Origin: Hahella ganghwensis DSM 17046
Lineage (GTDB): Bacteria; Pseudomonadota; Gammaproteobacteria; Pseudomonadales; Oleiphilaceae
DNA: 57,951 bases
Direction: 5' to 3'
NCBI RefSeq assembly: GCF_000376785.1
Contig: NZ_AQXX01000102.1
Location: forward strand, 1-57,951
The position numbers were made by a program, and so were the translations under genes. Below, in pieces: positions 1-57,951 of this stretch (position 1 is its first letter; every line of letters begins with the position of its first letter). Below the pieces are notes generated by a model. It ran no database searches and was not told the origin of the DNA. It saw only the letters and a list, made by a program, of their open reading frames with translations.

Positions 1-285
1 GATAAAAGCCCATGGCTTTGTTGGCAGCATGAGTCGAAAGGGGAACTGCTGGGATAACGCGGTAGTGGAGAGCTTCTTCGGTAGCCTGAAGCAAGAACGG
101 ATTCAATGGCACCACTACCAGACTCGACGAGAAGCACAGCAAGATGTGTTGCATTACATCACGATGTTCTACAACAGCTTTCGGCTACATTCATATTTGG
201 ATTACCAAAGCCCGAATCAATATGAAACGGCCTGGAAAGAATTACGAGAAGTTGCTTAACTGGGTTGTCACAAATCAGTTGACCA
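1..285 (+). mobile_element. IS3-family insertion sequence, right end only
   Basis: The window opens inside an IS3-family element. Its transposase ends at 259. The following bases (261-285) read, on the other strand, TGGTCAACTGATTTGTGACA, which has the TG start usual for IS3-family terminal repeats, so the element probably ends at 285. The left end lies outside the window, so neither the matching terminal repeat nor a target duplication can be checked. A minus-strand ORF with a regulatory leader begins 107 bases away and stops at 288, right beside the IS end, suggesting the insertion cut a gene. Confidence 0.75.
2..259 (+). CDS. IS3-family transposase (OrfB), C-terminal part
   Basis: DDE transposase of an IS3-family element; it cuts and joins DNA ends together with OrfA. 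The frame is open from base 2, so the N-terminal part is off the window. Visible motifs are [18 protein letters not shown] and FGSLKQERI, the latter with the final catalytic Glu region of the rve integrase core, then [19 protein letters not shown], the usual C-terminal signature of the IS2/IS51-like groups. The end at 259 looks complete. Family call is secure; the exact IS name cannot be given from this fragment. Confidence 0.9.
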
Positions 286-287
286 CG

Positions 288-392
288 TCAACGGCTTTTA
301 CCTGTAACTACATTACAGCCAGAATATCTAACACTAACCAGTTCAAAAACCACGATTCTTAGTACTTGCATTATAAGATTATATTTGCCCAT
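288..392 (-). CDS. Short ORF next to the IS end, probably a truncated gene
   Basis: A 34-residue ORF starting MGKYNLIMQVLRIVVFELVS, preceded by a strong SD (AAAGGAGAG) held in a hairpin of the leader family seen across this plasmid. Its stop codon at 288-290 lies three bases from the inferred IS end (285). The N-terminal half is hydrophobic, resembling the start of a small membrane protein. Either it is a complete tiny peptide or, more likely, the IS removed the rest of a longer gene. No family is recognised. Confidence 0.4.
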   Translation of the reverse strand: MGKYNLIMQVLRIVVFELVSVRYSGCNVVTGKSR

Positions 393-393
393 C

Positions 394-457
394 GTATCTC
401 TCCTTTATGCTCAAATTCGAGATACATCCCCCTGATTGGGGACGTATCCCCAGGGGG
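394..457 (-). promoter_or_regulatory. Twin-hairpin SD-sequestering leader (copy 1)
   Basis: On the minus strand, P2 pairs GTATCTC (419-425) with GAGATAC (394-400), which covers the SD of the 288-392 ORF. P1 (428-457) has an outer stem of CCCCCT with AGGGGG and an inner GGGGA/TCCCC. P1 carries GGGATAC (444-450), a one-base variant of the SD arm that could pair with the same anti-SD strand. The leader is intact although its gene seems cut. Confidence 0.65.
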
Positions 458-785
458 TGGACTGGCTCCGATTTCAGCTACGGATCGCTCTTTACGATTC
501 CATAATACTGATCATATCCATAGGTTCAACCCCTATGGTGTAGGAGAGATATAAAGACTCTATCCCTGGGGTGATTGGTCCACCCCTTTATTACCTCCCA
601 ACATATGGAGCTTTTGATGCGTCGTAAAGGTCTTTGTGGCTGATTAACTAAGGAATCGTTGCCGACCCTCTCTTTGATTGAGTTTGTAATGTCCAGTAGT
701 GGCGCATAAAATAAATATTGTTATACCTGGTCGTTAGGTTAAAACGACAACGTGCTTGCTGCGATTCAGCAAGACCTTTTACCAA
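458..785. other. Gene-free stretch with short hairpins
   Basis: No convincing gene. Two hairpins are visible: CCATAGG/CCTATGG at 518-538 and GGGGTG/CACCCC at 568-586. The second repeats, in inverted form, a GGGGTGGAC motif found at 454-462, so it may be a relic of another leader. The promoter of the 842 gene should lie in the later part; no clear -35/-10 pair stands out. Confidence 0.4.
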
Positions 786-841
786 CCCTGTAGGGCTACC
801 ACCTACAGGGGGATAGCTCTACGTTTTTAACAGGAGCTATC
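786..841 (+). promoter_or_regulatory. Twin-hairpin SD-sequestering leader (copy 2)
   Basis: P1 is CCCTGTAGG (786-794) with CCTACAGGG (802-810), a perfect 9-bp stem. P2 is GATAGCTC (812-819) with GAGCTATC (834-841), a perfect 8-bp stem that ends directly against the ATG at 842 and buries the AGGAG SD. The loop side of P1 has GGGCTACC (793-800), which can pair in part with the same anti-SD arm. Confidence 0.75.
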
Positions 842-1069
842 ATGGTACGCTGGCTAATTAACTTTTTGGTTGAAGTCAGAAGCCGTTTTCTAATTGATAC
901 AAGTGCGTTGCGTGAAGATACGCGGAAAATCGCAGTATCGATGATAATAACCTCCCTAGTCGGAGCTATTATCGTCACCGATAAAGTGTCAAGTAGAGAC
1001 GCCTTTGTACTTGGTATAGTTGGCATAATTTTTTGGGTAGTGTCTTTGCTGAAGAAGCGAGATACTTAA
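842..1069 (+). CDS. Small two-helix membrane protein
   Basis: 75 residues with two hydrophobic segments, about 30-46 and 53-69, and charged ends (RKIA between, LLKKRDT at the end), so probably a small inner-membrane hairpin protein. The start is fixed by the SD AGGAG six bases upstream, which lies in the twin-hairpin leader. It is followed after 13 bases by another small membrane-protein gene and then a terminator, giving a two-gene unit. No family or function is recognised. Confidence 0.65.
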   Translation: MVRWLINFLVEVRSRFLIDTSALREDTRKIAVSMIITSLVGAIIVTDKVSSRDAFVLGIVGIIFWVVSLLKKRDT

Positions 1070-1082
1070 TAGAGGTGATGAA

Positions 1083-1208
1083 ATGGTGAATTGGCACCTG
1101 TATACAATATTGGCACTCATTGGTCTCATTGTGATTACAGGATTGTGGTGGAATGGGCCTACTCATAAAAGAAGGCGCAATTCAAAACATAAGGCTAGTA
1201 ACCCTTAA
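1083..1208 (+). CDS. 41-residue single-span membrane peptide
   Basis: Short gene with SD GAGGTGATGAA just before its ATG. The product has one hydrophobic span (about residues 6-23, ending in WW) followed by a strongly basic tail (HKRRRNSKHK), so the orientation is probably tail in the cytoplasm. It is the second gene of the 842 unit and precedes a clear terminator. It has the look of a small plasmid membrane peptide; no function is recognised. Confidence 0.55.
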   Translation: MVNWHLYTILALIGLIVITGLWWNGPTHKRRRNSKHKASNP

Positions 1209-1246
1209 TTTCTTCGTCCAATATGCTGACTTTTACTGGACCCAAA

Positions 1247-1272
1247 ATGCTCTCCTATGGAGAGCATTTTTT
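1247..1272 (+). terminator. Rho-independent terminator
   Basis: ATGCTCTCC (1247-1255), loop TAT, GGAGAGCAT (1259-1267), then a run of six T. It ends the small membrane-protein unit and lies between it and the convergent 1295-8344 operon. Confidence 0.9.
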
Positions 1273-1294
1273 ATGATGGCAAAGTTAGTTAATC

Positions 1295-2545
1295 TTAATA
1301 GGGTTCATCAGTATCTATTAAATCCAGTGTAATCAGCTCCAAATTATCACCGGCTAGAATATCAATACTCGCTCTTTCTTCTGTCACACGCCCAGGAACA
1401 GTCCCAAACTCATTCGACGGTATAAAATAACCATAGGATCCATTTGTAAGGCCAAGTACAAGTTTGTAGTCTGACTTCATTGCATTCTGATACCTACGTC
1501 CAATCGTCGTTAGAAGCTCCCCAGGAACAGTAATAGCCGATACTTTATCGCCAAAAGTAAGCAGCGAAATTGGTGCATGAATCATTTGGGAGCTATCAAG
1601 CTTTACATCAAGTAATCCAGCATCAACCAATTCGAGAAGCCCAGAGTTCGTGACTTGATGGCTGAATTGCCTCCCGGAGATAGATAAATCACCTCTTACT
1701 GGCGTAGCATCCAGGATCCTATCCAAAATTCTATCCGCAACTTGATTACCAAAAAGTTCAGCCGCCTCAAATGACTCAACACTACTATTGTTGGATGGGT
1801 CGCGTGGCGCAGCATCTCCCAGTATCCCGTTGACAAAAATCGCATTACCACCAAGATTGGTCTCCAACCTTCTCCGCAAATAGCCAACATAATCACTGCT
1901 GAATTCTCGATTTCCCTCACCAATTATCGTTGGGTGGGCACTCATATTTACGAGTACTGCGTTCGGCTTTCCAGTGCGCAAATTATTGAAAAGCAGAGTT
2001 GTTACAGTGCTATCGACATCTTCAAGGCCACGGCGATTGACTACATTTGCCTGAGTTTCTAACGCAAAAAGTTCAGAAGGTTCAGACAAGTATTTGGCTT
2101 CAATCGAAGCATATACTGCATTAAAGGCAATTCGAGCTTTATAAAACTCATTGACGCCCCCCCAAAGCCCTTGAAGGTCTGGTCCGCTATGAGTGTGAGT
2201 TGCAGAGATAAAAACCTGTTGAGGTGAAATATCTAGCCATAAAGCCGTACTTTCTCTTATGTCCGCAGTAAATTGGTCACCCAAACCCACTGAATCGATG
2301 CTAATGATAACAATCTCTGAATCAGAATCAGCGATGTAAAGAGATCGGACTGATAGTGGATCATGCACCTTGGTATTACCGCACCTCGAATAGGGACCTC
2401 CAAACCCGCCCATACAGCTCGTTAATCCTTCAAATACAGAGGGCGAAATATCCCTAGTAAATAATCCGACATTATAGTCTGCGATAGCTGAAGATGCATA
2501 AAATAGAAATGCAGCAACCACTGCAGAAAATACCTTTGATTTCAT
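1295..2545 (-). CDS. Secreted neutral/alkaline ceramidase-like hydrolase
   Basis: A 416-residue protein with a signal peptide (residues 1-22). Motif ATHTHSGPD at 115-123 and SAHPTIIGEGN further on match the N-terminal metal-binding catalytic domain of neutral/alkaline non-lysosomal ceramidases, which hydrolyse the amide of ceramide. Typical ceramidases are about 650 residues with a C-terminal domain; only the first domain is present here, so the true substrate may be another amide or ester. It is last in a five-gene minus-strand operon, 48 bases after the histidine kinase gene. Localisation would be periplasmic or secreted. Confidence 0.75.
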   Translation of the reverse strand: MKSKVFSAVVAAFLFYASSAIADYNVGLFTRDISPSVFEGLTSCMGGFGGPYSRCGNTKVHDPLSVRSLYIADSDSEIVIISIDSVGLGDQFTADIRESTALWLDISPQQVFISATHTHSGPDLQGLWGGVNEFYKARIAFNAVYASIEAKYLSEPSELFALETQANVVNRRGLEDVDSTVTTLLFNNLRTGKPNAVLVNMSAHPTIIGEGNREFSSDYVGYLRRRLETNLGGNAIFVNGILGDAAPRDPSNNSSVESFEAAELFGNQVADRILDRILDATPVRGDLSISGRQFSHQVTNSGLLELVDAGLLDVKLDSSQMIHAPISLLTFGDKVSAITVPGELLTTIGRRYQNAMKSDYKLVLGLTNGSYGYFIPSNEFGTVPGRVTEERASIDILAGDNLELITLDLIDTDEPY

Positions 2546-2593
2546 AAAAAATTCCCTGTTGATAATTATGTTCTTTATATATTGAAACCAGGT

Positions 2594-4495
2594 TCAACCA
2601 ACAGACTTTAGAGTAATCGATCTAATGATTTCCCTAACTTCAATTCTTGTTATTCCTTTACTGATAATTCTGTCACCCAAGGTCATAATTTCACTCTTAA
2701 TCGTGTCCGGAATATTTGCATCAGCCGTCAGAATAATCTTATAAGAATGCTTACATTGATTATCGTAGGTATTTATAAACCGTAGAAACTGTAAACCATC
2801 AATATCAGGCATATGATAGTCAATAAACAGTAGATCAAAATTACACTCTTCAACATATCCAATCGCGTCAGAAGAAACCGAGCAACAAGTAACCTCAACA
2901 TCGTCTCTTCTAAGAAACTCAGGCGATAATAACTCCTGCATTTGTAGAAGGTGTTGTGGATCATTATCTACAACCAGAACCCTGACCCCGTCTGCACCAA
3001 TGGTTGTGGAATGCCCTGAGTAAACTGATTTCGGCTTAGGATGTTCCTCAGGCTCACTACAGCTAACAAAACTATCGACAGGTACCTCATATTTTCGATA
3101 CTCGATGGGTATACGAATTTTCACTTTAGTACCAAATTCCTTCTTGCTCTCGATATCAATTTGCCCACCGAGGAAATTTGCGAACCGATACATGGTAGCC
3201 AAGCCGATTCCCCATCCATCTCGCTTACGCCTAATTGTATTTTGCAATTGGTCTGGTCGATCAGTTAGTTCGTTTAATTCTTCTTCAGAAATTCCCTCAC
3301 CGCTATCATGCACAGAAATAAAGAGCTCGCCATCATTAACCCCATAGGAAACCTGAACAAAGCCAATTTTTGTGTACTTAACCGCATTGTCTATTGCATT
3401 CGAAACGATAATGGATACCAGGTCCAAATCCAAAAATGCCATTCCATCGACACTCCCTATCGAATTACACGACCAAGTAACACCTGGCTTTGAGTTGCAT
3501 TTGACAATGAACTGCTTTTCTAGCTCTGAGAAAATCGACCCAACAGCTACCCAGTCATCGTTCCTAGTCAGTGAATTACTCTCCAATGCTGATAGGCACA
3601 ATATTGAGGTAATATGCCGATCCAAAGCTTCGATATCCGAAAAGCACCGCTTTAGGATGGACAGGGTATTCTTATGACGACCTTCGCTATTATGATGTAT
3701 TGCAATGTCTAAACATGTCTTCAAACTACCCAGTGGAGATCTAAGCTCATGCGCTGCGATCTGCAAAATATTGTGCTTTAGCTCATATACTTTTTCTCTA
3801 TCATCATCATACTTCTCCAGAACAGAGCCAGTATGATTCACCAATTCAATTAAGCCCCCAAGTTCATCATTTCTACTTAGCCCAATCCTATACTTATAGT
3901 TACCACTCTGAATTTCCCTGATCGCTTTTGAAATTGCATAGATCGGAAAAGAAATAAATTTCTCTGATACATAAACACATGCAAAACCGATAATTATAAT
4001 GAATACAACTAATAAAAATGTATTCATTAGTAACTCATGCGCCTGCCTATCATAGATAGACTGATCGTAGAAAACGACTAATGTCCCAACCTTTCTTGGG
4101 TCACTGGAGGTACGACTATTGATTTCAATATCAAGCAGCGAGGATTCTGAAGATGCGAATATATCGAGGGTCTCGACAATACCGGTATACTTAGGGTTAT
4201 CAGGCAATACAATAATTGACCGATTAGTGGAATCCCTTAGCTCCACAGAGTTTATATAGAACCTCTTAGAAAGATTTTTCGCTTTTTCTTTGAATATCCC
4301 ATACAAGCCCGTTTCAAGGCTTTCTCTTGCGTCATAGGATAGATATTCAATCATCGCCTTACGATTCTGACTAAAGTGTTCTGTAAGCATCTTGTCCCTT
4401 TGATAGTAATCGATGTAAACCAAAGGAATACTAATCACGGCAATCGAAACCGAAACAAAGATGAAGAACTTTACCCGCAGAGACGAAATCTTCAT
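2594..4495 (-). CDS. Hybrid sensor histidine kinase with receiver domain
   Basis: 633 residues. Membrane spans at about 9-28 and 159-177 enclose a periplasmic sensor region; a HAMP-like linker follows (about 178-235). The dimerisation/phosphoacceptor helix has AAHELRSPLG with His249. The ATPase domain shows SNAIDNAVKYT (365-375), DSGEGIS and GWGIGLA. A C-terminal receiver domain has LLFIDYHMPDIDG with phospho-acceptor Asp559. There is no DNA-binding domain and no separate regulator nearby, so the output must act in trans. Its start overlaps the end of the upstream gene (ATGA-type coupling), implying tight partnership with the binding protein. Confidence 0.9.
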   Translation of the reverse strand: MKISSLRVKFFIFVSVSIAVISIPLVYIDYYQRDKMLTEHFSQNRKAMIEYLSYDARESLETGLYGIFKEKAKNLSKRFYINSVELRDSTNRSIIVLPDNPKYTGIVETLDIFASSESSLLDIEINSRTSSDPRKVGTLVVFYDQSIYDRQAHELLMNTFLLVVFIIIIGFACVYVSEKFISFPIYAISKAIREIQSGNYKYRIGLSRNDELGGLIELVNHTGSVLEKYDDDREKVYELKHNILQIAAHELRSPLGSLKTCLDIAIHHNSEGRHKNTLSILKRCFSDIEALDRHITSILCLSALESNSLTRNDDWVAVGSIFSELEKQFIVKCNSKPGVTWSCNSIGSVDGMAFLDLDLVSIIVSNAIDNAVKYTKIGFVQVSYGVNDGELFISVHDSGEGISEEELNELTDRPDQLQNTIRRKRDGWGIGLATMYRFANFLGGQIDIESKKEFGTKVKIRIPIEYRKYEVPVDSFVSCSEPEEHPKPKSVYSGHSTTIGADGVRVLVVDNDPQHLLQMQELLSPEFLRRDDVEVTCCSVSSDAIGYVEECNFDLLFIDYHMPDIDGLQFLRFINTYDNQCKHSYKIILTADANIPDTIKSEIMTLGDRIISKGITRIEVREIIRSITLKSVG

Positions 4496-5346
4496 GTTTC
4501 CTCTCCGACGCGAAGGTAATTATTTATAGTTTCCTCTATAAATTTAACATCAATTGAATGAAGGCCTAGGGTCTTGGCCAACACCTTATTTATTGCCACT
4601 CTATACTTTTTGGAGTGTGTAGGTTTTGGTAGCTTACTGTATTTCTCAGTATATTTAATCACTTCAAATAGACTATCAAAGAGATCATCACGAGTAACGT
4701 ATAAACTCGCAATTGCACCGACATCTATCATTTTTTCAGAGTAGCCAATTAACCCAATTCGCCTTCTATATAAGGATAGAGCAATCGGAACTATATTCGA
4801 CTGGCTAAAAATATCGTCATCTGGAGTAGCAATCACAACATCTGTATTCCCTATGTTGCGTAACCAACTTTTTGGTTTTTTCACAGGCATAAGGTACTGA
4901 CGAATTTCTTCATGATAGAGGCTATTATCTAGCTCATCGAAGGTAGGAATTTTTATTTTTGCATCAACACCAAAAAGCGTCTTTCCAAGAAAAACCTGGG
5001 CCTCTATAGCTGGCTCAGAATAAATTGCAGTGATATTGCTTTTAAATTTATTGCCTTTCTGAAATTTATCAAACTCTCGCTTTGTTAGTAGCAAAACGAT
5101 AAAGTGAGTATCAGCATGGTGTATTTTTTCACTTAGTAGATTTGAGAGGGCCTGAATACCCAGGACTATAACAATATCTTCCTTGGTATCGCCATGCTCA
5201 GCTACCAGCCTGTTCAAATTTGAATATATCTCGCTGTTCCTGTCATCTGCATTAGCGTATATTCCAATTTCTGCACACGTCGAAAAACTTATCGAAGCAG
5301 TGAGTATCGAAATTATTATGCATTTGGTTATAGAGAGTACAGACAT
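4492..5346 (-). CDS. Periplasmic ABC-type substrate-binding-like protein
   Basis: 284 residues with an N-terminal signal sequence (to about residue 24). The pattern of beta strands and the segment VIVLGIQALSNLL are like the ABC substrate-binding (PF04392-type) fold, which often occurs beside TonB receptors and hybrid kinases without transporter genes. No permease or ATPase is present here, so it probably feeds ligand information to the overlapping kinase rather than serving uptake. The end overlaps the kinase start by four bases. Fold assignment is by eye and moderately sure; the ligand is unknown. Confidence 0.55.
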   Translation of the reverse strand: MSVLSITKCIIISILTASISFSTCAEIGIYANADDRNSEIYSNLNRLVAEHGDTKEDIVIVLGIQALSNLLSEKIHHADTHFIVLLLTKREFDKFQKGNKFKSNITAIYSEPAIEAQVFLGKTLFGVDAKIKIPTFDELDNSLYHEEIRQYLMPVKKPKSWLRNIGNTDVVIATPDDDIFSQSNIVPIALSLYRRRIGLIGYSEKMIDVGAIASLYVTRDDLFDSLFEVIKYTEKYSKLPKPTHSKKYRVAINKVLAKTLGLHSIDVKFIEETINNYLRVGEET

Positions 5347-5366
5347 AAATTACTCTATAGTAGTAA

Positions 5367-6155
5367 CTAACGTATAACCAATGGATACTCAAATAGACTA
5401 AAGTGAATAATATTTACTGTGAAGTGGCAAACTAAGGCCATACTAAACCTATTAGTCACCCGATAGACCGTTGCGTACACAGCCCCTGCTATGAAAAATG
5501 TTAGAAATGCAAGTGACGGCTTCGGTACGTGCGCAAATGCAAATATTGTACTAGCCACTAGTATCGAAACCACTGTGCCAGTCATTTCGCGTTGAAATAG
5601 CTCAGAAACTTTCTTTTGAATCAATAGTCTAAAAAAAGCCTCCTCAGCAACTACAGTGGTAAAAAGATTCACTATTGCAAAAAGTATTATTCCGCCAGGA
5701 AGCTTTGGTAAGAATGCCACCCCATTTATAGCGGCTAAGGATAGTATTACAAGTACTGCAGAGCACACAGACAATGTGAAGGCGGAATGCAAGGAAAGCC
5801 TGAATTTACTCGCACTTTGCAGAAACCAAATTAAGATCAAATAACCGCATATGGTCTTGGCAGTATTAATATGTAGTTGAAATTCAATGCCGGAGCCAGT
5901 GAAATCCCACACTAGAGGATAACTAAAATCACTAGGGCGATAAGTTGCAGTAAAAAAACCTAAAAGAATAGTGAATATCCATGCTAAATGTTTAATCAAG
6001 GGCTTTTCTTGCCAAGCAAGGTAATAGCAGATTATCAGTAGCCCAAATCCACATACTAGTACGGAATTGCTTAATGGGATTGCCCCTATCAATACAAGGA
6101 TACCACTTAAAGCCATTAAGCCTAATGATGAAGAAACCTTATAGTTCATAGTCAC
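5367..6155 (-). CDS. CPBP-family intramembrane metalloprotease
   Basis: 262 residues, mostly hydrophobic with about eight spans. It shows the three CPBP (CAAX protease and bacteriocin-processing) motifs: EEAFFR (171-176), FAFAH and HFTVN. These place Glu/Glu, His and His/Asn in the membrane active site. The start is GTG at 6155, chosen because AAGGA lies six bases upstream; an in-frame ATG is two codons later. It sits between the TonB receptor (11-base gap) and the binding protein, so it may process a product of this operon. The target is unknown. Confidence 0.85.
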   Translation of the reverse strand: MTMNYKVSSSLGLMALSGILVLIGAIPLSNSVLVCGFGLLIICYYLAWQEKPLIKHLAWIFTILLGFFTATYRPSDFSYPLVWDFTGSGIEFQLHINTAKTICGYLILIWFLQSASKFRLSLHSAFTLSVCSAVLVILSLAAINGVAFLPKLPGGIILFAIVNLFTTVVAEEAFFRLLIQKKVSELFQREMTGTVVSILVASTIFAFAHVPKPSLAFLTFFIAGAVYATVYRVTNRFSMALVCHFTVNIIHFSLFEYPLVIR

Positions 6156-6166
6156 TTTACATCCTT

Positions 6167-8344
6167 CTAAAAGACTATTGAAGCTCCAATGCGTATATTG
6201 TATTCATCAGAATATGAGTAACGCTCAAACTCATACAAGTATTCAACGTCACTTGGCTGATATTCAATGGAGCTGCTTACAGTTATGTGTGAATTTTTCG
6301 AAAAATCAAACTTCTTTAGATACGTTAAGTTCCAAATATCAAGTGATCCCCCGGACATTTTACTGTTTCCAATATAGCCAAAGGATACACTTTCATTCTT
6401 CATCTTATAAATTATTGCTGCATTGCCACTATGAGTGGCATTTAGTCCATTTTCGTTTTGTGAGCTAAAATCATGATCTTGGTAACTATAACCAAAGTTC
6501 AGTACTAGCATCGGTGTAACACTGAATACTCCATCGATTTCAACTCCTTTAATATGGCCATTGCCATTATTGGTAAGGTGATATATTTCAAAAGCCGGCT
6601 CTTCAGATATGAGGTTCGACAGATTTTCATAGAACACTCGTCCATTAAAAACTAACCGGTGTTCCCAAGTACGATAAAGCGCACCAAGCTCAACTGCTTC
6701 GACTTTCTCTGCTTCTAGATCAAAATCTTCGCTGAAGGCAGTATAGGTAAATATTCCCTTTGAACTTCCGCCAAGCCTGGGTTGGATGTTCGTTAATTGA
6801 TAGTTCCAGAATCGATTAGTCTCCAATAAATCAGGAGACCGGTAACTTGTGTTGTAGACGATCCTATAAGTCAGTGACTTAGATTGATGCCAATTGACGG
6901 AAACTCTAGGGCTAATTAATGTCTTCCCAATGTTCTTGGGACTTTCAGCCATCATACCAACGTTATAGGTAAAGTCTTCAGTCGGTTTCCACTCCAGATT
7001 GCCAAAAATACTGTAAGTTTCAGTCCGCTCAGTCCCGTTAAAATAGCTTCTACTATATCCGTCAATTTGGTCATAAGAGAATCCCGAGAACAACCGTAAG
7101 TTGTTCGATAGAAAACGGTAGTGCTCCGTGGATAGATGTGTGCGCTTGTCCACATAATCCTGATTCGTGGTCGCACACACAGATTGGGATACGGTTGGAC
7201 CCAAGCTTGCTATTTTTGTTAGTAATGCCATTAGTAAAACATCATCCCGCTCACTCCCTCCTGTTGGCATCCCACCATTTAATAGGGTCTCAAAGTAGTA
7301 CGGGTTTGAAGCATTTAAATCGAAGGACTCTTGTAACGACAATATTGCAGGAATACAGGCCCGAAAATCTTGCTCAAGCTCGCTTCGCTTAAAATATGCC
7401 TTTAAGCTAGTCTCAGATCGATTTGAATGAATAACCTTTAAATGGCCATTTACGAATGCATCGTTATTTGCAATGTCTGGATAAACATCCTCTACTTGTC
7501 CGTCAAAAACGAACTCTGTTTGATAGTCAGCTTCCACATACCCTGCCTGCAACATAAGTTCAGTATTTTGGTCAATGTAACCATCATATCTTGCAAGGAA
7601 TCTGTCTACCTTAGCATCGTCTCTGCTTCCTGTTGCAGTATCCCTATCTGGGTTTGATACCTCAAGGTCATCGTATCCATCGTCCCTTGTTGTTGAAGCA
7701 CCGAAGCTAAGGCTCGAATCACCGAAGCTGAATGCTCCTTTATAATAGAGGGCTTCGCCACGCTTGCTAACATTAGCGTTTAGCTCGTTATTTGGTACAT
7801 CGATAGAGTGCCGTGTGATGATGTTAATCGTGGCCTGAAAGGCATTGGCACCATATGATGCAGCTGAGGGATTTCTGAGTACCTCTATACGTTCTATATC
7901 GTCAATTGTTACCGGTAGCTGTGACCAGTCTATTTTGGAGAGTGCGCCCAAGTATACCGACATCGAATCGATCTGAACCTGCAGCCTTCTTGGAAGTAAG
8001 GCGGATCCTCCGTGATAGCCTACCCTATAGTCATGACCAGTAAGCTGAGAGTTGGCAGTAATCTCTAACACAGACATTCCAGGAACCAACCGTAGAGCTT
8101 CGGGGATGTTCTCTATTCCTCGTACTTTGACATCATCTCGTGTGATCACGGTAACAGTCCCAGGAATGTCTTCTATGAGCTGTCCCATTCTGGTTGGCGT
8201 TAGAAAAATTAGGTTTCCCTGATCATCGTGCCCCTGGCCACTCCAAACGTCCACGCTGTCGGCTGCAGAGGCTGCATCGAAGAATAGAAATAGAGGAAAA
8301 ATAGATTTGAGAATAATACTAAGACTTCTAAAGCGTACATCCAT
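6167..8344 (-). CDS. TonB-dependent outer-membrane receptor
   Basis: 725 residues: signal peptide (1-27), plug domain (about 45-180, with TVTVITRDDVKVRG, LRLVPGM and IERIEVLRNPSAASYGANA), then a beta-barrel ending in a C-terminal aromatic, IRIGASIVF. It imports a bulky ligand across the outer membrane using TonB/ExbBD supplied by the host, as none is encoded here. It is first in the minus-strand operon and has SD AGGAG upstream. The ligand cannot be told; association with a ceramidase-like enzyme suggests a lipid- or amide-containing molecule, which is inference only. Confidence 0.9.
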   Translation of the reverse strand: MDVRFRSLSIILKSIFPLFLFFDAASAADSVDVWSGQGHDDQGNLIFLTPTRMGQLIEDIPGTVTVITRDDVKVRGIENIPEALRLVPGMSVLEITANSQLTGHDYRVGYHGGSALLPRRLQVQIDSMSVYLGALSKIDWSQLPVTIDDIERIEVLRNPSAASYGANAFQATINIITRHSIDVPNNELNANVSKRGEALYYKGAFSFGDSSLSFGASTTRDDGYDDLEVSNPDRDTATGSRDDAKVDRFLARYDGYIDQNTELMLQAGYVEADYQTEFVFDGQVEDVYPDIANNDAFVNGHLKVIHSNRSETSLKAYFKRSELEQDFRACIPAILSLQESFDLNASNPYYFETLLNGGMPTGGSERDDVLLMALLTKIASLGPTVSQSVCATTNQDYVDKRTHLSTEHYRFLSNNLRLFSGFSYDQIDGYSRSYFNGTERTETYSIFGNLEWKPTEDFTYNVGMMAESPKNIGKTLISPRVSVNWHQSKSLTYRIVYNTSYRSPDLLETNRFWNYQLTNIQPRLGGSSKGIFTYTAFSEDFDLEAEKVEAVELGALYRTWEHRLVFNGRVFYENLSNLISEEPAFEIYHLTNNGNGHIKGVEIDGVFSVTPMLVLNFGYSYQDHDFSSQNENGLNATHSGNAAIIYKMKNESVSFGYIGNSKMSGGSLDIWNLTYLKKFDFSKNSHITVSSSIEYQPSDVEYLYEFERYSYSDEYNIRIGASIVF

Positions 8345-8421
8345 TACAATACCTACTCCTAGATCCCTTTAAATCATGAACAGATCAAAAGGGCATTACG
8401 AACGCTAACTCTATTGATTCG

Positions 8422-9024
8422 TTAGCATTTTTTACTTTTATTCAAAATTGAAGACAGCTCTTCTTTTATTGCCATCCGAATATATCTCTCAGGGCAATTG
8501 GTTTTAAACGGGTCAGAAAAATCTTTAGCGAATTCTATAGCTTTGTCTTTTATTTTTACCAATTCACTTCCAGGTAAGGAGTGAAAGTGGGTGCCAGTTT
8601 CCTCTGTTATTAGAGACATTACAATAAAAATGAGTTTTTCTTCGTTTTCCTTTGAAGACTGCTGCAGTTCACTAACGCTTGGTGTCGATTCATCGTGCTC
8701 CACTGAAAATGGATAAAACCCACCCACCTTCCACCAAGTTTTAATTTGGGAAATATTGTGGTTGAACTTAAATTCTGTCTGTAGAGACTGAATGGCAGCG
8801 TTAATTTTCCGCATTGGTGGGGCATGATCTCCGAACCAAGATCTCACCGTTGTGTACTTTAAGTCCGAGAAGGCTTCAGGAGATGTTTCAGAGAGAAAAG
8901 AATGAAACTCTGTGACACGCCCCCTCCCCTGCTTGAAACCTATCTGGTCAAGTATGTGATTGAGTCGCTCGCCAGGTGTTCCAAAAGCTTCAATGTTAAT
9001 GTTGGTTATTGTGTTAGTACCCAT
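8422..9024 (-). CDS. Regulator-like protein of unknown family
   Basis: 200 residues. The first 80 (GERLNHILDQIGF ... TTVRSWFGDHAPPMRKINA) resemble a lambda-repressor-type helix-turn-helix in which a recognition helix is followed by W-F and a PP turn, as in regulators on conjugative elements. The rest is mostly helical and charged with no recognised domain. It stands upstream of the cargo operon in the same direction and could control it. SD GGAGGG lies seven bases before the ATG and is embedded in a leader with complementary GGAGG/CCTCC segments. A hairpin GCTAAC/GTTAGC lies at 8404-8426 at its 3' end. Confidence 0.5.
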   Translation of the reverse strand: MGTNTITNINIEAFGTPGERLNHILDQIGFKQGRGRVTEFHSFLSETSPEAFSDLKYTTVRSWFGDHAPPMRKINAAIQSLQTEFKFNHNISQIKTWWKVGGFYPFSVEHDESTPSVSELQQSSKENEEKLIFIVMSLITEETGTHFHSLPGSELVKIKDKAIEFAKDFSDPFKTNCPERYIRMAIKEELSSILNKSKKC

Positions 9025-9030
9025 TCAGCG

Positions 9031-9072
9031 ACCCTCCTTCAGCTTCAGCTTCCGGAGGAACTCTCCTTCCGT
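9031..9072 (-). promoter_or_regulatory. SD-mimic/anti-SD leader of the regulator-like gene
   Basis: Read on the minus strand: GGAAGGAGAG (9061-9070), TTCCTCCGGA (9051-9060), then the SD GAAGGAGGGT (9031-9040). The middle segment can pair with either flanking segment, one pairing hiding the SD and the other freeing it. It is a compact version of the leader design seen elsewhere in the window. Confidence 0.5.
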
Positions 9073-9371
9073 ATTTGTAATTAATGCCATTTCAATGACA
9101 ATAGCCGGCAACACGGCCAACCTACAGCAATTCTGTGCAAAGAAAAACCAAATTTCTGCCGAAGTTTAATAAATATTGCGGTATCTATCTAGTCAATTTA
9201 TACCAAAGAATCCTGATTCCTCGTAGAACGCTATCCTAACAAGGAAGCCAAAGCCTTTTGTAGCAAGAAATCTCAGGCACATACAGATAGTGAGAGAGAG
9301 TAATCTGTGTCAGAACAGTAGGTCAATTTTAGTTATCCTAAATTTTTTTTTGGGATTTACGTCACATTTAA
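9073..9371. other. Gene-free spacer
   Basis: No ORF with a ribosome site and no clear hairpin. It should hold the promoter of the leftward regulator-like gene. The stretch is AT-rich near 9335-9355 (a run of T in TAAATTTTTTTTTGGG). Confidence 0.4.
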
Positions 9372-9398
9372 TTGACACTCGAAATGAAAAACTATAGT
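9372..9398 (+). promoter_or_regulatory. Candidate promoter of a small RNA
   Basis: TTGACA at 9372-9377 is a perfect -35. TATAGT at 9393-9398 is a good -10 with a short 15-base spacer; TAGTTT gives a 17-base spacer. No ORF follows for 350 bases, but a hairpin-rich stretch does. Confidence 0.45.
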
Positions 9399-9404
9399 TT
9401 CCGC

Positions 9405-9612
9405 AATATTAGTTGATATAACGCTGCCAATAACGGACCCCATCAGACAATCAGGGGCGTTTCACGACATCGTTCTAACCAGTTTTTAAAGCAATCCTTG
9501 CGAGAGGATTGAAAACAGAGTTGGCATGCAGGGCCACAAAGCAAGAACAAATAGATGGTAGTCATTTGTTCTGCACCCTATTAAATGAAGCGCCCAGGAA
9601 TTTGGGCACTTC
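9405..9612 (+). ncRNA. Candidate structured small RNA
   Basis: Downstream of the candidate promoter lies about 200 bases with no ORF and three successive hairpins: AATCC/GGATT (9493-9510), AGAACAAAT/ATTTGTTCT (9544-9572, nine perfect pairs extended by GC) and GAAG-GCCCA/TGGGC-CTTC (9587-9612). The last resembles the terminator at 10925 (shared GAAGCGCCCA) but lacks a T run. No known RNA family is recognised. Existence of a transcript is inference. Confidence 0.35.
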
Positions 9613-9751
9613 CATTCACTGTAGTTCTCGCCATGACTCTATGATTGATTGCGAGTAATATACAGATTAGACAAAATGCGGTGATGACAAGTTAAAAAAA
9701 TACCCACACAGCCGCTTCAAAGCAGCAATGCAGGTATGGAGACTCAAGACT

Positions 9752-9949
9752 ATGTTGATATCAGGAGATAGAATTAGGCTTAGTTCAAGGGAGTTGAACC
9801 AACTAAGTCAGTTGACTCAATGTTCGGTTTCCCATTTACGGACAAAAACTCAGCTCAATTCCTTTGTTCGCGAGCAATTGGCCAACCAACCCGACTCAAC
9901 TCCTGAAGAGAAGTTAATCCACAAAATGTTGGAATCATTTCTTACGTGA
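9752..9949 (+). CDS. Small hypothetical protein
   Basis: 65 residues starting MLISGDRIRLSSRELNQL. The start at 9752 is preferred over 9728 because GGAG lies ten bases before it. The segment SRELNQLSQLTQCSVSHLRTKTQLNSF suggests a short helix-turn-helix, but it is too short to be sure. Its 3' end overlaps the convergent 9935-10120 gene by 15 bases. Not recognised. Confidence 0.4.
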   Translation: MLISGDRIRLSSRELNQLSQLTQCSVSHLRTKTQLNSFVREQLANQPDSTPEEKLIHKMLESFLT

Positions 9950-10120
9950 TGCTTCAACGGTTCGTAACGCTCTAACATAAATATGCGATAGCTCTTCCCT
10001 AAGTTCGCGATCCTCGTTAAGAACATCAACTATCAAGACAGCCATGTCTGGATCCTCTGCCATTTCTCTTAATTGAGTGTGACAGGTTTTTAACCACTTC
10101 AAATCAAGTACATTTACCAT
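9935..10120 (-). CDS. Small acidic hypothetical protein
   Basis: 61 residues, MVNVLDLKWLKTCHTQLREM..., helical and charged. The start at 10120 is chosen from the strong SD AAAGGAGAA, held in the P2 hairpin of a leader of the recurrent design; the longer frame upstream would run through that hairpin. It is a good example of the leader marking a real small gene. Function not recognised. Confidence 0.6.
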   Translation of the reverse strand: MVNVLDLKWLKTCHTQLREMAEDPDMAVLIVDVLNEDRELREELSHIYVRALRTVEASRKK

Positions 10121-10122
10121 AC

Positions 10123-10178
10123 GCTTCTCCTTTTGTCCCCAGAAGAAGCTCCCCATTAGGAGAAGCTTCCCAATGGGG
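10123..10178 (-). promoter_or_regulatory. Twin-hairpin SD-sequestering leader (copy 3)
   Basis: P1 pairs CCCCATT with AATGGGG (10151-10178). P2 pairs GCTTCT with AGAAGC (10123-10149) and overlaps the SD AAAGGAGAA. Inside P1 is GGAAGC (10165-10170), a one-base variant of the SD arm AGAAGC, able to compete for the anti-SD. Confidence 0.7.
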
Positions 10179-10409
10179 TGAAAATGTAGTCAGACCCAAT
10201 TCTTATTTAGAATCGTGCATCATTTCAGGTCTACGGATGCTTTCCTTTCGCCCATCATAGGCAACAAAGACTGGTAATTATTTCAATAATACAGGCAACT
10301 AGCTGAGTCAGTCTATCTAATGGAAGACCGGCAAAAACTTTACTGAACGCAATTGAGATGCCCTATGCAATAGGATGTCGCTAGTAAATCGACCAAAGGA
10401 CTCAATCTC

Positions 10410-10898
10410 ATGACTCAGACCATAATCCGTATTCTTGTTGTGCTATATCTACTGGTTCCCGGAACAGTATATGGCTCAGATAATCCGGCTACGCCAGAAA
10501 TACTCAGCTACAAAGCAGAAGAGAAGATAGCGATATTGAAACTTATCGATGCCAACCTGTACAAAACTCTGACGGCTATTGGCGTAGCTGGGGGAATTCA
10601 GAATCAAGCTGAAGTATACAAACGCCTCTCATTTGTATTGTCGGGCCTATCGTCATTGTCGTATAGAGCTGGCTTTATCGAGCTCTCAAAATGCTATGGC
10701 TCTATGGCGACCCAGTATAATAGCCAAGCAATTTCTCAAAACACAGGAAGCTGCAGAGACAAAGCGTATGCCAAATACCAGGATGAGATTTCAGCAGCAC
10801 TCTCTAGGCCTGGGCATGAACTAATTCTGCTGAATGAACTGGCCAATGATTGGCTTAGTGAAGAATTTCAAACCAATCCACACTCTGTTTTATTTTAA
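10410..10898 (+). CDS. Secreted hypothetical protein
   Basis: 162 residues with a clear signal peptide (hydrophobic core 5-18, cut after VYGS). The mature part has two cysteines (KCYGS and GSCRD) that may form a disulphide and is mainly helical. SD AAAGGA lies ten bases before the ATG. It is a lone rightward gene beside the leftward maintenance block, closed by the terminator at 10925. Family not recognised; a periplasmic entry-exclusion or envelope role is possible but unsupported. Confidence 0.6.
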   Translation: MTQTIIRILVVLYLLVPGTVYGSDNPATPEILSYKAEEKIAILKLIDANLYKTLTAIGVAGGIQNQAEVYKRLSFVLSGLSSLSYRAGFIELSKCYGSMATQYNSQAISQNTGSCRDKAYAKYQDEISAALSRPGHELILLNELANDWLSEEFQTNPHSVLF

Positions 10899-10924
10899 CA
10901 ACTGACACTCCTAAGCTGAAAATG

Positions 10925-10947
10925 AAGCGCCCATATCTTGGGCGCTT
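10925..10947. terminator. Hairpin terminator between convergent genes
   Basis: AAGCGCCCA (10925-10933) and TGGGCGCTT (10939-10947), a perfect 9-bp stem with a 5-base loop, followed by TTTAA. It lies between the 10410 gene and the convergent helicase gene and may serve both. Confidence 0.75.
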
Positions 10948-10951
10948 TAAC

Positions 10952-13225
10952 TCATGCAGCATGACTTAACAGCTGTTTGGCTAAGGCAACTTCCACACTA
11001 CCTTCACCAGGGTTTAATGCATCCAGGCCACAGTCCGGAACTTCGCCAGAAGCACTCTGCGACACTTGAATTTTTTGCCCCAAGAGGGCCATGCACTCAA
11101 TTTGAGCCGTTCCCCGGTAGCCTAAAAACTTTACGCTAACAGGGTATTTTTGCCCAATTCTCCAGCTACGTTTGGATGACTGCTCCACAATCGTTGGTTT
11201 GATGCCCGTTTGCATAAATATGAGCTGATTAAACGCAAGCAAATCCAGTCCAGTTTCAACACAAGCGGGGTTACATATCACTCCATCAACCCCCAGATCC
11301 AACTGGTTATCAATCCACTCTTCTCGACGATCTGCCGGAACAGTCGACCTTAGAACAGCAAACCTAAGGCCTTCTGCTTCCAACAGTTTTTTAAGTCGAG
11401 CCATAGTGTCTCTTTTTCCAGTATAGATCGTATACACCAAAGTCTTTATCCCATCTGCTTTAGCCCTTTTACATAACGAGAGTAGTTTCTGCTCCTTAGG
11501 AGTAGGAGCTTCATCCGCTATTGCCGGGACAAACGCGATAGTATCCCTGGACCCTGGACGCTTCACTACCTCAGGACGGAAGCATGTCTCTGGCCATGCC
11601 AATAAGCAATTTATTACAACACCTAGCAAACTTGTATCACCTCTTGCCAGTGCTTTGCGCATTTCCAGTGTCAAACGATTGCTTAAGTTTTCATAGCATT
11701 CAGACATGTCATCAGTCATCTCAACTTCGAGATACTCTTCCGTATAAGGAGGTAGATTGTCCGAGATATCACCTAGCTTCACAAAAACTGTATTAGGCAG
11801 CAGGTACCTGGTAATACAGCTTGGCGATATCCCCGGAGCTCGGCTAACAGAGACAGAGGTTTTATTCCCCCTTGCCGTTTTATGACTCCCTTCAAGAGTT
11901 TCTTTAAATACCTCCTTTAAAACCCCGTGAGACCTCATGAACGACATTTCAGCACCTGCAACACTACCAGAGGCATTTGCTATATAACCATCAGATCTGA
12001 GTTTCCCTCCCATGGACCGCCACAGCAGATAAAATAGGTCATTTGCATACCCTTTTATCAATGTTCCAGTACAAAGTAGAACTTTTTGCACTTGAGATGC
12101 GATAACAGCCATGGCTTGACCCTGAGCACTGCTAGGGGCTGAGTATTCATGAGCTTCATCAACTATAGCCAAGTCAAAAAAGTTTCTTGGGAAATATCTT
12201 TTGATGAATTCACTGGCCTGGTAACAACTCTCAGAAAGTGAGAATTCCAACCTACCAAGAGCTTTCTCTATTCGACCAGATTGCCGGTCTGAGAATACGA
12301 AATCCCCGGTTTCATCCATCAGATTGACAAGATCATACACATTGTCTGCCAAGGTACTTCCTATCGACTCTGCACCAAATGTTCCACAAAGTGCTTCCGC
12401 AGTTTTTGGTCCAATGGTGGGAAGCTTGCACAGAAATCGACTCACCTGCTCATCATAGTCTTTAGGCTTTTTTGGATTGTATAGCGTCCAAAGAGGCTCA
12501 TTACAGACACGATCATCATTTTCCTTGTTGGAACAGAACAATCGACTCTTAGCAGAGAGAGACTCAAACTCCTCTTGTGTTAGGGGTTCTCCATCTTCAT
12601 TCGTGATTGGGGCGAAGCACTTGGGACACGCTGCAACCGTTGTGGAGTATAAGAATGTCCTTCCCTTCTCATTGTTATTCTCCATTGATTCCAGGGAATG
12701 AATTTTCCTTGCAGCTGCAGCTGGCTTCCAGTGATATCCCATTCTCATCCTCACGCGGCCGAGGATGTAGTAGCATGGTTTATCACGCTTGAAGCCCTCA
12801 GACCTCATCTTGACCAGTGTCGACAGCGTCGCTGGACCATTCAGAACGATAACATCTGCACCAGGTACAGTTTCCCTCACCTCTCTGGCCCACTTGTATA
12901 CAAGATGGGGTGGACATAAAACTAGAAATCGTTGATATCCAAAGCTGTTGGCGATGTAGCTAACAGCTAATGACATGAACGTTTTCCCGGTTCCCATCTT
13001 GCCATTCAGGATTGCTGTTCTCTCGTTCTGCTCAAACAAGAGAGTACACATAGCATGAATGGCTGATTTTTGAGCCTCGAAGGGGGTTCTATGTAGGTCT
13101 TCAAGGAGTATGTCCCAAATCGGGTTGGGCTGGGAATATAGAGGCGGGCAACTACGCTCCACTTGGTCAAGTAGTTCACTGCCCCAGTCACTGATAAAAT
13201 CAGCGAGAGAGATTTCGTTGGTCAT
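10952..13225 (-). CDS. SNF2/DEAH-type helicase of plasmids
   Basis: 757 residues. Helicase motif I is GKMGTGKT (75-82), motif II DEAH (356-359), motif III CTGT, and the C-terminal motif VI QSSKRSWRIGQ, typical of SNF2-like superfamily 2 ATPases. An insert between motifs I and II carries C200-x2-C203, C231 and C241, a probable zinc site. Such proteins remodel or translocate on duplex DNA. The start is MTNEIS at 13225, with SD AAGGAG in a leader hairpin; a longer frame upstream would read through the leader. It is the last gene of the block that includes the DNA methylase, so a role in plasmid establishment or defence is possible. Confidence 0.85.
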   Translation of the reverse strand: MTNEISLADFISDWGSELLDQVERSCPPLYSQPNPIWDILLEDLHRTPFEAQKSAIHAMCTLLFEQNERTAILNGKMGTGKTFMSLAVSYIANSFGYQRFLVLCPPHLVYKWAREVRETVPGADVIVLNGPATLSTLVKMRSEGFKRDKPCYYILGRVRMRMGYHWKPAAAARKIHSLESMENNNEKGRTFLYSTTVAACPKCFAPITNEDGEPLTQEEFESLSAKSRLFCSNKENDDRVCNEPLWTLYNPKKPKDYDEQVSRFLCKLPTIGPKTAEALCGTFGAESIGSTLADNVYDLVNLMDETGDFVFSDRQSGRIEKALGRLEFSLSESCYQASEFIKRYFPRNFFDLAIVDEAHEYSAPSSAQGQAMAVIASQVQKVLLCTGTLIKGYANDLFYLLWRSMGGKLRSDGYIANASGSVAGAEMSFMRSHGVLKEVFKETLEGSHKTARGNKTSVSVSRAPGISPSCITRYLLPNTVFVKLGDISDNLPPYTEEYLEVEMTDDMSECYENLSNRLTLEMRKALARGDTSLLGVVINCLLAWPETCFRPEVVKRPGSRDTIAFVPAIADEAPTPKEQKLLSLCKRAKADGIKTLVYTIYTGKRDTMARLKKLLEAEGLRFAVLRSTVPADRREEWIDNQLDLGVDGVICNPACVETGLDLLAFNQLIFMQTGIKPTIVEQSSKRSWRIGQKYPVSVKFLGYRGTAQIECMALLGQKIQVSQSASGEVPDCGLDALNPGEGSVEVALAKQLLSHAA

Positions 13226-13227
13226 AA

Positions 13228-13286
13228 GAGTCTCCTTGTAAATCATTTGCACCAAAGGAGACTCCACCAGGGAGTTTCCCTGGCGG
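13228..13286 (-). promoter_or_regulatory. Twin-hairpin SD-sequestering leader (copy 4)
   Basis: P2: GAGTCTCCTT (minus-strand copy of 13255-13264) pairs perfectly over ten bases with AAGGAGACTC (13228-13237), the SD arm. P1: CCAGGG/CCCTGG (13267-13283) inside an outer CC/GG. P1 contains GGAAACTC (13272-13279), differing by one base from the SD arm GGAGACTC. Confidence 0.8.
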
Positions 13287-13389
13287 GTTGTGTGAAGGAT
13301 CCACTGGTAATATTTACCAGCCTACGCTTATGGATCCGCGAGCGTAGAACCTCTATCGCTATAAAAGCGATTGTGAGATTTCAGGAAGA

Positions 13390-13656
13390 CTACTTACTAG
13401 GCCCCACACCAAATAGGTCTGCAGCCTTCAAATTAGCAAGTTCAGGCAATGAATCTAAGCAAAAAGCTATAAAATCTAAGTTTGGATTAGATCGCTCAGG
13501 ATAAAACCGGTTTTGCAACTTTTGTATTTCTTTGCGCGAGCCCTCTCTACCATAGAGCCTTTCATATAGTACTGCCCACCCACCAAGCTGGTCTTTGACA
13601 CGTAAAATATGGGCAAAGAAAACCCTACGATGATGAAGTTGATTTGCCTTTAGCAT
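13390..13656 (-). CDS. Small basic hypothetical protein
   Basis: 88 residues from ATG at 13656; a TTG start eight codons earlier (13680) is possible and neither has a good SD. The protein is basic and helical (NQLHHRRVFFAHILRVKDQLGGWAVLYERLYG), with an end (DFIAFCLDSLPELANLKAADLFG) that could be a small helix-turn-helix. It lies upstream of the helicase gene in the same direction, about 100 bases before that gene's leader. An AT-rich repeat region lies just upstream. Family not recognised. Confidence 0.45.
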   Translation of the reverse strand: MLKANQLHHRRVFFAHILRVKDQLGGWAVLYERLYGREGSRKEIQKLQNRFYPERSNPNLDFIAFCLDSLPELANLKAADLFGVGPSK

Positions 13657-13723
13657 TCGCGCTTTTACCGTTTTTGGCAAAGCTTAATTAAATCAACTAA
13701 ATAATTCAGCAATTGGCTTGAAA

Positions 13724-13763
13724 ATAAATCATATTTGATTTATATATATCATTAATGATTTAT
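13724..13763. promoter_or_regulatory. AT-rich operator-like repeats
   Basis: Three copies of one half-site: ATAAATCAT inverted at 13724-13732, TTGATTTAT at 13735-13743 and ATGATTTAT at 13755-13763. The two direct copies start 20 bases apart, about two helical turns. They sit upstream of the 13390-13656 gene, so a regulator binding site or promoter region is likely. Confidence 0.45.
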
Positions 13764-13781
13764 AGGCGGCAGGGCCATTCA

Positions 13782-13815
13782 GAGCAAATAGTTTGAGGTT
13801 ATTTGCTCTTTTTTT
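13782..13815 (+). terminator. Rightward rho-independent terminator with no rightward gene
   Basis: GAGCAAATA (13782-13790), loop of nine, TATTTGCTC (13800-13808), then a run of seven T. It has the T tract only in the rightward direction, although all neighbouring genes are leftward. It may end a short rightward RNA started in the AT-rich repeats just before it. Confidence 0.6.
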
Positions 13816-13867
13816 GTCTCGAAGTAAAGGAGGCCGAAGCCCCCTATTCACCCTAACGAGTATATGT

Positions 13868-14440
13868 TCATGCAGAAAGGCGGTTAAACGCTCTACCTGC
13901 TTTCAAGAATGTAGTTACGACATCTTCCACAACGTTCTCATCAAGCTTAAAGCATATTCCGTTCACTCCAATACCGTCTTCCAGGAATTCGAGCAGACCA
14001 GAGTCCAAAAATCGCTCTATAAGCTCATCCTTCCATTCATCCAATAAAGGAACATGGACATACTTCTTCAACATTCCCCAAATATCAGGATTTCCAAGAT
14101 GTAAGTGCAAAGCGACTCGTGTTGCCACATCAAACCCAGAAGTCCGCTTATCAACAACAAAGGCATGTACTAAATCACCAAAAATTGGACTGACAATTTT
14201 ACTGGTGTGCTTTTCAAGCATCTTAGCACTGGGAACATATGCAGTACGGTTTGCGCCTGCTGGGGGATTCACGAGGGTAATTTTATCAATTCCAGTCTCA
14301 TGATCGCTTGCCTGCATCCTTGCGATAAATTCGAGTAGCGATGTTTCTCTGCCCCACGCGGATAGAAACACTAGGCCGCTATTCCAGGTGAGTATAGAGT
14401 CAATAAAAATATCATCTTGTTCTAAGATTTTGAAAATCAT
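13868..14440 (-). CDS. Hypothetical protein
   Basis: 190 residues from ATG 14440, chosen because GGAGG lies eight bases upstream; an earlier ATG (14467) lacks an SD. The sequence is a mixed alpha/beta protein with no membrane span or recognised motif; the middle (KITLVNPPAGANRTAYVPSA) is proline-rich and exposed. It follows the methylase gene after about 110 bases and has its own leader. Function unknown. Confidence 0.55.
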   Translation of the reverse strand: MIFKILEQDDIFIDSILTWNSGLVFLSAWGRETSLLEFIARMQASDHETGIDKITLVNPPAGANRTAYVPSAKMLEKHTSKIVSPIFGDLVHAFVVDKRTSGFDVATRVALHLHLGNPDIWGMLKKYVHVPLLDEWKDELIERFLDSGLLEFLEDGIGVNGICFKLDENVVEDVVTTFLKAGRAFNRLSA

Positions 14441-14441
14441 T

Positions 14442-14529
14442 GCCGCCTCCAAAAAATCAGAGGGCATTGCTGCAGAGGCAGCTAATGACCTCTACAGGTA
14501 AAAGACACTGGTCGTTGATACGAGCCAGT
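14442..14529 (-). promoter_or_regulatory. SD-sequestering leader (copy 5, diverged)
   Basis: P2: GCTGCCTC (14475-14482 complement) pairs over eight positions, one G-U, with GAGGCGGC (14442-14449), which includes the GGAGG SD. A competing upstream GAGG can pair the same CCTC. A separate ACTGG/CCAGT hairpin (14507-14529) lies further upstream, only 20 bases after the previous gene's stop. Confidence 0.5.
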
Positions 14530-14549
14530 TAGAAGTTTGAATTCAACGT

Positions 14550-15656
14550 TTACTTAATAGTTAGAATTTCACCATAAGTATCCGAGTTCTCGGTCAGGTC
14601 TATAGCCCTAATTACAGGAACGAACTGATCTGTTAGGACACGGGTAGTAGTTTGCTTTCCAGTTTCTTCGTCTACAGAAGACGTGACTCTTTCTTTGGAA
14701 ACTTTAAATGTATCGCCTTTGATCAACAATTTTTCACCGGTTGACTTACAAACTAGACCGTTAATTTCTCCAGCTGCCAAGCTAATGGCTAAATGCCATT
14801 TAGATAGCCGGCACAAAGGTCGAAATTCAGACTTCACTACTGGCCTATAGAGCATGTCAAACTGCCGCCACAATCCCTTATGGGCGTCTATTTGCTCGAT
14901 AAGTTGGTGTTGATCGAGAGTCAATTTCATAAACTTCTTCGAGTTGCTGGTAACCGTTGGGACTTCATAGAAATACTCAGGTTGCTCCGGCAGCTCATCA
15001 GCATTAACAATGTTCTCCCCAACTTTCAGGAGTTGCTTCTGAACTTCTTTACAAATCGTGCCAGGTCTAGAGCGGTATCCAACAACAACAACTTGTTTGA
15101 ATTGCTGTTCAGGTAGCCTGAAAATACCTACCTTCTGGTACGATTTCGCAATTAAGTTACAGATAGTTTTACTCTTGAGAGAATAATGCGGAACTACATA
15201 AATCAAAACACCGCCATACATCAATAGCGATTGACATCGGTTAAGAAAGTACTCCTCCAATCTTGATGCCTCGTTTTTTCGAATATCTTTGTTATGGTGA
15301 TCACTGGTGCGATCTCCATAAGGCGGATTCAAAAAAAGAAGCGAAAATGAGCGCGGTGAAACCAAAGTATCTTGAAGATCTGCGTGAAGACAAACGCTAA
15401 CTCTCGTTTTTGCCTGCCAAGCACGCTCTTCATCAATTTCAATACCATACGATTCCACTTTCCGGCCATCTCGTTCAAGAACACCGGTTAGGTGTTGAAG
15501 AGCAACACCCTCACCACAACATGGATCTAACAGATGTACAGACCCTTCTGAACGGCTATTAACCATTCTTCCAAGTCTTAAAAGGGATTCGTCATCAGTT
15601 GGGTAGAATCCATTTTTGATATAGTTATGAACTACTCGGGGATGCATTAAAGCCAT
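14550..15656 (-). CDS. DNA N6-adenine methyltransferase-like protein (DUF6094 type)
   Basis: 368 residues. SAM-binding motif DPCCGEG (44-50) and catalytic NPPYG (110-114) mark a Rossmann methyltransferase acting on exocyclic amino groups, most likely adenine in DNA. Length and the conserved start (PRVVHNYIKNGFYPT) fit the DUF6094 proteins found on conjugative elements. No restriction enzyme is adjacent, so it may be a solitary methylase protecting incoming DNA. SD AGGAGG is held in the leader hairpin; the gene follows DUF3275 within an apparent operon. Confidence 0.75.
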   Translation of the reverse strand: MALMHPRVVHNYIKNGFYPTDDESLLRLGRMVNSRSEGSVHLLDPCCGEGVALQHLTGVLERDGRKVESYGIEIDEERAWQAKTRVSVCLHADLQDTLVSPRSFSLLFLNPPYGDRTSDHHNKDIRKNEASRLEEYFLNRCQSLLMYGGVLIYVVPHYSLKSKTICNLIAKSYQKVGIFRLPEQQFKQVVVVGYRSRPGTICKEVQKQLLKVGENIVNADELPEQPEYFYEVPTVTSNSKKFMKLTLDQHQLIEQIDAHKGLWRQFDMLYRPVVKSEFRPLCRLSKWHLAISLAAGEINGLVCKSTGEKLLIKGDTFKVSKERVTSSVDEETGKQTTTRVLTDQFVPVIRAIDLTENSDTYGEILTIK

Positions 15657-15659
15657 AAA

Positions 15660-15719
15660 GCCTCCTAATCATCAATAAATCAATAGGAAGCACCCACATG
15701 GGTACTCCCCATGATGGGT
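15660..15719 (-). promoter_or_regulatory. Twin-hairpin SD-sequestering leader (copy 6)
   Basis: P1 has an outer ACCCA/TGGGT and an inner CATGGG/CCCATG (15692-15719). P2 pairs GCTTCCTA with TAGGAGGC (15660-15691), covering AGGAGG. The P1 loop has GGGGAG, which can pair with the anti-SD CTTCC through one G-U. It begins only 17 bases after the DUF3275 stop, so it lies inside the operon. Confidence 0.75.
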
Positions 15720-15736
15720 TTTGTAAAAACTTAATC

Positions 15737-16294
15737 TCAGCGTTGTTTCCGGAAAACCTGTTCTTTTAGGTCAATTGACCAACCGTTATCTTGTAAATAC
15801 TTAATCTGAGCACGCAGGGTATTTCTATCAACAGTTGAATCGAGCTTAACAACACTTCCAAGTGGCCAGAGATGGCCAAAAAGTGATTCACCAGCAGGAT
15901 CTGCATAAGAATCTCTTGAAGAAGTAGCCGCCTTTCTTTTTGTAGCAACTTTCTTCTCCGATTTCGCATTTTGAACATCGCATGCCTGGTCTGTTCCAGG
16001 ATCGATGACGGGATCCGGAAGTTCTTCATGACCGAGCTCAGCTCCAGTGATTCTAATAGCATCAATCTGGGCAACAGCTTCAATCAGAATTTTTCCGGTA
16101 TTACCAAGTTGAAAGGACGCCGCACGTATTTGAGATACGTCAAACTCCCCTTCATATTTTCCCTGTTCAAACTGGTCTAACAACGAATATCTGACAGAAA
16201 ACTTACCAATGCTGGTATGAATTTTTGCCACATTAAAATCGCCATTTCTACCAGAGCGTTTTTCTACTACAAGATCGCCTTGTAACGTGATCAT
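15737..16294 (-). CDS. DUF3275 family protein
   Basis: 185 residues. The N-terminal half (MITLQGDLVVEKRSGRNGDFNVAKI ... GKYEGEFDVSQI) matches the beta-rich DUF3275 domain common on integrative and conjugative elements next to ssb, DUF3577 and topoisomerase genes. The middle is a basic linker (KKVATKRKAATSS) and the C-terminus is a small domain that begins SLFGHLWPLG. Function is unknown; the context suggests DNA processing of the transferred strand. SD GGGGAG is in a leader hairpin. Confidence 0.75.
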   Translation of the reverse strand: MITLQGDLVVEKRSGRNGDFNVAKIHTSIGKFSVRYSLLDQFEQGKYEGEFDVSQIRAASFQLGNTGKILIEAVAQIDAIRITGAELGHEELPDPVIDPGTDQACDVQNAKSEKKVATKRKAATSSRDSYADPAGESLFGHLWPLGSVVKLDSTVDRNTLRAQIKYLQDNGWSIDLKEQVFRKQR

Positions 16295-16298
16295 ATAA

Positions 16299-16362
16299 CT
16301 CCCCTAACCAGAAGATTTTGTCTCATGTGATTTGGGGAGCCCACTTGGTCTCCCCAAGCGGG
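16299..16362 (-). promoter_or_regulatory. Twin-hairpin SD-sequestering leader (copy 7)
   Basis: P1: outer CCC/GGG and inner CTTGG/CCAAG (16340-16362). P2: CTCCCC (complement of 16334-16339) pairs with the SD GGGGAG (16299-16304). The loop of P1 holds an identical GGGGAG (16350-16355), so the anti-SD has two equal partners. Confidence 0.8.
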
Positions 16363-16369
16363 TACGGCT

Positions 16370-16904
16370 TAAATGCTGCTTTTCAGCCACGAGCAGCTCT
16401 CTGGTCGATCAGGACGATCGATACAGAACCATCTATCCAATAACTCCTCAAGGAGGACATTGGGTAGATGGCTGTTTGGGATATAATTGAAATTGGATAG
16501 AGTAAAACGGTTGTCGAAACAACCGTTTTAGATACAAGAAACCGCAGTAGTTAGACAGTAACGCTCTAATCAGGTTTAAGCAGCGTGCGTATTCTGCATC
16601 AACCAATATGGCCACACGAGAGCTGTTGGCCATCACACCTAGTGCATCCTGGAAACCAGAATACAAAAGGCCGCGTGAATTTATGAACCGGCCACGGAGC
16701 CGACGAAGACACATCGTAAGAGCACTGCGGGGCTCTATTAAAGCGACTTTTCAATCGGCTTAATAGAGCCCCGCAGTGAAGACTCAGAACAGGACAGTAG
16801 AGAGACTGTTGCAGGGCCACTCTTTTTCCGTTCTCGGGTTGCAGAGGGTGGTATTTCACAACCCACGACCACCTAGCCACGTCACAAGGACGGACAGTGA
16901 AATG
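16370..16904. other. Multi-hairpin intergenic region, possible ssDNA promoter or structured RNA
   Basis: No gene is found in about 530 bases, but stems are dense: CCATCTA-CCAAT with ATTGG-TAGATGG (16429-16471); a perfect 12-bp stem with loop CGAA (16503-16530); ATGGCCA/TGGCCAT (16608-16633); GGCCG/CGGCC near 16669-16694; and a 19-bp perfect stem CACTGCGGGGCTCTATTAA with its complement around 16733-16788. A GGTGGT/ACCACC pair follows near 16848-16873. It lies between STY4534-like and DUF3275 genes, close to ssb. A single-strand promoter, oriT part or large RNA are all possible. Confidence 0.5.
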
Positions 16905-16924
16905 AGGAGAGGCAAGCCTCTCCT
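16905..16924 (-). terminator. Hairpin after the STY4534-like gene
   Basis: AGGAGAGGC (16905-16913), two-base loop, GCCTCTCCT (16916-16924), ten bases beyond the stop codon of the leftward gene. The stem is strong but only a weak T-rich tail follows. Confidence 0.6.
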
Positions 16925-16933
16925 TAATCTAAA

Positions 16934-17545
16934 TCAGGCCACTTTGATGAAGCCATCAACGCTCTCATCATAAGTGTAACCTTCGTTAACTAGCTGAGAA
17001 GCATGCATGAAACAGTTTGGATCAGACTTATCAAGTCTAACTACACGATCCTCTAATGTTTCTTCATGAACCTCCGGTACCGGTAAAGCTTCTTCAACCG
17101 GAGGTGCTTCTTCAGTGTTCGAATCACCAAAATGAAAGTCCACTGGATCTGAATCCTTAGTGAACCGAATTTTGGCAGTTCGGATTTTAAGTATTCTACC
17201 TTTAATCGTTGGGACTGGTTCCTGCTTACCATCCACATTCCGGTAGAACATATCAGATCTAAGATCTCCAATTGAGAAGCTAATAAACACTCCTCCAGGA
17301 ATATCATATTGACCTTGTTTTTGTCCCAAAGTGAAGGCGCCTGATGAAATCAGTTCTTCAATCCGGTATACAGCTTGCTCACCAACAATAGAGCAGTCTA
17401 TGAATGTGGTTTGCTTCGAGTCTTTCAACCCGTGAAAAGCACAAACAGTGACAGCGTAGTATGGTTTACCTTTGCTTGGTTTGACATAACGAAGACGATG
17501 AAGTGTACCAACACCGTTAACGATAAGATCATAAGCATCAGACAT
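16934..17545 (-). CDS. STY4534/DUF3577 family ICE replication-associated protein
   Basis: 203 residues. The first 125 (YDLIVNGVGTLHRLRYVKPSKG ... TTFIDCSIVGEQA) match the DUF3577 proteins annotated as STY4534 family ICE replication proteins, probably an OB-like fold. The tail is acidic and proline-rich (EEAPPVEEALPVPEVHEE), then a short helical end. It sits near SSB and TIGR03761 as on PFGI-1-type elements, so a role in maintaining single-stranded transferred DNA is reasonable. SD AAGGAGA is buried in a strong leader hairpin. Confidence 0.75.
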   Translation of the reverse strand: MSDAYDLIVNGVGTLHRLRYVKPSKGKPYYAVTVCAFHGLKDSKQTTFIDCSIVGEQAVYRIEELISSGAFTLGQKQGQYDIPGGVFISFSIGDLRSDMFYRNVDGKQEPVPTIKGRILKIRTAKIRFTKDSDPVDFHFGDSNTEEAPPVEEALPVPEVHEETLEDRVVRLDKSDPNCFMHASQLVNEGYTYDESVDGFIKVA

Positions 17546-17620
17546 GATGTTTCTCCTTGTTGCTATGCATAGCGGGGAAACATCAATCCCATCCTGGGAA
17601 ATTAGTTTCCCCAGGTGGGT
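17546..17620 (-). promoter_or_regulatory. Twin-hairpin SD-sequestering leader (copy 8)
   Basis: P1: CCTGGGG.AAA with TTTCCCAGG (17593-17615) and an outer CCCA/TGGG. P2: GATGTTTC with GAAACATC (17546-17584), holding SD AAGGAG and an inner palindrome GCTATGCATAGC. The anti-SD stretch GTTTCCCC (complement of 17574-17581) can instead form eight perfect pairs with GGGGAAAC in P1 (17605-17612). This is the clearest two-state copy. Confidence 0.8.
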
Positions 17621-17746
17621 TATAAACAGCCATTTTAACAGCGCTATAGGCTACGAGCGCTTAACCGACTGCCGAAGCAGGGTCTCCTTATCGGTGAGAG
17701 ACCTATATTGAACTTAGAATGTAGCAAACGGAATGTCATGCGTCAA
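17621..17746. other. Upstream part of the STY4534 leader, additional hairpins
   Basis: Between the 17747 stop and the twin-hairpin leader lie GGTCTC/GAGACC (17681-17703), CTGC/GCAG with a TTCG-type loop, and two AGCGCT copies around 17640-17661. They add to a structured leader of about 170 bases. No gene. Confidence 0.4.
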
Positions 17747-18265
17747 TTAACCTGGTTCTTTGCCCTCGCCGGCCAAATCAGAAATAGCCTTGCCGCATTG
17801 GTTTATTAGATCCATATTGTTAGACCCCAGTGCCTGCGCTAATGTTTTTCGCAACAGTCCTAACGCCAAATCGCATTGCTCACTCTCGAGAAGTATTCGA
17901 AAAGCTTTGAGTGCTTCAATCCGAGACAGCACCCTGGAGTATTGCGTGATGCGATCATTTATCCCAATAAAACTGATGTTTGTTTTCAGATCGCTTAACT
18001 CTTGAGCATCCTGTAGCAGTAGCTGCTCTTCCTCAAACATTAAGTCTTCAAAAAGCTTTGCAATAAGCCCGACGAACTCAATGCAGGTTCTTCTGTTGAA
18101 GTGGAGTGAGATTTCGTTACTCGCTTCGGTTGCTAAGTCCTGGGAAAACATTTTCAACGTCCAATGTGGTAAATCGCTTTTCAGGACAACTCCTTTTACC
18201 TGACCAAATTCAATATTTTCGTATAAATACCCATTAGGGATTCTGACAAAGTCCTGCAGTTTCAT
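17747..18265 (-). CDS. Hypothetical protein of the maintenance block
   Basis: 172 residues from ATG 18265; another ATG at 18283 has no SD, so the start is uncertain. It begins MKLQDFVRIPNGYLYENIEFGQVKG and has a long helical C-terminal half with leucine repeats (LALGLLRKTLAQALG). No recognised family. It lies between ssb and the STY4534-like gene, both in the same direction, so likely belongs to single-strand DNA processing or plasmid control by context only. Confidence 0.5.
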   Translation of the reverse strand: MKLQDFVRIPNGYLYENIEFGQVKGVVLKSDLPHWTLKMFSQDLATEASNEISLHFNRRTCIEFVGLIAKLFEDLMFEEEQLLLQDAQELSDLKTNISFIGINDRITQYSRVLSRIEALKAFRILLESEQCDLALGLLRKTLAQALGSNNMDLINQCGKAISDLAGEGKEPG

Positions 18266-18432
18266 CATGATTCTCGAAACCATTTTGACAAAATTTTGTT
18301 AGGGTTGTTGAGACTGCGGAGCCATAGTTTCTCGGAAGATCTGTCAAGCCACCCTATCCTATTTGAAAACCAACAAACCCATGCAATATGCAAAGGCTTG
18401 TTGGTTGATGAGTTTTATCAAATAACTGCTAA

Positions 18433-18858
18433 CTAAAATTCCTGGTTATCAAAACTGCTGTCATCTGCAGATGCATCATCACTTGGAGCGGAGCTTTCCT
18501 GCGAGGACTTTCGAGGTTTGTACTGCAGTTGTTGGAGATCTGGTGTGAAGGGTAGAACGAGCCTTGCGTCAACAACCATGGTTGCTTGCTGCTCACCATC
18601 TTTCTCCCAACGATCTTGATAATGGGCACCAATCACTACGATTCTGTCGCCAACGCTAAATAGCTTTGCTGTCCCTTCTGCAGATGCCCCCCAGCAATGG
18701 ACTGTGGCCCAGTATGATCTATCAATATACTCCTCCCCTTTCTTTCGAACATTGAGCAAATTCACCCGGAATTCAGCTACTTTCTTGTCCCTGTCTTCAC
18801 CAACAAGTTTAAGTTCTGGCTTAGTCCCAACACGCGCAATTGATACAATTTCAGGCAT
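18433..18858 (-). CDS. ssb: Single-stranded DNA-binding protein
   Basis: 141 residues with the SSB OB-fold pattern: VSIARVGTKPELK, VAEFRVNLLNVRKKG, SYWATVHCWGASAEGTAKLFSVGDRIVVIGAH, then a short acidic tail (DDASADDSSFDNQEF) in place of the usual DDDIPF tip. It coats single-stranded DNA entering the recipient or exposed at replication. Plasmid ssb genes mark the leading region. The SD AGGGGGAT is paired with ATCCCCCT in a long leader hairpin. The altered C-terminal tip means host partner binding may differ. Confidence 0.85.
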   Translation of the reverse strand: MPEIVSIARVGTKPELKLVGEDRDKKVAEFRVNLLNVRKKGEEYIDRSYWATVHCWGASAEGTAKLFSVGDRIVVIGAHYQDRWEKDGEQQATMVVDARLVLPFTPDLQQLQYKPRKSSQESSAPSDDASADDSSFDNQEF

Positions 18859-18861
18859 ATT

Positions 18862-18919
18862 ATCCCCCTGGTTCAGTTGTGTGATTACACTCGAAGGTTA
18901 CTGAATTCAAGAGGGGGAT
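18862..18919 (-). promoter_or_regulatory. SD-sequestering hairpin of ssb
   Basis: ATCCCCCT (complement of 18912-18919) pairs perfectly with the SD arm AGGGGGAT (18862-18869). An inner stem TTCAGT/ACTGAA (18872-18905) closes the loop. No P1 hairpin is seen upstream because the previous gene ends 30 bases away, so this is a P2-only member. Confidence 0.7.
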
Positions 18920-18948
18920 TGGTGAAAGTAAAGAACTAAATCGCTTTG

Positions 18949-19422
18949 CTATTCAGGTAGGCATTCCAAGTCATCAAGATGTTTACGAAGACTAGATGTA
19001 GATTTCAAAATTATCGAATACGTTGTATTTAGATCAAGCCTCGACAATTCCACAGACTGCAACATCTTCTGCGTGTGGACAGGTATCGACTTGAGATACT
19101 GCTTGCCGGAATCCGATTGCCACAATCTGACGAACGGTTGATCTCCGCGAATACCAGGCATTCTCCAATACAGACTTTTGCTGTTTTTGTTTGAGAGCAG
19201 CCTCAAATGAATTATTCGAGGCGGCGAATATATCTGGTCATAATATTTTACCAATCGCTCCATCTCATCCAGAACAGATAACCGATACCCCTCCAGATAG
19301 GTTAACTGTTTCCGGACTTGCCGCAGGCACCTTCCACGATCTGCCGCATCCCCACCCTTACCCTTAAACCTTTTTAAAAGGATCACTTGATTATCGTGTA
19401 GTGAATTACTGGTAGCTACCAT
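18949..19422 (-). CDS. DUF3158-like ICE protein
   Basis: 157 residues, basic and helical at the N-terminus (LLKRFKGKGGDAADRGRCLRQVRKQL) with a second half RMPGIRGDQPFVRLWQSD. Size, tone and position between TIGR03761 and ssb agree with the DUF3158 proteins of PFGI-1/SPI-7 type elements. It follows the TIGR03761 gene by 30 bases. Function unknown. The call rests mainly on gene order with weaker sequence memory. Confidence 0.55.
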   Translation of the reverse strand: MVATSNSLHDNQVILLKRFKGKGGDAADRGRCLRQVRKQLTYLEGYRLSVLDEMERLVKYYDQIYSPPRIIHLRLLSNKNSKSLYWRMPGIRGDQPFVRLWQSDSGKQYLKSIPVHTQKMLQSVELSRLDLNTTYSIILKSTSSLRKHLDDLECLPE

Positions 19423-19452
19423 GTTGACTATCTACCCTCTGCCGCATTCCCA

Positions 19453-20223
19453 TTAAGTTGCCTTATTCATACGCTTCGCTTCCGGGGCCATTCGAGGCCG
19501 TCTTTTACCCTGGAGAATATCCGGATCCAATTGACCATACTTTTCAACTGCATCCCGAGCTCTTTGGTTGTTGGCGGCAAAATCATTGCGGCATGATCCT
19601 GAGAACCTAAAGTCTGATAGCGCAAATGCATGCCGTATTTTACGGGAAGGGAAAGTTACCAGTTGTTGCCAATCATTGTTGAAAATCATTGCCGCATGCC
19701 TAGCTGCTAGGGCATTTTGGACCATCCCATCAAACGTTGAGAGCAACTTGAGTGCAAGGAAGCCATACGGAGTTTTGAACTCAACATCTACAGTTTCTGG
19801 CCTGATTGTTTCAGCAGGAAAGATCTCAATATTTGTGTCAGAACCGAGAAGGCCTTCCAGTGTCTCTTTCGACGCCTCGACTAGTTTTTGTGCATGGTCC
19901 AGAGCTTCCTCAATTGCTAATAATTTGCTATCAGCGTATGGGTCATCAAGCTCGGAAGCTTGCCAAATGGCATTAACACGGCTGCTGAATTGTACCAAAC
20001 CGATGATTGGCTCCACACCGGGAGCTTTTTTGCGACCATAGAACAACCTATGTGCTGCTTTGGTGTGAATGGTGTATTTGCCTTTGGTGCGATAGGCTCC
20101 AGGTCCTGGTTTGGACTTGGGTTGTTCGGTAACATCATCCTCCATGTCCGATATATCATCGTAAAAAGCGGGGTTTGAGGCATGTTTAGGGGTTGGTAAA
20201 GGCTTTTTGGTTGTACTGGCCAT
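19453..20223 (-). CDS. TIGR03761 (PFL_4669) family ICE protein
   Basis: 256 residues. The run GLVQFSSRVNAIWQASELDDPYAD, then VEFKTPYGFLALKLLSTFD and ALSDFRFSGSCRNDF with a C-terminal basic PDILQGKRRPRM is the recognised pattern of TIGR03761. These proteins are found on conjugative elements beside ParB and SSB; function is not known. The start has SD AAGGAG 7 bases upstream, directly after a parS-like palindrome at 20238-20260, so its expression may respond to ParB. Confidence 0.8.
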   Translation of the reverse strand: MASTTKKPLPTPKHASNPAFYDDISDMEDDVTEQPKSKPGPGAYRTKGKYTIHTKAAHRLFYGRKKAPGVEPIIGLVQFSSRVNAIWQASELDDPYADSKLLAIEEALDHAQKLVEASKETLEGLLGSDTNIEIFPAETIRPETVDVEFKTPYGFLALKLLSTFDGMVQNALAARHAAMIFNNDWQQLVTFPSRKIRHAFALSDFRFSGSCRNDFAANNQRARDAVEKYGQLDPDILQGKRRPRMAPEAKRMNKAT

Positions 20224-20237
20224 AATTGACTCCTTAG

Positions 20238-20260
20238 AAGTGTTGCAGCCTGCAACACTT
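20238..20260. repeat. parS-like palindrome 1
   Basis: Perfect 11-1-11 palindrome with arms AAGTGTTGCAG and CTGCAACACTT around one C. It lies in the 46-base gap between the DUF2857-like and TIGR03761 genes, 15 bases upstream of the latter's ATG. One of five copies around par and rep. Confidence 0.85.
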
Positions 20261-20269
20261 TTCTGATTC

Positions 20270-21130
20270 TTATTTGACTTCGATACGTAAACGAACGGCT
20301 TCCCAAATTTGGCTTAAGCTGCATGATGTGGCGTCTGCCACAGCAATAAACCTCTCAGCCACAGTCGGTAGCTTTGCGTAGTAATCCCACTTTGAAATTA
20401 CACGTTCACGGTCAGACTCGCTCAGAATCCAAGAATTTACTTCTTGAGACCTAAAACCCAACTGGTGCCTTCGAAGCACGATCTCGTATCGCTCCCATTG
20501 ATAGCACTCCTCTATCAAGGGTATCGGGGCATTCTTCAAAATAAGTTTGTCCGTGAGCAAAAGCTCTTTAATCAGATACCAGGAGCGTCTTAGAGGTATA
20601 CCTGTTTCAATGGCAAGATCCAGGCACTTCTCAGGGACTTTTGACTTCGAAGATTGTTGCCAAACCAACTTAATCTGTTCTCTCTCAGAAAGAGTGAGTC
20701 TCTGATCCCGACCACGCCAAACCCCCATTCCCAAAAGCTCACGTCGCTTTGCAAGCTCTGCAGCATTGAAATCAAAAAAGAATTGGATGAGACTGTTTGG
20801 GGCTTGGTGTTTGATTAATTGGTCAACTAGCTCAAGATATTCCGGTTTACCGTTGAGCTTGATAGATCTGACAACGTGCTGGACCATTTTATCATTCCAG
20901 CTAAGCTCAAATAGAGCTGCTCCAGACTTGGCAAGTTGAGCAGCCTCACAAACAGTAAGGGACGTTAGCTCTCTAGCCGTATCGATACTGAGACCAAATT
21001 TGTTCAGTAAATCTATATCAGCGTTAATGTATGCATTTATCACGCAATCGAGAGCGACCTTGTTTATTTCACTTGCATGTAACGCTGCATCATGCTTTGG
21101 CATGTGGCGTGTAGTTTGAAACTCTGACAT
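20270..21130 (-). CDS. DUF2857-like ICE protein
   Basis: 286 residues, mostly helical. The first half (NKVALDCVINAYINADIDLLNKFGLSIDTARELTSLTV) is like DUF2857/STY4526 proteins that sit between ParB and TIGR03761 on conjugative elements. The second half (LTLSEREQIKLVWQQSSKSKVPEKCLDLAIETGIPLRRSWYLIKE) has a helix-turn-helix look. SD GGAG precedes the ATG and the gene starts 17 bases after parB. It may be a regulator; the function is not established. Confidence 0.6.
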   Translation of the reverse strand: MSEFQTTRHMPKHDAALHASEINKVALDCVINAYINADIDLLNKFGLSIDTARELTSLTVCEAAQLAKSGAALFELSWNDKMVQHVVRSIKLNGKPEYLELVDQLIKHQAPNSLIQFFFDFNAAELAKRRELLGMGVWRGRDQRLTLSEREQIKLVWQQSSKSKVPEKCLDLAIETGIPLRRSWYLIKELLLTDKLILKNAPIPLIEECYQWERYEIVLRRHQLGFRSQEVNSWILSESDRERVISKWDYYAKLPTVAERFIAVADATSCSLSQIWEAVRLRIEVK

Positions 21131-21147
21131 GAGACACTCTCCATAGT

Positions 21148-22692
21148 TTACTCGTTACAAAGCTCAAGAATCCGATCTTCAACTTCCCTAAATTGGGTTA
21201 AAAATTGTTTTAATCTGGAGTCTTGACTCATGAGACGGATCGTCTCGTTGTAGACAGTAAACAGAGAAAGCTCTGAGCCGAATGTAGATTTTATGGCGGA
21301 TAGAGCGTCTGCTTCGGTTAAGGTATCATCCACGTTGTTGATGATGGTGTATAAGGACCACCAAACAGCGGCTACAGGATCACCGACTTCAAAGGTTGCA
21401 TCCTCAGGGGGGGTTACTTGAATCCCTAATGCGCTCTCACACTGAACGATTAAATGGCTTAGTCCCCAAGGTTCCAAAATTGAATTCACTAGGAAAATAA
21501 GCGCGTCAGACTTTGATGTCTGGTGGGATGGCGACTCTGCCGCATCCCCATCGTTAGTTGTTTCAAAAGTGTTGCAGGCTGCAACAGTTTGATCGTCGTT
21601 GCTGCCTTCGGCAGAGTTAGCAGCATCAATACTAGGTTCATTGGAAATGGCGTCAGGGATCGAGTCAGAAGTGTTGCAGCCTGCAACACTTTTATCATTG
21701 TCGATTGATACGCCTGCAAGGATGGATTGGAACTCACTAGCAATTACATCAGAATCTTGATGCACGTAATCTGCCAGTAGAGTAACTAAATGATTTTGAA
21801 TTCCATTCCAGTCCAATACAGGAGCATCGTGGGATGAAAGTGCATCAGACCAGAAAGCTGAATGAATTTCGTTGCACTGCTCCTCTCCAATGTAGTGTTT
21901 CAGGAGCGTTTTGAAATCAGCACCAAGTTTTCTCAGTTTAATTACTGAGTCGTGACCAATTCCCTCCCAGAGTGCTGTAGGGATTAAGTGTATTAGTTCG
22001 TTTGCGGCATATAAAAATCTTGTTAGATTGGGGGCCTGCATCGGCCAGCCTTCAGCAGTGATCAAGTCTGCTAGTTTCCTTGCGCTAATAGATTGTCCTT
22101 CTTCCAAACGTTTCTTAATGCCGAATTTTTTATACTGCTCCCATTCATCACCACGGCACTTTTGTTCGAAAAGCACTTGTAGTTCTTGTGCGGCAAGTGC
22201 CTTTTCAATAAATGCGGTATCTCCACGCAACTCATTTTCGACCATATGACCAATAATTCCACCAATTGGTCCGGTCCAGGGAACTGGTCGCGCTTTAAAT
22301 TTATAGTAACTCTTAGCACGCTCTTCGTACTCAATTTTCGTTGGAATGTCGTCTGTTTCTTTAGCCAACTGACGATATTCCCGGTACAACTCATTTAGAA
22401 TTTTTAAGCGAGTGTTGCCCCCATCAGCAATTTGCCACTGAGGGTCAGAAGGGTCTTCTTTCGTAATGTTGGGTACATGATCTAGCCCCTTATTACGAAT
22501 GGACTCTTTAATTTCCTCGTATAAAGGATTTTCCTTTTTTCGAGGGTTTAAACGAGAGGGGATGACTTCATCAAGAGTAACCTCAACAAGGTCAACAGGT
22601 TCTGCGTCTAATTGAACGGAATTACTGAAAGATACAACATCATCAGTAAGAATGGCAGCCGCCTCTGATTCATCGAATTTGCGTCGACTCAT
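21148..22692 (-). CDS. parB: ParB-family partition protein
   Basis: 514 residues. The N-terminal ParB/Srx-like domain shows IPSRLNPRKKENPLYEEI and WQIADGGNTRLKIL, followed by a DNA-binding helical domain (EGQSISARKLADLI ... TRFLYAANELIHLIP). It binds parS and loads onto DNA to move the plasmid with ParA. It resembles the large ParB of PFGI-1-type elements. Two parS-like palindromes lie within the coding sequence and encode AGCNTSDS and AACNTFET in a low-complexity linker (about residues 336-392). SD GGAG lies nine bases upstream. Confidence 0.85.
   Translation of the reverse strand: MSRRKFDESEAAAILTDDVVSFSNSVQLDAEPVDLVEVTLDEVIPSRLNPRKKENPLYEEIKESIRNKGLDHVPNITKEDPSDPQWQIADGGNTRLKILNELYREYRQLAKETDDIPTKIEYEERAKSYYKFKARPVPWTGPIGGIIGHMVENELRGDTAFIEKALAAQELQVLFEQKCRGDEWEQYKKFGIKKRLEEGQSISARKLADLITAEGWPMQAPNLTRFLYAANELIHLIPTALWEGIGHDSVIKLRKLGADFKTLLKHYIGEEQCNEIHSAFWSDALSSHDAPVLDWNGIQNHLVTLLADYVHQDSDVIASEFQSILAGVSIDNDKSVAGCNTSDSIPDAISNEPSIDAANSAEGSNDDQTVAACNTFETTNDGDAAESPSHQTSKSDALIFLVNSILEPWGLSHLIVQCESALGIQVTPPEDATFEVGDPVAAVWWSLYTIINNVDDTLTEADALSAIKSTFGSELSLFTVYNETIRLMSQDSRLKQFLTQFREVEDRILELCNE
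21567..21589. repeat. parS-like palindrome 2, inside parB
   Basis: Same palindrome with centre G and one arm change (CTGCAACAGTT for CTGCAACACTT). It is in the linker-coding part of parB, 102 bases from copy 3. Confidence 0.8.
21669..21691. repeat. parS-like palindrome 3, inside parB
   Basis: Perfect 11-1-11 palindrome identical to copies 1 and 5, lying in the parB coding sequence. Confidence 0.85.
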
Positions 22693-22750
22693 AAAAAATC
22701 TCCATATGCGTATAAAAGTCTTTTCCGGGAATTACCCGTAACACAAACAA

Positions 22751-23623
22751 CTAAGCTGTTTGAGCTTCTATCGCTGGCATTCCTTCCCAGCTCGGCCACT
22801 CGTCTTCAAGATGCGGTAGCAGCTCTCTGACAAGGCTAAGTTGTAGCTCTAATGCTGAAGGAGTTGGAGAGTTTCTTTTTGGGCGGTTTGGCTCAATCCT
22901 GTGTACTGGAAGCCTTTTGCCGCAAGCGACATTGTAGGCTTCTTTATCATAAATTACGGTGTCCAGGATTCGAACTTTCGTACCTTCCTGTTGGAAGGCG
23001 ATTTTCCGTAACTGAGTAACGATGCTGCGGGAAGTCGCTACGTTTGACTTTAACCTGGAAATCACGACATTGAGGGGTGGCAGCTTGAATAACTCAATGT
23101 TATCAGGGCCACGCAGGCGGCTAAGCATTCTCAATGTACCTCTGGAAAACTCCTTGGCAGCCATAAACTCAGGGGTTATTGGTGCAATAAGTTCATCAAC
23201 AGCCCGAATAACAGATTCCTGGAAAGGGCCGTCACTTTCTCCTTTGGTATCAATCAGTATGTAGTCGTATTCATAAAGCTTATCGACTTGCGCAAGGCCA
23301 AATTTCAGGTATTCAAAATGGCTGCCAGCCTGCTGAAACCAGTTCCGGAGTTTATTATCTGGGTCGTCATTCAGAATAACATCAAAGTTTTTGATATTAG
23401 TTTTTGAGATACAGCCTTCAGGATTTGCCTTTGTAATAAAGTGAAGCAAACCATGTGGCGCGCGTTCGGCAATTTGAAAATATGCACTCAGTGATTGTTG
23501 GCCATCACCGTCAATTGCGAGTACTTTGTGTCCGAGGTCAGCTATTAAGCCGCCCAGGTTAGCAACGGTACTCGTCTTTGTAGTACCGCCCTTCGTGCCA
23601 ATAATCCCGAAAGATCTAGCCAT
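22751..23623 (-). CDS. parA: ParA-family partition ATPase
   Basis: 290 residues. The deviant Walker A KGGTTKT (11-17) with signature Lys11, then AIDGDGQQSL and the ILIDTKGESDG Walker B-like segment mark a ParA/MinD-type ATPase. It forms gradients on the nucleoid and segregates the plasmid with ParB. The start is ATG 23623 (MARSFGIIGT), the only one matching the family's beginning, with SD GGAG ten bases upstream; longer frames to 23677 are rejected. parB follows after 58 bases. Confidence 0.9.
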   Translation of the reverse strand: MARSFGIIGTKGGTTKTSTVANLGGLIADLGHKVLAIDGDGQQSLSAYFQIAERAPHGLLHFITKANPEGCISKTNIKNFDVILNDDPDNKLRNWFQQAGSHFEYLKFGLAQVDKLYEYDYILIDTKGESDGPFQESVIRAVDELIAPITPEFMAAKEFSRGTLRMLSRLRGPDNIELFKLPPLNVVISRLKSNVATSRSIVTQLRKIAFQQEGTKVRILDTVIYDKEAYNVACGKRLPVHRIEPNRPKRNSPTPSALELQLSLVRELLPHLEDEWPSWEGMPAIEAQTA

Positions 23624-23629
23624 GAGGTA

Positions 23630-23692
23630 TAACTCCATTAACAAATGTGAAAATTTGCCACGGAGGAGTGCGATCACTCCCTACTGGTCCGT
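23630..23692 (-). promoter_or_regulatory. Leader hairpin of parA (weak member)
   Basis: A strong stem ACGGA/TCCGT enclosing GGAGTG/CACTCC (23660-23692) lies upstream of the SD TGGAGTT. Its CACTCC arm could pair with the SD GGAGT, so the same competing design is present, but the SD pairing is only five bases and P2 is not well formed. Confidence 0.4.
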
Positions 23693-23765
23693 AGCCCTGC
23701 AACACGGGTATAACTACACGACATAAAAAACAAAATCAATAGGGGTAAACATCTGTCATCAAAAA

Positions 23766-23788
23766 AAGTGTTGCAGCCTGCAACGTTT
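23766..23788. repeat. parS-like palindrome 4, upstream of parA
   Basis: AAGTGTTGCAG, C, CTGCAACGTTT: left arm exact, right arm with two changes. It lies between parA and the iterons, probably in the par promoter region. Confidence 0.75.
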
Positions 23789-23911
23789 TTCTTAAGAAAG
23801 ACAGAATGAATGCCAAGCAATCTAGCTTTAAAGATTTATATAATTTACATATTTAATAGCTTTCCTGTCCTGTAAGTAACTGATATATAACATAAAATTC
23901 AGCATAAAGAA
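23789..23911. other. AT-rich region beside the iterons
   Basis: About 120 bases very rich in A and T (for example TTTATATAATTTACATATTT near 23835), with no gene. Such a stretch next to iterons is the usual duplex-opening region of theta origins. No clear DnaA box was seen. Confidence 0.5.
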
Positions 23912-24478
23912 GACGGATTGAATGTTGCGAAGGACAAATGGAATGTGATGGGAGACATTTCGAATGTGAGTGAGGACAAATCGAATGTCTTGAAAGACAT
24001 TATGAATGGGATCTTTGTTATTGCGACAAATCGAATGCTGAAGCACAAGATGTTGTGCCATGCCTGGCGGTCCGGAGTTCCTGAACAAGTTAAGACAAAT
24101 CGAATGCCTGTCGGCGTTTTCTAATAAGACAAATCGAATGCTTCGCCTATTGAGTGATTTCATCGATAAGGGTTAGAAAGGTCATCACTAGTTTGTGCGG
24201 CATATTAAAAAAGACAAATTGAATGTTGATGCAGGTTTAAGGTCTACATTCCAAAAAAGACAAACTGAATGTCCTAAGTTTTAAGGACTATCCTATTCTA
24301 AAAAGACAAAATGAATGTTGTTCTCTGCCTTAATTATGACAAACCGGATGTTTGCCACAAGCCAAGAATCTTTGTTCAAAAGACAAATTGAATGTGTTTA
24401 TCATGGCTCCACACTAATCAAAAAAGACAGATTGAATGCCTTACTCCCTTCACTCGTTAAAATAAGACAAATTGAATG
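23912..24478 (+). repeat. Iteron array (origin of replication), at least 15 copies
   Basis: Consensus GACAAATTGAATG. Copies start at 23912, 23933, 23954, 23975, 23996 (exact 21-base steps), then 24025, 24094, 24128, 24213, 24259, 24305, 24338, 24382, 24426 and 24466 at variable spacing, with a degenerate copy near 24526. All point the same way, towards rep. Iterons are Rep-binding sites that start and limit theta replication. Small ORFs here are only products of the repeats. Confidence 0.92.
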
Positions 24479-24540
24479 TCTTTATAAATGAGTGGGTTAC
24501 TGTGATTCTTTGCTTGAACTAAAAAGACAGGCGTGCAAAT

Positions 24541-24561
24541 ATGTCTTTGTTAAAAAGACAT
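24541..24561. promoter_or_regulatory. Inverted repeat before rep, probable autoregulatory operator
   Basis: ATGTCTTT (24541-24548) and AAAGACAT (24554-24561) form an inverted repeat whose arms match the AAGACA part of the iterons. It ends 10 bases before the rep ATG. Rep dimers often repress their own gene through such half-iteron palindromes. Confidence 0.65.
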
Positions 24562-24571
24562 TGGGGGATAT

Positions 24572-26002
24572 ATGTCGTCGAACGAAGCTGATGGATTGGA
24601 TTTCTTGAACAGCCCTATTGTTCAAAAGAGTAATTACCTGATTGAGGCAAATGACGATTATACCGCGAATGAGCACAAGTTTCTCGACCAGCTAATAGCT
24701 GATCACAGAGAAGATGATCCGGAAGACAAGGATTATTTCTTTGAGGTAAGGAAGCTACTTAAGGCCTTTGGGATTGGTTCTGAAAATCATCATAAACTGA
24801 AGCAGATGACGAACAAGATCCAGTCGAAGGTCATACCCATCTTCTATGAAGGTAAGGAGCGGCGAGTGAACATCCTTTATCACTGCACTTACCATCACAA
24901 TGAAGGCTTAATCAGTACTCGGTTTCATCCCGATATCCTGCCGCATATCAAGGGACTGGCTAAAAAAGGGCATTACACTAAATACTATTTGGCAAATGTG
25001 CATAGATTGTCTGTTAAGTATTCAATTAAAACCTACACGCTTCTGCAGCAATATCGAAAAATAGGGTACCGGTATTTTGAATATGAAGATTTCCGGGAAA
25101 AGTTAGGGATACCTTTGACCGGGAAGAAGGCTAAATACTCTCAGTACGGTGATTTTAAGAAGAGAGTACTAATTCCAGTAGTTTCTGAGATTAATAATGA
25201 GACTGATCTTAGCGTTGATTTTGAAGAACGAAAAATTGGTAAACGGGTTATCGGTTTAAAATTTCTCATTAATCCGAACGAGGAAAACTCTGAACGTATA
25301 AGAAAGGTTGTTGAGCAGGAGTATGGATCCGTTTCGTATGAAGTCATAGATGCTGAAGTCCTGGACGAGGAATTAGGACTTGCGGAGGAACTCACTGATT
25401 TGCTGAGGTGCAAGAAGTTTACAGCCTCTAAAATCATTGACCAGTATCCTGAAGAGCAGGTTAGGGCAGCTATTTCTGTTTACAAACAACGTTGCAAAGG
25501 CACAGAGATAAAAGCGAAAAGTGCTTATTTTAAAAAGCTCTTGCAAGAGGGGGTTAGCGCTCCTTCCGCATCGGGTCAAGTGCCAAAGCGGGCTCTCAAG
25601 GATGCCGATAGTTCAAATGAGAACCTTCAGGCCAAAAAAAGTGTGGAACAAATCATTAAAGAGTTGGAAGCTGAACTGAAAGAACAAAATAGAGAGGCCG
25701 TTCAATCGTTTTTAGATAATCGAGAAAACGATCCAGTTATTGAGGTACTGCTCGGAAACTGGATGGATGTCTCCCTGTTTGATGACAAACTGAGGAAGCA
25801 TAAAAAAGAGCTACTCAATCCGGAAGTCTCGATAATAGACAAGTTGAGCATCTTGAAACAGTATAAGGCATGCTGGGCTGCCTTCATGGGGCATATGAAA
25901 GAAGCGGTAGTCCCGGCAACCAAAAAAGATTTGGTCGTTTTTGCTAAGACGAAAGGGATTAACATCAAGCGTCAGCCTGATGAATCTTACGTTCTGTTGT
26001 GA
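24572..26002 (+). CDS. repA: Rep_3-family replication initiator
   Basis: 476 residues. Two winged-helix parts typical of RepA/RepB initiators: YTANEHKFLDQLIADH in the first, and the second with VHRLSVKYSIKTYTLLQQYRKIG, FEYEDFREKLGIP and KYSQYGDFKKRVLIPVVSEINN. The tail (from about 330) is charged and coiled. It binds the upstream iterons to open the origin. GGGGG lies four bases before the ATG. At 476 residues it is longer than the 300-residue norm because of the C-terminal extension. A parS-like palindrome follows the stop. Confidence 0.88.
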   Translation: MSSNEADGLDFLNSPIVQKSNYLIEANDDYTANEHKFLDQLIADHREDDPEDKDYFFEVRKLLKAFGIGSENHHKLKQMTNKIQSKVIPIFYEGKERRVNILYHCTYHHNEGLISTRFHPDILPHIKGLAKKGHYTKYYLANVHRLSVKYSIKTYTLLQQYRKIGYRYFEYEDFREKLGIPLTGKKAKYSQYGDFKKRVLIPVVSEINNETDLSVDFEERKIGKRVIGLKFLINPNEENSERIRKVVEQEYGSVSYEVIDAEVLDEELGLAEELTDLLRCKKFTASKIIDQYPEEQVRAAISVYKQRCKGTEIKAKSAYFKKLLQEGVSAPSASGQVPKRALKDADSSNENLQAKKSVEQIIKELEAELKEQNREAVQSFLDNRENDPVIEVLLGNWMDVSLFDDKLRKHKKELLNPEVSIIDKLSILKQYKACWAAFMGHMKEAVVPATKKDLVVFAKTKGINIKRQPDESYVLL

Positions 26003-26009
26003 TCACTTT

Positions 26010-26038
26010 AAAAAGTGTTGCAGCCTGCAACACTTTTT
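26010..26038. repeat. parS-like palindrome 5, also terminator-like
   Basis: The perfect AAGTGTTGCAG palindrome (26013-26035) is extended here by AAA/TTT on each side, giving a 29-base inverted repeat between convergent rep and relaxase genes. It could act as a bidirectional terminator as well as a ParB site. Confidence 0.8.
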
Positions 26039-26040
26039 AC

Positions 26041-27894
26041 TTACTTGCTGTATATCCCGGTAGTATTTTCCAGAATTTCGTTTGGCTGAGGCCGTGTATC
26101 AACATCTGGGAATATCAGGTCAGATGAGACTAGAAATCCTTTAATCTTCGACTTCTTATTCTGACCGTTAATTGCATAGATGTGGATGTTCATCCTGTTA
26201 GCGGCTTTTATATTAAGTCTTGATTTTTCGAGTCGTTTTTGAACGATGGTATAAGCTCTTTTCGTTAAGTCTTCCTGGCTTGTTTTTTCCCCATCCTTTA
26301 TATCAAGAGTCTGGTCAAGTTGATATTCATCAACGTACCTTGAGAACAGTCTTGGGGATACAAGTAAGGTTCCCTCTTTGACAACATGAATCATTGCGCT
26401 CTTCTGATTGACTAGCATTTTTCCGGTACGTAATTTTTCCCTGATCCACGATAGAAAGTGGTTTAACAAGTTCCCATCATAAATTGAGGGTAGGGGAGGA
26501 GGGTTCACTTTGCTGGTTACGTCCTCTTTCTCTTCATTGTCTCCGGTGGAGGCTGGTATTGGTTCACTCGCAGTTGTGTCGGAATTTGCGGCAACTCTCG
26601 TTGATTGTTCTTCTGAATTTGGAACAACTTCATTGGTTTCGGTAATGGGATTTGAATCATCCTGATGAGCTACCCCCATAGCCTCTTCGTTTTGGAGCAA
26701 TTGTGCTCTTCTGAATTCTGTTTCATCCAATTCCTCAATTGTTCCATCGAAGTCCATTGGTCTGCGACTTGGATGGAACAACTTTCTTACCTCAAATTTT
26801 AGAACAGTCAGAAAGTGGCTGTATGTTTCAGTTTCATCCCGGCTTTTGTTCGCAACTTTTACAAACCAGATTGCATTTCCATTTGATGTGGACAGGGCGT
26901 ATCCATGCTCTTGCCAGGTATCAAAAAGTCGAGAATTGTCGTGTGGGATGTCGGTAATCCCGATATCGTTGCATTGTGTAATTACTTTTTTTGCGACCAC
27001 TCCGCAGACTGTGTAGGCATACTCACCTTTGATCCATATTGCAGCCCCGTTTCGGTTTACTCGAAGCTGGTCTGTTTCAATTAGCTGGCGAAGTGCAGTC
27101 ATAAGCTTTTCTATCAATGGTATGGACGGAGCATTTGATAAGCGTTTACCAGAGGCTCCGAGGTTTCGAGCAACACTTGTCATATCGGCTTCCCGAACAA
27201 TGTCCCCAATTACCCCATACTCATAAACATGGCCGTATAGCCAATTGATCAATTGATGCATCAAATCACTGTTGCTCGAAATCCAATGGAGGCCTGCAGC
27301 AGGAAGAATATTTGTGGTAAATAGAGTGGAAGATCTTTGCTGCAAAGAATAGTTCGGCCGGTGGAAATGAACGCTGTACGACGATGCACCGGTTTCTTGA
27401 ATGGGGTGATGAAGTGGGTTCCAAAGAACACCTGTGTCAAGTTTAAGGGAAGTGCTTGAGATAGTTTTCCCCATATCATGAAGTAATGCGGCAGCAAAAA
27501 TACCATAGGTCCATTGATGCTCTTCGTCTGCTATTTGCTCAGGATCGGCCTGTAACGGAAGTTGTTTTCCTCTTCTCATACGTAGGGCCAGCTCCACCAC
27601 TTCGAGCGTATGAATAACTAACCCTCCAAGACCACAATGGTGATGTGTAGCCGATGCTGGTACTAACTGGCACTGAGAGGCAAATGCTTCGATAGCTGGT
27701 TGGTACAGGAGCTGATAATGTGCGTCACTGATACCGGTTAACGCCCGTATCGCTGACAACCTTGTTGCTGCCCCAACCAACTGAAAGATCGCGTGTGGCC
27801 CAAGTACAGGAATCTTTTTTTCATTGATTGCATCAATTCTGAGGTTGTCTGTCTGGGATTGCCGCAAATTTGCTCTTCTAAAAAGCTTGATCAT
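26041..27894 (-). CDS. traI: MOB-H conjugative relaxase TraI
   Basis: 617 residues from ATG 27894. N-terminal TraI_2 domain: PVLGPHAIFQLVGAATRLSA, then ATHHHCGLGGLVIHTLEV and AALLHDMGK, the histidine/HD-type metal site that marks MOB-H relaxases. The middle is an acidic linker; the C-terminus (FLSWIREKLRTGKMLVNQKSAMIHVV) is the TraI_2_C domain. It nicks oriT and pilots the strand to TraD. It is transcribed away from the tra operon, so oriT may be in the intervening 28 kb region. Confidence 0.85.
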   Translation of the reverse strand: MIKLFRRANLRQSQTDNLRIDAINEKKIPVLGPHAIFQLVGAATRLSAIRALTGISDAHYQLLYQPAIEAFASQCQLVPASATHHHCGLGGLVIHTLEVVELALRMRRGKQLPLQADPEQIADEEHQWTYGIFAAALLHDMGKTISSTSLKLDTGVLWNPLHHPIQETGASSYSVHFHRPNYSLQQRSSTLFTTNILPAAGLHWISSNSDLMHQLINWLYGHVYEYGVIGDIVREADMTSVARNLGASGKRLSNAPSIPLIEKLMTALRQLIETDQLRVNRNGAAIWIKGEYAYTVCGVVAKKVITQCNDIGITDIPHDNSRLFDTWQEHGYALSTSNGNAIWFVKVANKSRDETETYSHFLTVLKFEVRKLFHPSRRPMDFDGTIEELDETEFRRAQLLQNEEAMGVAHQDDSNPITETNEVVPNSEEQSTRVAANSDTTASEPIPASTGDNEEKEDVTSKVNPPPLPSIYDGNLLNHFLSWIREKLRTGKMLVNQKSAMIHVVKEGTLLVSPRLFSRYVDEYQLDQTLDIKDGEKTSQEDLTKRAYTIVQKRLEKSRLNIKAANRMNIHIYAINGQNKKSKIKGFLVSSDLIFPDVDTRPQPNEILENTTGIYSK

Positions 27895-28152
27895 ATTGAG
27901 CCTATACTGAAAATTTCTGCGTATGATATACGCCAAAACAACAGAGAAGCCCAAAGTAAAATCCTTTTCCCATTTCCGTTACTTCATTTAATTTAACCTT
28001 TTTACCATTAAACCTTTTCCGTTAACCGTTTCTTCCCTTTAGGTAGGCCCCTTCCCGTTTTTTAATGCTTTAACGCGAAATTCTTTACTTTCACCAAATT
28101 GCCTCGCAATAGAACTAAATTACCCAGAACCTTACATTTTTGGAGCTGCCAG
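27895..28152. promoter_or_regulatory. Divergent control region between traI and tra, oriT candidate
   Basis: Contains three spaced TTAACC-type repeats at 27993, 28008 and 28022 and the 37-base box at 28059-28095 that recurs before the second tra unit. It must hold promoters for traI and the first tra operon. As the gap beside the relaxase, it is one place to look for oriT, but no nick-site motif is recognised. Confidence 0.5.
28059..28095 (+). promoter_or_regulatory. tra box, copy 1
   Basis: TTTTTAATGCTTTA, five variable bases, AAATTCTTTACTTTC, one variable base, CC. It is the same as 40001-40037 apart from the variable positions. It starts 94 bases before the first tra ATG. It is probably a promoter/activator site shared by both tra units. 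Confidence 0.75.
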
Positions 28153-28629
28153 ATGAAAGTAATTGGGTATGTGCTGTTGTTTTTATGCAGCGCCTTGTCG
28201 GTGTATACACAAGCAGAGGTTGGATCGACAGGTCAGAACTTCGTTAAAAATCGTTATGCCCCAGTAGAGCCACTAGAGCAAAAAATTGAACTCCTTGCCG
28301 TTCGCACAACAATTCAATTCCCCCAATCCATAAAAACCGTGGGCGAAGCCATAGACACCCTGTTGCTTCGTTCTGGCTATCGATTAGCGAGCCTAGAATC
28401 TTCTGATCCGATGTTACGGGTTCTATTAGCTAGCCCATTGCCAGCAGTCCACAGAGAGTTTCACGAACAACCAATAGAAACCATTTTGAGAGTTTTGGCT
28501 TCTGAGGCATGGGTTTTGGTAGAGGATCCAGTGCGCAGACTTATTTCGTTCGAGTTAAACCATCTTTACGAATCACATAGATATGTAGGCAGCTTCAATG
28601 ATCTGCAAGAACAGGACGAAGAATTATGA
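28153..28629 (+). CDS. PilL N-terminal-like ICE protein (TIGR03748)
   Basis: 158 residues with a signal peptide (from MKVIGYVLLFLCSALS). The body (IQFPQSIKTVGEAIDTLLLRSGYRL ... LRVLASEAWVLVEDPVRRLISF) matches the PilL_N domain, a secretin-N-like fold at the start of MPF-G clusters. The start at 28153 has SD GGAG and a proper signal sequence; the longer frame from 28099 does not. It probably works in the outer envelope part of the transfer channel. It overlaps the next gene by four bases. Confidence 0.75.
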   Translation: MKVIGYVLLFLCSALSVYTQAEVGSTGQNFVKNRYAPVEPLEQKIELLAVRTTIQFPQSIKTVGEAIDTLLLRSGYRLASLESSDPMLRVLLASPLPAVHREFHEQPIETILRVLASEAWVLVEDPVRRLISFELNHLYESHRYVGSFNDLQEQDEEL

Positions 28630-29729
28630 GCGACCAGGTAGAAACTGAAAAAAATGTCTTAAGTGACCCAGATAAGGCAGTCACAACCCTAAAAAGTGAG
28701 CAATCTGAGAACGACTTCCTGGATGAAGATCTTCCGTTCCTGGATGAGACATTTTACGGCGATGAAGAGCCTCAACAGCCCGCAGATGATGATCTGGAAG
28801 ATTTTATAGAGCAAGAAGAGGTTTCATTGCACCAGGACTCTGAGGAACAGATCACGGACCAAGAAATGGATGATTTGGCAGAGCAAGACGAAAACCCTAG
28901 CAGTAGTGAAGGATCGTTACCAGACTTGGAAGACCTTCGTGCGCCAATACCAGACGAGGACGTGCCAAATTCACCTATCCCTAATTATATTAAATTTGGC
29001 TTGCCGGCTCTGGCAATTATCTTGATTGTGGTTGTTGCGGTACTTTTTACATGGCTAAAGGGCGCTATCGATGGAGATAGACCTGAAATTGCGGCAGTCG
29101 AAGACGGCCCTAAGGCGGTGGCAACATTCAAAGACAATCGGCACAAGAATGAACCTGAAGTTGTTGAGCCAGACAATGAATTTGTTCCTGCATCTGCTCA
29201 GGAGCCGCCTGATAACCTAAAGGTCTCTAGATCCAATGTTGCAGGGAGCACTGTCAAACTTGATTTAACAAAATTAGGCTCAAATCTAAATGATTTTGAG
29301 AGTCGCATTTCATCTCTAGATGAAACTACTAGCGGATTGGCTGCACGCTCAACAGAGATAGAGCAAAAAATTGCCATCCTACAAAAAGCTGCGGGTACGG
29401 CTGTTATGGCTGAACTCAACGCCAGAATAGAAACCCTGACCAAAGAAAACCAGAGCTTTCGCAATAAATTACTAGCGCTCAGAAACCTGCTGGAAACTCA
29501 GCAGACCAAAGTAAAATTGACCCCTCCTTTCAAAGTTCTCTCTGTAGATATTTGGGGCGGAGATTATAGTGCAGCTGTGATGCTCAACGGTCAGAAACAG
29601 TACCTCAGAAATGGCGACATTATCCAGAATTGGACCATTGATATATCTACAACTCGTGGCGTTACCGGGTGCATTGACCAAGATGGTAAGCCCTTCTGCA
29701 AATTCATCCCCATTGATATAGCGGGGTGA
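28626..29729 (+). CDS. Single-span membrane protein with acidic N-terminus and PilP-like end
   Basis: 367 residues. Residues 1-118 are very acidic, a membrane span follows at about 122-143, then a periplasmic region with a coiled coil (about 200-290, ending in KNQSFRNKLLALRNLLETQ). The C-terminus (FKVLSVDIWGGDYSAAVMLNGQKQY ... LRNGDIIQNWTI) has the short beta fold of PilP/GspC-type proteins that bind secretins. It would link inner membrane to the PilL-like protein encoded just upstream. Not assigned to a named family. Confidence 0.6.
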   Translation: MSDQVETEKNVLSDPDKAVTTLKSEQSENDFLDEDLPFLDETFYGDEEPQQPADDDLEDFIEQEEVSLHQDSEEQITDQEMDDLAEQDENPSSSEGSLPDLEDLRAPIPDEDVPNSPIPNYIKFGLPALAIILIVVVAVLFTWLKGAIDGDRPEIAAVEDGPKAVATFKDNRHKNEPEVVEPDNEFVPASAQEPPDNLKVSRSNVAGSTVKLDLTKLGSNLNDFESRISSLDETTSGLAARSTEIEQKIAILQKAAGTAVMAELNARIETLTKENQSFRNKLLALRNLLETQQTKVKLTPPFKVLSVDIWGGDYSAAVMLNGQKQYLRNGDIIQNWTIDISTTRGVTGCIDQDGKPFCKFIPIDIAG

Positions 29730-29735
29730 GGGGAA

Positions 29736-30419
29736 ATGAGGCAAGCAATATTTCCAGTCATCCTTTTATTATCTGGTTGTGTCATTAATCAAGCTCCAAA
29801 GGAATCAAAGGATTTGGTAGCTGCACCTACAATGTCACAAGAACCGCTCGTTAAAGAGGTTGTACCGGCGGTATGTAAAAGAACAAAACGGAACCTGGCA
29901 GTTTCCTGGCGGGATAGAACATATTATTGTGGCCCATTAGTAAGGTCGTTAGATTATTCGTCTTCGAAACCTGCATCAGTTGTAGCAAGTAGTGATGGCA
30001 GGCGAATTATCAGAAGCCTTCAGTACGCATCTCCTGTTGTAAAAGCTTCTGCAGCGGTTCAACCCGTAGTTAAAGCCGCGTATACAACCAGTTCTAAGAA
30101 TGCCCGAGTCGAGCCGTCAGAATTCAGTACAGACCAGGTAACTGATCTAAAGAACAATGCCACCCCTTCAGATCAAAAAGAGCTTCCCGGGTACAACTTC
30201 ACGGTGGTTTACAAGTTTCCAATAAAACCACCACGTGAGGAACTTTGGGACACCTTGGAGCGGCTCTCTGAAAGTGATAAGTGGAAGGGAGGGAATTCAG
30301 GCAATTTTTTTATCTATGTCGGGGCCTACTTTGATCTCCCTCACGCGCAACGTCGTCAAAAGAACCTGGCGTCTTTGACCGGTGTGACTCCAGTAATTAA
30401 ACAGAGATTGACGGAGTAG
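29736..30419 (+). CDS. Lipoprotein with SPOR-like C-terminus
   Basis: 227 residues. Lipobox LLSGC (Cys near residue 15) gives a lipoprotein. The middle is low-complexity; the end FFIYVGAYFDLPHAQRRQKNLASLTG fits a SPOR-type repeat, which binds denuded peptidoglycan. The protein may anchor the transfer apparatus to the wall. It follows the previous gene after six bases. The SPOR call is by eye. Confidence 0.6.
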   Translation: MRQAIFPVILLLSGCVINQAPKESKDLVAAPTMSQEPLVKEVVPAVCKRTKRNLAVSWRDRTYYCGPLVRSLDYSSSKPASVVASSDGRRIIRSLQYASPVVKASAAVQPVVKAAYTTSSKNARVEPSEFSTDQVTDLKNNATPSDQKELPGYNFTVVYKFPIKPPREELWDTLERLSESDKWKGGNSGNFFIYVGAYFDLPHAQRRQKNLASLTGVTPVIKQRLTE

Positions 30420-30425
30420 GCGACT

Positions 30426-31184
30426 ATGAACCTTAAGTGCCTAATTGCTATCCCCCTAATACTGATGCCTGGTCTAACTTTGGCTGTTGATATTCAACAA
30501 ACAGAGATATCAAAAACTGCGACTGATACTTTTGCCATTGAGCATTCTGAAGCTGAACGGATCCACTGGGGGTTAAGCGAGAAAGAGTGGAGCAGATACC
30601 AGGTATTAATGGAGACCGATGCAAAGTACCAATTTGCCAATCTGCCGCCAGTTTTTGTTCTGGGTATCTATGCGGATAACGTGACAGATAGAGAGCGATA
30701 TGCACGGTTATTGATACTCCAGGACAAGAAGAGAATGGATGGCTTTAAAGCCTTTGAGGCAGTTCATGACCGTGTTGGAAGGGAGATTTTTGCCGGGATT
30801 CCATTTATTGACTATAGGCAAATAGCACAAACCTACAACCTCCCAGACAATCAGAAATCACAAGCATCAAACCTTCCGAAGCTAGGTGATACGTTGGTTA
30901 TGTTTGTAAATTCTAGCGATCAAGAAAGCATTTCGAAGTTTGAGACTGCCAGACAGATTTCTTTGAAAACGGCCGTGGCTCTGGAGGTGTATTTCATGCA
31001 GGCCACTACGGATAAGCAAATCCAAGCTTGGGCAAAAGCGGCCAAGATCGATCCGGAAGATGTAGAAAAAGGAGCGATAACGCTCAATTACGATAATGGT
31101 GAGTCTAAGGTTTTTGGTCTCGATGAGATTCAAACAAAACTATTTAACGTCAGAGGCAACGAAGCTGTACCGCTTCAGTTTTAA
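30426..31184 (+). CDS. TIGR03759 (PFL_4693) family ICE protein
   Basis: 252 residues with signal peptide (1-20). HWGLSEKEWSRYQVLM, LPPVFVLGIYADNVTDRERYA and RQIAQTYNLPDN are the usual signature of TIGR03759, a periplasmic component of MPF-G transfer systems next to the transglycosylase. Its exact function is unknown. Length is normal for the family. Confidence 0.85.
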   Translation: MNLKCLIAIPLILMPGLTLAVDIQQTEISKTATDTFAIEHSEAERIHWGLSEKEWSRYQVLMETDAKYQFANLPPVFVLGIYADNVTDRERYARLLILQDKKRMDGFKAFEAVHDRVGREIFAGIPFIDYRQIAQTYNLPDNQKSQASNLPKLGDTLVMFVNSSDQESISKFETARQISLKTAVALEVYFMQATTDKQIQAWAKAAKIDPEDVEKGAITLNYDNGESKVFGLDEIQTKLFNVRGNEAVPLQF

Positions 31185-31206
31185 ATAATAGGCATCGATC
31201 CCTGGT

Positions 31207-31737
31207 ATGAATTATCGCTCGACTCTCTTTTTCATCATATGGACTTTGCTGCCATTTAAGGCCCTTGGAGACCAGGTTCCGTTTCTCTATTGGGAAGCGG
31301 CGGTGAAGCATGGCGTTAGCCCGCATCTGATTTATGCCATTGCATTAACTGAAAGCGGTCGCCCCGTTGCTGGTAAACGCATTCCATGGCCTTGGACACT
31401 TAATGTTTCCGAGAGGCCATATTACTTCAGTTCAAGAGAAGCTGCGTTCAACAAGCTCCAAGCAGAACTGGAGAAAGGTAATGAAAATATTGCCATAGGT
31501 TTGATGCAGGTTTATTGGAAGTATAACCATTCATATTTCTCCTCACCCTGGGAAGCTTTAGATCCAAAAAAGAACATAGATGTTGGAATTCAGGTGCTTC
31601 AATTCTTTTACAAAAACAGGGGGAGCTATGAGGCCGCTGTCGGTGCCTATTACAGCCCAAACAAACCACTTCCTGCTGAGGAGTATAAAGCTAGGGTTAG
31701 ATCAAACCTGAGAGCATTTTTAGAGGCTTCAAAATGA
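31207..31737 (+). CDS. Lytic transglycosylase of the transfer system
   Basis: 176 residues, signal peptide (1-21), then a lysozyme-like SLT domain: YAIALTESGRPV with catalytic Glu (about 52), IAIGLMQVYWKYN and AVGAYYSPN. It opens peptidoglycan for the mating channel. It overlaps the next gene by four bases. Same family and place as in ICEHin1056 and PFGI-1. Confidence 0.88.
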   Translation: MNYRSTLFFIIWTLLPFKALGDQVPFLYWEAAVKHGVSPHLIYAIALTESGRPVAGKRIPWPWTLNVSERPYYFSSREAAFNKLQAELEKGNENIAIGLMQVYWKYNHSYFSSPWEALDPKKNIDVGIQVLQFFYKNRGSYEAAVGAYYSPNKPLPAEEYKARVRSNLRAFLEASK

Positions 31738-32261
31738 AAAAACTCACACTCATTTTTTTGATGGCAATGATTACTGGTCCTGCATTTTCAGAACCCAAAA
31801 TTCTGCATTCAAACACAGAGAATACACATTCTCTCAAACATTATGACGGCGCATTTTTTAGAAAAAAAAGATCAAAGGAAAATATGGATCAGCAGTACGC
31901 ACAATTGGCAATAAACTTAAAAAATATGCTTGGATCATATCTGCCTGTTCACACACCTGAGCTTACATTTGGTGAAGTAGAGCCAAGAGAAGGGTACTTC
32001 TCCAATGTAAGTCGTCCCATATGTGTCATTGGATCAGATCTCAATAGTTTGAAGTGGGTCCAAATACAGTTGGACTATCTAAAAACCATTAACGCTTTTT
32101 GTTGGTTGGTTGAAGCTGAAACTGTCGATGATTTGAAACGAGTAAAAGCACACACAGACGGACTTCAGGTCATCCCTGTTAAAGGAAGCGTTCTTGTCGA
32201 GATGTTCGATTTGCAGCACTACCCAGTGCTAATCACTCAAAGACAAATCGTTCAATACTGA
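31734..32261 (+). CDS. TIGR03765 (DUF2859) family ICE protein
   Basis: 175 residues, signal peptide to about residue 19. The segment RPICVIGSDLNSLKWVQIQLDYLKTINAFCWLVEAET is typical of TIGR03765. A periplasmic protein that always lies between the transglycosylase and TraD in MPF-G clusters; role unknown. Confidence 0.85.
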   Translation: MKKLTLIFLMAMITGPAFSEPKILHSNTENTHSLKHYDGAFFRKKRSKENMDQQYAQLAINLKNMLGSYLPVHTPELTFGEVEPREGYFSNVSRPICVIGSDLNSLKWVQIQLDYLKTINAFCWLVEAETVDDLKRVKAHTDGLQVIPVKGSVLVEMFDLQHYPVLITQRQIVQY

Positions 32262-32270
32262 TACAGATAG

Positions 32271-34379
32271 ATGGCTAATCAATACCCAATTGAAAGCTTG
32301 CTTAGACCAGTCGTGGAATTCTATTCCGTGGCTTGCTTGTCGCTATTGGCAATCCTTGCGCTGTTGGGGCAATGGCTATTCTTTTTCACACCTGATGTTT
32401 CAATACTTGCCTTTTGCATACTAACTGGCCGGGCATACATAAGATTTGCCCAGGGATGGCGGATCTATCGTTATCAGAAAGGCCTACTAAAGTTGAAAAT
32501 TCCGGTCATGTCCTCCGCTGACCTTCCAGTTAGCAAGCGCACTCTATACATGGGAATTGGTTTTCCATGGGATCAACGACATACACAACGACTATTTGAT
32601 CTGAGCTTGAAATCTGGATCCAAATACTTGAGGCAGTCCTGGTCATATCGAATAGCCAGGCGGATTGAGCGTTATTTCGATGCTACACGGTTCGAGTTCC
32701 TATCTAGAGCCCTTGCTTCTCAAATCTTTTGGAATCCTTTGAAACCTCTCCCGGCAAGTGAAGGGCAGCCTGCAATACATGCTGTTGGCCTTCTTGAGGG
32801 TGAGTACAAAATTGAAATTGATTTAGGCGTAAGGCCTGGGCACACGAGAGTTTTGGGAACTACTCGGGTTGGAAAAACCAGACTGGCTGAATTACTAATT
32901 GCTCAGGACATCCGAAGGGGCGAAGTGGTCATCGTCATTGATCCTAAGGGCGATCCAGACTTATTTAAGAGGATGTATGTTGAAGCAAGAGCGGCTGGCC
33001 GGCTGGACAAGCTCTATTTCTTCCATCTCGGATATCCCAACATATCGGCACGATATAATCCGGTTTCGGATTATTTACGAGTTACTGAAGTTGCTGCAAG
33101 AGTTGCTGGGCAAATGCCTGGAGAAGGGCCCTCACAAGCGTTCCGTGAGTTTGTTTGGAGGTACGTTAATGTCATCTCCAAGTGCCTAAATGCTCTTGGC
33201 AAAAAAATCGATTACGAACAAATTAAATATTACGGAGAAGACATTGATCCCCTGGTTGTTGAGTACGTTGAGTTCTTGATGACAAGAGGGCTACAGAAAG
33301 GCGAGGTACCGAAAGATTGGAAAGTCCAGCTTGATGAGTATGAAAAGAGTTACCGAAGTCATGACTCTGGATTTAAGCGCACTCGTAATAATGAGGACCG
33401 TACAGACAGAGCGTTGGCTGCTGCCAGATTATATAAAGAGCTTGGTCTAAAAGATAACGTAGCACACTCTTTGATCAAGACCTTTGAGTACGATAAAAAG
33501 CATTTTGATAACCTGGTCGCTTCACTTCTCCCTCTTATGGAAAAGCTTTGCACAGGTAAATGTTCAGAGCTAATTAGCCCCGATTATCTGGATCTCGATG
33601 ACCCACGTCCCATCTTTAACTGGCAAGAGATAATTGCAACCGGCGGAATCGTCTATGTCGGCCTTGACGCCCTTTCAGACCCAGAAGTTGCATCCGCAGT
33701 TGGCAATTCCATGTTTGCAGACCTTACAGCCAGGTCTGGTCGCCTATATAAGCAGGGAGCTTATGCAGGCCTGCCTGATGCTGGGGTCACGCAGTCAAAA
33801 ATAAACGTTCATGCTGATGAGTTTAATGAGTTAATCGGCGATGAGTTTATTCCCTTGCTTAACAAGGCTGGCGGGAGCGGAATCCAGGTCACCGCGTACA
33901 CGCAAACCTGGAGTGATGTCGAGGCAAGAGTAAATAGCGAGGCAAAGGCTGGTCAAATTGGCGGTAACTTCAATACCAGTGTCTATTTTCGTGTAATTGA
34001 ACCAAAAACAGCAAAACTCCTAACCGAGTCGTTAAAGCAAGTACCAATAGACCTCTTAACAACTGTCTCGGCCGCCTCGGATTCATCCGATCCCTCTTCC
34101 AGTGTGGACTTTACTTCTCGTACTGAAGATCGGGCATCATCTCAATTGTTCGATTTGATTCACGTAAATGATATTTACTCGTTACCGAAAGGTCACTGTT
34201 TCATTCAGTCTGAAGGAGGAAAGTTATGGAAATCGCGATTACCTCTGCCCGATAAGAGTGATTTTGTAAACATCCCGCAGAACATCGTTGATCTTACTGA
34301 AGACATGGCGGCCAAGTATCACTCTTGTTCAAGGGATTGGTACAAATTTACTCCATCTTGGGAGCAAAGCCATGTCTAA
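32271..34379 (+). CDS. traD: Type IV coupling protein TraD (TIGR03743, SXT type)
   Basis: 702 residues. Two N-terminal spans (about 18-38 and 40-56), Walker A GTTRVGKT (196-203) and Walker B-like VIVIDPKGDPD (220-230), then GGIVYVGLDALSDPEVASAVGNSMFADL and the HADEFNELIGDEFIPLLNKAGGSG block. This hexameric ATPase receives the relaxase-DNA complex and feeds it to the channel. It overlaps the next start by eight bases. Confidence 0.92.
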   Translation: MANQYPIESLLRPVVEFYSVACLSLLAILALLGQWLFFFTPDVSILAFCILTGRAYIRFAQGWRIYRYQKGLLKLKIPVMSSADLPVSKRTLYMGIGFPWDQRHTQRLFDLSLKSGSKYLRQSWSYRIARRIERYFDATRFEFLSRALASQIFWNPLKPLPASEGQPAIHAVGLLEGEYKIEIDLGVRPGHTRVLGTTRVGKTRLAELLIAQDIRRGEVVIVIDPKGDPDLFKRMYVEARAAGRLDKLYFFHLGYPNISARYNPVSDYLRVTEVAARVAGQMPGEGPSQAFREFVWRYVNVISKCLNALGKKIDYEQIKYYGEDIDPLVVEYVEFLMTRGLQKGEVPKDWKVQLDEYEKSYRSHDSGFKRTRNNEDRTDRALAAARLYKELGLKDNVAHSLIKTFEYDKKHFDNLVASLLPLMEKLCTGKCSELISPDYLDLDDPRPIFNWQEIIATGGIVYVGLDALSDPEVASAVGNSMFADLTARSGRLYKQGAYAGLPDAGVTQSKINVHADEFNELIGDEFIPLLNKAGGSGIQVTAYTQTWSDVEARVNSEAKAGQIGGNFNTSVYFRVIEPKTAKLLTESLKQVPIDLLTTVSAASDSSDPSSSVDFTSRTEDRASSQLFDLIHVNDIYSLPKGHCFIQSEGGKLWKSRLPLPDKSDFVNIPQNIVDLTEDMAAKYHSCSRDWYKFTPSWEQSHV

Positions 34380-35103
34380 ACCGGTTCAACAAGTGAAAGT
34401 TCCTGAAAAAAGTAAAGCTTCAGCGATTCAAACTTTACTTGGGCTGCCATCGATTTTGTTCAGTGTACTATTTATCTCGTTATTAACTTCAATAGTAATT
34501 GAGCTTGTCGGAATGACTTTTATTTGGAGCGACCAAGGCGTTAATCACAGCAAGGAGATGCTGGAACTTGAAATGAGCTACTTGGCGGATAACGGCCAAG
34601 AAACGCTTTATGGTCTCTCGCCATTACATGTTGGAGATAAGGTTAGCCAACAGGTGAATGAATTATATGAAGGTATAGGACTTATCCAATTATTGGAAAA
34701 ATTAGAATCCCCATTGAATGGTCAAAGCTCACTTATGGACAATTTTAAAGTGCTCTATTGGTCGATAAGGGATTATGTCATCGCCAGCCTGACCATTACA
34801 AAACTGTTCTTCATCAAATTGGTTGTTGTTTTATTCAGCCTCCCCGTTTTTCTTCTTTCTGGCGTAGGGGCTTTGGTTGACGGCTTAGTTCAGCGCGATC
34901 TCCGTAAGTTTGGCGGTGGGAACGAGTCGGCATTTATCTATCACAAAATCAAACCAGTAATATTTCCATGTGTATCACTCGCTATCGCAGTCTATCTGGG
35001 GCTTCCAGTCAGTTTACACCCGAATTTTGTATTCGTACCCGCTGCAAGCTTTAGTGCGTTGGCTATTTATCTAACTGCAACGACATTCAAGAAGCATCTA
35101 TGA
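34372..35103 (+). CDS. TIGR03747 (DUF4400) membrane protein
   Basis: 243 residues from ATG 34372 (MSKPVQQVK), four membrane spans (about 22-47, 140-165, 185-200, 210-235). SIVIELVGMTFIW and LFSLPVFLLSGVGALVDGLVQRDLRKFGGG match TIGR03747. The earlier ATG at 34288 lies deep inside traD and is not the start. It accompanies TraD in MPF-G systems; function unknown. It overlaps the next gene by four bases. Confidence 0.85.
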   Translation: MSKPVQQVKVPEKSKASAIQTLLGLPSILFSVLFISLLTSIVIELVGMTFIWSDQGVNHSKEMLELEMSYLADNGQETLYGLSPLHVGDKVSQQVNELYEGIGLIQLLEKLESPLNGQSSLMDNFKVLYWSIRDYVIASLTITKLFFIKLVVVLFSLPVFLLSGVGALVDGLVQRDLRKFGGGNESAFIYHKIKPVIFPCVSLAIAVYLGLPVSLHPNFVFVPAASFSALAIYLTATTFKKHL

Positions 35104-35426
35104 AACTGATAAAAGTATTTTTCATTTGCGTTTTTCTGGTTACTTCTGGCTTGGCACATACAGAACAAATGTATGGCGAAGAGCGTGATAAATCGATCCA
35201 CCTGGAAAAATTAGCTCTCATTACAAATCAAGTGCATTACCTAAAACTCCAAGTGCAGAAGCTCCGGAGCGAGGGGTTTAAGCTATTGAATTACAGGCAG
35301 CTGGAGGCTGATTTGTCTGCAATACAAACCGGGCTGGATAACCAGTTGAGAAATTCCAACCTTGGCGTCCGCGAGCAAATCAGCATCAACGGTGATTATT
35401 CGAATAAGGAGGCTTGGGGTGAATGA
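35100..35426 (+). CDS. RAQPRD-position small exported protein
   Basis: 108 residues with signal peptide (1-20) and a helical mature part (LEKLALITNQVHYLKLQVQKLRSEG ... YRQLEADLSAIQTGLDNQL). In other MPF-G clusters the gene here encodes the RAQPRD-family protein; the RAQPRD motif itself is not evident, so the call is mainly positional. It overlaps the next gene by eight bases. Confidence 0.6.
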   Translation: MKLIKVFFICVFLVTSGLAHTEQMYGEERDKSIHLEKLALITNQVHYLKLQVQKLRSEGFKLLNYRQLEADLSAIQTGLDNQLRNSNLGVREQISINGDYSNKEAWGE

Positions 35427-35649
35427 AGAATTTGAAGCAGGAGCTGGATTCAGCTTGGAAGCATCTCAGGTTGGTTTAGGCACTTTCTTAGCAGCTTTTC
35501 TTGTTGTTTGGGCTGCTTGGAATGTCTGGGTTTCATTTAAAAATATGAGGGAGGAAAAGAAGGAAGACATCAATATTGTTGCACTATGTTCAAACATCAT
35601 TTTTTCAATTTGTTTAGCAGTAATTGGAATTGTATTCATTTTATTTTAA
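35419..35649 (+). CDS. TIGR03758 (DUF3262) small membrane protein
   Basis: 76 residues from GTG 35419, chosen because AAGGAGG lies eight bases upstream and because the protein then begins VNEEFEAGAGFSLEASQVG as in this family. Two spans (about 18-35 and 55-73). A pilus or channel subunit-like component beside the TIGR03745 pilin candidate. Confidence 0.8.
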   Translation: MNEEFEAGAGFSLEASQVGLGTFLAAFLVVWAAWNVWVSFKNMREEKKEDINIVALCSNIIFSICLAVIGIVFILF

Positions 35650-35673
35650 GAGTAATTTTTTGGAGGAAGGACA

Positions 35674-36126
35674 GTGAACAACCTCAAAAATCAACTTCTG
35701 AGCTTAAAGCTCTTCACGGCAACTTTTTCAACAGCTACGGCAGTCCAAAAAGCTGGCAGTCATTTGCTTCTACGCTCCTGGGTGGCCATGGCAGCACTTT
35801 TCTCAGTTGTATCGCCTGTATCGTTGGCCGACCTGCCAGATGCTTCCGATATCGTTCCTGATGGAATTGATTCCGATGATCCAATCGGGTTTGGAACGAA
35901 ATTATTCTTCATTGGCCTGCAGGTACTGTGTGTAGTGATAGGGGCTGTCGCAACATTTGGTACCGGTGCTCACGTCTATGGTGCATTTTCAGAAGCACGG
36001 TCGCAAAAAGACGGATGGAGTGAATTCGCAAAAGTCGCCGCGATTGGTGTATTTGTGGTGGTCATTGCAGATGCTTTGTGCATTCTTGGCTACACCTATC
36101 TGAGTGAGTTTTCACCCCTGAGTTAA
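35674..36126 (+). CDS. TIGR03745 (DUF2976) pilin-like protein
   Basis: 150 residues from GTG with SD GGAGG. A long leader peptide ends near SPVSLADLPDASD; two spans follow (about 78-98 and 122-143), with FGTGAHVYGAFSEARSQKDGWSEFAKVAAIG between. This is the likely structural pilin (TraA/VirB2 role) of the MPF-G pilus. Confidence 0.82.
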   Translation: MNNLKNQLLSLKLFTATFSTATAVQKAGSHLLLRSWVAMAALFSVVSPVSLADLPDASDIVPDGIDSDDPIGFGTKLFFIGLQVLCVVIGAVATFGTGAHVYGAFSEARSQKDGWSEFAKVAAIGVFVVVIADALCILGYTYLSEFSPLS

Positions 36127-36141
36127 TAAGGATCTGGTGGG

Positions 36142-36534
36142 ATGGAGAGCATTACTGAGAATGATGAACCATTGGCAAATTTGCTTGACTACGAACAAGA
36201 AATCTTTCTTGGCGCGACAGGTGGTGAAATTATGACAGTGGTAGTCGTTTCTGGATGTTTTTGGTTTGTATTTCTGGGAATTTTGTTTTCAACGATTGCA
36301 TATTTGGTCGGGGCCGGAATTATTGTCATGGCGACACTTCCAATGAGCATCGTGATGCTCTTCATTACCACTGTTATCGCTCTGAAAAGATTGCAGCTTG
36401 CTAAATTGAATCGGCCCGAGGGCTACTTTCAAATCGTGATGTATCTACGTTTTCAGAAGTATTTAAAGTTTCTGGGTAAGGCAAATCAATTTGAGGATCA
36501 CGTTGGTACATGGGGTATAGAACGAAATGGGTGA
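36142..36534 (+). CDS. TIGR03750 (DUF3487) membrane protein
   Basis: 130 residues, two spans (about 28-52 and 54-75), LDYEQEIFLGATGGEIM near the start and RPEGYFQIVMYLRF after, as in TIGR03750, the probable VirB3/TraL counterpart. It overlaps the next gene by eight bases. Confidence 0.82.
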   Translation: MESITENDEPLANLLDYEQEIFLGATGGEIMTVVVVSGCFWFVFLGILFSTIAYLVGAGIIVMATLPMSIVMLFITTVIALKRLQLAKLNRPEGYFQIVMYLRFQKYLKFLGKANQFEDHVGTWGIERNG

Positions 36535-37150
36535 CTATAAATCCAAAACCGATAATTTAGCCCGGGATATTCGATACAGAGACAGAATTATAGTCGGGCT
36601 ATTCATTCTATTAACAATTTGTCTTTGGGGGTGGAAAGATGCGCCAAAAGACATAGATCTCCACTATCCACCTGACCTGAGAAGTGGGGCAATTTCCAAG
36701 ATAGGTGAGATTCCTCCTGAGAATATATATTCGTTCTCCCACTACATTTTCCAGCATCTACAAAACTGGGAGACAAATGGAGCTCAGGATTACATGGACA
36801 ATCGGAAGAAGTTCCGTGCTTTCCTTACGCCGCAATATCAGCAGTTTATTACAGATGATGCAGAAAGCCGAAAAGCAGATTTGCTGTATAGGAGAAGAGA
36901 GTTGCACCCAATACCAGGGAGCTCTTTTGAAAGCAAATCGGTCAAGGTGTTAGGGCCAAATAGTTGGGTGGTCTTTCTGGATTTTCAGGTCAAGGAATAC
37001 ATAAAAGGCTCACCAGTAAAAGACGTCTATATCAGATATCCAATGAAGGTCGTTCGGTATGAGGTAGCTCGTGAGGCAAACCCATGGCAGTTAGCTCTAG
37101 CAGGGTACGTGACTCCTCCTATTCAGCTCTCAAAAAAAGGTGGTGGTTAA
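36527..37150 (+). CDS. TIGR03746 (DUF2895) VirB8/TraE-like protein
   Basis: 207 residues, one N-terminal span (about 24-40) and a periplasmic domain (YSFSHYIFQHLQNWETNGAQDYMDNRKKFRAFLTPQY), typical of TIGR03746. It bridges the inner membrane to the core complex. Its last base overlaps the next ATG. Confidence 0.85.
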   Translation: MGDYKSKTDNLARDIRYRDRIIVGLFILLTICLWGWKDAPKDIDLHYPPDLRSGAISKIGEIPPENIYSFSHYIFQHLQNWETNGAQDYMDNRKKFRAFLTPQYQQFITDDAESRKADLLYRRRELHPIPGSSFESKSVKVLGPNSWVVFLDFQVKEYIKGSPVKDVYIRYPMKVVRYEVAREANPWQLALAGYVTPPIQLSKKGGG

Positions 37151-37959
37151 TGAACGCTAAGATGCTTGTTACGACATTTCTACTGGCTGCCTTGTTTTTT
37201 TCTCGAAGTGCATTGGCTTTTCAAGAAAGTGAGGTCGAAAAAATCGTTTGGAAAAATACTGCCATTCAGATCGTCATTCCTGTTGGGCACGAGCGGGTAA
37301 TAAAATTCCCTGAAATGGTTGAAGTCAATTTGACAAAGCGACTAGTGAATCGCTCTTCCATCGAGGTACTGGGGGATGGTGTTGTTTTCTGGCGGGCTAA
37401 TTCGCCTTTTGAAGCAGAACGAGTGGCAGTAACAACAGCTTCTGGGTACACCTATCTATTGGACATTATGGCGATAGAGAAAGGGGGGCCTACTCATCCT
37501 GTGACTATAATTGATACTCGATATCCCAACCCAATTGCAGATGGAAACCAGGCAATTATTGGAGCGCCAGAGCAAGGTTACCATTATGTGGATATTATGA
37601 GGCTTGCCGCTCAAGATACCCTGAAGCAGGTGCCGCGGCGCTTAGTTGGAAATCTTCCCGGAGTCACCTCTGTACCTGTGTCCGGCGAATCAATTCAACT
37701 GTATCTATCTGGCGAGCTGCTAGCCTTCCCGCTTAAACAGTATAAAGCTCCTCCACCTCATAGTTTCTATGTGACATCAGTTAAGCTGGTAAACAAAATG
37801 AGCTATGAAGTCGAGTTTGATCCAACATTGATCATTGGTGATTTTATTGGATCTAGCCCGTTATTTCCTGGTGTAGCCCCGGCAGGAACGCCCTCTGATA
37901 CCATGGTGGTTTTACTAGTCTCAAATCGCTCCTTCCAGGAGGCAGTCAATGGCCAATAA
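37150..37959 (+). CDS. TIGR03749 (DUF3438) TraK/VirB9-like protein
   Basis: 269 residues from ATG 37150 (MNAKMLVTT), with signal peptide to about residue 22. ERVIKFPEMVEVNLTKRLVNRSSIEVLGDGVVFWRA is the TIGR03749 signature. A periplasmic core-complex protein. The track of codons upstream (from 37084) lies in the previous gene and is not used. It overlaps the next gene by 11 bases. Confidence 0.85.
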   Translation: MNAKMLVTTFLLAALFFSRSALAFQESEVEKIVWKNTAIQIVIPVGHERVIKFPEMVEVNLTKRLVNRSSIEVLGDGVVFWRANSPFEAERVAVTTASGYTYLLDIMAIEKGGPTHPVTIIDTRYPNPIADGNQAIIGAPEQGYHYVDIMRLAAQDTLKQVPRRLVGNLPGVTSVPVSGESIQLYLSGELLAFPLKQYKAPPPHSFYVTSVKLVNKMSYEVEFDPTLIIGDFIGSSPLFPGVAPAGTPSDTMVVLLVSNRSFQEAVNGQ

Positions 37960-39442
37960 ATTTGTACCAGTTGTCGTTTTGGCACTTTTCCTTTTATGTG
38001 CCTATATGATTGCTGGCTATGCAAGTAAGGGCGAAAGGAAGGATGACCCCGACTCTGCGCCCCCCGTTTCGACTGTGTTAGATACCCAACCCAGTAAACC
38101 TGAAGACCTGACCTATGATGTTAAGGAAATAGCAGAAGCTGAACAAAGTAACTATTTAGAAACAATTCAAACAGTCGCTGCAAGGCAAGAAACCTTAGAA
38201 GATCGTATGAAGACCATCGACGAATCGATGAGTCAAACACTAATGAATGATCTCACTGGGAAAGTTCAGAAGGAAACTAATCAGGGCATTGATCTAATGC
38301 AGAAGCAGTTTGAAGCATTTAAGAATCAAGTCATGACTCAGATTGACGGCAAGATTAAAAATGCCCCTGCTAAGCAGATTGTTCTTGATGAAAAGGGCAA
38401 TGTATTGGCAACAGATATGCCTAATGGATTGGGTTTCGATGATTTGCCGAAACCCTCATCAGGTATTTCTGAAAAGGGAACTTCCAGTTCAGGCAATGAA
38501 TTTGAATCTGAGGCTATTCGCAGGCTGATTCAAAATAAAAAGGAAGGCGAAAGGGTTACTCTAAAGCCAAGTCATGGTGGATTATTTGACTATGAGGGAG
38601 TTCCTTTAGAGCAGCAGGAACAGAAAGGTAAAGGCAGTGGACTTAGAAAAGTCAATTTCGATGAGCCTGAATCACCAAATGGTCACGAAAAAACGAAGCA
38701 CAAAGCAGAAGAGAATAAACCTTATTACACCATTCCGGCGAATGGCACCCTGTTTTCTAACACTACTATGACTTCCTTAATAGGAATAGTCCCCAAAAAA
38801 GGCAAGGTAAAAGATCCGTTTCGGTTCAAGGTGATTACAGGTGGAAATAATATTGCTACAAACGGTTATTTCCTTCCGAACGTGCGAGATATAGTTTGGT
38901 CTGGAGTAGTAATAGGGAATAGGGAGTTGAGTTGTGCAAAAGGCATTGTTGACAAAGTGACCTTTACTTTTGCTGACGGAACTATTCGAACTGTAACTGC
39001 GAAAGATAAAGAGGTAGGTCTTGGCTATATATCAGACAAATGGGGCCAACCTTGTTTGCCAGGTATCCTAATTGATAATGCTCATGAGTATATCGGCAAC
39101 AGAGTCTTGGTTGGCGGTTCAAGTGCTTTATCAAAGGCTGCGGCAGAGACGAATAAAACAACGATAAACAATGTCGAAAAAGGCCTGATTACGACTATTG
39201 TCGATGGAGATTCAACCAAGTTTCTTGCCGGCGAAACTTTGTCAGCTTCCCTGGGTGAGTTGGCCAAATGGCTGGAAGAACGCCAAGTTGATGCGATTGA
39301 TCTGGTTTATCTTCAAACAGGCCAGGATGTGACGATCCATGTTGAACAGCAAATAGAAATTGATTATGAAACCAATGGCCGGAGACTGATTCATTATGAC
39401 TCAATTGCCAAGACATCTATTCCTGGTCAGTACATTGATTAG
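37949..39442 (+). CDS. TIGR03752 TraB/VirB10-like protein
   Basis: 497 residues. One span near 5-22, a coiled coil (about 50-130), an acidic/basic linker, then a C-terminal beta-barrel domain (YYTIPANGTLFSNTTMTSLIG ... FRFKVITGGNNIATNGYFLP). This spans the envelope and forms the core channel. It overlaps the lipoprotein gene by 47 bases. Confidence 0.88.
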   Translation: MANKFVPVVVLALFLLCAYMIAGYASKGERKDDPDSAPPVSTVLDTQPSKPEDLTYDVKEIAEAEQSNYLETIQTVAARQETLEDRMKTIDESMSQTLMNDLTGKVQKETNQGIDLMQKQFEAFKNQVMTQIDGKIKNAPAKQIVLDEKGNVLATDMPNGLGFDDLPKPSSGISEKGTSSSGNEFESEAIRRLIQNKKEGERVTLKPSHGGLFDYEGVPLEQQEQKGKGSGLRKVNFDEPESPNGHEKTKHKAEENKPYYTIPANGTLFSNTTMTSLIGIVPKKGKVKDPFRFKVITGGNNIATNGYFLPNVRDIVWSGVVIGNRELSCAKGIVDKVTFTFADGTIRTVTAKDKEVGLGYISDKWGQPCLPGILIDNAHEYIGNRVLVGGSSALSKAAAETNKTTINNVEKGLITTIVDGDSTKFLAGETLSASLGELAKWLEERQVDAIDLVYLQTGQDVTIHVEQQIEIDYETNGRRLIHYDSIAKTSIPGQYID

Positions 39443-39920
39443 TGCAGCAGGGTGCTCCACTTCAATGGAACTACCAGCTACCGGACCTACTACACTAGAG
39501 GTCTACCAGCAACATATTGGCCAACGGCCAAGTGGTGTTAAGGATCAACTACCCAACAAAAGGGATGGGGAAAATAAGACGGACGAAGAAGCCGAATCAA
39601 ATCCTGGCAAAGTTGAAAAAATAGTTGCAGATCGAGAGCGCACAAACTTACCGTTGCAACGAACTGCTTTACAGAAAGCTACTGATTACCGTTTATATAC
39701 CAGTGCCACGGACGCAGGAGTTTTGCGGACAAAGTATGCAAAGTTACCAAATCCAGAGTTCGTTTTTTATGTGTACCCTCATCTTACGAGAGTAGGGGGA
39801 TTGCCCATTCCAATGTATGCCACTCAATGGCCACTTTTTGAGAAAACCCACTATGCCCTTCCCGGGGAATTGGTCCCCGATAGGTCTGTGGAAAAAAAAG
39901 AAAGCTTTGTTACCAACTGA
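39396..39920 (+). CDS. TIGR03751 TraV/VirB7-like lipoprotein
   Basis: 174 residues. Lipobox ISAAGC (Cys about 20) and the conserved segment LPNPEFVFYVYPHLTRVGGLPIPMYATQWPLFEK place it in TIGR03751. The outer-membrane lipoprotein of the core complex. Its start lies 47 bases inside the TraB gene in another frame, with GGAG ahead. It ends the first tra unit before a terminator. Confidence 0.88.
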   Translation: MTQLPRHLFLVSTLISAAGCSTSMELPATGPTTLEVYQQHIGQRPSGVKDQLPNKRDGENKTDEEAESNPGKVEKIVADRERTNLPLQRTALQKATDYRLYTSATDAGVLRTKYAKLPNPEFVFYVYPHLTRVGGLPIPMYATQWPLFEKTHYALPGELVPDRSVEKKESFVTN

Positions 39921-39930
39921 TTGGATGGAA

Positions 39931-39966
39931 TATAAATCCGGCGAGTTATAACTCGCCGGTTTATGT
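39931..39966 (+). terminator. Terminator between the two tra units
   Basis: A perfect 22-base palindrome (39938-39959; arms CCGGCGAGTTA and TAACTCGCCGG) flanked by ATAAAT/TTTAT, 11 bases after the lipoprotein stop. It closes the first tra unit. Confidence 0.85.
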
Positions 39967-40000
39967 TTGTTCTAGCATAATTGGTATTAATCACCTGTCA

Positions 40001-40037
40001 TTTTTAATGCTTTACATCTAAATTCTTTACTTTCGCC
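40001..40037 (+). promoter_or_regulatory. tra box, copy 2
   Basis: Same architecture as 28059-28095: TTTTTAATGCTTTA, five different bases, AAATTCTTTACTTTC, one different base, CC. It lies between the terminator and the VirB4 gene, 59 bases before its ATG. Confidence 0.75.
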
Positions 40038-40095
40038 TAAGTTCTCCCCCCTCAATGTAGAGTTTCGATAATGAAATCCAAACGGATGAATATCG

Positions 40096-42912
40096 ATGAC
40101 ACTCTACAACAAATGTTCTACAGCAATCCGGAAGTTGTCCGGATCATTGCCATTTAAAGGTGAGGAGCCTCTTACTGCTCACGATTTTGACTCTTTATTC
40201 CGGGCTGAGCGGTCATTTACGGGGTATCTTCCATGGCGGCAATACGAAGACGGAGTTTTTCTATTTGATGATGATGTGTCTGTCGGAGCGGCATTTGAAA
40301 TCTTTCCTGCAGATGTTGATGGAAAACCCGAAACTGTAAAAAAAATGCTAGAGGCGTCCTTGGACTCTGCATTAGGGCGGATTCCGGAGAGAACTGATAA
40401 TCCGTGGATACTCCAGGTCTATTTGAACGATGAACCAATCATTTCTCTGATCGATCAACTTCGAGCCTATGCATCCCCCGATGCCAAAAAGACAAAGCTT
40501 CATGAAGTTTTCATGAAAGAGCTGGAAGAACATATCTACCACTTAGCTAACCCTGAAGGGCTATTTTTTGATGACAGTTCTGGTGTTCCTTGGAGAGGAA
40601 TAATCCGGAGAGTCAGGTGTTGCCTGTATCGAATTGCAAACGAAAAAAGCCATTACAAGAATGGTAAGCCGGTACCTGGCGTAATGACTCCGACCGCAGA
40701 GAATCATCAGGTTGTCCGGAGTTTTTGTAGAGCATTGGAACAGGCTGGGATTCGACATTTGAAGTACGATGATTCAGATCTCAGGACTTGGATGTTTCCC
40801 TGGTTTTCTCCCCACCCTGTTGGATTTAAGGATGCCTATGAATATATGGCAAAACACCCATTTAAGAAGAATCAAGATGATCCAGCATATTTTGATTTAG
40901 CCCAATCGACGTTGATTAAGCGTCCATCATGTGATGAAAAGGGGGTTTTCAAGTTTTGTGGCCAGTACCAACGGTTTATGGCGTTACAGCCGTTAGATTC
41001 ACCGCCTTCGCCTGGAATAATAACGTCCGAAAGAAGTAGTGGAGCGAAAACAACAAGTGTTTCCACCTGGGATCAAATGCCTCAGGGCTCCATTTTCGTC
41101 ATGACCATAGTTATTGAGTCCCAATTGCAAATAAAGAATCACTTACATGTGATGGGAGAAAAGGGTGGGGCGGTAAGCCCAAAAGCAGCAGAGGCTCAGA
41201 AACAAATTGAAGAAGCAAAAAGGCAGTTAGCCCGCAATAAGAAACTATATCGCCTATATGCCGGAGTGTATCTGCGTGCTGATTCTGAGGAAGCATTGCA
41301 GGCTAAATGCCTGGATGCTGCCAATATTTTGAGCGACGCGGGCTTAAAGCCTATTGAACCTGAAGATGAGCCAATTGGTAGGGACTCATATTTAAGAAAC
41401 TTGCCGATGGTTTATCGGCCTGATAAAGATAAAGTTTCAAAACGTGCTCGAATGACTTATAGCCATCATGTCGCACGTTTACTCCCCTTATTTGGTCGGT
41501 CTACAGGCACCGGAAATCCAGGGATTTTGTATTTCAACAAAATCGGCCAGCCCCTTATGTACGATAAATTCAATAAGCGAGATCGTACTAAAACGGCTCA
41601 TGGGTTAATTTTTGGTTCAACCGGGGCAGGTAAGTCTGCCTCAATTAATTATAAGAGTCTTTATTACGCAGCGATGTTTAATCATCGACAATTCATAATC
41701 GAAAAAGGCCAATCTTTTAAACTTCTAGCAAAGTATTTCAAGCGACAAGGTAAAACGGTTAGCTATCTGCGATTCACAGCCAAGAAAGAGTTATGCCCAT
41801 CACTTCCGCCATTTGTTGAAACACGCAAAGCATTGGAGCAACTAGAGGAGGACGATAATTACATCACAATGGATGTTACGGATTGGCTTGATGCAGAGAT
41901 AGACGAAGAAGACGAAGAGCGTTTTTATCTCGGTGAGATGGAACAGGCCACGTTGATAATGATATCCAATGCAAACAAGGATGAATTATCTGCGATTAAG
42001 TCTGATGAACGCCAACTTATCAGGGAATGCATAGTTAAAGCCCTTGAGAAGGCCGTTCGAGAAGGGAATCCCCATGCCAGAGTCACAGACTTGGTTGAGG
42101 TTATGGAAGACCTAGTGACAAACCCACCGAAGAGTGCAGAAGGAAAGCCACTCTATGATCAGCTGGAACTCCAAAGAATTCGCAAGTTTTCCAGATCCCT
42201 GAAAGGATGGACCAGTGGTCTTAAGGGGATGATTTTTAATCGCTACGGTGAGAGTTGGAAAGATGTTGACCTTACCGTTATAGACATGGGCATCCTGGCC
42301 AAGCCAGAGAACAATGACATGCTTACCCTGGCGATGATCACACTTGTAAACACGATCACTGGAATCGGGGAAAAGTATCAATATACAGACAATAGAGAGA
42401 CCGTTGTTTGGACTGATGAAGGTCACGTTTTGACAACAAACCCCACTATCGTGGGTCCGTTCGTATTTGGTGTTAAAACCTGGAGGAAGCTTGCTATCTG
42501 GTTGATTCAGGCGACTCAAAACCTCGATGACTACCCCAACGAAGCCAAAAAAATGCTTAACCTGGCAGAGTGGTGGTATTGCCTCAACATGGCACCAAAT
42601 GAAATCAACGAAATGAAAACCCGGTTTCGTACTCAGATGACAGATGAACAGGTTCATTTGTGCATGACGACTCAGAAACAACCTGGTGCCTATGTTGAAG
42701 GGGTGGTTATGAGCGATAAGCTCACTATGCAATATCGTTCGGTTATTCCTGCCCTTCCTCTATGCCTTGCTATGACGGATGGAGATGAAAAGAAGAAAAT
42801 TCAGCAGATTAAGAAAGACCTTCAAGCAAATGATCCCAAAGCTGACGATCTAGATGCTGCACTGGCAATTGCAGATAGGATCAAGGAACAGAGGGAGTGG
42901 AGGTATGCCTAA
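40096..42912 (+). CDS. traC: VirB4/TraC ATPase (TIGR03744)
   Basis: 938 residues. N-terminal TraC_F-like domain (HDFDSLFRAERSFTGYLPW), Walker A GSTGAGKS (507-514), Walker B VVWTDEGHVL near 770, and ATQNLDDYPNEAKKML after it. It powers pilus assembly and DNA export. The SD is weak. The stop overlaps the next start (ATG at 42905). Confidence 0.92.
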   Translation: MTLYNKCSTAIRKLSGSLPFKGEEPLTAHDFDSLFRAERSFTGYLPWRQYEDGVFLFDDDVSVGAAFEIFPADVDGKPETVKKMLEASLDSALGRIPERTDNPWILQVYLNDEPIISLIDQLRAYASPDAKKTKLHEVFMKELEEHIYHLANPEGLFFDDSSGVPWRGIIRRVRCCLYRIANEKSHYKNGKPVPGVMTPTAENHQVVRSFCRALEQAGIRHLKYDDSDLRTWMFPWFSPHPVGFKDAYEYMAKHPFKKNQDDPAYFDLAQSTLIKRPSCDEKGVFKFCGQYQRFMALQPLDSPPSPGIITSERSSGAKTTSVSTWDQMPQGSIFVMTIVIESQLQIKNHLHVMGEKGGAVSPKAAEAQKQIEEAKRQLARNKKLYRLYAGVYLRADSEEALQAKCLDAANILSDAGLKPIEPEDEPIGRDSYLRNLPMVYRPDKDKVSKRARMTYSHHVARLLPLFGRSTGTGNPGILYFNKIGQPLMYDKFNKRDRTKTAHGLIFGSTGAGKSASINYKSLYYAAMFNHRQFIIEKGQSFKLLAKYFKRQGKTVSYLRFTAKKELCPSLPPFVETRKALEQLEEDDNYITMDVTDWLDAEIDEEDEERFYLGEMEQATLIMISNANKDELSAIKSDERQLIRECIVKALEKAVREGNPHARVTDLVEVMEDLVTNPPKSAEGKPLYDQLELQRIRKFSRSLKGWTSGLKGMIFNRYGESWKDVDLTVIDMGILAKPENNDMLTLAMITLVNTITGIGEKYQYTDNRETVVWTDEGHVLTTNPTIVGPFVFGVKTWRKLAIWLIQATQNLDDYPNEAKKMLNLAEWWYCLNMAPNEINEMKTRFRTQMTDEQVHLCMTTQKQPGAYVEGVVMSDKLTMQYRSVIPALPLCLAMTDGDEKKKIQQIKKDLQANDPKADDLDAALAIADRIKEQREWRYA

Positions 42913-43366
42913 AATTCTAATTTGCTTGCTACTCCTCTTAACAAGTTTATTTGGCGTGGCTGAAGTGTTACCTAGTTCCATTGATTTCATCTCAAATGAC
43001 TCGCTCAAGTTAGAACCGTCAGAGATTAAATACTGGCAATCAAAAGGCGTGCAAGTCAACGAGTATAGCTTGGATGCCCCTGCTGCTTTGGAAAGAAAGA
43101 TTGGTGCAGGATTCGAGTCAGTTCCTCATTCAGTATCAAAAGAAGATAAGGACGTTATTACTCATAAAATAAAAGCCAGGCTCAAAAAATATGAAGCCAA
43201 CGGTGAGCTCCAACAAGTGTTTCACGGTTTAATACTCGCAAAGAAATACAAGCTGACTAGCTATCCTGCTGCCGTATTTAATAATGGCGAATCTGTAGTA
43301 TATGGCGTTTTAGATTTAGATCGAGTCATCCAAATCTGGCAAGAAGACCTGCGGGGTGACAAATGA
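42905..43366 (+). CDS. TIGR03757 (DUF1525) thioredoxin-like ICE protein
   Basis: 153 residues from ATG 42905, signal peptide to about residue 17. VNEYSLDAPAALERKIGAGF and LTSYPAAVFNNGESVVYGVLDLDRVIQIW match TIGR03757, a TrbC/thioredoxin-fold periplasmic protein. The catalytic Cys pair of thioredoxins is absent. It overlaps its neighbours by eight and four bases. Confidence 0.85.
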   Translation: MPKILICLLLLLTSLFGVAEVLPSSIDFISNDSLKLEPSEIKYWQSKGVQVNEYSLDAPAALERKIGAGFESVPHSVSKEDKDVITHKIKARLKKYEANGELQQVFHGLILAKKYKLTSYPAAVFNNGESVVYGVLDLDRVIQIWQEDLRGDK

Positions 43367-44868
43367 ATAGCAGGATGGTTGTTTGTCTCTTTCTGTTGTT
43401 CATTTTTCCACTACAAGGGCACGCTGCCAATGAAAACAACAACTTTTCATTGGAAAGCCTTGATATGCCCGATATCCAAGCAACTGATAGTAAAGTGGGT
43501 AGTATTGATGGCTTGCCGACTAGTGATCAATTTACAACTTTTGATATTGTAGAAATTACAGGTCAACAGATACCAGACTGCATGGACTATTGTTTTGTTG
43601 GGGTATGCGTCCACTGGCAGTTTGCCTTTCCTGCCGGCATTAACATCATCCTGAGTCCAAAAATAAGGCATTACCTTCCGGAGTATATTGTTCAAACCCA
43701 TCCTGAAGTTGGAGAAGAGCCTTGGTGGGAATGGTCAAAGGTATTTGCTCCTGCAGAAAAAGAAGCTCAGAGCTTGCTAGTTTCCTTGATGGGTGTTGAC
43801 TTCTCAGGCGGGCATGAAGTTGTAGATGTTGAATACGACTCCCAGGATAGAGAAACGCTTTTTAAAGAAGCATCGGTTATTGGTCATCCCTTGTCCTTAC
43901 TGCCAAAAATTCTGACGACCAATGGTGAATTTCGACCTGTGTCTAGCCTGTCTGGAGAGCTAGGAGACGTTGGGTTACAAGGCTCAAACAATTCTGATGA
44001 CAGTGGTGACATTTGGTGTAACTGGGAGGAAGAATACTGTGATGATGGTCCAGACACCGGCACTGATCAGGATCTGACGCTTGAGGAGGCTTTCGATAAA
44101 GGTTCTGATGCTGCTATTGAGTATATCCAAAATTTTGGTGTTCAGCAGCTAATAGCAGACCCACGCATAACCAGGTTGTTCAATGTAGTTGATGCTGCGA
44201 ATTCAACCAGGGATCAATTCGAGTCAATAATAGAACTGGCTGACCTTCTGGAAGACATACAGTCTGTGGCTGATAGCGTTACTGTAGGGGTTGGCATAAA
44301 TGGTGAGTTGAAGACTGAACGGTTACTGTGTGATACCCCAATCTACCCATTCGTTCCCTACTATCTTTCTACCATGGATAGCTTCTTTTGGCGAAACGGC
44401 TGGCCAATCACAGATATCGAACATGCTGTGGATGTTCTAAATCCGTTCACATCAGAAGCTGTTAAAAAGGATTCCCATGAATGGGGGCCTTTATTCCCCC
44501 GTCATGGATTTCTACAAACATACCACGACTACAAAACTGCAGGTGTAATGGCTGCACGAGCTGTTGATGTCGCTGTGGAAGAGGGTGGATATAGGATTAG
44601 GATTCCACCATCTGAGCTCCCATCAAGCGATGAATATCGGGCGCTTTTCTCGCCTCGCTGGACAGGTGGGAAATGGTCTGAGGTTTACCCTGATCCAAGC
44701 GATCAGTGTTACTCATCAGTTGCCTATAAGGGAGATGTTATTGATAGCGGTGGAACAATTGGTGATGGGAAAAATGCATGGACATTCTGGAGACAGTATG
44801 AGTGTTGCATGAATTTTGAAGGTAATTATGTAGAGACGGTGAATATCGATGATATATGCCTACTGTAA
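43363..44868 (+). CDS. TIGR03756 (PFL_4710) TraU-like protein
   Basis: 501 residues with signal peptide (1-21). VVEITGQQIPDCMDYCFVG (Cys-rich), VCVHWQFAFPAGINIILSPKIRHYLPEY and MDSFFWRNGWPITD match TIGR03756, a periplasmic protein with several disulphides needed for pilus work. It carries an unusually acidic middle (DDSGDIWCNWEEEYCDDG). Confidence 0.85.
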   Translation: MNSRMVVCLFLLFIFPLQGHAANENNNFSLESLDMPDIQATDSKVGSIDGLPTSDQFTTFDIVEITGQQIPDCMDYCFVGVCVHWQFAFPAGINIILSPKIRHYLPEYIVQTHPEVGEEPWWEWSKVFAPAEKEAQSLLVSLMGVDFSGGHEVVDVEYDSQDRETLFKEASVIGHPLSLLPKILTTNGEFRPVSSLSGELGDVGLQGSNNSDDSGDIWCNWEEEYCDDGPDTGTDQDLTLEEAFDKGSDAAIEYIQNFGVQQLIADPRITRLFNVVDAANSTRDQFESIIELADLLEDIQSVADSVTVGVGINGELKTERLLCDTPIYPFVPYYLSTMDSFFWRNGWPITDIEHAVDVLNPFTSEAVKKDSHEWGPLFPRHGFLQTYHDYKTAGVMAARAVDVAVEEGGYRIRIPPSELPSSDEYRALFSPRWTGGKWSEVYPDPSDQCYSSVAYKGDVIDSGGTIGDGKNAWTFWRQYECCMNFEGNYVETVNIDDICLL

Positions 44869-46234
44869 TGTGAAATTTGCTCGACTGATGATCAAAATTG
44901 CTTTGATCATCTTCTGTCTATTTGTGAGCACTGCTCGGTCTGAGTCTGTGCCGTCATCTATCGGTCCAATTTATTATAAGATCGGAGGAGGGCGAGCTGT
45001 AGGGAGCCCCCTGACCGGTTTCGACACTATTAAGTTGACGGTTGGTTTTACTTCTTCGTTTGGGTATAGCTGTGGGCAATTTAACCCGCATGAAACAGTT
45101 ACCCAGATGATCAACCAAATTAAAGATAGTCTCAGAGAGCTACCTTCGCAGCTGACTGCTGCATTTACTTCGGCAATGGTCAGCCTGCCTGGTTACCTGC
45201 TAAAACGCGCCTACCCAGGCCTCTACGGGATAATCACCCAAACTCTGGATAAGTCCTTCGAGCTATTTCAAATCTCCGTGAAGAATTGCCGCCAAATTGA
45301 AAAGGAAATGAATTCGATGGGGGAAGACTTCAATCCATATCAGAACTTGATTCAAGCCAGTGTTGCAGAGCGATATGAATTTGAAATTGGACTGGATGAC
45401 GGGCGGACTTTGGATCAGATAGAAGAGGAAGTTTCAGTTGAAGTTGGAAACAATGGGGTTAGATGGTTGGATGGTGTTCGTTATGCCGGGCTGGACCAGG
45501 ATCCGATACGGTTTAACCGAGACCTGGTTGTAGCTGGTTATAACACGCTGATTGGACGAGCTCCTACCAGTGAAACAGATCCTCCTGATTCCCCATTGGA
45601 CAACGAGTACATTGTCAAAGTCTGGGGAACTCCTTTAGACGCTGCAGAGTTTCTCGTTGATATTGTGGGTGAGTCAGAATTAAAAACAGATAACTCTGGG
45701 ACCACGACCACTAAAGCAGGCCGTGGTGTGAGGCCTTTTGTTGACTTGATGACAGAAAATATTCAGTCGTATCTGCAGGCCGCAGTAGAGGAAAATGATT
45801 GGGCCGAGCTAAGAGACGTCGATGCTATGGGGGTGGCCGTACCTGTTGTAGAGGCAATCCGTAAAGAGCCGCCATATTTGAGAGCCTTAATGATCTCGAA
45901 GGTTGCCTCCGAAATGGCTGTAGCAGAAACCCAGGAACGAATCACCCTAATTAAACAACTGCTGAACGCAGGACTAAAGAATGCTGACATAACAGCCTCA
46001 AAAGCCTCATCAATTGCTTCTACACATGTTCGTAAAACCACAATTCCTGAATTAGATAACCAGGTAGAAGACATGTTGAAAGCTTATGAATTCAAATCAA
46101 AGGCTTTGCATTCGACCGCTCTTGTGATCCTGGAGTATGGGCATAAACAATCTATATCAGCTGCTGGAAAAGAGCCGCCTGCCACCGTAAATCCGAATAC
46201 AGTTCGTCAAGACGGAGGAGTAGACAGTGACTAA
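44849..46234 (+). CDS. TIGR03755 (PFL_4711) TraH-like protein
   Basis: 461 residues. A signal segment (LMIKIALIIFCLFVSTARS), then YKIGGGRAVGSPLTG and SCGQFNPHETVTQMINQIKDSLRELPSQL as in TIGR03755. An alternative start at 44888 would still keep the signal peptide. It overlaps the previous gene by 20 bases and the next by eight. Confidence 0.85.
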   Translation: MIYAYCNVKFARLMIKIALIIFCLFVSTARSESVPSSIGPIYYKIGGGRAVGSPLTGFDTIKLTVGFTSSFGYSCGQFNPHETVTQMINQIKDSLRELPSQLTAAFTSAMVSLPGYLLKRAYPGLYGIITQTLDKSFELFQISVKNCRQIEKEMNSMGEDFNPYQNLIQASVAERYEFEIGLDDGRTLDQIEEEVSVEVGNNGVRWLDGVRYAGLDQDPIRFNRDLVVAGYNTLIGRAPTSETDPPDSPLDNEYIVKVWGTPLDAAEFLVDIVGESELKTDNSGTTTTKAGRGVRPFVDLMTENIQSYLQAAVEENDWAELRDVDAMGVAVPVVEAIRKEPPYLRALMISKVASEMAVAETQERITLIKQLLNAGLKNADITASKASSIASTHVRKTTIPELDNQVEDMLKAYEFKSKALHSTALVILEYGHKQSISAAGKEPPATVNPNTVRQDGGVDSD

Positions 46235-46604
46235 TGATGCGGTACCGAAGTCAGTAGGGTTAGGCATCTTTAGGAAGTGCCGTCGATTCCTATTTTTCCT
46301 GTTATTACTTGCGGTTCTCCTTAATGTTGCATTGGCCCTATATATCGCGATTGGGGCAAACAATGTGGTGGTTGCCCAAGAGTTTGTTGCTACTCATAAG
46401 TACGCTTTTTTTATCGGGAGAATGCTCATACTTTCAGTTGTTGTTTTGTACTGGAAACAGATTGTGCGATGGATCGCCCGCCGGAACAAATGGGAGGAGC
46501 AGCTTGAAAGAAACCTGGTTGATCAGAAGTGGATGCTTCTATCCTTGATCCTTTTTTTTGAAGTTTGTTTTGTACTGAGGTTGCCTCAGTATTTTCTAAA
46601 TTGA
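46227..46604 (+). CDS. Small membrane protein between TraH- and TraG-like genes
   Basis: 125 residues from GTG with SD GGAGGAG. Three spans (about 17-38, 49-68, 105-123). In other MPF-G clusters the gene here encodes a short membrane protein of unknown role (tfc23-like). Not assigned to a family. Confidence 0.7.
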   Translation: MTNDAVPKSVGLGIFRKCRRFLFFLLLLAVLLNVALALYIAIGANNVVVAQEFVATHKYAFFIGRMLILSVVVLYWKQIVRWIARRNKWEEQLERNLVDQKWMLLSLILFFEVCFVLRLPQYFLN

Positions 46605-46618
46605 GAGGTTACTACTAG

Positions 46619-48325
46619 ATGACTGTCGGCTCTCTATTAGAAATATATACCACCTTTTTTGGTTGGGCATTTTATGAACTGCTCTGGGAACTATTATCGG
46701 CTACAGGGCTTTTATACATTCCTTTCATCATTGCTGTTTACTCGACCTGGAAGCAAATAGCTTTATCGGGACATAGGAAATCCGCTGCTGACGCCAATGT
46801 GGCTATGGGGTGGGCGCTTATTCCCATGTTTGTTGTCGTCATGTTTGCTGGGGTGCCACTTGTCCAGTTGGATCTGGACAATTTGAACTACCCAAAACTG
46901 GTCTGTGCCGACGGTTCAGATGAGAGTGAGATTGAGGAGGTGCCAGGTGGCAATACTAATACTACCTACGATTCGATTGATGATTTTATCGCTAATGATG
47001 CGACTGTTGACGTGCCTCTAATTTTCTATTTAAGCATGGCGATTAATAATGGGTCCTCAAGAGCCTTGATAGCTGGCATGTCATGCTTCGAAGACGTCGT
47101 TGAATTGGATTATAAGCTCAGAAATTTAACACTTAAGAATCGATCTCTGCAGGAGGAATTTAACCGATTTGCCAATGAGTGTTTTGTACCGGTTAAGAGT
47201 CGGTTTGTTACTGCCATGGGTGATGGAGCAATGGCTGACTATATTCAAGCTAAATTCACTGACGGTGTTGATGATGATCAATGGGATGAAGGTGATCCAT
47301 ATTATATCGGATCAAAGTTCTACATGGATACTGAAGGGTTATATGTCCCTTGTGTAGATCCAGCTGAATGTGGGTTGCATAGGTTCAGGGCCAAGGCTCC
47401 TGTGGAGGGTTTTGGGTATGATGCGACAAGAGATGCTGATTATACAGCCGAGGAAATTGTGGCAGGGATCGGTCGTCCCTATTGCGATGAGTGGTGGGAA
47501 AGTGCAGATGGTAGTGGATTAAAAGCACGCTTGGTAAATGCGGCTGAAGAGGTTGAGCCAACTGTCGGTGAAAGTATAAGAGATCGTGTTGCAAAAGCAT
47601 TAGCTTGGTCTGCTGATAAACTTGGAGTGAGTGGATGGGATGACGATGATGTGGACCAAATCATCATCGAACGGCTCATTACCAGTAACGGCGTAGATTT
47701 TACAGGGATGGATGACCTTGTAGAGACTAGTTCGACAGTTACCTACACCGATTCCTTTGGTGGAGGTGTTGCCTCAGGCGCCCTGAGTGCGGCGGTTGTA
47801 TCCACAGTCGGCCTAAAAGCTACAGCCGTTGCCGGCGTTTTCACTGGCATAACAATGGCCAAGGAAGCCGCTTCGTTTTATGCCTCGATGTATCTGGCAC
47901 GAAAAGCTGCCCCGATGGTTCAATCAATTATCTTCATGCTCATCTATATGTTTTTGCCGCTTTACTTACTGGTAAGTTGCTTCAGCGTGCGAGCTGTATT
48001 CATGATGTTAGCAGCACTTTTTGTCATTCGACTTTTTACCCCATTATGGGTAGCCGCGGAGCTATTGGATGCCCAATTATTTGTAGCCATGTTTCCAGAT
48101 ACTTCCATCGTAGGAAGTGTACTCACTTTAAACATAAACCGTTTGCTGCTCGACATCGTGATGAGTGTGTTCTACGTTGTTGGCCCACTCATACTACTAA
48201 GTATCATTTCGTTTGCTGGCGTCAATGTAGCGTTTGCTGGTGGGCAGTCTCTTATGGGGCCGGTTCGAAGCATGGGTGCTAGATTTGGAGGCAGTGCGAA
48301 GATTCCCATGAAAGGGAAGAAGTAG
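46619..48325 (+). CDS. traG: TraG-N-domain mating-pair stabilisation protein
   Basis: 568 residues. N-terminal spans (about 14-45, 58-80), a periplasmic region of about 300 residues, then four C-terminal spans (from MAKEAASFYASMYLARKAAPMVQSI). It matches the TraG N-terminal family (PF07916), which stabilises mating pairs and, in F, mediates entry exclusion. It is last in the second tra unit and shorter than F TraG because the C-terminal domain is absent, as usual in MPF-G. Confidence 0.85.
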   Translation: MTVGSLLEIYTTFFGWAFYELLWELLSATGLLYIPFIIAVYSTWKQIALSGHRKSAADANVAMGWALIPMFVVVMFAGVPLVQLDLDNLNYPKLVCADGSDESEIEEVPGGNTNTTYDSIDDFIANDATVDVPLIFYLSMAINNGSSRALIAGMSCFEDVVELDYKLRNLTLKNRSLQEEFNRFANECFVPVKSRFVTAMGDGAMADYIQAKFTDGVDDDQWDEGDPYYIGSKFYMDTEGLYVPCVDPAECGLHRFRAKAPVEGFGYDATRDADYTAEEIVAGIGRPYCDEWWESADGSGLKARLVNAAEEVEPTVGESIRDRVAKALAWSADKLGVSGWDDDDVDQIIIERLITSNGVDFTGMDDLVETSSTVTYTDSFGGGVASGALSAAVVSTVGLKATAVAGVFTGITMAKEAASFYASMYLARKAAPMVQSIIFMLIYMFLPLYLLVSCFSVRAVFMMLAALFVIRLFTPLWVAAELLDAQLFVAMFPDTSIVGSVLTLNINRLLLDIVMSVFYVVGPLILLSIISFAGVNVAFAGGQSLMGPVRSMGARFGGSAKIPMKGKK

Positions 48326-48353
48326 GTGTATTCCACTAGAGATATGGAAAATG

Positions 48354-48380
48354 TTTGAAAATATGGAGCGCTCCATATAT
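48354..48380 (+). repeat. 27-base direct repeat with 18-base palindrome, copy 1
   Basis: TTTGAAA then ATATGGAGCGCTCCATAT, a perfect 18-base palindrome. The same 27 bases occur at 52652-52678. It lies upstream of the lipoprotein gene at 48428, where an operator would be expected. Confidence 0.8.
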
Positions 48381-48427
48381 ATTTAGGTTAAATATTGATC
48401 TCTATTGAGCTATTCATTGAGGATTTC

Positions 48428-48940
48428 ATGAAATTTCTAACATTGATAACCGCATTATTGCTACTTGCAGGATGCGGTTCTGACCTGGTTGAGAAAGATC
48501 CCACTCCTGTCATAGAGAGGTTTGGCCTCGAAGATAGTTACGGGAAGAGTTTTGAGATGAAGGACCAGGATCTGATCAAGGGGATTAATGCTTCTATCCA
48601 AAATGGTCGTTTTGTAGCGACATGGAGCGTAGATCGTGATGCATATTACGCTGCTTTGAGTCTGAGTTATGATGCAAAAGCATCGGCTTCTATGCAGTTC
48701 TGGGACGACTTCTGTGCAGCGGACAAGGCATGTGGCGACACTACGCAGATAGAATGCCGGTTTTCAATGGCTCTTTATATGTCTTGTGGGCTGACCGGTG
48801 AGGAGTTCCCTGACAACCCAGAAGTTTATGTAAGCGATATGATCAGCGAGTTACCAAAACGCTTATATCTTGTTTTAGAAACGTGTACGCGAGATTTTGA
48901 GCATTGTGACTTGGAATACCATTTGGTGGAATTACAGTGA
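48428..48940 (+). CDS. Hypothetical lipoprotein
   Basis: 170 residues from ATG 48428 (MKFLTLITALLLLAGC); GAGGA lies six bases upstream. Lipobox LLAGC. The mature part has six cysteines (for example DFCAADKACGD and CTRDFEHCD), suggesting disulphides in the periplasm. First of three envelope genes downstream of traG. Not recognised; an accessory transfer or exclusion role is possible from position. Confidence 0.6.
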   Translation: MKFLTLITALLLLAGCGSDLVEKDPTPVIERFGLEDSYGKSFEMKDQDLIKGINASIQNGRFVATWSVDRDAYYAALSLSYDAKASASMQFWDDFCAADKACGDTTQIECRFSMALYMSCGLTGEEFPDNPEVYVSDMISELPKRLYLVLETCTRDFEHCDLEYHLVELQ

Positions 48941-48959
48941 CTCTTAAAGGGTAGATTCA

Positions 48960-49520
48960 ATGGATAACAACCAAGCCTCCATAGGGAGTACAGCTTACGA
49001 TGACGAAACCATATTGTGGCAGGGGAGTCCCTCTCAATGGTTGAATTTTGGGAAATATTTCTTCTATCTCTTGTGGTGGGTGGTTGCAACGGGCATCGTA
49101 ATTGTTTGGCACGGCAGAGGATATTATTTCTCTTATGAAGAGTATCATCGTTACTACCTGACTGTGGTTTATACTCTCTTTGCTGTGCCGCCAGTGATGG
49201 CTTTAGTCCACTATTTACGTATAAGATCAGAGCGGATTGTTATCACAAGAAACAAAATTACTGAAAAGCGTGGCCTGACCTCTGTATTTCGACATGAACG
49301 TTATTGTGAAATCTCTGATATTACGGATATACACTCTCCACCTGCGGGACTGTTAGGATTGGTAGGTCGGGCTACGTTAATATTGAAAACTAACGATGTT
49401 GATCAACCGGTAATCTCGATTCGTGCTACGAAAGATCGAGAAAAACTACGAAAAATCTTGCAGCCACTGACCAGGCAGCTAAGGCAAGAAAGAAAAACGT
49501 ATTTTTCCCAGAGGGGATAG
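48960..49520 (+). CDS. Membrane protein with bacterial PH domain
   Basis: 186 residues. ETILWQGSPSQWLNFGKYFF, two spans (about 29-48 and 62-84), then RSERIVITRNKITEKRGLTSVFRHERYCEISDITDI is the bPH_2 (DUF304) pattern. The C-terminus is basic. Role unknown; the domain sits on the cytoplasmic side. Confidence 0.75.
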   Translation: MDNNQASIGSTAYDDETILWQGSPSQWLNFGKYFFYLLWWVVATGIVIVWHGRGYYFSYEEYHRYYLTVVYTLFAVPPVMALVHYLRIRSERIVITRNKITEKRGLTSVFRHERYCEISDITDIHSPPAGLLGLVGRATLILKTNDVDQPVISIRATKDREKLRKILQPLTRQLRQERKTYFSQRG

Positions 49521-49529
49521 GGAGGCCTT

Positions 49530-50558
49530 ATGAGGCAGTTAGCATTAATTCTTACATTGGCTTTGCTTCAGGGCTGTGCAGTTAATGAGCAGTTGAAGGA
49601 TTTGACAGGGCTTTCTGTATCAATGTCTTCTAAGGAAGAGGGAAAACTGGAGTCATCGATCCAAGATCCTCTGGGAACAAATCAAAATATAAATGAGTTC
49701 CCAGTCGTTAGTCGATTGACTGTCAAGAAGGTCGGAGCTGATTCATTCACGGTAAATAACCAGGAGCATAAGCTGGAAATCCCCATCAATGAGCTTTCGA
49801 AAAGCTCTGCAACCGGGGCGGTCACTTTGCTTACATTTAGGGATTTTGCTGGAGATGGATATATCAAGTTATACGATTTGCATACTTTGCATTTCAAGAG
49901 TGATGGGCAGATCACCAGGCGTTCCAAATGGGGAACAATTGAGCGGAATGCCAGCTTTTACCATTTTGTTGGTGAGGATGGGCAGCGCATCCAGGGGGGG
50001 ACTGGAATTATTCTCGGCTCTAAAGGCGTGTTGTTTAACAATCAGGACTCGGTTGTAACTTATATCGAGCAAGGTCGTAGTAATCGCTTTACGTTACCAG
50101 AGGGGGCCAGAGTTATACCGAGGCAGAACTCAGATATTTCCGCGAGCAGGCACATAGGATTACTAAAGCCATTAAGAGATAATGCTTTGTTGGGTTTGGC
50201 TTCGAAGGATAGCCACAAATATGCACTAATGCTATTTAGCCTGGATACAGGCCAAGTGACTACTGCGTTAGAGGTTTCCCTGGAAGGAAAATCTTACGAT
50301 AGGCAGTTAGATAAACTGTCATCAATGTGGCAAGTCCATTCAGTGTCATCTGGACCGATATTAGTCTCCCTGGAGACGTCCGGCACTCAGGTTGTGGCGA
50401 GAAACTTGAAAACTCAGAAGAAACGTATTCTTGAAGAGAAGACCTTTGGAATATCCTATTTTCACTCAGGTGTTGAAAGCGGTGGACAAGACGTCTGGGT
50501 AAATATTGCCAATGGACTCTCAGAATCGAAAGTAAATTCAGTACAGGATCTCCTCTAA
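49530..50558 (+). CDS. Large hypothetical lipoprotein
   Basis: 342 residues, lipobox LLQGC (Cys about 16). The mature part is beta-rich with repeated strand patterns (VNIANGLSESK at the end), perhaps a propeller-like surface or periplasmic protein. SD GGGAGG. It follows the PH-domain gene by nine bases. Not recognised. Confidence 0.6.
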   Translation: MRQLALILTLALLQGCAVNEQLKDLTGLSVSMSSKEEGKLESSIQDPLGTNQNINEFPVVSRLTVKKVGADSFTVNNQEHKLEIPINELSKSSATGAVTLLTFRDFAGDGYIKLYDLHTLHFKSDGQITRRSKWGTIERNASFYHFVGEDGQRIQGGTGIILGSKGVLFNNQDSVVTYIEQGRSNRFTLPEGARVIPRQNSDISASRHIGLLKPLRDNALLGLASKDSHKYALMLFSLDTGQVTTALEVSLEGKSYDRQLDKLSSMWQVHSVSSGPILVSLETSGTQVVARNLKTQKKRILEEKTFGISYFHSGVESGGQDVWVNIANGLSESKVNSVQDLL

Positions 50559-50580
50559 TTGAGATTCAAAAGGTGATGAT

Positions 50581-50769
50581 ATGTTTACACTACTGAAAAA
50601 ACTATTAACTGAAATAATTGAAGGGATTGTTGAAGGTGTGCGGCTGGGTCTTGTTGGTGATGCACAAGACGATGACCAAAGTGTCCGTTTGTCTACCGAA
50701 GGATTCCAGTACCATCGCCGGACTGTTTTCGATGATCCGTTCGACGATCCGTTTGATTACGACAGGTAA
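50581..50769 (+). CDS. Small acidic hypothetical protein
   Basis: 62 residues, MFTLLKKLLTEIIEGIVEGV then an acidic end with the repeat DDPFDDPFDYD. The first 20 residues form an amphipathic helix. SD AAGGTGATGAT. Last gene of the accessory unit. Not recognised. Confidence 0.55.
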   Translation: MFTLLKKLLTEIIEGIVEGVRLGLVGDAQDDDQSVRLSTEGFQYHRRTVFDDPFDDPFDYDR

Positions 50770-50890
50770 TCTCTTTAAATCGGATATAATTTATCCTATA
50801 TTAACTGAGTAGTTCGCTGCTTTGTCAGCAAAACTTAGGTGTCCAAGCTGGTGAAAGACACCACTAGAAAATAGTCCAGTGTAAAGCCAA

Positions 50891-50961
50891 CCCCGTGGGA
50901 AGTATCTTCCCACAGGGATGATGGTTCCTGCGCCTACTTACGGAAAATTAGCAAGAGGAAC
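50891..50961 (+). promoter_or_regulatory. Twin-hairpin SD-sequestering leader (copy 9)
   Basis: P1: outer CCC/GGG and inner GTGGGAAG/CTTCCCAC with loop TAT (50891-50917). P2: GTTCCT (50924-50929) with AGGAAC (50956-50961), covering the SD AGAGGAAC. Another stem GGTGTC/GACACC lies upstream near 50839-50864. The plus-strand copy shows the design is not tied to one strand. Confidence 0.75.
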
Positions 50962-50965
50962 TATT

Positions 50966-51466
50966 ATGGCTATGAGTCAATCTTTATCACACATCAATTT
51001 CAGCCAAGGATCGGCGATGCAGTACCACTATCAGCATATTTGTGATGATTCGCCATCGCTCTATATCGGTGAGAAGGGCAAAGCCCTAATATTGCTTCTC
51101 TCAAGTGGAGAAGCATATCGTGTATATGGCGGTGTCTTTGATCGTTACGAATCTGCCAGGAAGATGATTTCCCAATTCTATTCTCCATGGCTTTCGAATC
51201 TTTCGATTGACCAGAACCTCTACCATGCAGGGTATGAAAAAGTCGACCTGCAGTCAGACGTAGAAGTGACCAAATTATTGGCAAAGTATCAATGGCCTAA
51301 AGAAGTACTCCGATCCATAAACTATATCACTAGGGATCGTTGTACTCATGAAGGTACGATAATTGATGTCGATGAACATGAAGGTGATACCAATTATTTG
51401 GTCCGACCATCAGCCAATCCGTGCAATGTCCACTATGTCCCTGCAAACAGGGTGATCTTTAGCTGA
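50966..51466 (+). CDS. Hypothetical protein with leader-controlled start
   Basis: 166 residues from ATG 50966 (MAMSQSLSHINFSQG); GAGGAA lies seven bases upstream within the leader. The frame is open from 50918, but that would translate the leader. Soluble, no membrane span. It has KALILLLSSGEAYRVYGGVFDRYESA near the middle. Not recognised. Confidence 0.6.
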   Translation: MAMSQSLSHINFSQGSAMQYHYQHICDDSPSLYIGEKGKALILLLSSGEAYRVYGGVFDRYESARKMISQFYSPWLSNLSIDQNLYHAGYEKVDLQSDVEVTKLLAKYQWPKEVLRSINYITRDRCTHEGTIIDVDEHEGDTNYLVRPSANPCNVHYVPANRVIFS

Positions 51467-51544
51467 TCAGCCTTCCTTTGCGACTATAGCCGCTTGGTTT
51501 AGAACTGTAGTGTAAGTTCTTTATCGAACATGCAATAAGCCCAT

Positions 51545-51584
51545 GAGGTATTCACTTATGGGTGAATGCCTCTGTTCATGAGGA
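51545..51584 (+). promoter_or_regulatory. SD-mimic/anti-SD leader (copy 10)
   Basis: GAGGTATTCAC (51545-51555) pairs with GTGAATGCCTC (51562-51572) to form P1. The CCTC (51569-51572) in its 3' arm can instead pair with the SD GAGG (51580-51583). The two foldings exclude each other, a compact switch. Confidence 0.65.
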
Positions 51585-51590
51585 TAGAAA

Positions 51591-51845
51591 ATGAAAGCTG
51601 TGTTGATGATAAGTCACACCTACCGATCTAGTGATGATGTCGAGTTAGCTCTAGATGCCTGCCGAGAAGTACCTGGTTATCTAACGGCCTATGCCACTAA
51701 CAGCAAATCTGTTAACTCTGGTGAGCCTGACAAGGTCATTAGTTTTTATGACTACAAGATCTCAACGGATGAAACCTTACCAAAGGGCACACGGATCTCT
51801 TGGATAAGTGAAGCCGAATATCAGCACTTTGTTGAAAGGCAGTAG
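51591..51845 (+). CDS. Small hypothetical protein
   Basis: 84 residues, MKAVLMISHTYRSSDDVELAL. SD GAGGAT eight bases upstream in the copy-10 leader. Soluble alpha/beta. It heads a run of tightly spaced small genes up to 53480. Not recognised. Confidence 0.55.
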   Translation: MKAVLMISHTYRSSDDVELALDACREVPGYLTAYATNSKSVNSGEPDKVISFYDYKISTDETLPKGTRISWISEAEYQHFVERQ

Positions 51846-51850
51846 GCAAA

Positions 51851-52000
51851 ATGGAGCGTGAAGAGTTAGAAGCTAAGGTAAAAGCAAGTTGTCCTGCTGA
51901 TATCCTGCCTGATTTGCTCGCAGCCATTGATGATATTCCTGATCAGTGCTTATTCGAATTGATCGAGACCTACCAGGAAGAATCAGATCAAGATTTGTAG
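51851..52000 (+). CDS. 49-residue acidic protein
   Basis: Starts MEREELEAKVKASCPADILP five bases after the previous stop and ends seven bases before the next start. Strongly acidic and helical (ESDQDL end). Coupled translation with its neighbours is likely. No family recognised. Confidence 0.45.
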   Translation: MEREELEAKVKASCPADILPDLLAAIDDIPDQCLFELIETYQEESDQDL

Positions 52001-52006
52001 GGATGT

Positions 52007-52387
52007 ATGACTGCGTACCTGGTCACGCTACCCGATAGCCAGCAATATTATGTTGCTGATCCAGATCTTGCTTTTAGGAAACTATCTGCTTTCTATGATG
52101 TTGATGCGGATGATGTAATCCCATCTTTGAGAAATGGTAATCATATTTCCTTTGATACCCCACAAGGTTCTTGTCATGTCACAGTGTTTGAGGGAGCCTT
52201 TGCACTCTTAGGAGGAGAAGTCATTGCCCGGGCACGAGATTCACGTGCATTTGGCATCGCCTCTTGTATCCTGTGTGATGTGTGGTTCAACGGAAAACTT
52301 TACTTTGTCGATGATGACCCCATTGGTGGAGTAGGGTGCGGATATGATTCACTCAGTTCTTTAGAAGAACAGTGGATATTGACTTGA
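52007..52387 (+). CDS. Hypothetical protein
   Basis: 126 residues, soluble. A beta-rich protein with VDDDPIGGVGCGYDSLSSL near the end; two Cys pairs may be metal sites but no motif fits. Starts six bases after the previous stop. Followed by a terminator at 52394. Not recognised. Confidence 0.5.
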   Translation: MTAYLVTLPDSQQYYVADPDLAFRKLSAFYDVDADDVIPSLRNGNHISFDTPQGSCHVTVFEGAFALLGGEVIARARDSRAFGIASCILCDVWFNGKLYFVDDDPIGGVGCGYDSLSSLEEQWILT

Positions 52388-52393
52388 AACTAC

Positions 52394-52413
52394 AGGCCTC
52401 TTTATGAGGCCTT
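52394..52413 (+). terminator. Hairpin terminator
   Basis: AGGCCTC (52394-52400), loop TTTAT, GAGGCCT (52406-52412), then TTCT. It closes the 51591-52387 run. Confidence 0.7.
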
Positions 52414-52431
52414 CTATTGTGAATTGGCTAA

Positions 52432-52641
52432 ATGAGCGAAAGAAAACCGTCTACAAAGCGAGCAGAGCGCGGGTATTACGAACGTAATAGAAAGGGTAAA
52501 CCCAGGCTGACCGGTTATTACCTCAACGAAGACGAAGCGGAGCTTATCAAGGCGCTCGAAGGTTACTATAGCAACCTGAAAGAGGGGATTTTTATTGCTA
52601 TAGCAGAGCATCTTGATAATCTGAAAAAGAATAAAAAATGA
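52432..52641 (+). CDS. Small ribbon-helix-helix-like regulator
   Basis: 69 residues: basic N-terminus (MSERKPSTKRAERGYYERNRKGK), then PRLTGYYLNEDEAELIKALEGYYSNLKEGIFIAIAEHL. A short strand followed by two helices fits a ribbon-helix-helix DNA-binding protein. It lies ten bases before copy 2 of the 27-base palindromic repeat, so it could be the repressor that binds it. Inference from fold and place. Confidence 0.5.
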   Translation: MSERKPSTKRAERGYYERNRKGKPRLTGYYLNEDEAELIKALEGYYSNLKEGIFIAIAEHLDNLKKNKK

Positions 52642-52651
52642 ACTAGATTCA

Positions 52652-52678
52652 TTTGAAAATATGGAGCGCTCCATATAT
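52652..52678 (+). repeat. 27-base direct repeat with 18-base palindrome, copy 2
   Basis: Identical to 48354-48380. It lies between the ribbon-helix-helix-like gene and the gene at 52735, whose SD segment (TGGAGGGCTCC) resembles half of the palindrome. Confidence 0.8.
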
Positions 52679-52734
52679 GCTTAATGAAAGCAGTATATAC
52701 GGAGACTAATACCACTCACTTGCTGGAGGGCTCC

Positions 52735-53013
52735 ATGAAAGCAAATACCGCTAGTTGTCTGAAACAGATTCATACGCTTGTAGATCGTTCGTGCTCAATC
52801 AAAGGCCTTCAAATAGATTTATCAAGGCCAGCCTCTGAAACGTTGCGTTATAGCATCCGATACCTCAGCAGTTATGGTTATCGTAATTCAGGCGGCACAA
52901 TTAACATGTCTGACCCATCAGCTGATGTCAGGGTTTCAAGGCTTCTAAGAGATGTTAAAGAAGCGATTTCTGACAGTTCAGAAGACTATGGAGTGCTATG
53001 TCGTGCTTCATAA
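52735..53013 (+). CDS. Small hypothetical protein
   Basis: 92 residues from ATG 52735 (MKANTASCLKQIHTLV); GGAGGG lies six bases upstream, so the earlier ATG at 52684 is less likely. Helical, with RYSIRYLSSYGYRNSGG. Not recognised. It overlaps the frame of the next gene. Confidence 0.5.
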   Translation: MKANTASCLKQIHTLVDRSCSIKGLQIDLSRPASETLRYSIRYLSSYGYRNSGGTINMSDPSADVRVSRLLRDVKEAISDSSEDYGVLCRAS

Positions 53014-53236
53014 TGTCAATCTCCCACCGGACTATGAAGCAATCTTTGCTCAACCGATCTCACCCGGTAATGCCTTTAGCTTGGGCCAGGACTACAGTCG
53101 TTCTGGTCCTAATCAATGGAATACCCATCCTTTAATCTTTTGTTCTCTGCTTAATGAGAAAGAGTGGTTAATTGGAGCTAAAACACAGACCGGATTAAAG
53201 GAGATATCCAATGACTCAAATAACCACTGCCCTTAA
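52988..53236 (+). CDS. Small hypothetical protein, start uncertain
   Basis: 82 residues from ATG 52988 (MECYVVLHNVNLPPDYEAIF); an ATG at 52952 is also possible. No good SD; it may be translated by coupling to the gene it overlaps. It overlaps the next gene by 26 bases. No family. Confidence 0.4.
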   Translation: MECYVVLHNVNLPPDYEAIFAQPISPGNAFSLGQDYSRSGPNQWNTHPLIFCSLLNEKEWLIGAKTQTGLKEISNDSNNHCP

Positions 53237-53480
53237 TAGTTCGCTGTATATTCCAAGCGAAACGTTCATCACTTTGTTATCCAATTCACTTCCTGAAACC
53301 CCTGCAGTTTGTATCGGGTGTGGTTGTGATGATTATCACGCATGCATTGATTTAGAGCTTCATCGGCCGTGCCATTGGTTGGTTGTAGACCGAAAAATAG
53401 GGAAGGGGGTGTGCTCATCTTGCCCCGAAGAACTTGAACGCTGGAGAGAAAGTTATAAATCTGCAAGGACTATCGGATAG
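53211..53480 (+). CDS. Small zinc-binding-like protein
   Basis: 89 residues with SD AAAGGAG. Core CIGCGCDDYHACIDLEL then PCHW and GVCSSC: four or more cysteines arranged like the short metal-binding domain often seen in phage and plasmid proteins (C-x2-C-x-C, PCxW, CxxC). Probably binds zinc; role unknown. It ends nine bases before topA. Confidence 0.6.
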   Translation: MTQITTALNSSLYIPSETFITLLSNSLPETPAVCIGCGCDDYHACIDLELHRPCHWLVVDRKIGKGVCSSCPEELERWRESYKSARTIG

Positions 53481-53489
53481 GCCGAACAT

Positions 53490-55601
53490 ATGAAATTGAT
53501 GATTGTAGAGAGTCCAGCCAAGGGGAAACAAATTCGAAAGTATCTTGGCGAAGGCTGGCAAGTGGCGGCGAGTGTTGGACACATTCGTGATCTACCGGAT
53601 GATGAGATGGGAGTAGAGCCCCCCTCATTCAAGCCGAAATATGTGATTTATAAAAACAAGCAGAAAGTGGTTTCCAACTTACGATCACTTGTCGCCAAAG
53701 CCAGTGAGGTTTACCTGGCAACTGACCGAGATCGAGAGGGCGAAGCCATAGCGTTTCATCTTAAATCCTGCTTGAACTTGCATGATCCAATCCGTTTGAC
53801 ATTCGATGAAGTAACCAAGGCTGGTTTACAAAAGAGCCTCCAAAACCCACGTAAGATCGATTACCGGCTTGTCGGAGCCCAGGAAACCAGGCGGGTTCTG
53901 GATCGAATTGTGGGTTACTACATATCCCCAATCATTTCAGAGCAATCTGGTTTAAAGCTTAGTGCCGGCCGTGTTCAATCCCCTGCAGTCTTATTAGCAG
54001 TATTGCGTGAGCAGGAAATTAGATCTTTTACCAAACAGAATTTTTATCTGGTAGCTGTCACCTGCCCGAACGGACTAACGGCATTTCTGGATCCAAAAGG
54101 ATGGTGTAAAGATGGCAAACACATCTTTGATAAGCAGGTTGCTGATGCGATTGCGCGTGAAGTTAACCAGGTTTCTGTCACCTCCGTTTCCATCGATGAC
54201 AAGCGATCAAACCCTCGGCCACCCTTTACCACTTCCACCATGCAACAAGCGGCCTCTTCTGCAATTAAGTTGTCGCCTCGCAAAACTATGCAGGCCGCTC
54301 AGTCGTTATTTGAGCAGGGAGTGATTACCTATCACCGGACAGACAAACCCAATTTGTCTAATGAAGGTTTTCGACTGGCAACAAAACAATTAACTGAAAT
54401 GGGGTTTGACTACCAGGAACAGCAAATTATCAGAGAGTCAAAAGCCGGAGCCCAGGAGGCCCATGAAGCTATCCGACCAACTGACTTCACATTGGAGGAG
54501 GCGGGTGAAGATTCAGACCAGCAAAAGCTTTATGCCCTCATCCGAGAACGATCTTTATCCAGTGCTATGCGACCTGCGATTGATAGTGTCACTACGATCG
54601 TCATGACAGCACACGAACAGGTGAACGTGGTGGAGTATTCTGGATACCCGGTTTTTACAGTGTCAGGGAAAGTCGAAAAGTACAAAGGATGGCGAGCAAT
54701 CTGTTCAATTGAAAAACCTAGTAAGAAGGCGACAGACAAAGAATTACCGGCATTGGTGAATGAAGGAGAGAGCCTGGCAGTTTCAACTGAATTGGTGACA
54801 AAAACGACAGAACCACCTCCCCGGTATACTGAAGCATCATTAGTCGCAGCGTTGGAAAAACAGGGAATTGGCCGGCCATCGACATATGATCAGATTATTG
54901 AAACCATCGTGAAGCGGGCTTATATCAAAATCGAGAAAGGACGGATCTATTCAGAAGAATTGGCTGAGCGGTTGGTTGAAGGGTTGCGTGCAATGTCATT
55001 TCTCAAACTCGACTACACAAAACAAGTCGAGGACCGGCTGGATGACATCGCCCAGGGAACAGCCAAATACCTGCAAGTTGTAACTGATGTTTACGAAACC
55101 ATTGTGGCTGAGTCTAGCCACATTTCAATGTCCAAGCTTGTTACCACAGCGCCTTGTCCATTGTGTCAAAAAGACCTCAAACAATTGCCGTCAAAAAAAC
55201 GGGGCGGTAGTCCTTTTTGGGTCCACTTGGAGGACTCCGACTGTGAGCGTTATTTGAGCGATCAAGACGGCGTGCCGGTTTATCGGGAAAAGCAGGAATA
55301 TGAAACTGCAGCATGTCCAGGATGTCAGAAGGAAATTAAGCGGATTGTTAAAGGTGAGAAAATTTTCTGGGCACACTCCCAGGAAAAAGATGCGAAGGGC
55401 TGCGTGAAATTCCTCAATGATAACGAGGGAACGCCTGTTATCCAGGGCGGACAGACTTCGGATTGCCCAGCATGCTCTAAAAAAATCATTCGTAAGTATT
55501 CGAAGAATAAGGATTCCTATTTCTGGATGCACAAGGCTGACTCGCATGCAAAGAAATGTCGGAAGTTCATTCGAGACCAAGATGGGATTCCTACAGTCTG
55601 A
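53490..55601 (+). CDS. topA: Type IA DNA topoisomerase
   Basis: 703 residues. Toprim domain: IVESPAKGKQI with Glu7 and ATDRDREGE (77-85). Active-site Tyr281 lies in GVITYHRTDKPNLS. The C-terminus has three tandem zinc-ribbon-like repeats of about 45 residues, each C-x2-C ... FWxH ... C ... FL/FI.D..G.P (from about 555). It relaxes or decatenates the plasmid and may act on the transferred strand. The chromosomal enzyme is about 865 residues with tetracysteine ribbons; this plasmid form is shorter and its ribbons differ. Confidence 0.9.
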   Translation: MKLMIVESPAKGKQIRKYLGEGWQVAASVGHIRDLPDDEMGVEPPSFKPKYVIYKNKQKVVSNLRSLVAKASEVYLATDRDREGEAIAFHLKSCLNLHDPIRLTFDEVTKAGLQKSLQNPRKIDYRLVGAQETRRVLDRIVGYYISPIISEQSGLKLSAGRVQSPAVLLAVLREQEIRSFTKQNFYLVAVTCPNGLTAFLDPKGWCKDGKHIFDKQVADAIAREVNQVSVTSVSIDDKRSNPRPPFTTSTMQQAASSAIKLSPRKTMQAAQSLFEQGVITYHRTDKPNLSNEGFRLATKQLTEMGFDYQEQQIIRESKAGAQEAHEAIRPTDFTLEEAGEDSDQQKLYALIRERSLSSAMRPAIDSVTTIVMTAHEQVNVVEYSGYPVFTVSGKVEKYKGWRAICSIEKPSKKATDKELPALVNEGESLAVSTELVTKTTEPPPRYTEASLVAALEKQGIGRPSTYDQIIETIVKRAYIKIEKGRIYSEELAERLVEGLRAMSFLKLDYTKQVEDRLDDIAQGTAKYLQVVTDVYETIVAESSHISMSKLVTTAPCPLCQKDLKQLPSKKRGGSPFWVHLEDSDCERYLSDQDGVPVYREKQEYETAACPGCQKEIKRIVKGEKIFWAHSQEKDAKGCVKFLNDNEGTPVIQGGQTSDCPACSKKIIRKYSKNKDSYFWMHKADSHAKKCRKFIRDQDGIPTV

Positions 55602-55638
55602 TAGCTGAAATTTTTAATTAGTAACAGGACGATCAAAA

Positions 55639-57456
55639 ATGACAGTACAACTATCAGACTTGACTCAAGTAGCTCTCAATTGCGGCTCTACACCTAAGTG
55701 GATTCCGGAATCTCATGAGATCAGAGATCTGCAAATTAGTGTCAGGCTTGAGGAGCCGGAAGCCAGTTCATTCGTTGGAAAACTACGAAAAAATGCATTC
55801 GGTCGAGAAGACCTGGCTGAATGTTACCGGACTGCTAAAGATATCATCATCAGGCATAACTTATTCAGAATTTGCCAATATGAAGAACATGATGAGACGA
55901 GAATCCTAACAATATGCAATCTTTGGCGAATTGAGCGAATGCCAGATAGCTCGCTTTTAACTTTTGAATATTGTCTGAAGTCGGGTCTATGGCTGGAAGT
56001 GGAAAAGTTAGAAGGATGGCCGAGGGTACCCTTCTACCCCATCAAGAATACTCAATCACTTGACTGGTGGCGGTCTATCGTCAGACAAGTGATATGGAAA
56101 GCCTTATCTGCAGCAGGGTTTTTCTCCCTTAAGAACTATCCTGAGGAGAAAACATGGACTCTCGATTCAGCAGGAAACCCAATCCCTGCTCCAAGATCTA
56201 GAAAAACAATGAGCCCAAACAAAATGGCTTACTTCCTGATAAAACATTACATAGGAGAACAAGGTGCATTCAATAAAAAGAAGAAAGAATTTGATTGGAT
56301 ACCTGGATGGCTAGATCCTGAGTCTGCGAAAAACGGGGCTCGTTCATTGCGCGGGGCCTTTTTTAACTACATTCTTGATCATGAAGTGTTGTCAGCCATG
56401 CTGGCCATCGACTATCGAGATACTTGTTTCCTGAGCTATCTTCGCTACGCACGGTTTCGATCTGGTTTGCTTAAAGTATCAACAGAACGCCGAAATCTAC
56501 TTCCGCTTCTGCCTGGTATTAACCCTGAACAGTGGGGGCGTAATGACCTGTTATCTAGAAATTTGTGGGTTAAAGATGGGAGGAAAACTACACCTCTGGA
56601 TAGGTCACCTGTACGGATCCAGAACGGTAAGGGCGCTAATCGTAGAATACCTACTCACTATCAAAGTTTTGAGGTAGCTGCAGCCTGGCGATGGTTATCA
56701 AATGCTTCCTCGGTTATCGTCAGAGAATGGGCGGGGCGCAAAGATAATACCATCATCACAAATATAGCCCTTGCGAATATCTGTTCTAAAGCACCGGTTT
56801 ATGCTTATGTGCAGATTATTCGGCTAGCCCGAAGGCTTCAACGATACGGGGTCTCGGAAAGAATGCAGTTGTTACTAAGGCTATTTTTTGATTACAGCGC
56901 AAAGTTATGGAAAAAGAAGGGCTATACCGCAGTGCGAATTTGGCTACGCGATAGCTCTCATTCGACTTTTAGAGATTTATTAGATTACCTGGAGGCTGAG
57001 GGCTTTGAGGAAGGAGTCCTTAATAAGCGTTCAACATGGAAAGCATTAATACGCAGGTCTGATGATTGGCATCAACGTATAGCCATACAACGAATGGAAG
57101 ATGCACTAAGTGGTTTGACGGTTTTGAAATGGGGATCATTAATCAACGAAACAATGATAGATAAGGTCCTTTTCGTGCCGTTAAATTGCTCGAAATCGCT
57201 TGCTGTAGAGGGATACGAATTAGACCATTGTGTTGGAGATTATGCTGAGCTTTGTTATCAAGGGAGATACCGAGTGTTTTCTGTTCAAGAGCCTGATGGT
57301 AAGCGGTCAACTTTGGGAATTGAAATAGAGCAATCAAAGGCTTCCTGGGATCAACATGAATGCAAATATCGAGAACAACCTTCTGTAAAAGCCCTGCAGG
57401 CAGGATATAAATTGGTAGAAGCATATCAAAATGCTTTAAACAAAAAGGTGAGGTAG
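55639..57456 (+). CDS. PcfJ-like protein
   Basis: 605 residues. The C-terminal part has YELDHCVGDYAELCYQGRYRVFSVQEPDG, then RSTLGIEIE and a closing ECKYREQPS, the PcfJ domain first seen on enterococcal conjugative plasmids and found widely on mobile elements. The N-terminal 400 residues are helical and unassigned. Function is unknown. It follows topA by 37 bases and has SD AGGAC, weak. Confidence 0.7.
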   Translation: MTVQLSDLTQVALNCGSTPKWIPESHEIRDLQISVRLEEPEASSFVGKLRKNAFGREDLAECYRTAKDIIIRHNLFRICQYEEHDETRILTICNLWRIERMPDSSLLTFEYCLKSGLWLEVEKLEGWPRVPFYPIKNTQSLDWWRSIVRQVIWKALSAAGFFSLKNYPEEKTWTLDSAGNPIPAPRSRKTMSPNKMAYFLIKHYIGEQGAFNKKKKEFDWIPGWLDPESAKNGARSLRGAFFNYILDHEVLSAMLAIDYRDTCFLSYLRYARFRSGLLKVSTERRNLLPLLPGINPEQWGRNDLLSRNLWVKDGRKTTPLDRSPVRIQNGKGANRRIPTHYQSFEVAAAWRWLSNASSVIVREWAGRKDNTIITNIALANICSKAPVYAYVQIIRLARRLQRYGVSERMQLLLRLFFDYSAKLWKKKGYTAVRIWLRDSSHSTFRDLLDYLEAEGFEEGVLNKRSTWKALIRRSDDWHQRIAIQRMEDALSGLTVLKWGSLINETMIDKVLFVPLNCSKSLAVEGYELDHCVGDYAELCYQGRYRVFSVQEPDGKRSTLGIEIEQSKASWDQHECKYREQPSVKALQAGYKLVEAYQNALNKKVR

Positions 57457-57719
57457 CAGCCCATCTTTGATCTTTGATCACTTAAGAACACTAAGGGGCT
57501 CTGCCCCTGGCGCAGATCAACCGTTCGCTACGCCAAAAAACGGTATCCCCAACCTTCCGCATTCGTTCCTCATTTGTGCAGGCCGGGAGATCCCCCTCCG
57601 ATTTTTGCAATTGCTCTTTGCCTCCCCGCGCTTCGCCAGCGGGTCAGGCGCAGGGCGCAGCGCAGCGCTTTATCGACCAAAAGGGGTAGTGACCGGGTAG
57701 CTGCGATAACCGCCAACTT
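57457..57719. other. Gene-free, GC-rich junction to the Tn3 element
   Basis: No credible gene. The base composition changes here to GC-rich with short GGGGC/GCCCC stems, unlike the plasmid backbone. A 38-base stretch from GGGG at 57495 to TACG at 57532 has the length and form (GGGG start, ...CTACG end) of a Tn3 terminal repeat and may be the element's left end. The mate lies outside the window. Confidence 0.4.
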
Positions 57720-57951
57720 TTACGCGGCCACTTCAATGGGCAGTCTCGTGTTCATATCCAGCTCAAATATCCCATAGGGATTCACATGTGCGTATATCAA
57801 CGGCGTCAACGCCCTGAAGTCCTCCAGTTTCATCCGTGACAACCAGTTTGGCTCGTTAAGCACCTGCTGGATCATCAAGGTATTCACGTAAACCAAAGAG
57901 ATCTGCAACAAGTGCAGTGCCAGCACCGATAACTCCTGGTCTTCCAGCCGA
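57720..57951 (-). CDS. tnpA: Tn3-family transposase, C-terminal part
   Basis: The frame is open to the window edge and reads [16 protein letters not shown], then [14 protein letters not shown] and [19 protein letters not shown], ending at the stop at 57720. This is the conserved C-terminus of Tn3-family DDE transposases (ALTPL...HVNPYG). The N-terminal nine-tenths are beyond the window. Confidence 0.88.

Follow-up and report, generated by a model that had tools for sequence, protein, structure and literature searches.

Our study identified ten genes of a Hahella ganghwensis plasmid, within a window of 57,951 nucleotides (the whole stretch of DNA analysed), that are preceded by leaders of one compact layout: a hairpin, P1, and then a second hairpin, P2, whose 3' arm contains the Shine-Dalgarno (SD) sequence. 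A mimic of the SD arm lies inside P1, which gives the anti-SD strand a second possible partner; we call the helix of mimic and anti-SD S2. As modelled, these leaders have the computed features of an SD-sequestering switch, namely a stable helix over the SD and an anti-sequestering helix that excludes it, both of which appear to be selected, and we give an even chance to the reading that each leader acts in cis as a bistable translational switch in the mRNA.

The first-pass annotation had proposed the layout at ten starts, and all ten have it (Table 1). In the leader at 390..461, for example, the mimic in P1 is GGGATACGTCC, the anti-SD strand is GGATGTATCTC and the SD arm is GGAGAGATAC; the leader at 15654..15723 lies 14 nt past the end of the preceding ORF. 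The genes behind the leaders are functionally unrelated, as had been claimed, with helicase, methyltransferase-like, DUF3275 and DUF3577 genes among them. The DUF3577 protein was considered as an autoregulator, and its AlphaFold2 model is poor (mean pLDDT 47). By eye, several Vibrio leaders carry a T-rich stretch 3' of the anti-SD, which raised the idea of an intrinsic terminator; this stretch is absent in most window leaders.

Table 1. Leaders of the window, with triple scores and the number of shuffles, out of 300, that reach each score.
Leader	Strand	Gene behind the leader	Triple score	Shuffles, triple	Shuffles, twin
390..461	-	34-aa ORF (288-392)	-57.7	0/300	
782..844	+	75-aa ORF (842-1069)	-52.5	0/300	
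10118..10182	-	61-aa ORF (9935-10120)	-55.8	0/300	
13223..13290	-	SNF2/DEAD-type helicase (10952-13225; Pfam)	-63.5	0/300	
14438..14503	-	190-aa ORF, no assigned function (13868-14440)	-48.7	0/300	
15654..15723	-	DUF6094 methyltransferase-like (14550-15656; Pfam)	-51.4	0/300	
16292..16366	-	DUF3275 (15737-16294; Pfam)	-59.4	0/300	
17543..17622	-	DUF3577 (16934-17545; Pfam)	-48.3	0/300	
50887..50968	+	166-aa ORF, no assigned function (50966-51466)	-56.2	0/300	
51536..51593 (atypical)	+	84-aa ORF, no assigned function (51591-51845)		28/300	2/300

The leaders were scored by the sum of P1, P2 and the pairing of the P1 region with the anti-SD (triple score) or by P1 and P2 alone (twin score), with 300 dinucleotide shuffles as the control for each start. 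We set 61 starts, 58 of them valid, since no start codon stands at 48429, 50582 or 51852. Nine of the ten leaders occupy ranks 1 to 9 among the 61 on the triple score, and on the twin score four of these nine are matched by 2 to 7 of 300 shuffles. An annotation-blind scan of both strands, run without shuffles, placed the nine within its top 16 triple places, and three of the other seven places are the antisense of a leader. The non-leader start 2545 also has 0/300 (triple -37.3); its P1 and P2 are AT-rich, unlike the leader family. The tenth leader, that of 51591, is real by inspection, though its shuffle counts and its weak P2 make it an atypical member in which S2 dominates (-16.7 kcal/mol, with P1 at -10.7 and P2 at only -4.1). 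Three further starts described earlier as less full copies (9024, 18858 and 23623) fail on the triple score, with 300/300, 300/300 and 30/300 shuffles respectively, and were rejected as leaders. The tra genes had been said to be without leaders, and those starts of the transfer region that we scored bear this out (the region has TraD/TraG-, TraC-, TraU-, TraG_N- and DUF2895-type genes, five of the ten proteins scanned): their best triple score is -33.3, whereas even the weakest among the nine leaders has -48.3.

The description of the family as plasmid-wide was too narrow. The same layout stands upstream of genes of related plasmids and integrative and conjugative elements (ICEs), where S2 also covaries, and the covariance-model search that the first-pass annotation had suggested, made with a model that we call R1, found matches in 34 of the 369 genomes of the class, among them 19 of the 20 genomes with DUF3577, our own genome being counted. 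Within the window R1 recovers only four of the ten leaders: 390..461 (25.9 bits, E 5.3e-5), 10118..10182 (E 0.004) and 50887..50968 (E 2.9e-7), none of them a training row, and the leader of the DUF3577 gene, which is one; those of 842, 13225, 14440, 15656, 16294 and 51591 are missed. The leaders are clustered in runs, for example eight R1 matches within about 8 kb of one genome, and the genes behind them include ArdC, SSB, RadC and RecT. At the gathering score, no Rfam 15 family falls on any leader of the window or of 26 other sources. The window itself gave no match at that score and four below it at E up to 10, none of which is radC RNA (RF01754). In 9 plus 17 other loci Rfam 15 found 22 radC RNAs and one c-di-GMP-I riboswitch, none over a leader. 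Like the leaders, the radC RNA is structured and precedes genes of these elements; it is a separate 149-nt motif that ends upstream of the leader, and a leader follows in 19 of the 22 cases by score, or in 21 with the inclusion of two that R1 or visual inspection recognised. Among the open-licence PMC articles listed by our searches, no title or abstract opening describes leaders with this layout, an absence that is weak evidence.

The pairing of the P1 region with the anti-SD is specific to each locus. Own pairs exceed swapped pairs in the ten window leaders (-10.94 vs -7.13), in 27 leaders chosen by eye from 47 starts that we had selected in the annotation of six related plasmids (-9.94 vs -7.12) and in 19 R1-found leaders from 19 other genomes (-12.91 vs -10.59), with 0/20,000 permutations in each set. 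Covariation was examined in 19 evenly spaced aligned leaders, where S2 pairs in 89.7% of cells; the covariation of S2 is 0.290 vs 0.195 shuffled (0/500) and that of P1 and P2 is 0.199 vs 0.149 (0/500), in a structure hand-drawn from the pair support of this same alignment, so that structure and test are not independent. The drawn structure weighs less on the R1 matches, on the swap tests and on the loci that R1 found. In 80 distinct R1 matches, among which we kept the training rows together with a few weak matches in antisense, S2, which lies outside the model, covaries at 0.199 vs 0.147 (0/500). Two S2 columns beyond the modelled P2 pair in 89 of 120 cells against 71.6 expected (0/5000), and in 38 of 64 against 28.8 in a thinned set (13/5000), a test that is weaker than it appears because in 24 of 61 rows these columns could, across a small bulge, lengthen P2 itself; both outer pairs form in 36 of the 61 rows and in 18 of the 37 where P2 is not so extendable. 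The consensus fold of a MAFFT alignment of 37 leaders contains no pairs, in our guess because the P2 loops vary in length. It is also important to consider that P1 and P2 may have arisen by an old duplication, in which case own pairs would be more alike even if there were no switch. The swap and covariation results uphold the earlier proposals that one anti-SD strand has two possible partners and that selection acts on RNA pairing, in independent elements too.

The mismatches in these helices bear on which molecule is paired. S2 contains 36 G.U and 5 A.C pairs, and this excess of G.U points to the sense RNA; in P2 the two are equal (15 and 14), which counts against our reading. The excess in S2 also counts against the hairpins acting as DNA, in the form of Frpo-like single-stranded promoters on the incoming strand, which fits the position of leaders before ArdC, SSB, RadC and RecT genes and the SSB genes reported behind Frpo promoters in leading regions (PMC11541004, where the part concerned does not name ArdC). 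Sigma-70-like pairs with at most four mismatches occur in 12 of 56 leaders vs 39% of shuffles, and are thus rarer than by chance, and in the leaders studied the SD sits in the P2 arm adjoining the start codon; the single-stranded-DNA role raised in the first-pass annotation is therefore very improbable.

The preferred switch in the mRNA can be described with four segments followed by the start codon: (1) the SD-arm mimic in P1, (2) the P1 3' arm, (3) the anti-SD and (4) the SD arm. Fold A (1:2 with 3:4, that is, P1 and P2) would hide the SD, and fold B (1:3, that is, S2) would hold the anti-SD upstream and leave the SD free. We computed the equilibrium folding of 56 leaders without the SD and at full length, with swapped P1 as a control. 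In transcripts ending before the SD, 31 of 56 leaders (seven of the ten in the window) have the anti-SD in upstream pairing (>0.5), vs 40 of 332 with swapped P1, and at full length its partner is the SD side, downstream, in 46 of 56. Upstream pairing is unfavoured in 25 of the truncated leaders, including those of 13225, 16294 and 17545, and eight of the 56, including that of 51591, favour it even at full length. By these computations the equilibrium fold would shift once the SD is made, as in phage MS2, in a bare majority of leaders. The architecture, the locus-specific 1:3 and 3:4 pairing, the covariation and the equilibrium shift on lengthening are the computed basis of our model, in which the balance would often lie with fold B before the SD is synthesised and with fold A afterwards, so that fresh transcripts would be preferentially translated and mature or read-through mRNA would be closed to ribosomes, cistron by cistron, except where a factor kept fold B in place. 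Timing may be the control variable, with ribosomes using the open phase, and the purpose may be to express genes for DNA processing and establishment in bursts.

The median cost of freeing the SD is 7.8 kcal/mol (92 leader sequences, a redundant set). This cost and the P2-side pairing at full length would also suit a P2 that blocks the SD constantly, for weak expression, insulation or as a thermometer, with P1 as an inert companion; we consider this improbable, as in three leader sets P1 fits the anti-SD of its own locus better than those of others and S2 covaries in the alignments. The choice between 1:2 with 3:4 and one alternative also resembles attenuators, in which P1 would be unfolded by a ribosome translating a short ORF ahead of it, but an SD-preceded short ORF enters P1 in none of the ten window leaders, and the one before 16294 stops 5 nt upstream of the leader, which leaves leader-peptide attenuation the least probable of the readings considered.

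A possibility that we hold tentatively, at less than even chances, is that the same two folds are set in trans, by an RNA-binding protein of the element or the host that has P1 (ACCC...GGGGA) as its target and acts on all leaders jointly as a switch. ACC occurs within the first 35 nt in 33 of 37 leaders vs 47% of shuffles, which hints at a bound factor, since a pure folding timer needs less sequence; the GG/CC columns of P1 are almost invariant across the alignments, and the runs of leaders are regulon-like. However, no candidate protein was found, CsrA being the sole one examined. The target motif of CsrA/RsmA is GGA, and the paired mimic is without it in three of the ten window leaders and in ten of the 27 others. 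CsrA alleles have been reported on plasmids and phages (PMC7366521, in the part concerned), but neither the window contig nor five of the six related plasmids encodes CsrA (the genome has one copy elsewhere, on contig C142). Targets of an element-encoded CsrA were rejected on both grounds; the host copy could still act.

Among known systems, the rpsO (S15) operator also opposes two hairpins to an alternative fold across the SD region; it controls one gene and answers to a defined protein ligand, whereas our leaders precede many genes and have no known ligand. In the leader of the MS2 maturation gene, a transient fold permits translation before the final fold forms (PMC6733600, in the part concerned); a translation-permitting transient fold is what we propose here from computed folding, although MS2 has a cloverleaf at a single phage gene and the present leaders are one compact module at many genes with a locus-matched SD mimic. 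For the aapA3 and hok type I toxin mRNAs, the same source describes alternative partners of the anti-SD and hairpins that are metastable while transcription proceeds. As far as that description goes, the transient hairpins of aapA3 block the SD in the nascent RNA, whereas here the nascent fold would spare it, and the genes behind our leaders are not toxin genes.

It is possible, though we think it less likely than the switch itself, that these leaders form a riboregulon common to several families of conjugative elements, in which one module was copied from gene to gene and re-matched locally, so that genes of replication, recombination and anti-restriction would be translated only for a short time after they are newly transcribed, for instance at recipient entry or on activation of transfer, under the control of either folding kinetics alone or a single factor. 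A switch of this kind would give a large group of plasmids and ICEs an extra layer of control. The leaders also provide the radC RNA with a partner that regularly lies downstream of it, and their dozens of locally re-matched copies offer a natural set for testing the design rules of one switch.

The first-pass annotation of the window, one of the 144 contigs of the 6.56-Mb Hahella ganghwensis genome, attributed to ten gene starts a leader in which hairpin P1 is followed by hairpin P2 with the SD as its 3' arm, and this layout is present at all ten. Nine of the ten named leaders were among the 16 best places in an annotation-blind scan of both strands, and when gene starts were ranked by the triple score (P1, P2, and pairing of the P1 region with the anti-SD; 61 starts scored, 58 valid), those nine occupied ranks 1-9 of the 61, each with 0/300 in shuffled controls. 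The leader at 51591, in which P2 is weak and the dominant helix is S2 (the alternative pairing of an SD-arm mimic inside the P1 region with the anti-SD), is genuine by inspection. The starts at 9024, 18858 and 23623, which had been proposed as less complete copies, are not members by score. The transfer-region starts that were scored are non-members too, in agreement with the reported absence of the leader from tra genes.

The proposal that the anti-SD has two possible partners was borne out in three leader sets, in each of which the P1 region favours its own anti-SD over those of other leaders. Own versus swapped pairing gave -10.94 versus -7.13 in the window (n = 10), -9.94 versus -7.12 in 27 leaders of six other plasmids, and -12.91 versus -10.59 in 19 leaders found in 19 other genomes with R1, our covariance model, with 0/20,000 permutations in every case; these tests carry the most weight in the case for a switch. 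The best duplex comprises 3 to 13 pairs and often extends past the SD core. The number of anti-SDs whose own partner is also the best one (6/10 in the window, 6/27 elsewhere) is less striking than the swap tests, and we take these modest counts to reflect the GGGGA-like cores common to the leaders. Almost all of the R1-found leaders (17/19) run up to the ATG of an ORF 68 aa or more in length, the exceptions being those at loci L041 (1 aa) and L042 (31 aa).

Covariation was evaluated in a different set of 19 leaders, aligned and chosen for their even spacing. Pairing occurs in 86.3% of cells for P1 and P2 (covariation 0.199 versus 0.149 shuffled; 0/500), in 89.7% for S2 (0.290 versus 0.195; 0/500), and in only 59.6% for the outer P1 stem; over 80 distinct R1 matches, S2 covariation was 0.199 versus 0.147 shuffled. 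It is important to consider that kinship among rows inflates these shuffle tests, and therefore the figures support S2, short of proof. Two S2 columns beyond the modelled P2 were paired in 89/120 cells versus 71.6 expected (0/5000), or 38/64 versus 28.8 after thinning to 33 rows (13/5000); this test is weakened because in 24/61 rows the same bases could lengthen P2 past a small bulge. Both extra pairs form in 36/61 rows, and in 18/37 where the P2 extension is impossible. In S2, G.U exceeds A.C (36 versus 5), pointing to sense RNA; in P2 the two are equal (15 versus 14). The own-versus-swapped preference and S2 covariation thus uphold, in the window and in other elements, the claim of selection on RNA pairing.

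The suggested covariance-model search did give matches: with E up to 0.001, R1 has hits in 34 of the 369 class genomes. DUF3577 is present in 20 of the 369, and 19 of these 20 also have an R1 hit (every figure includes the host genome); the association (Fisher p 1e-21) is biased by the DUF3577 leaders that formed part of the R1 training set. In a phylum sample of 398 genomes, which overlaps the class sample, 15 have a match when the limit is set at E 1e-4, and one of these 15 belongs to another class. R1 recovers only four of the ten window leaders, these being its four best window matches and one a training row, and misses six; the host genome has two matches at E <0.001, both on the window contig, and the next at E 1.6. 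Six related plasmids, searched whole, gave 2 to 8 matches each (E up to 1), some antisense, with at least one per plasmid by construction since each supplied training rows. Ten proteins behind R1-found leaders were scanned: ArdC (2), SSB, RadC, RecT, DUF932, DUF6094, an Eco57I-type methylase, a glycine-zipper protein and one without family. In one genome that lacks any DUF3577 match, a region scores as leader-like before CbbQ-like, RecT, DUF3150 and VWA/CobT-like genes with a YqaJ gene adjoining, a set known from SXT/R391-type elements.

The window itself encodes a TraI_2 relaxase, Rep3, ParA-like, AcaB, DUF2857, SSB, DUF3577, DUF3275, DUF6094, helicase and topoisomerase, and its transfer region TraD/TraG-, TraC-, TraU-, TraG_N- and DUF2895-type genes (five of ten proteins scanned); such a gene set is known from plasmids and ICEs of the MOBH/GI type, and MOBH is the type assigned to two of the related plasmids. 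The name 'STY4534 family ICE replication protein' is given to related proteins; the window DUF3577 protein reaches 64.7 bits, below the NCBIfam cut-off of 160 for this name. No near DNA match to the first 25 kb was found among plasmids.

Repeats, palindromes and other features in the window and at one plasmid locus
Position	Feature	Context or reading
1-260	Transposase-gene end by appearance (by eye)	Start of contig
390-461	Leader pointing toward the transposase-like end	Reads into 34-aa ORF
16723-16778	Inverted repeat with 92% agreement between its 24-nt arms	Between DUF3577 and DUF3275 genes
near 18940	Stretch resembling the TTCTTTACTTTC repeat (by eye)	Before SSB gene
20236, 21565, 21667, 23764, 26011	Palindrome AAAAGTGTTGCAGCCTGCAACACTTTT, five copies	Around par/rep genes, two inside ORF 21148-22692; may serve partition or bind a regulator
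23973-24485	Many GACAAATTGAATGTC-type repeats	Upstream of Rep3; probable origin iterons
28059-28098, 40001-40040	40-nt repeat (85%) with TTCTTTACTTTC	Before transfer-region genes; possible common activator site
48354-48385, 52652-52683	Near-identical palindrome ATATGGAGCGCTCCATAT	Each just 5' of a gene
L011 (Vibrio campbellii plasmid) 8258-8347	c-di-GMP-I riboswitch	Before gene of no known function

The radC RNA (RF01754) had 22 matches in the loci scanned, and a leader lies downstream in 19/22 by score, keeping the best-scoring start, or 21/22 with two recognised by R1 or eye; in those 21 the start codon is 62-115 nt downstream. The sole exception, with no leader after it, is at L014 2308. 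The RNA stands directly 5' of leaders at the loci L013, L014, L015, L017, L018, L022, L023, L025 and L048, and the two are perhaps combined at operon heads. In the main text of PMC2864571 (2010), the word radC appears once, in a table row.

When the SD arm is not yet made, the anti-SD is predicted to pair upstream (>0.5, all upstream partners counted, the mimic being one of them) in 31/56 leaders (7/10 in the window) versus 40/332 with swapped P1; in full-length leaders it pairs with the SD side in 46/56. Opening the SD costs a median of 7.8 kcal/mol (92 sequences, a redundant set including a few weak or antisense matches). By this equilibrium calculation, the SD would be open in the nascent transcript and closed in the mature one, a logic like that described for the maturation-gene leader of phage MS2. 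The literature searches gave no earlier description of these leaders. They are a genuine, widespread, switch-like family on conjugative elements, for which the switch mechanism is a grounded proposal.
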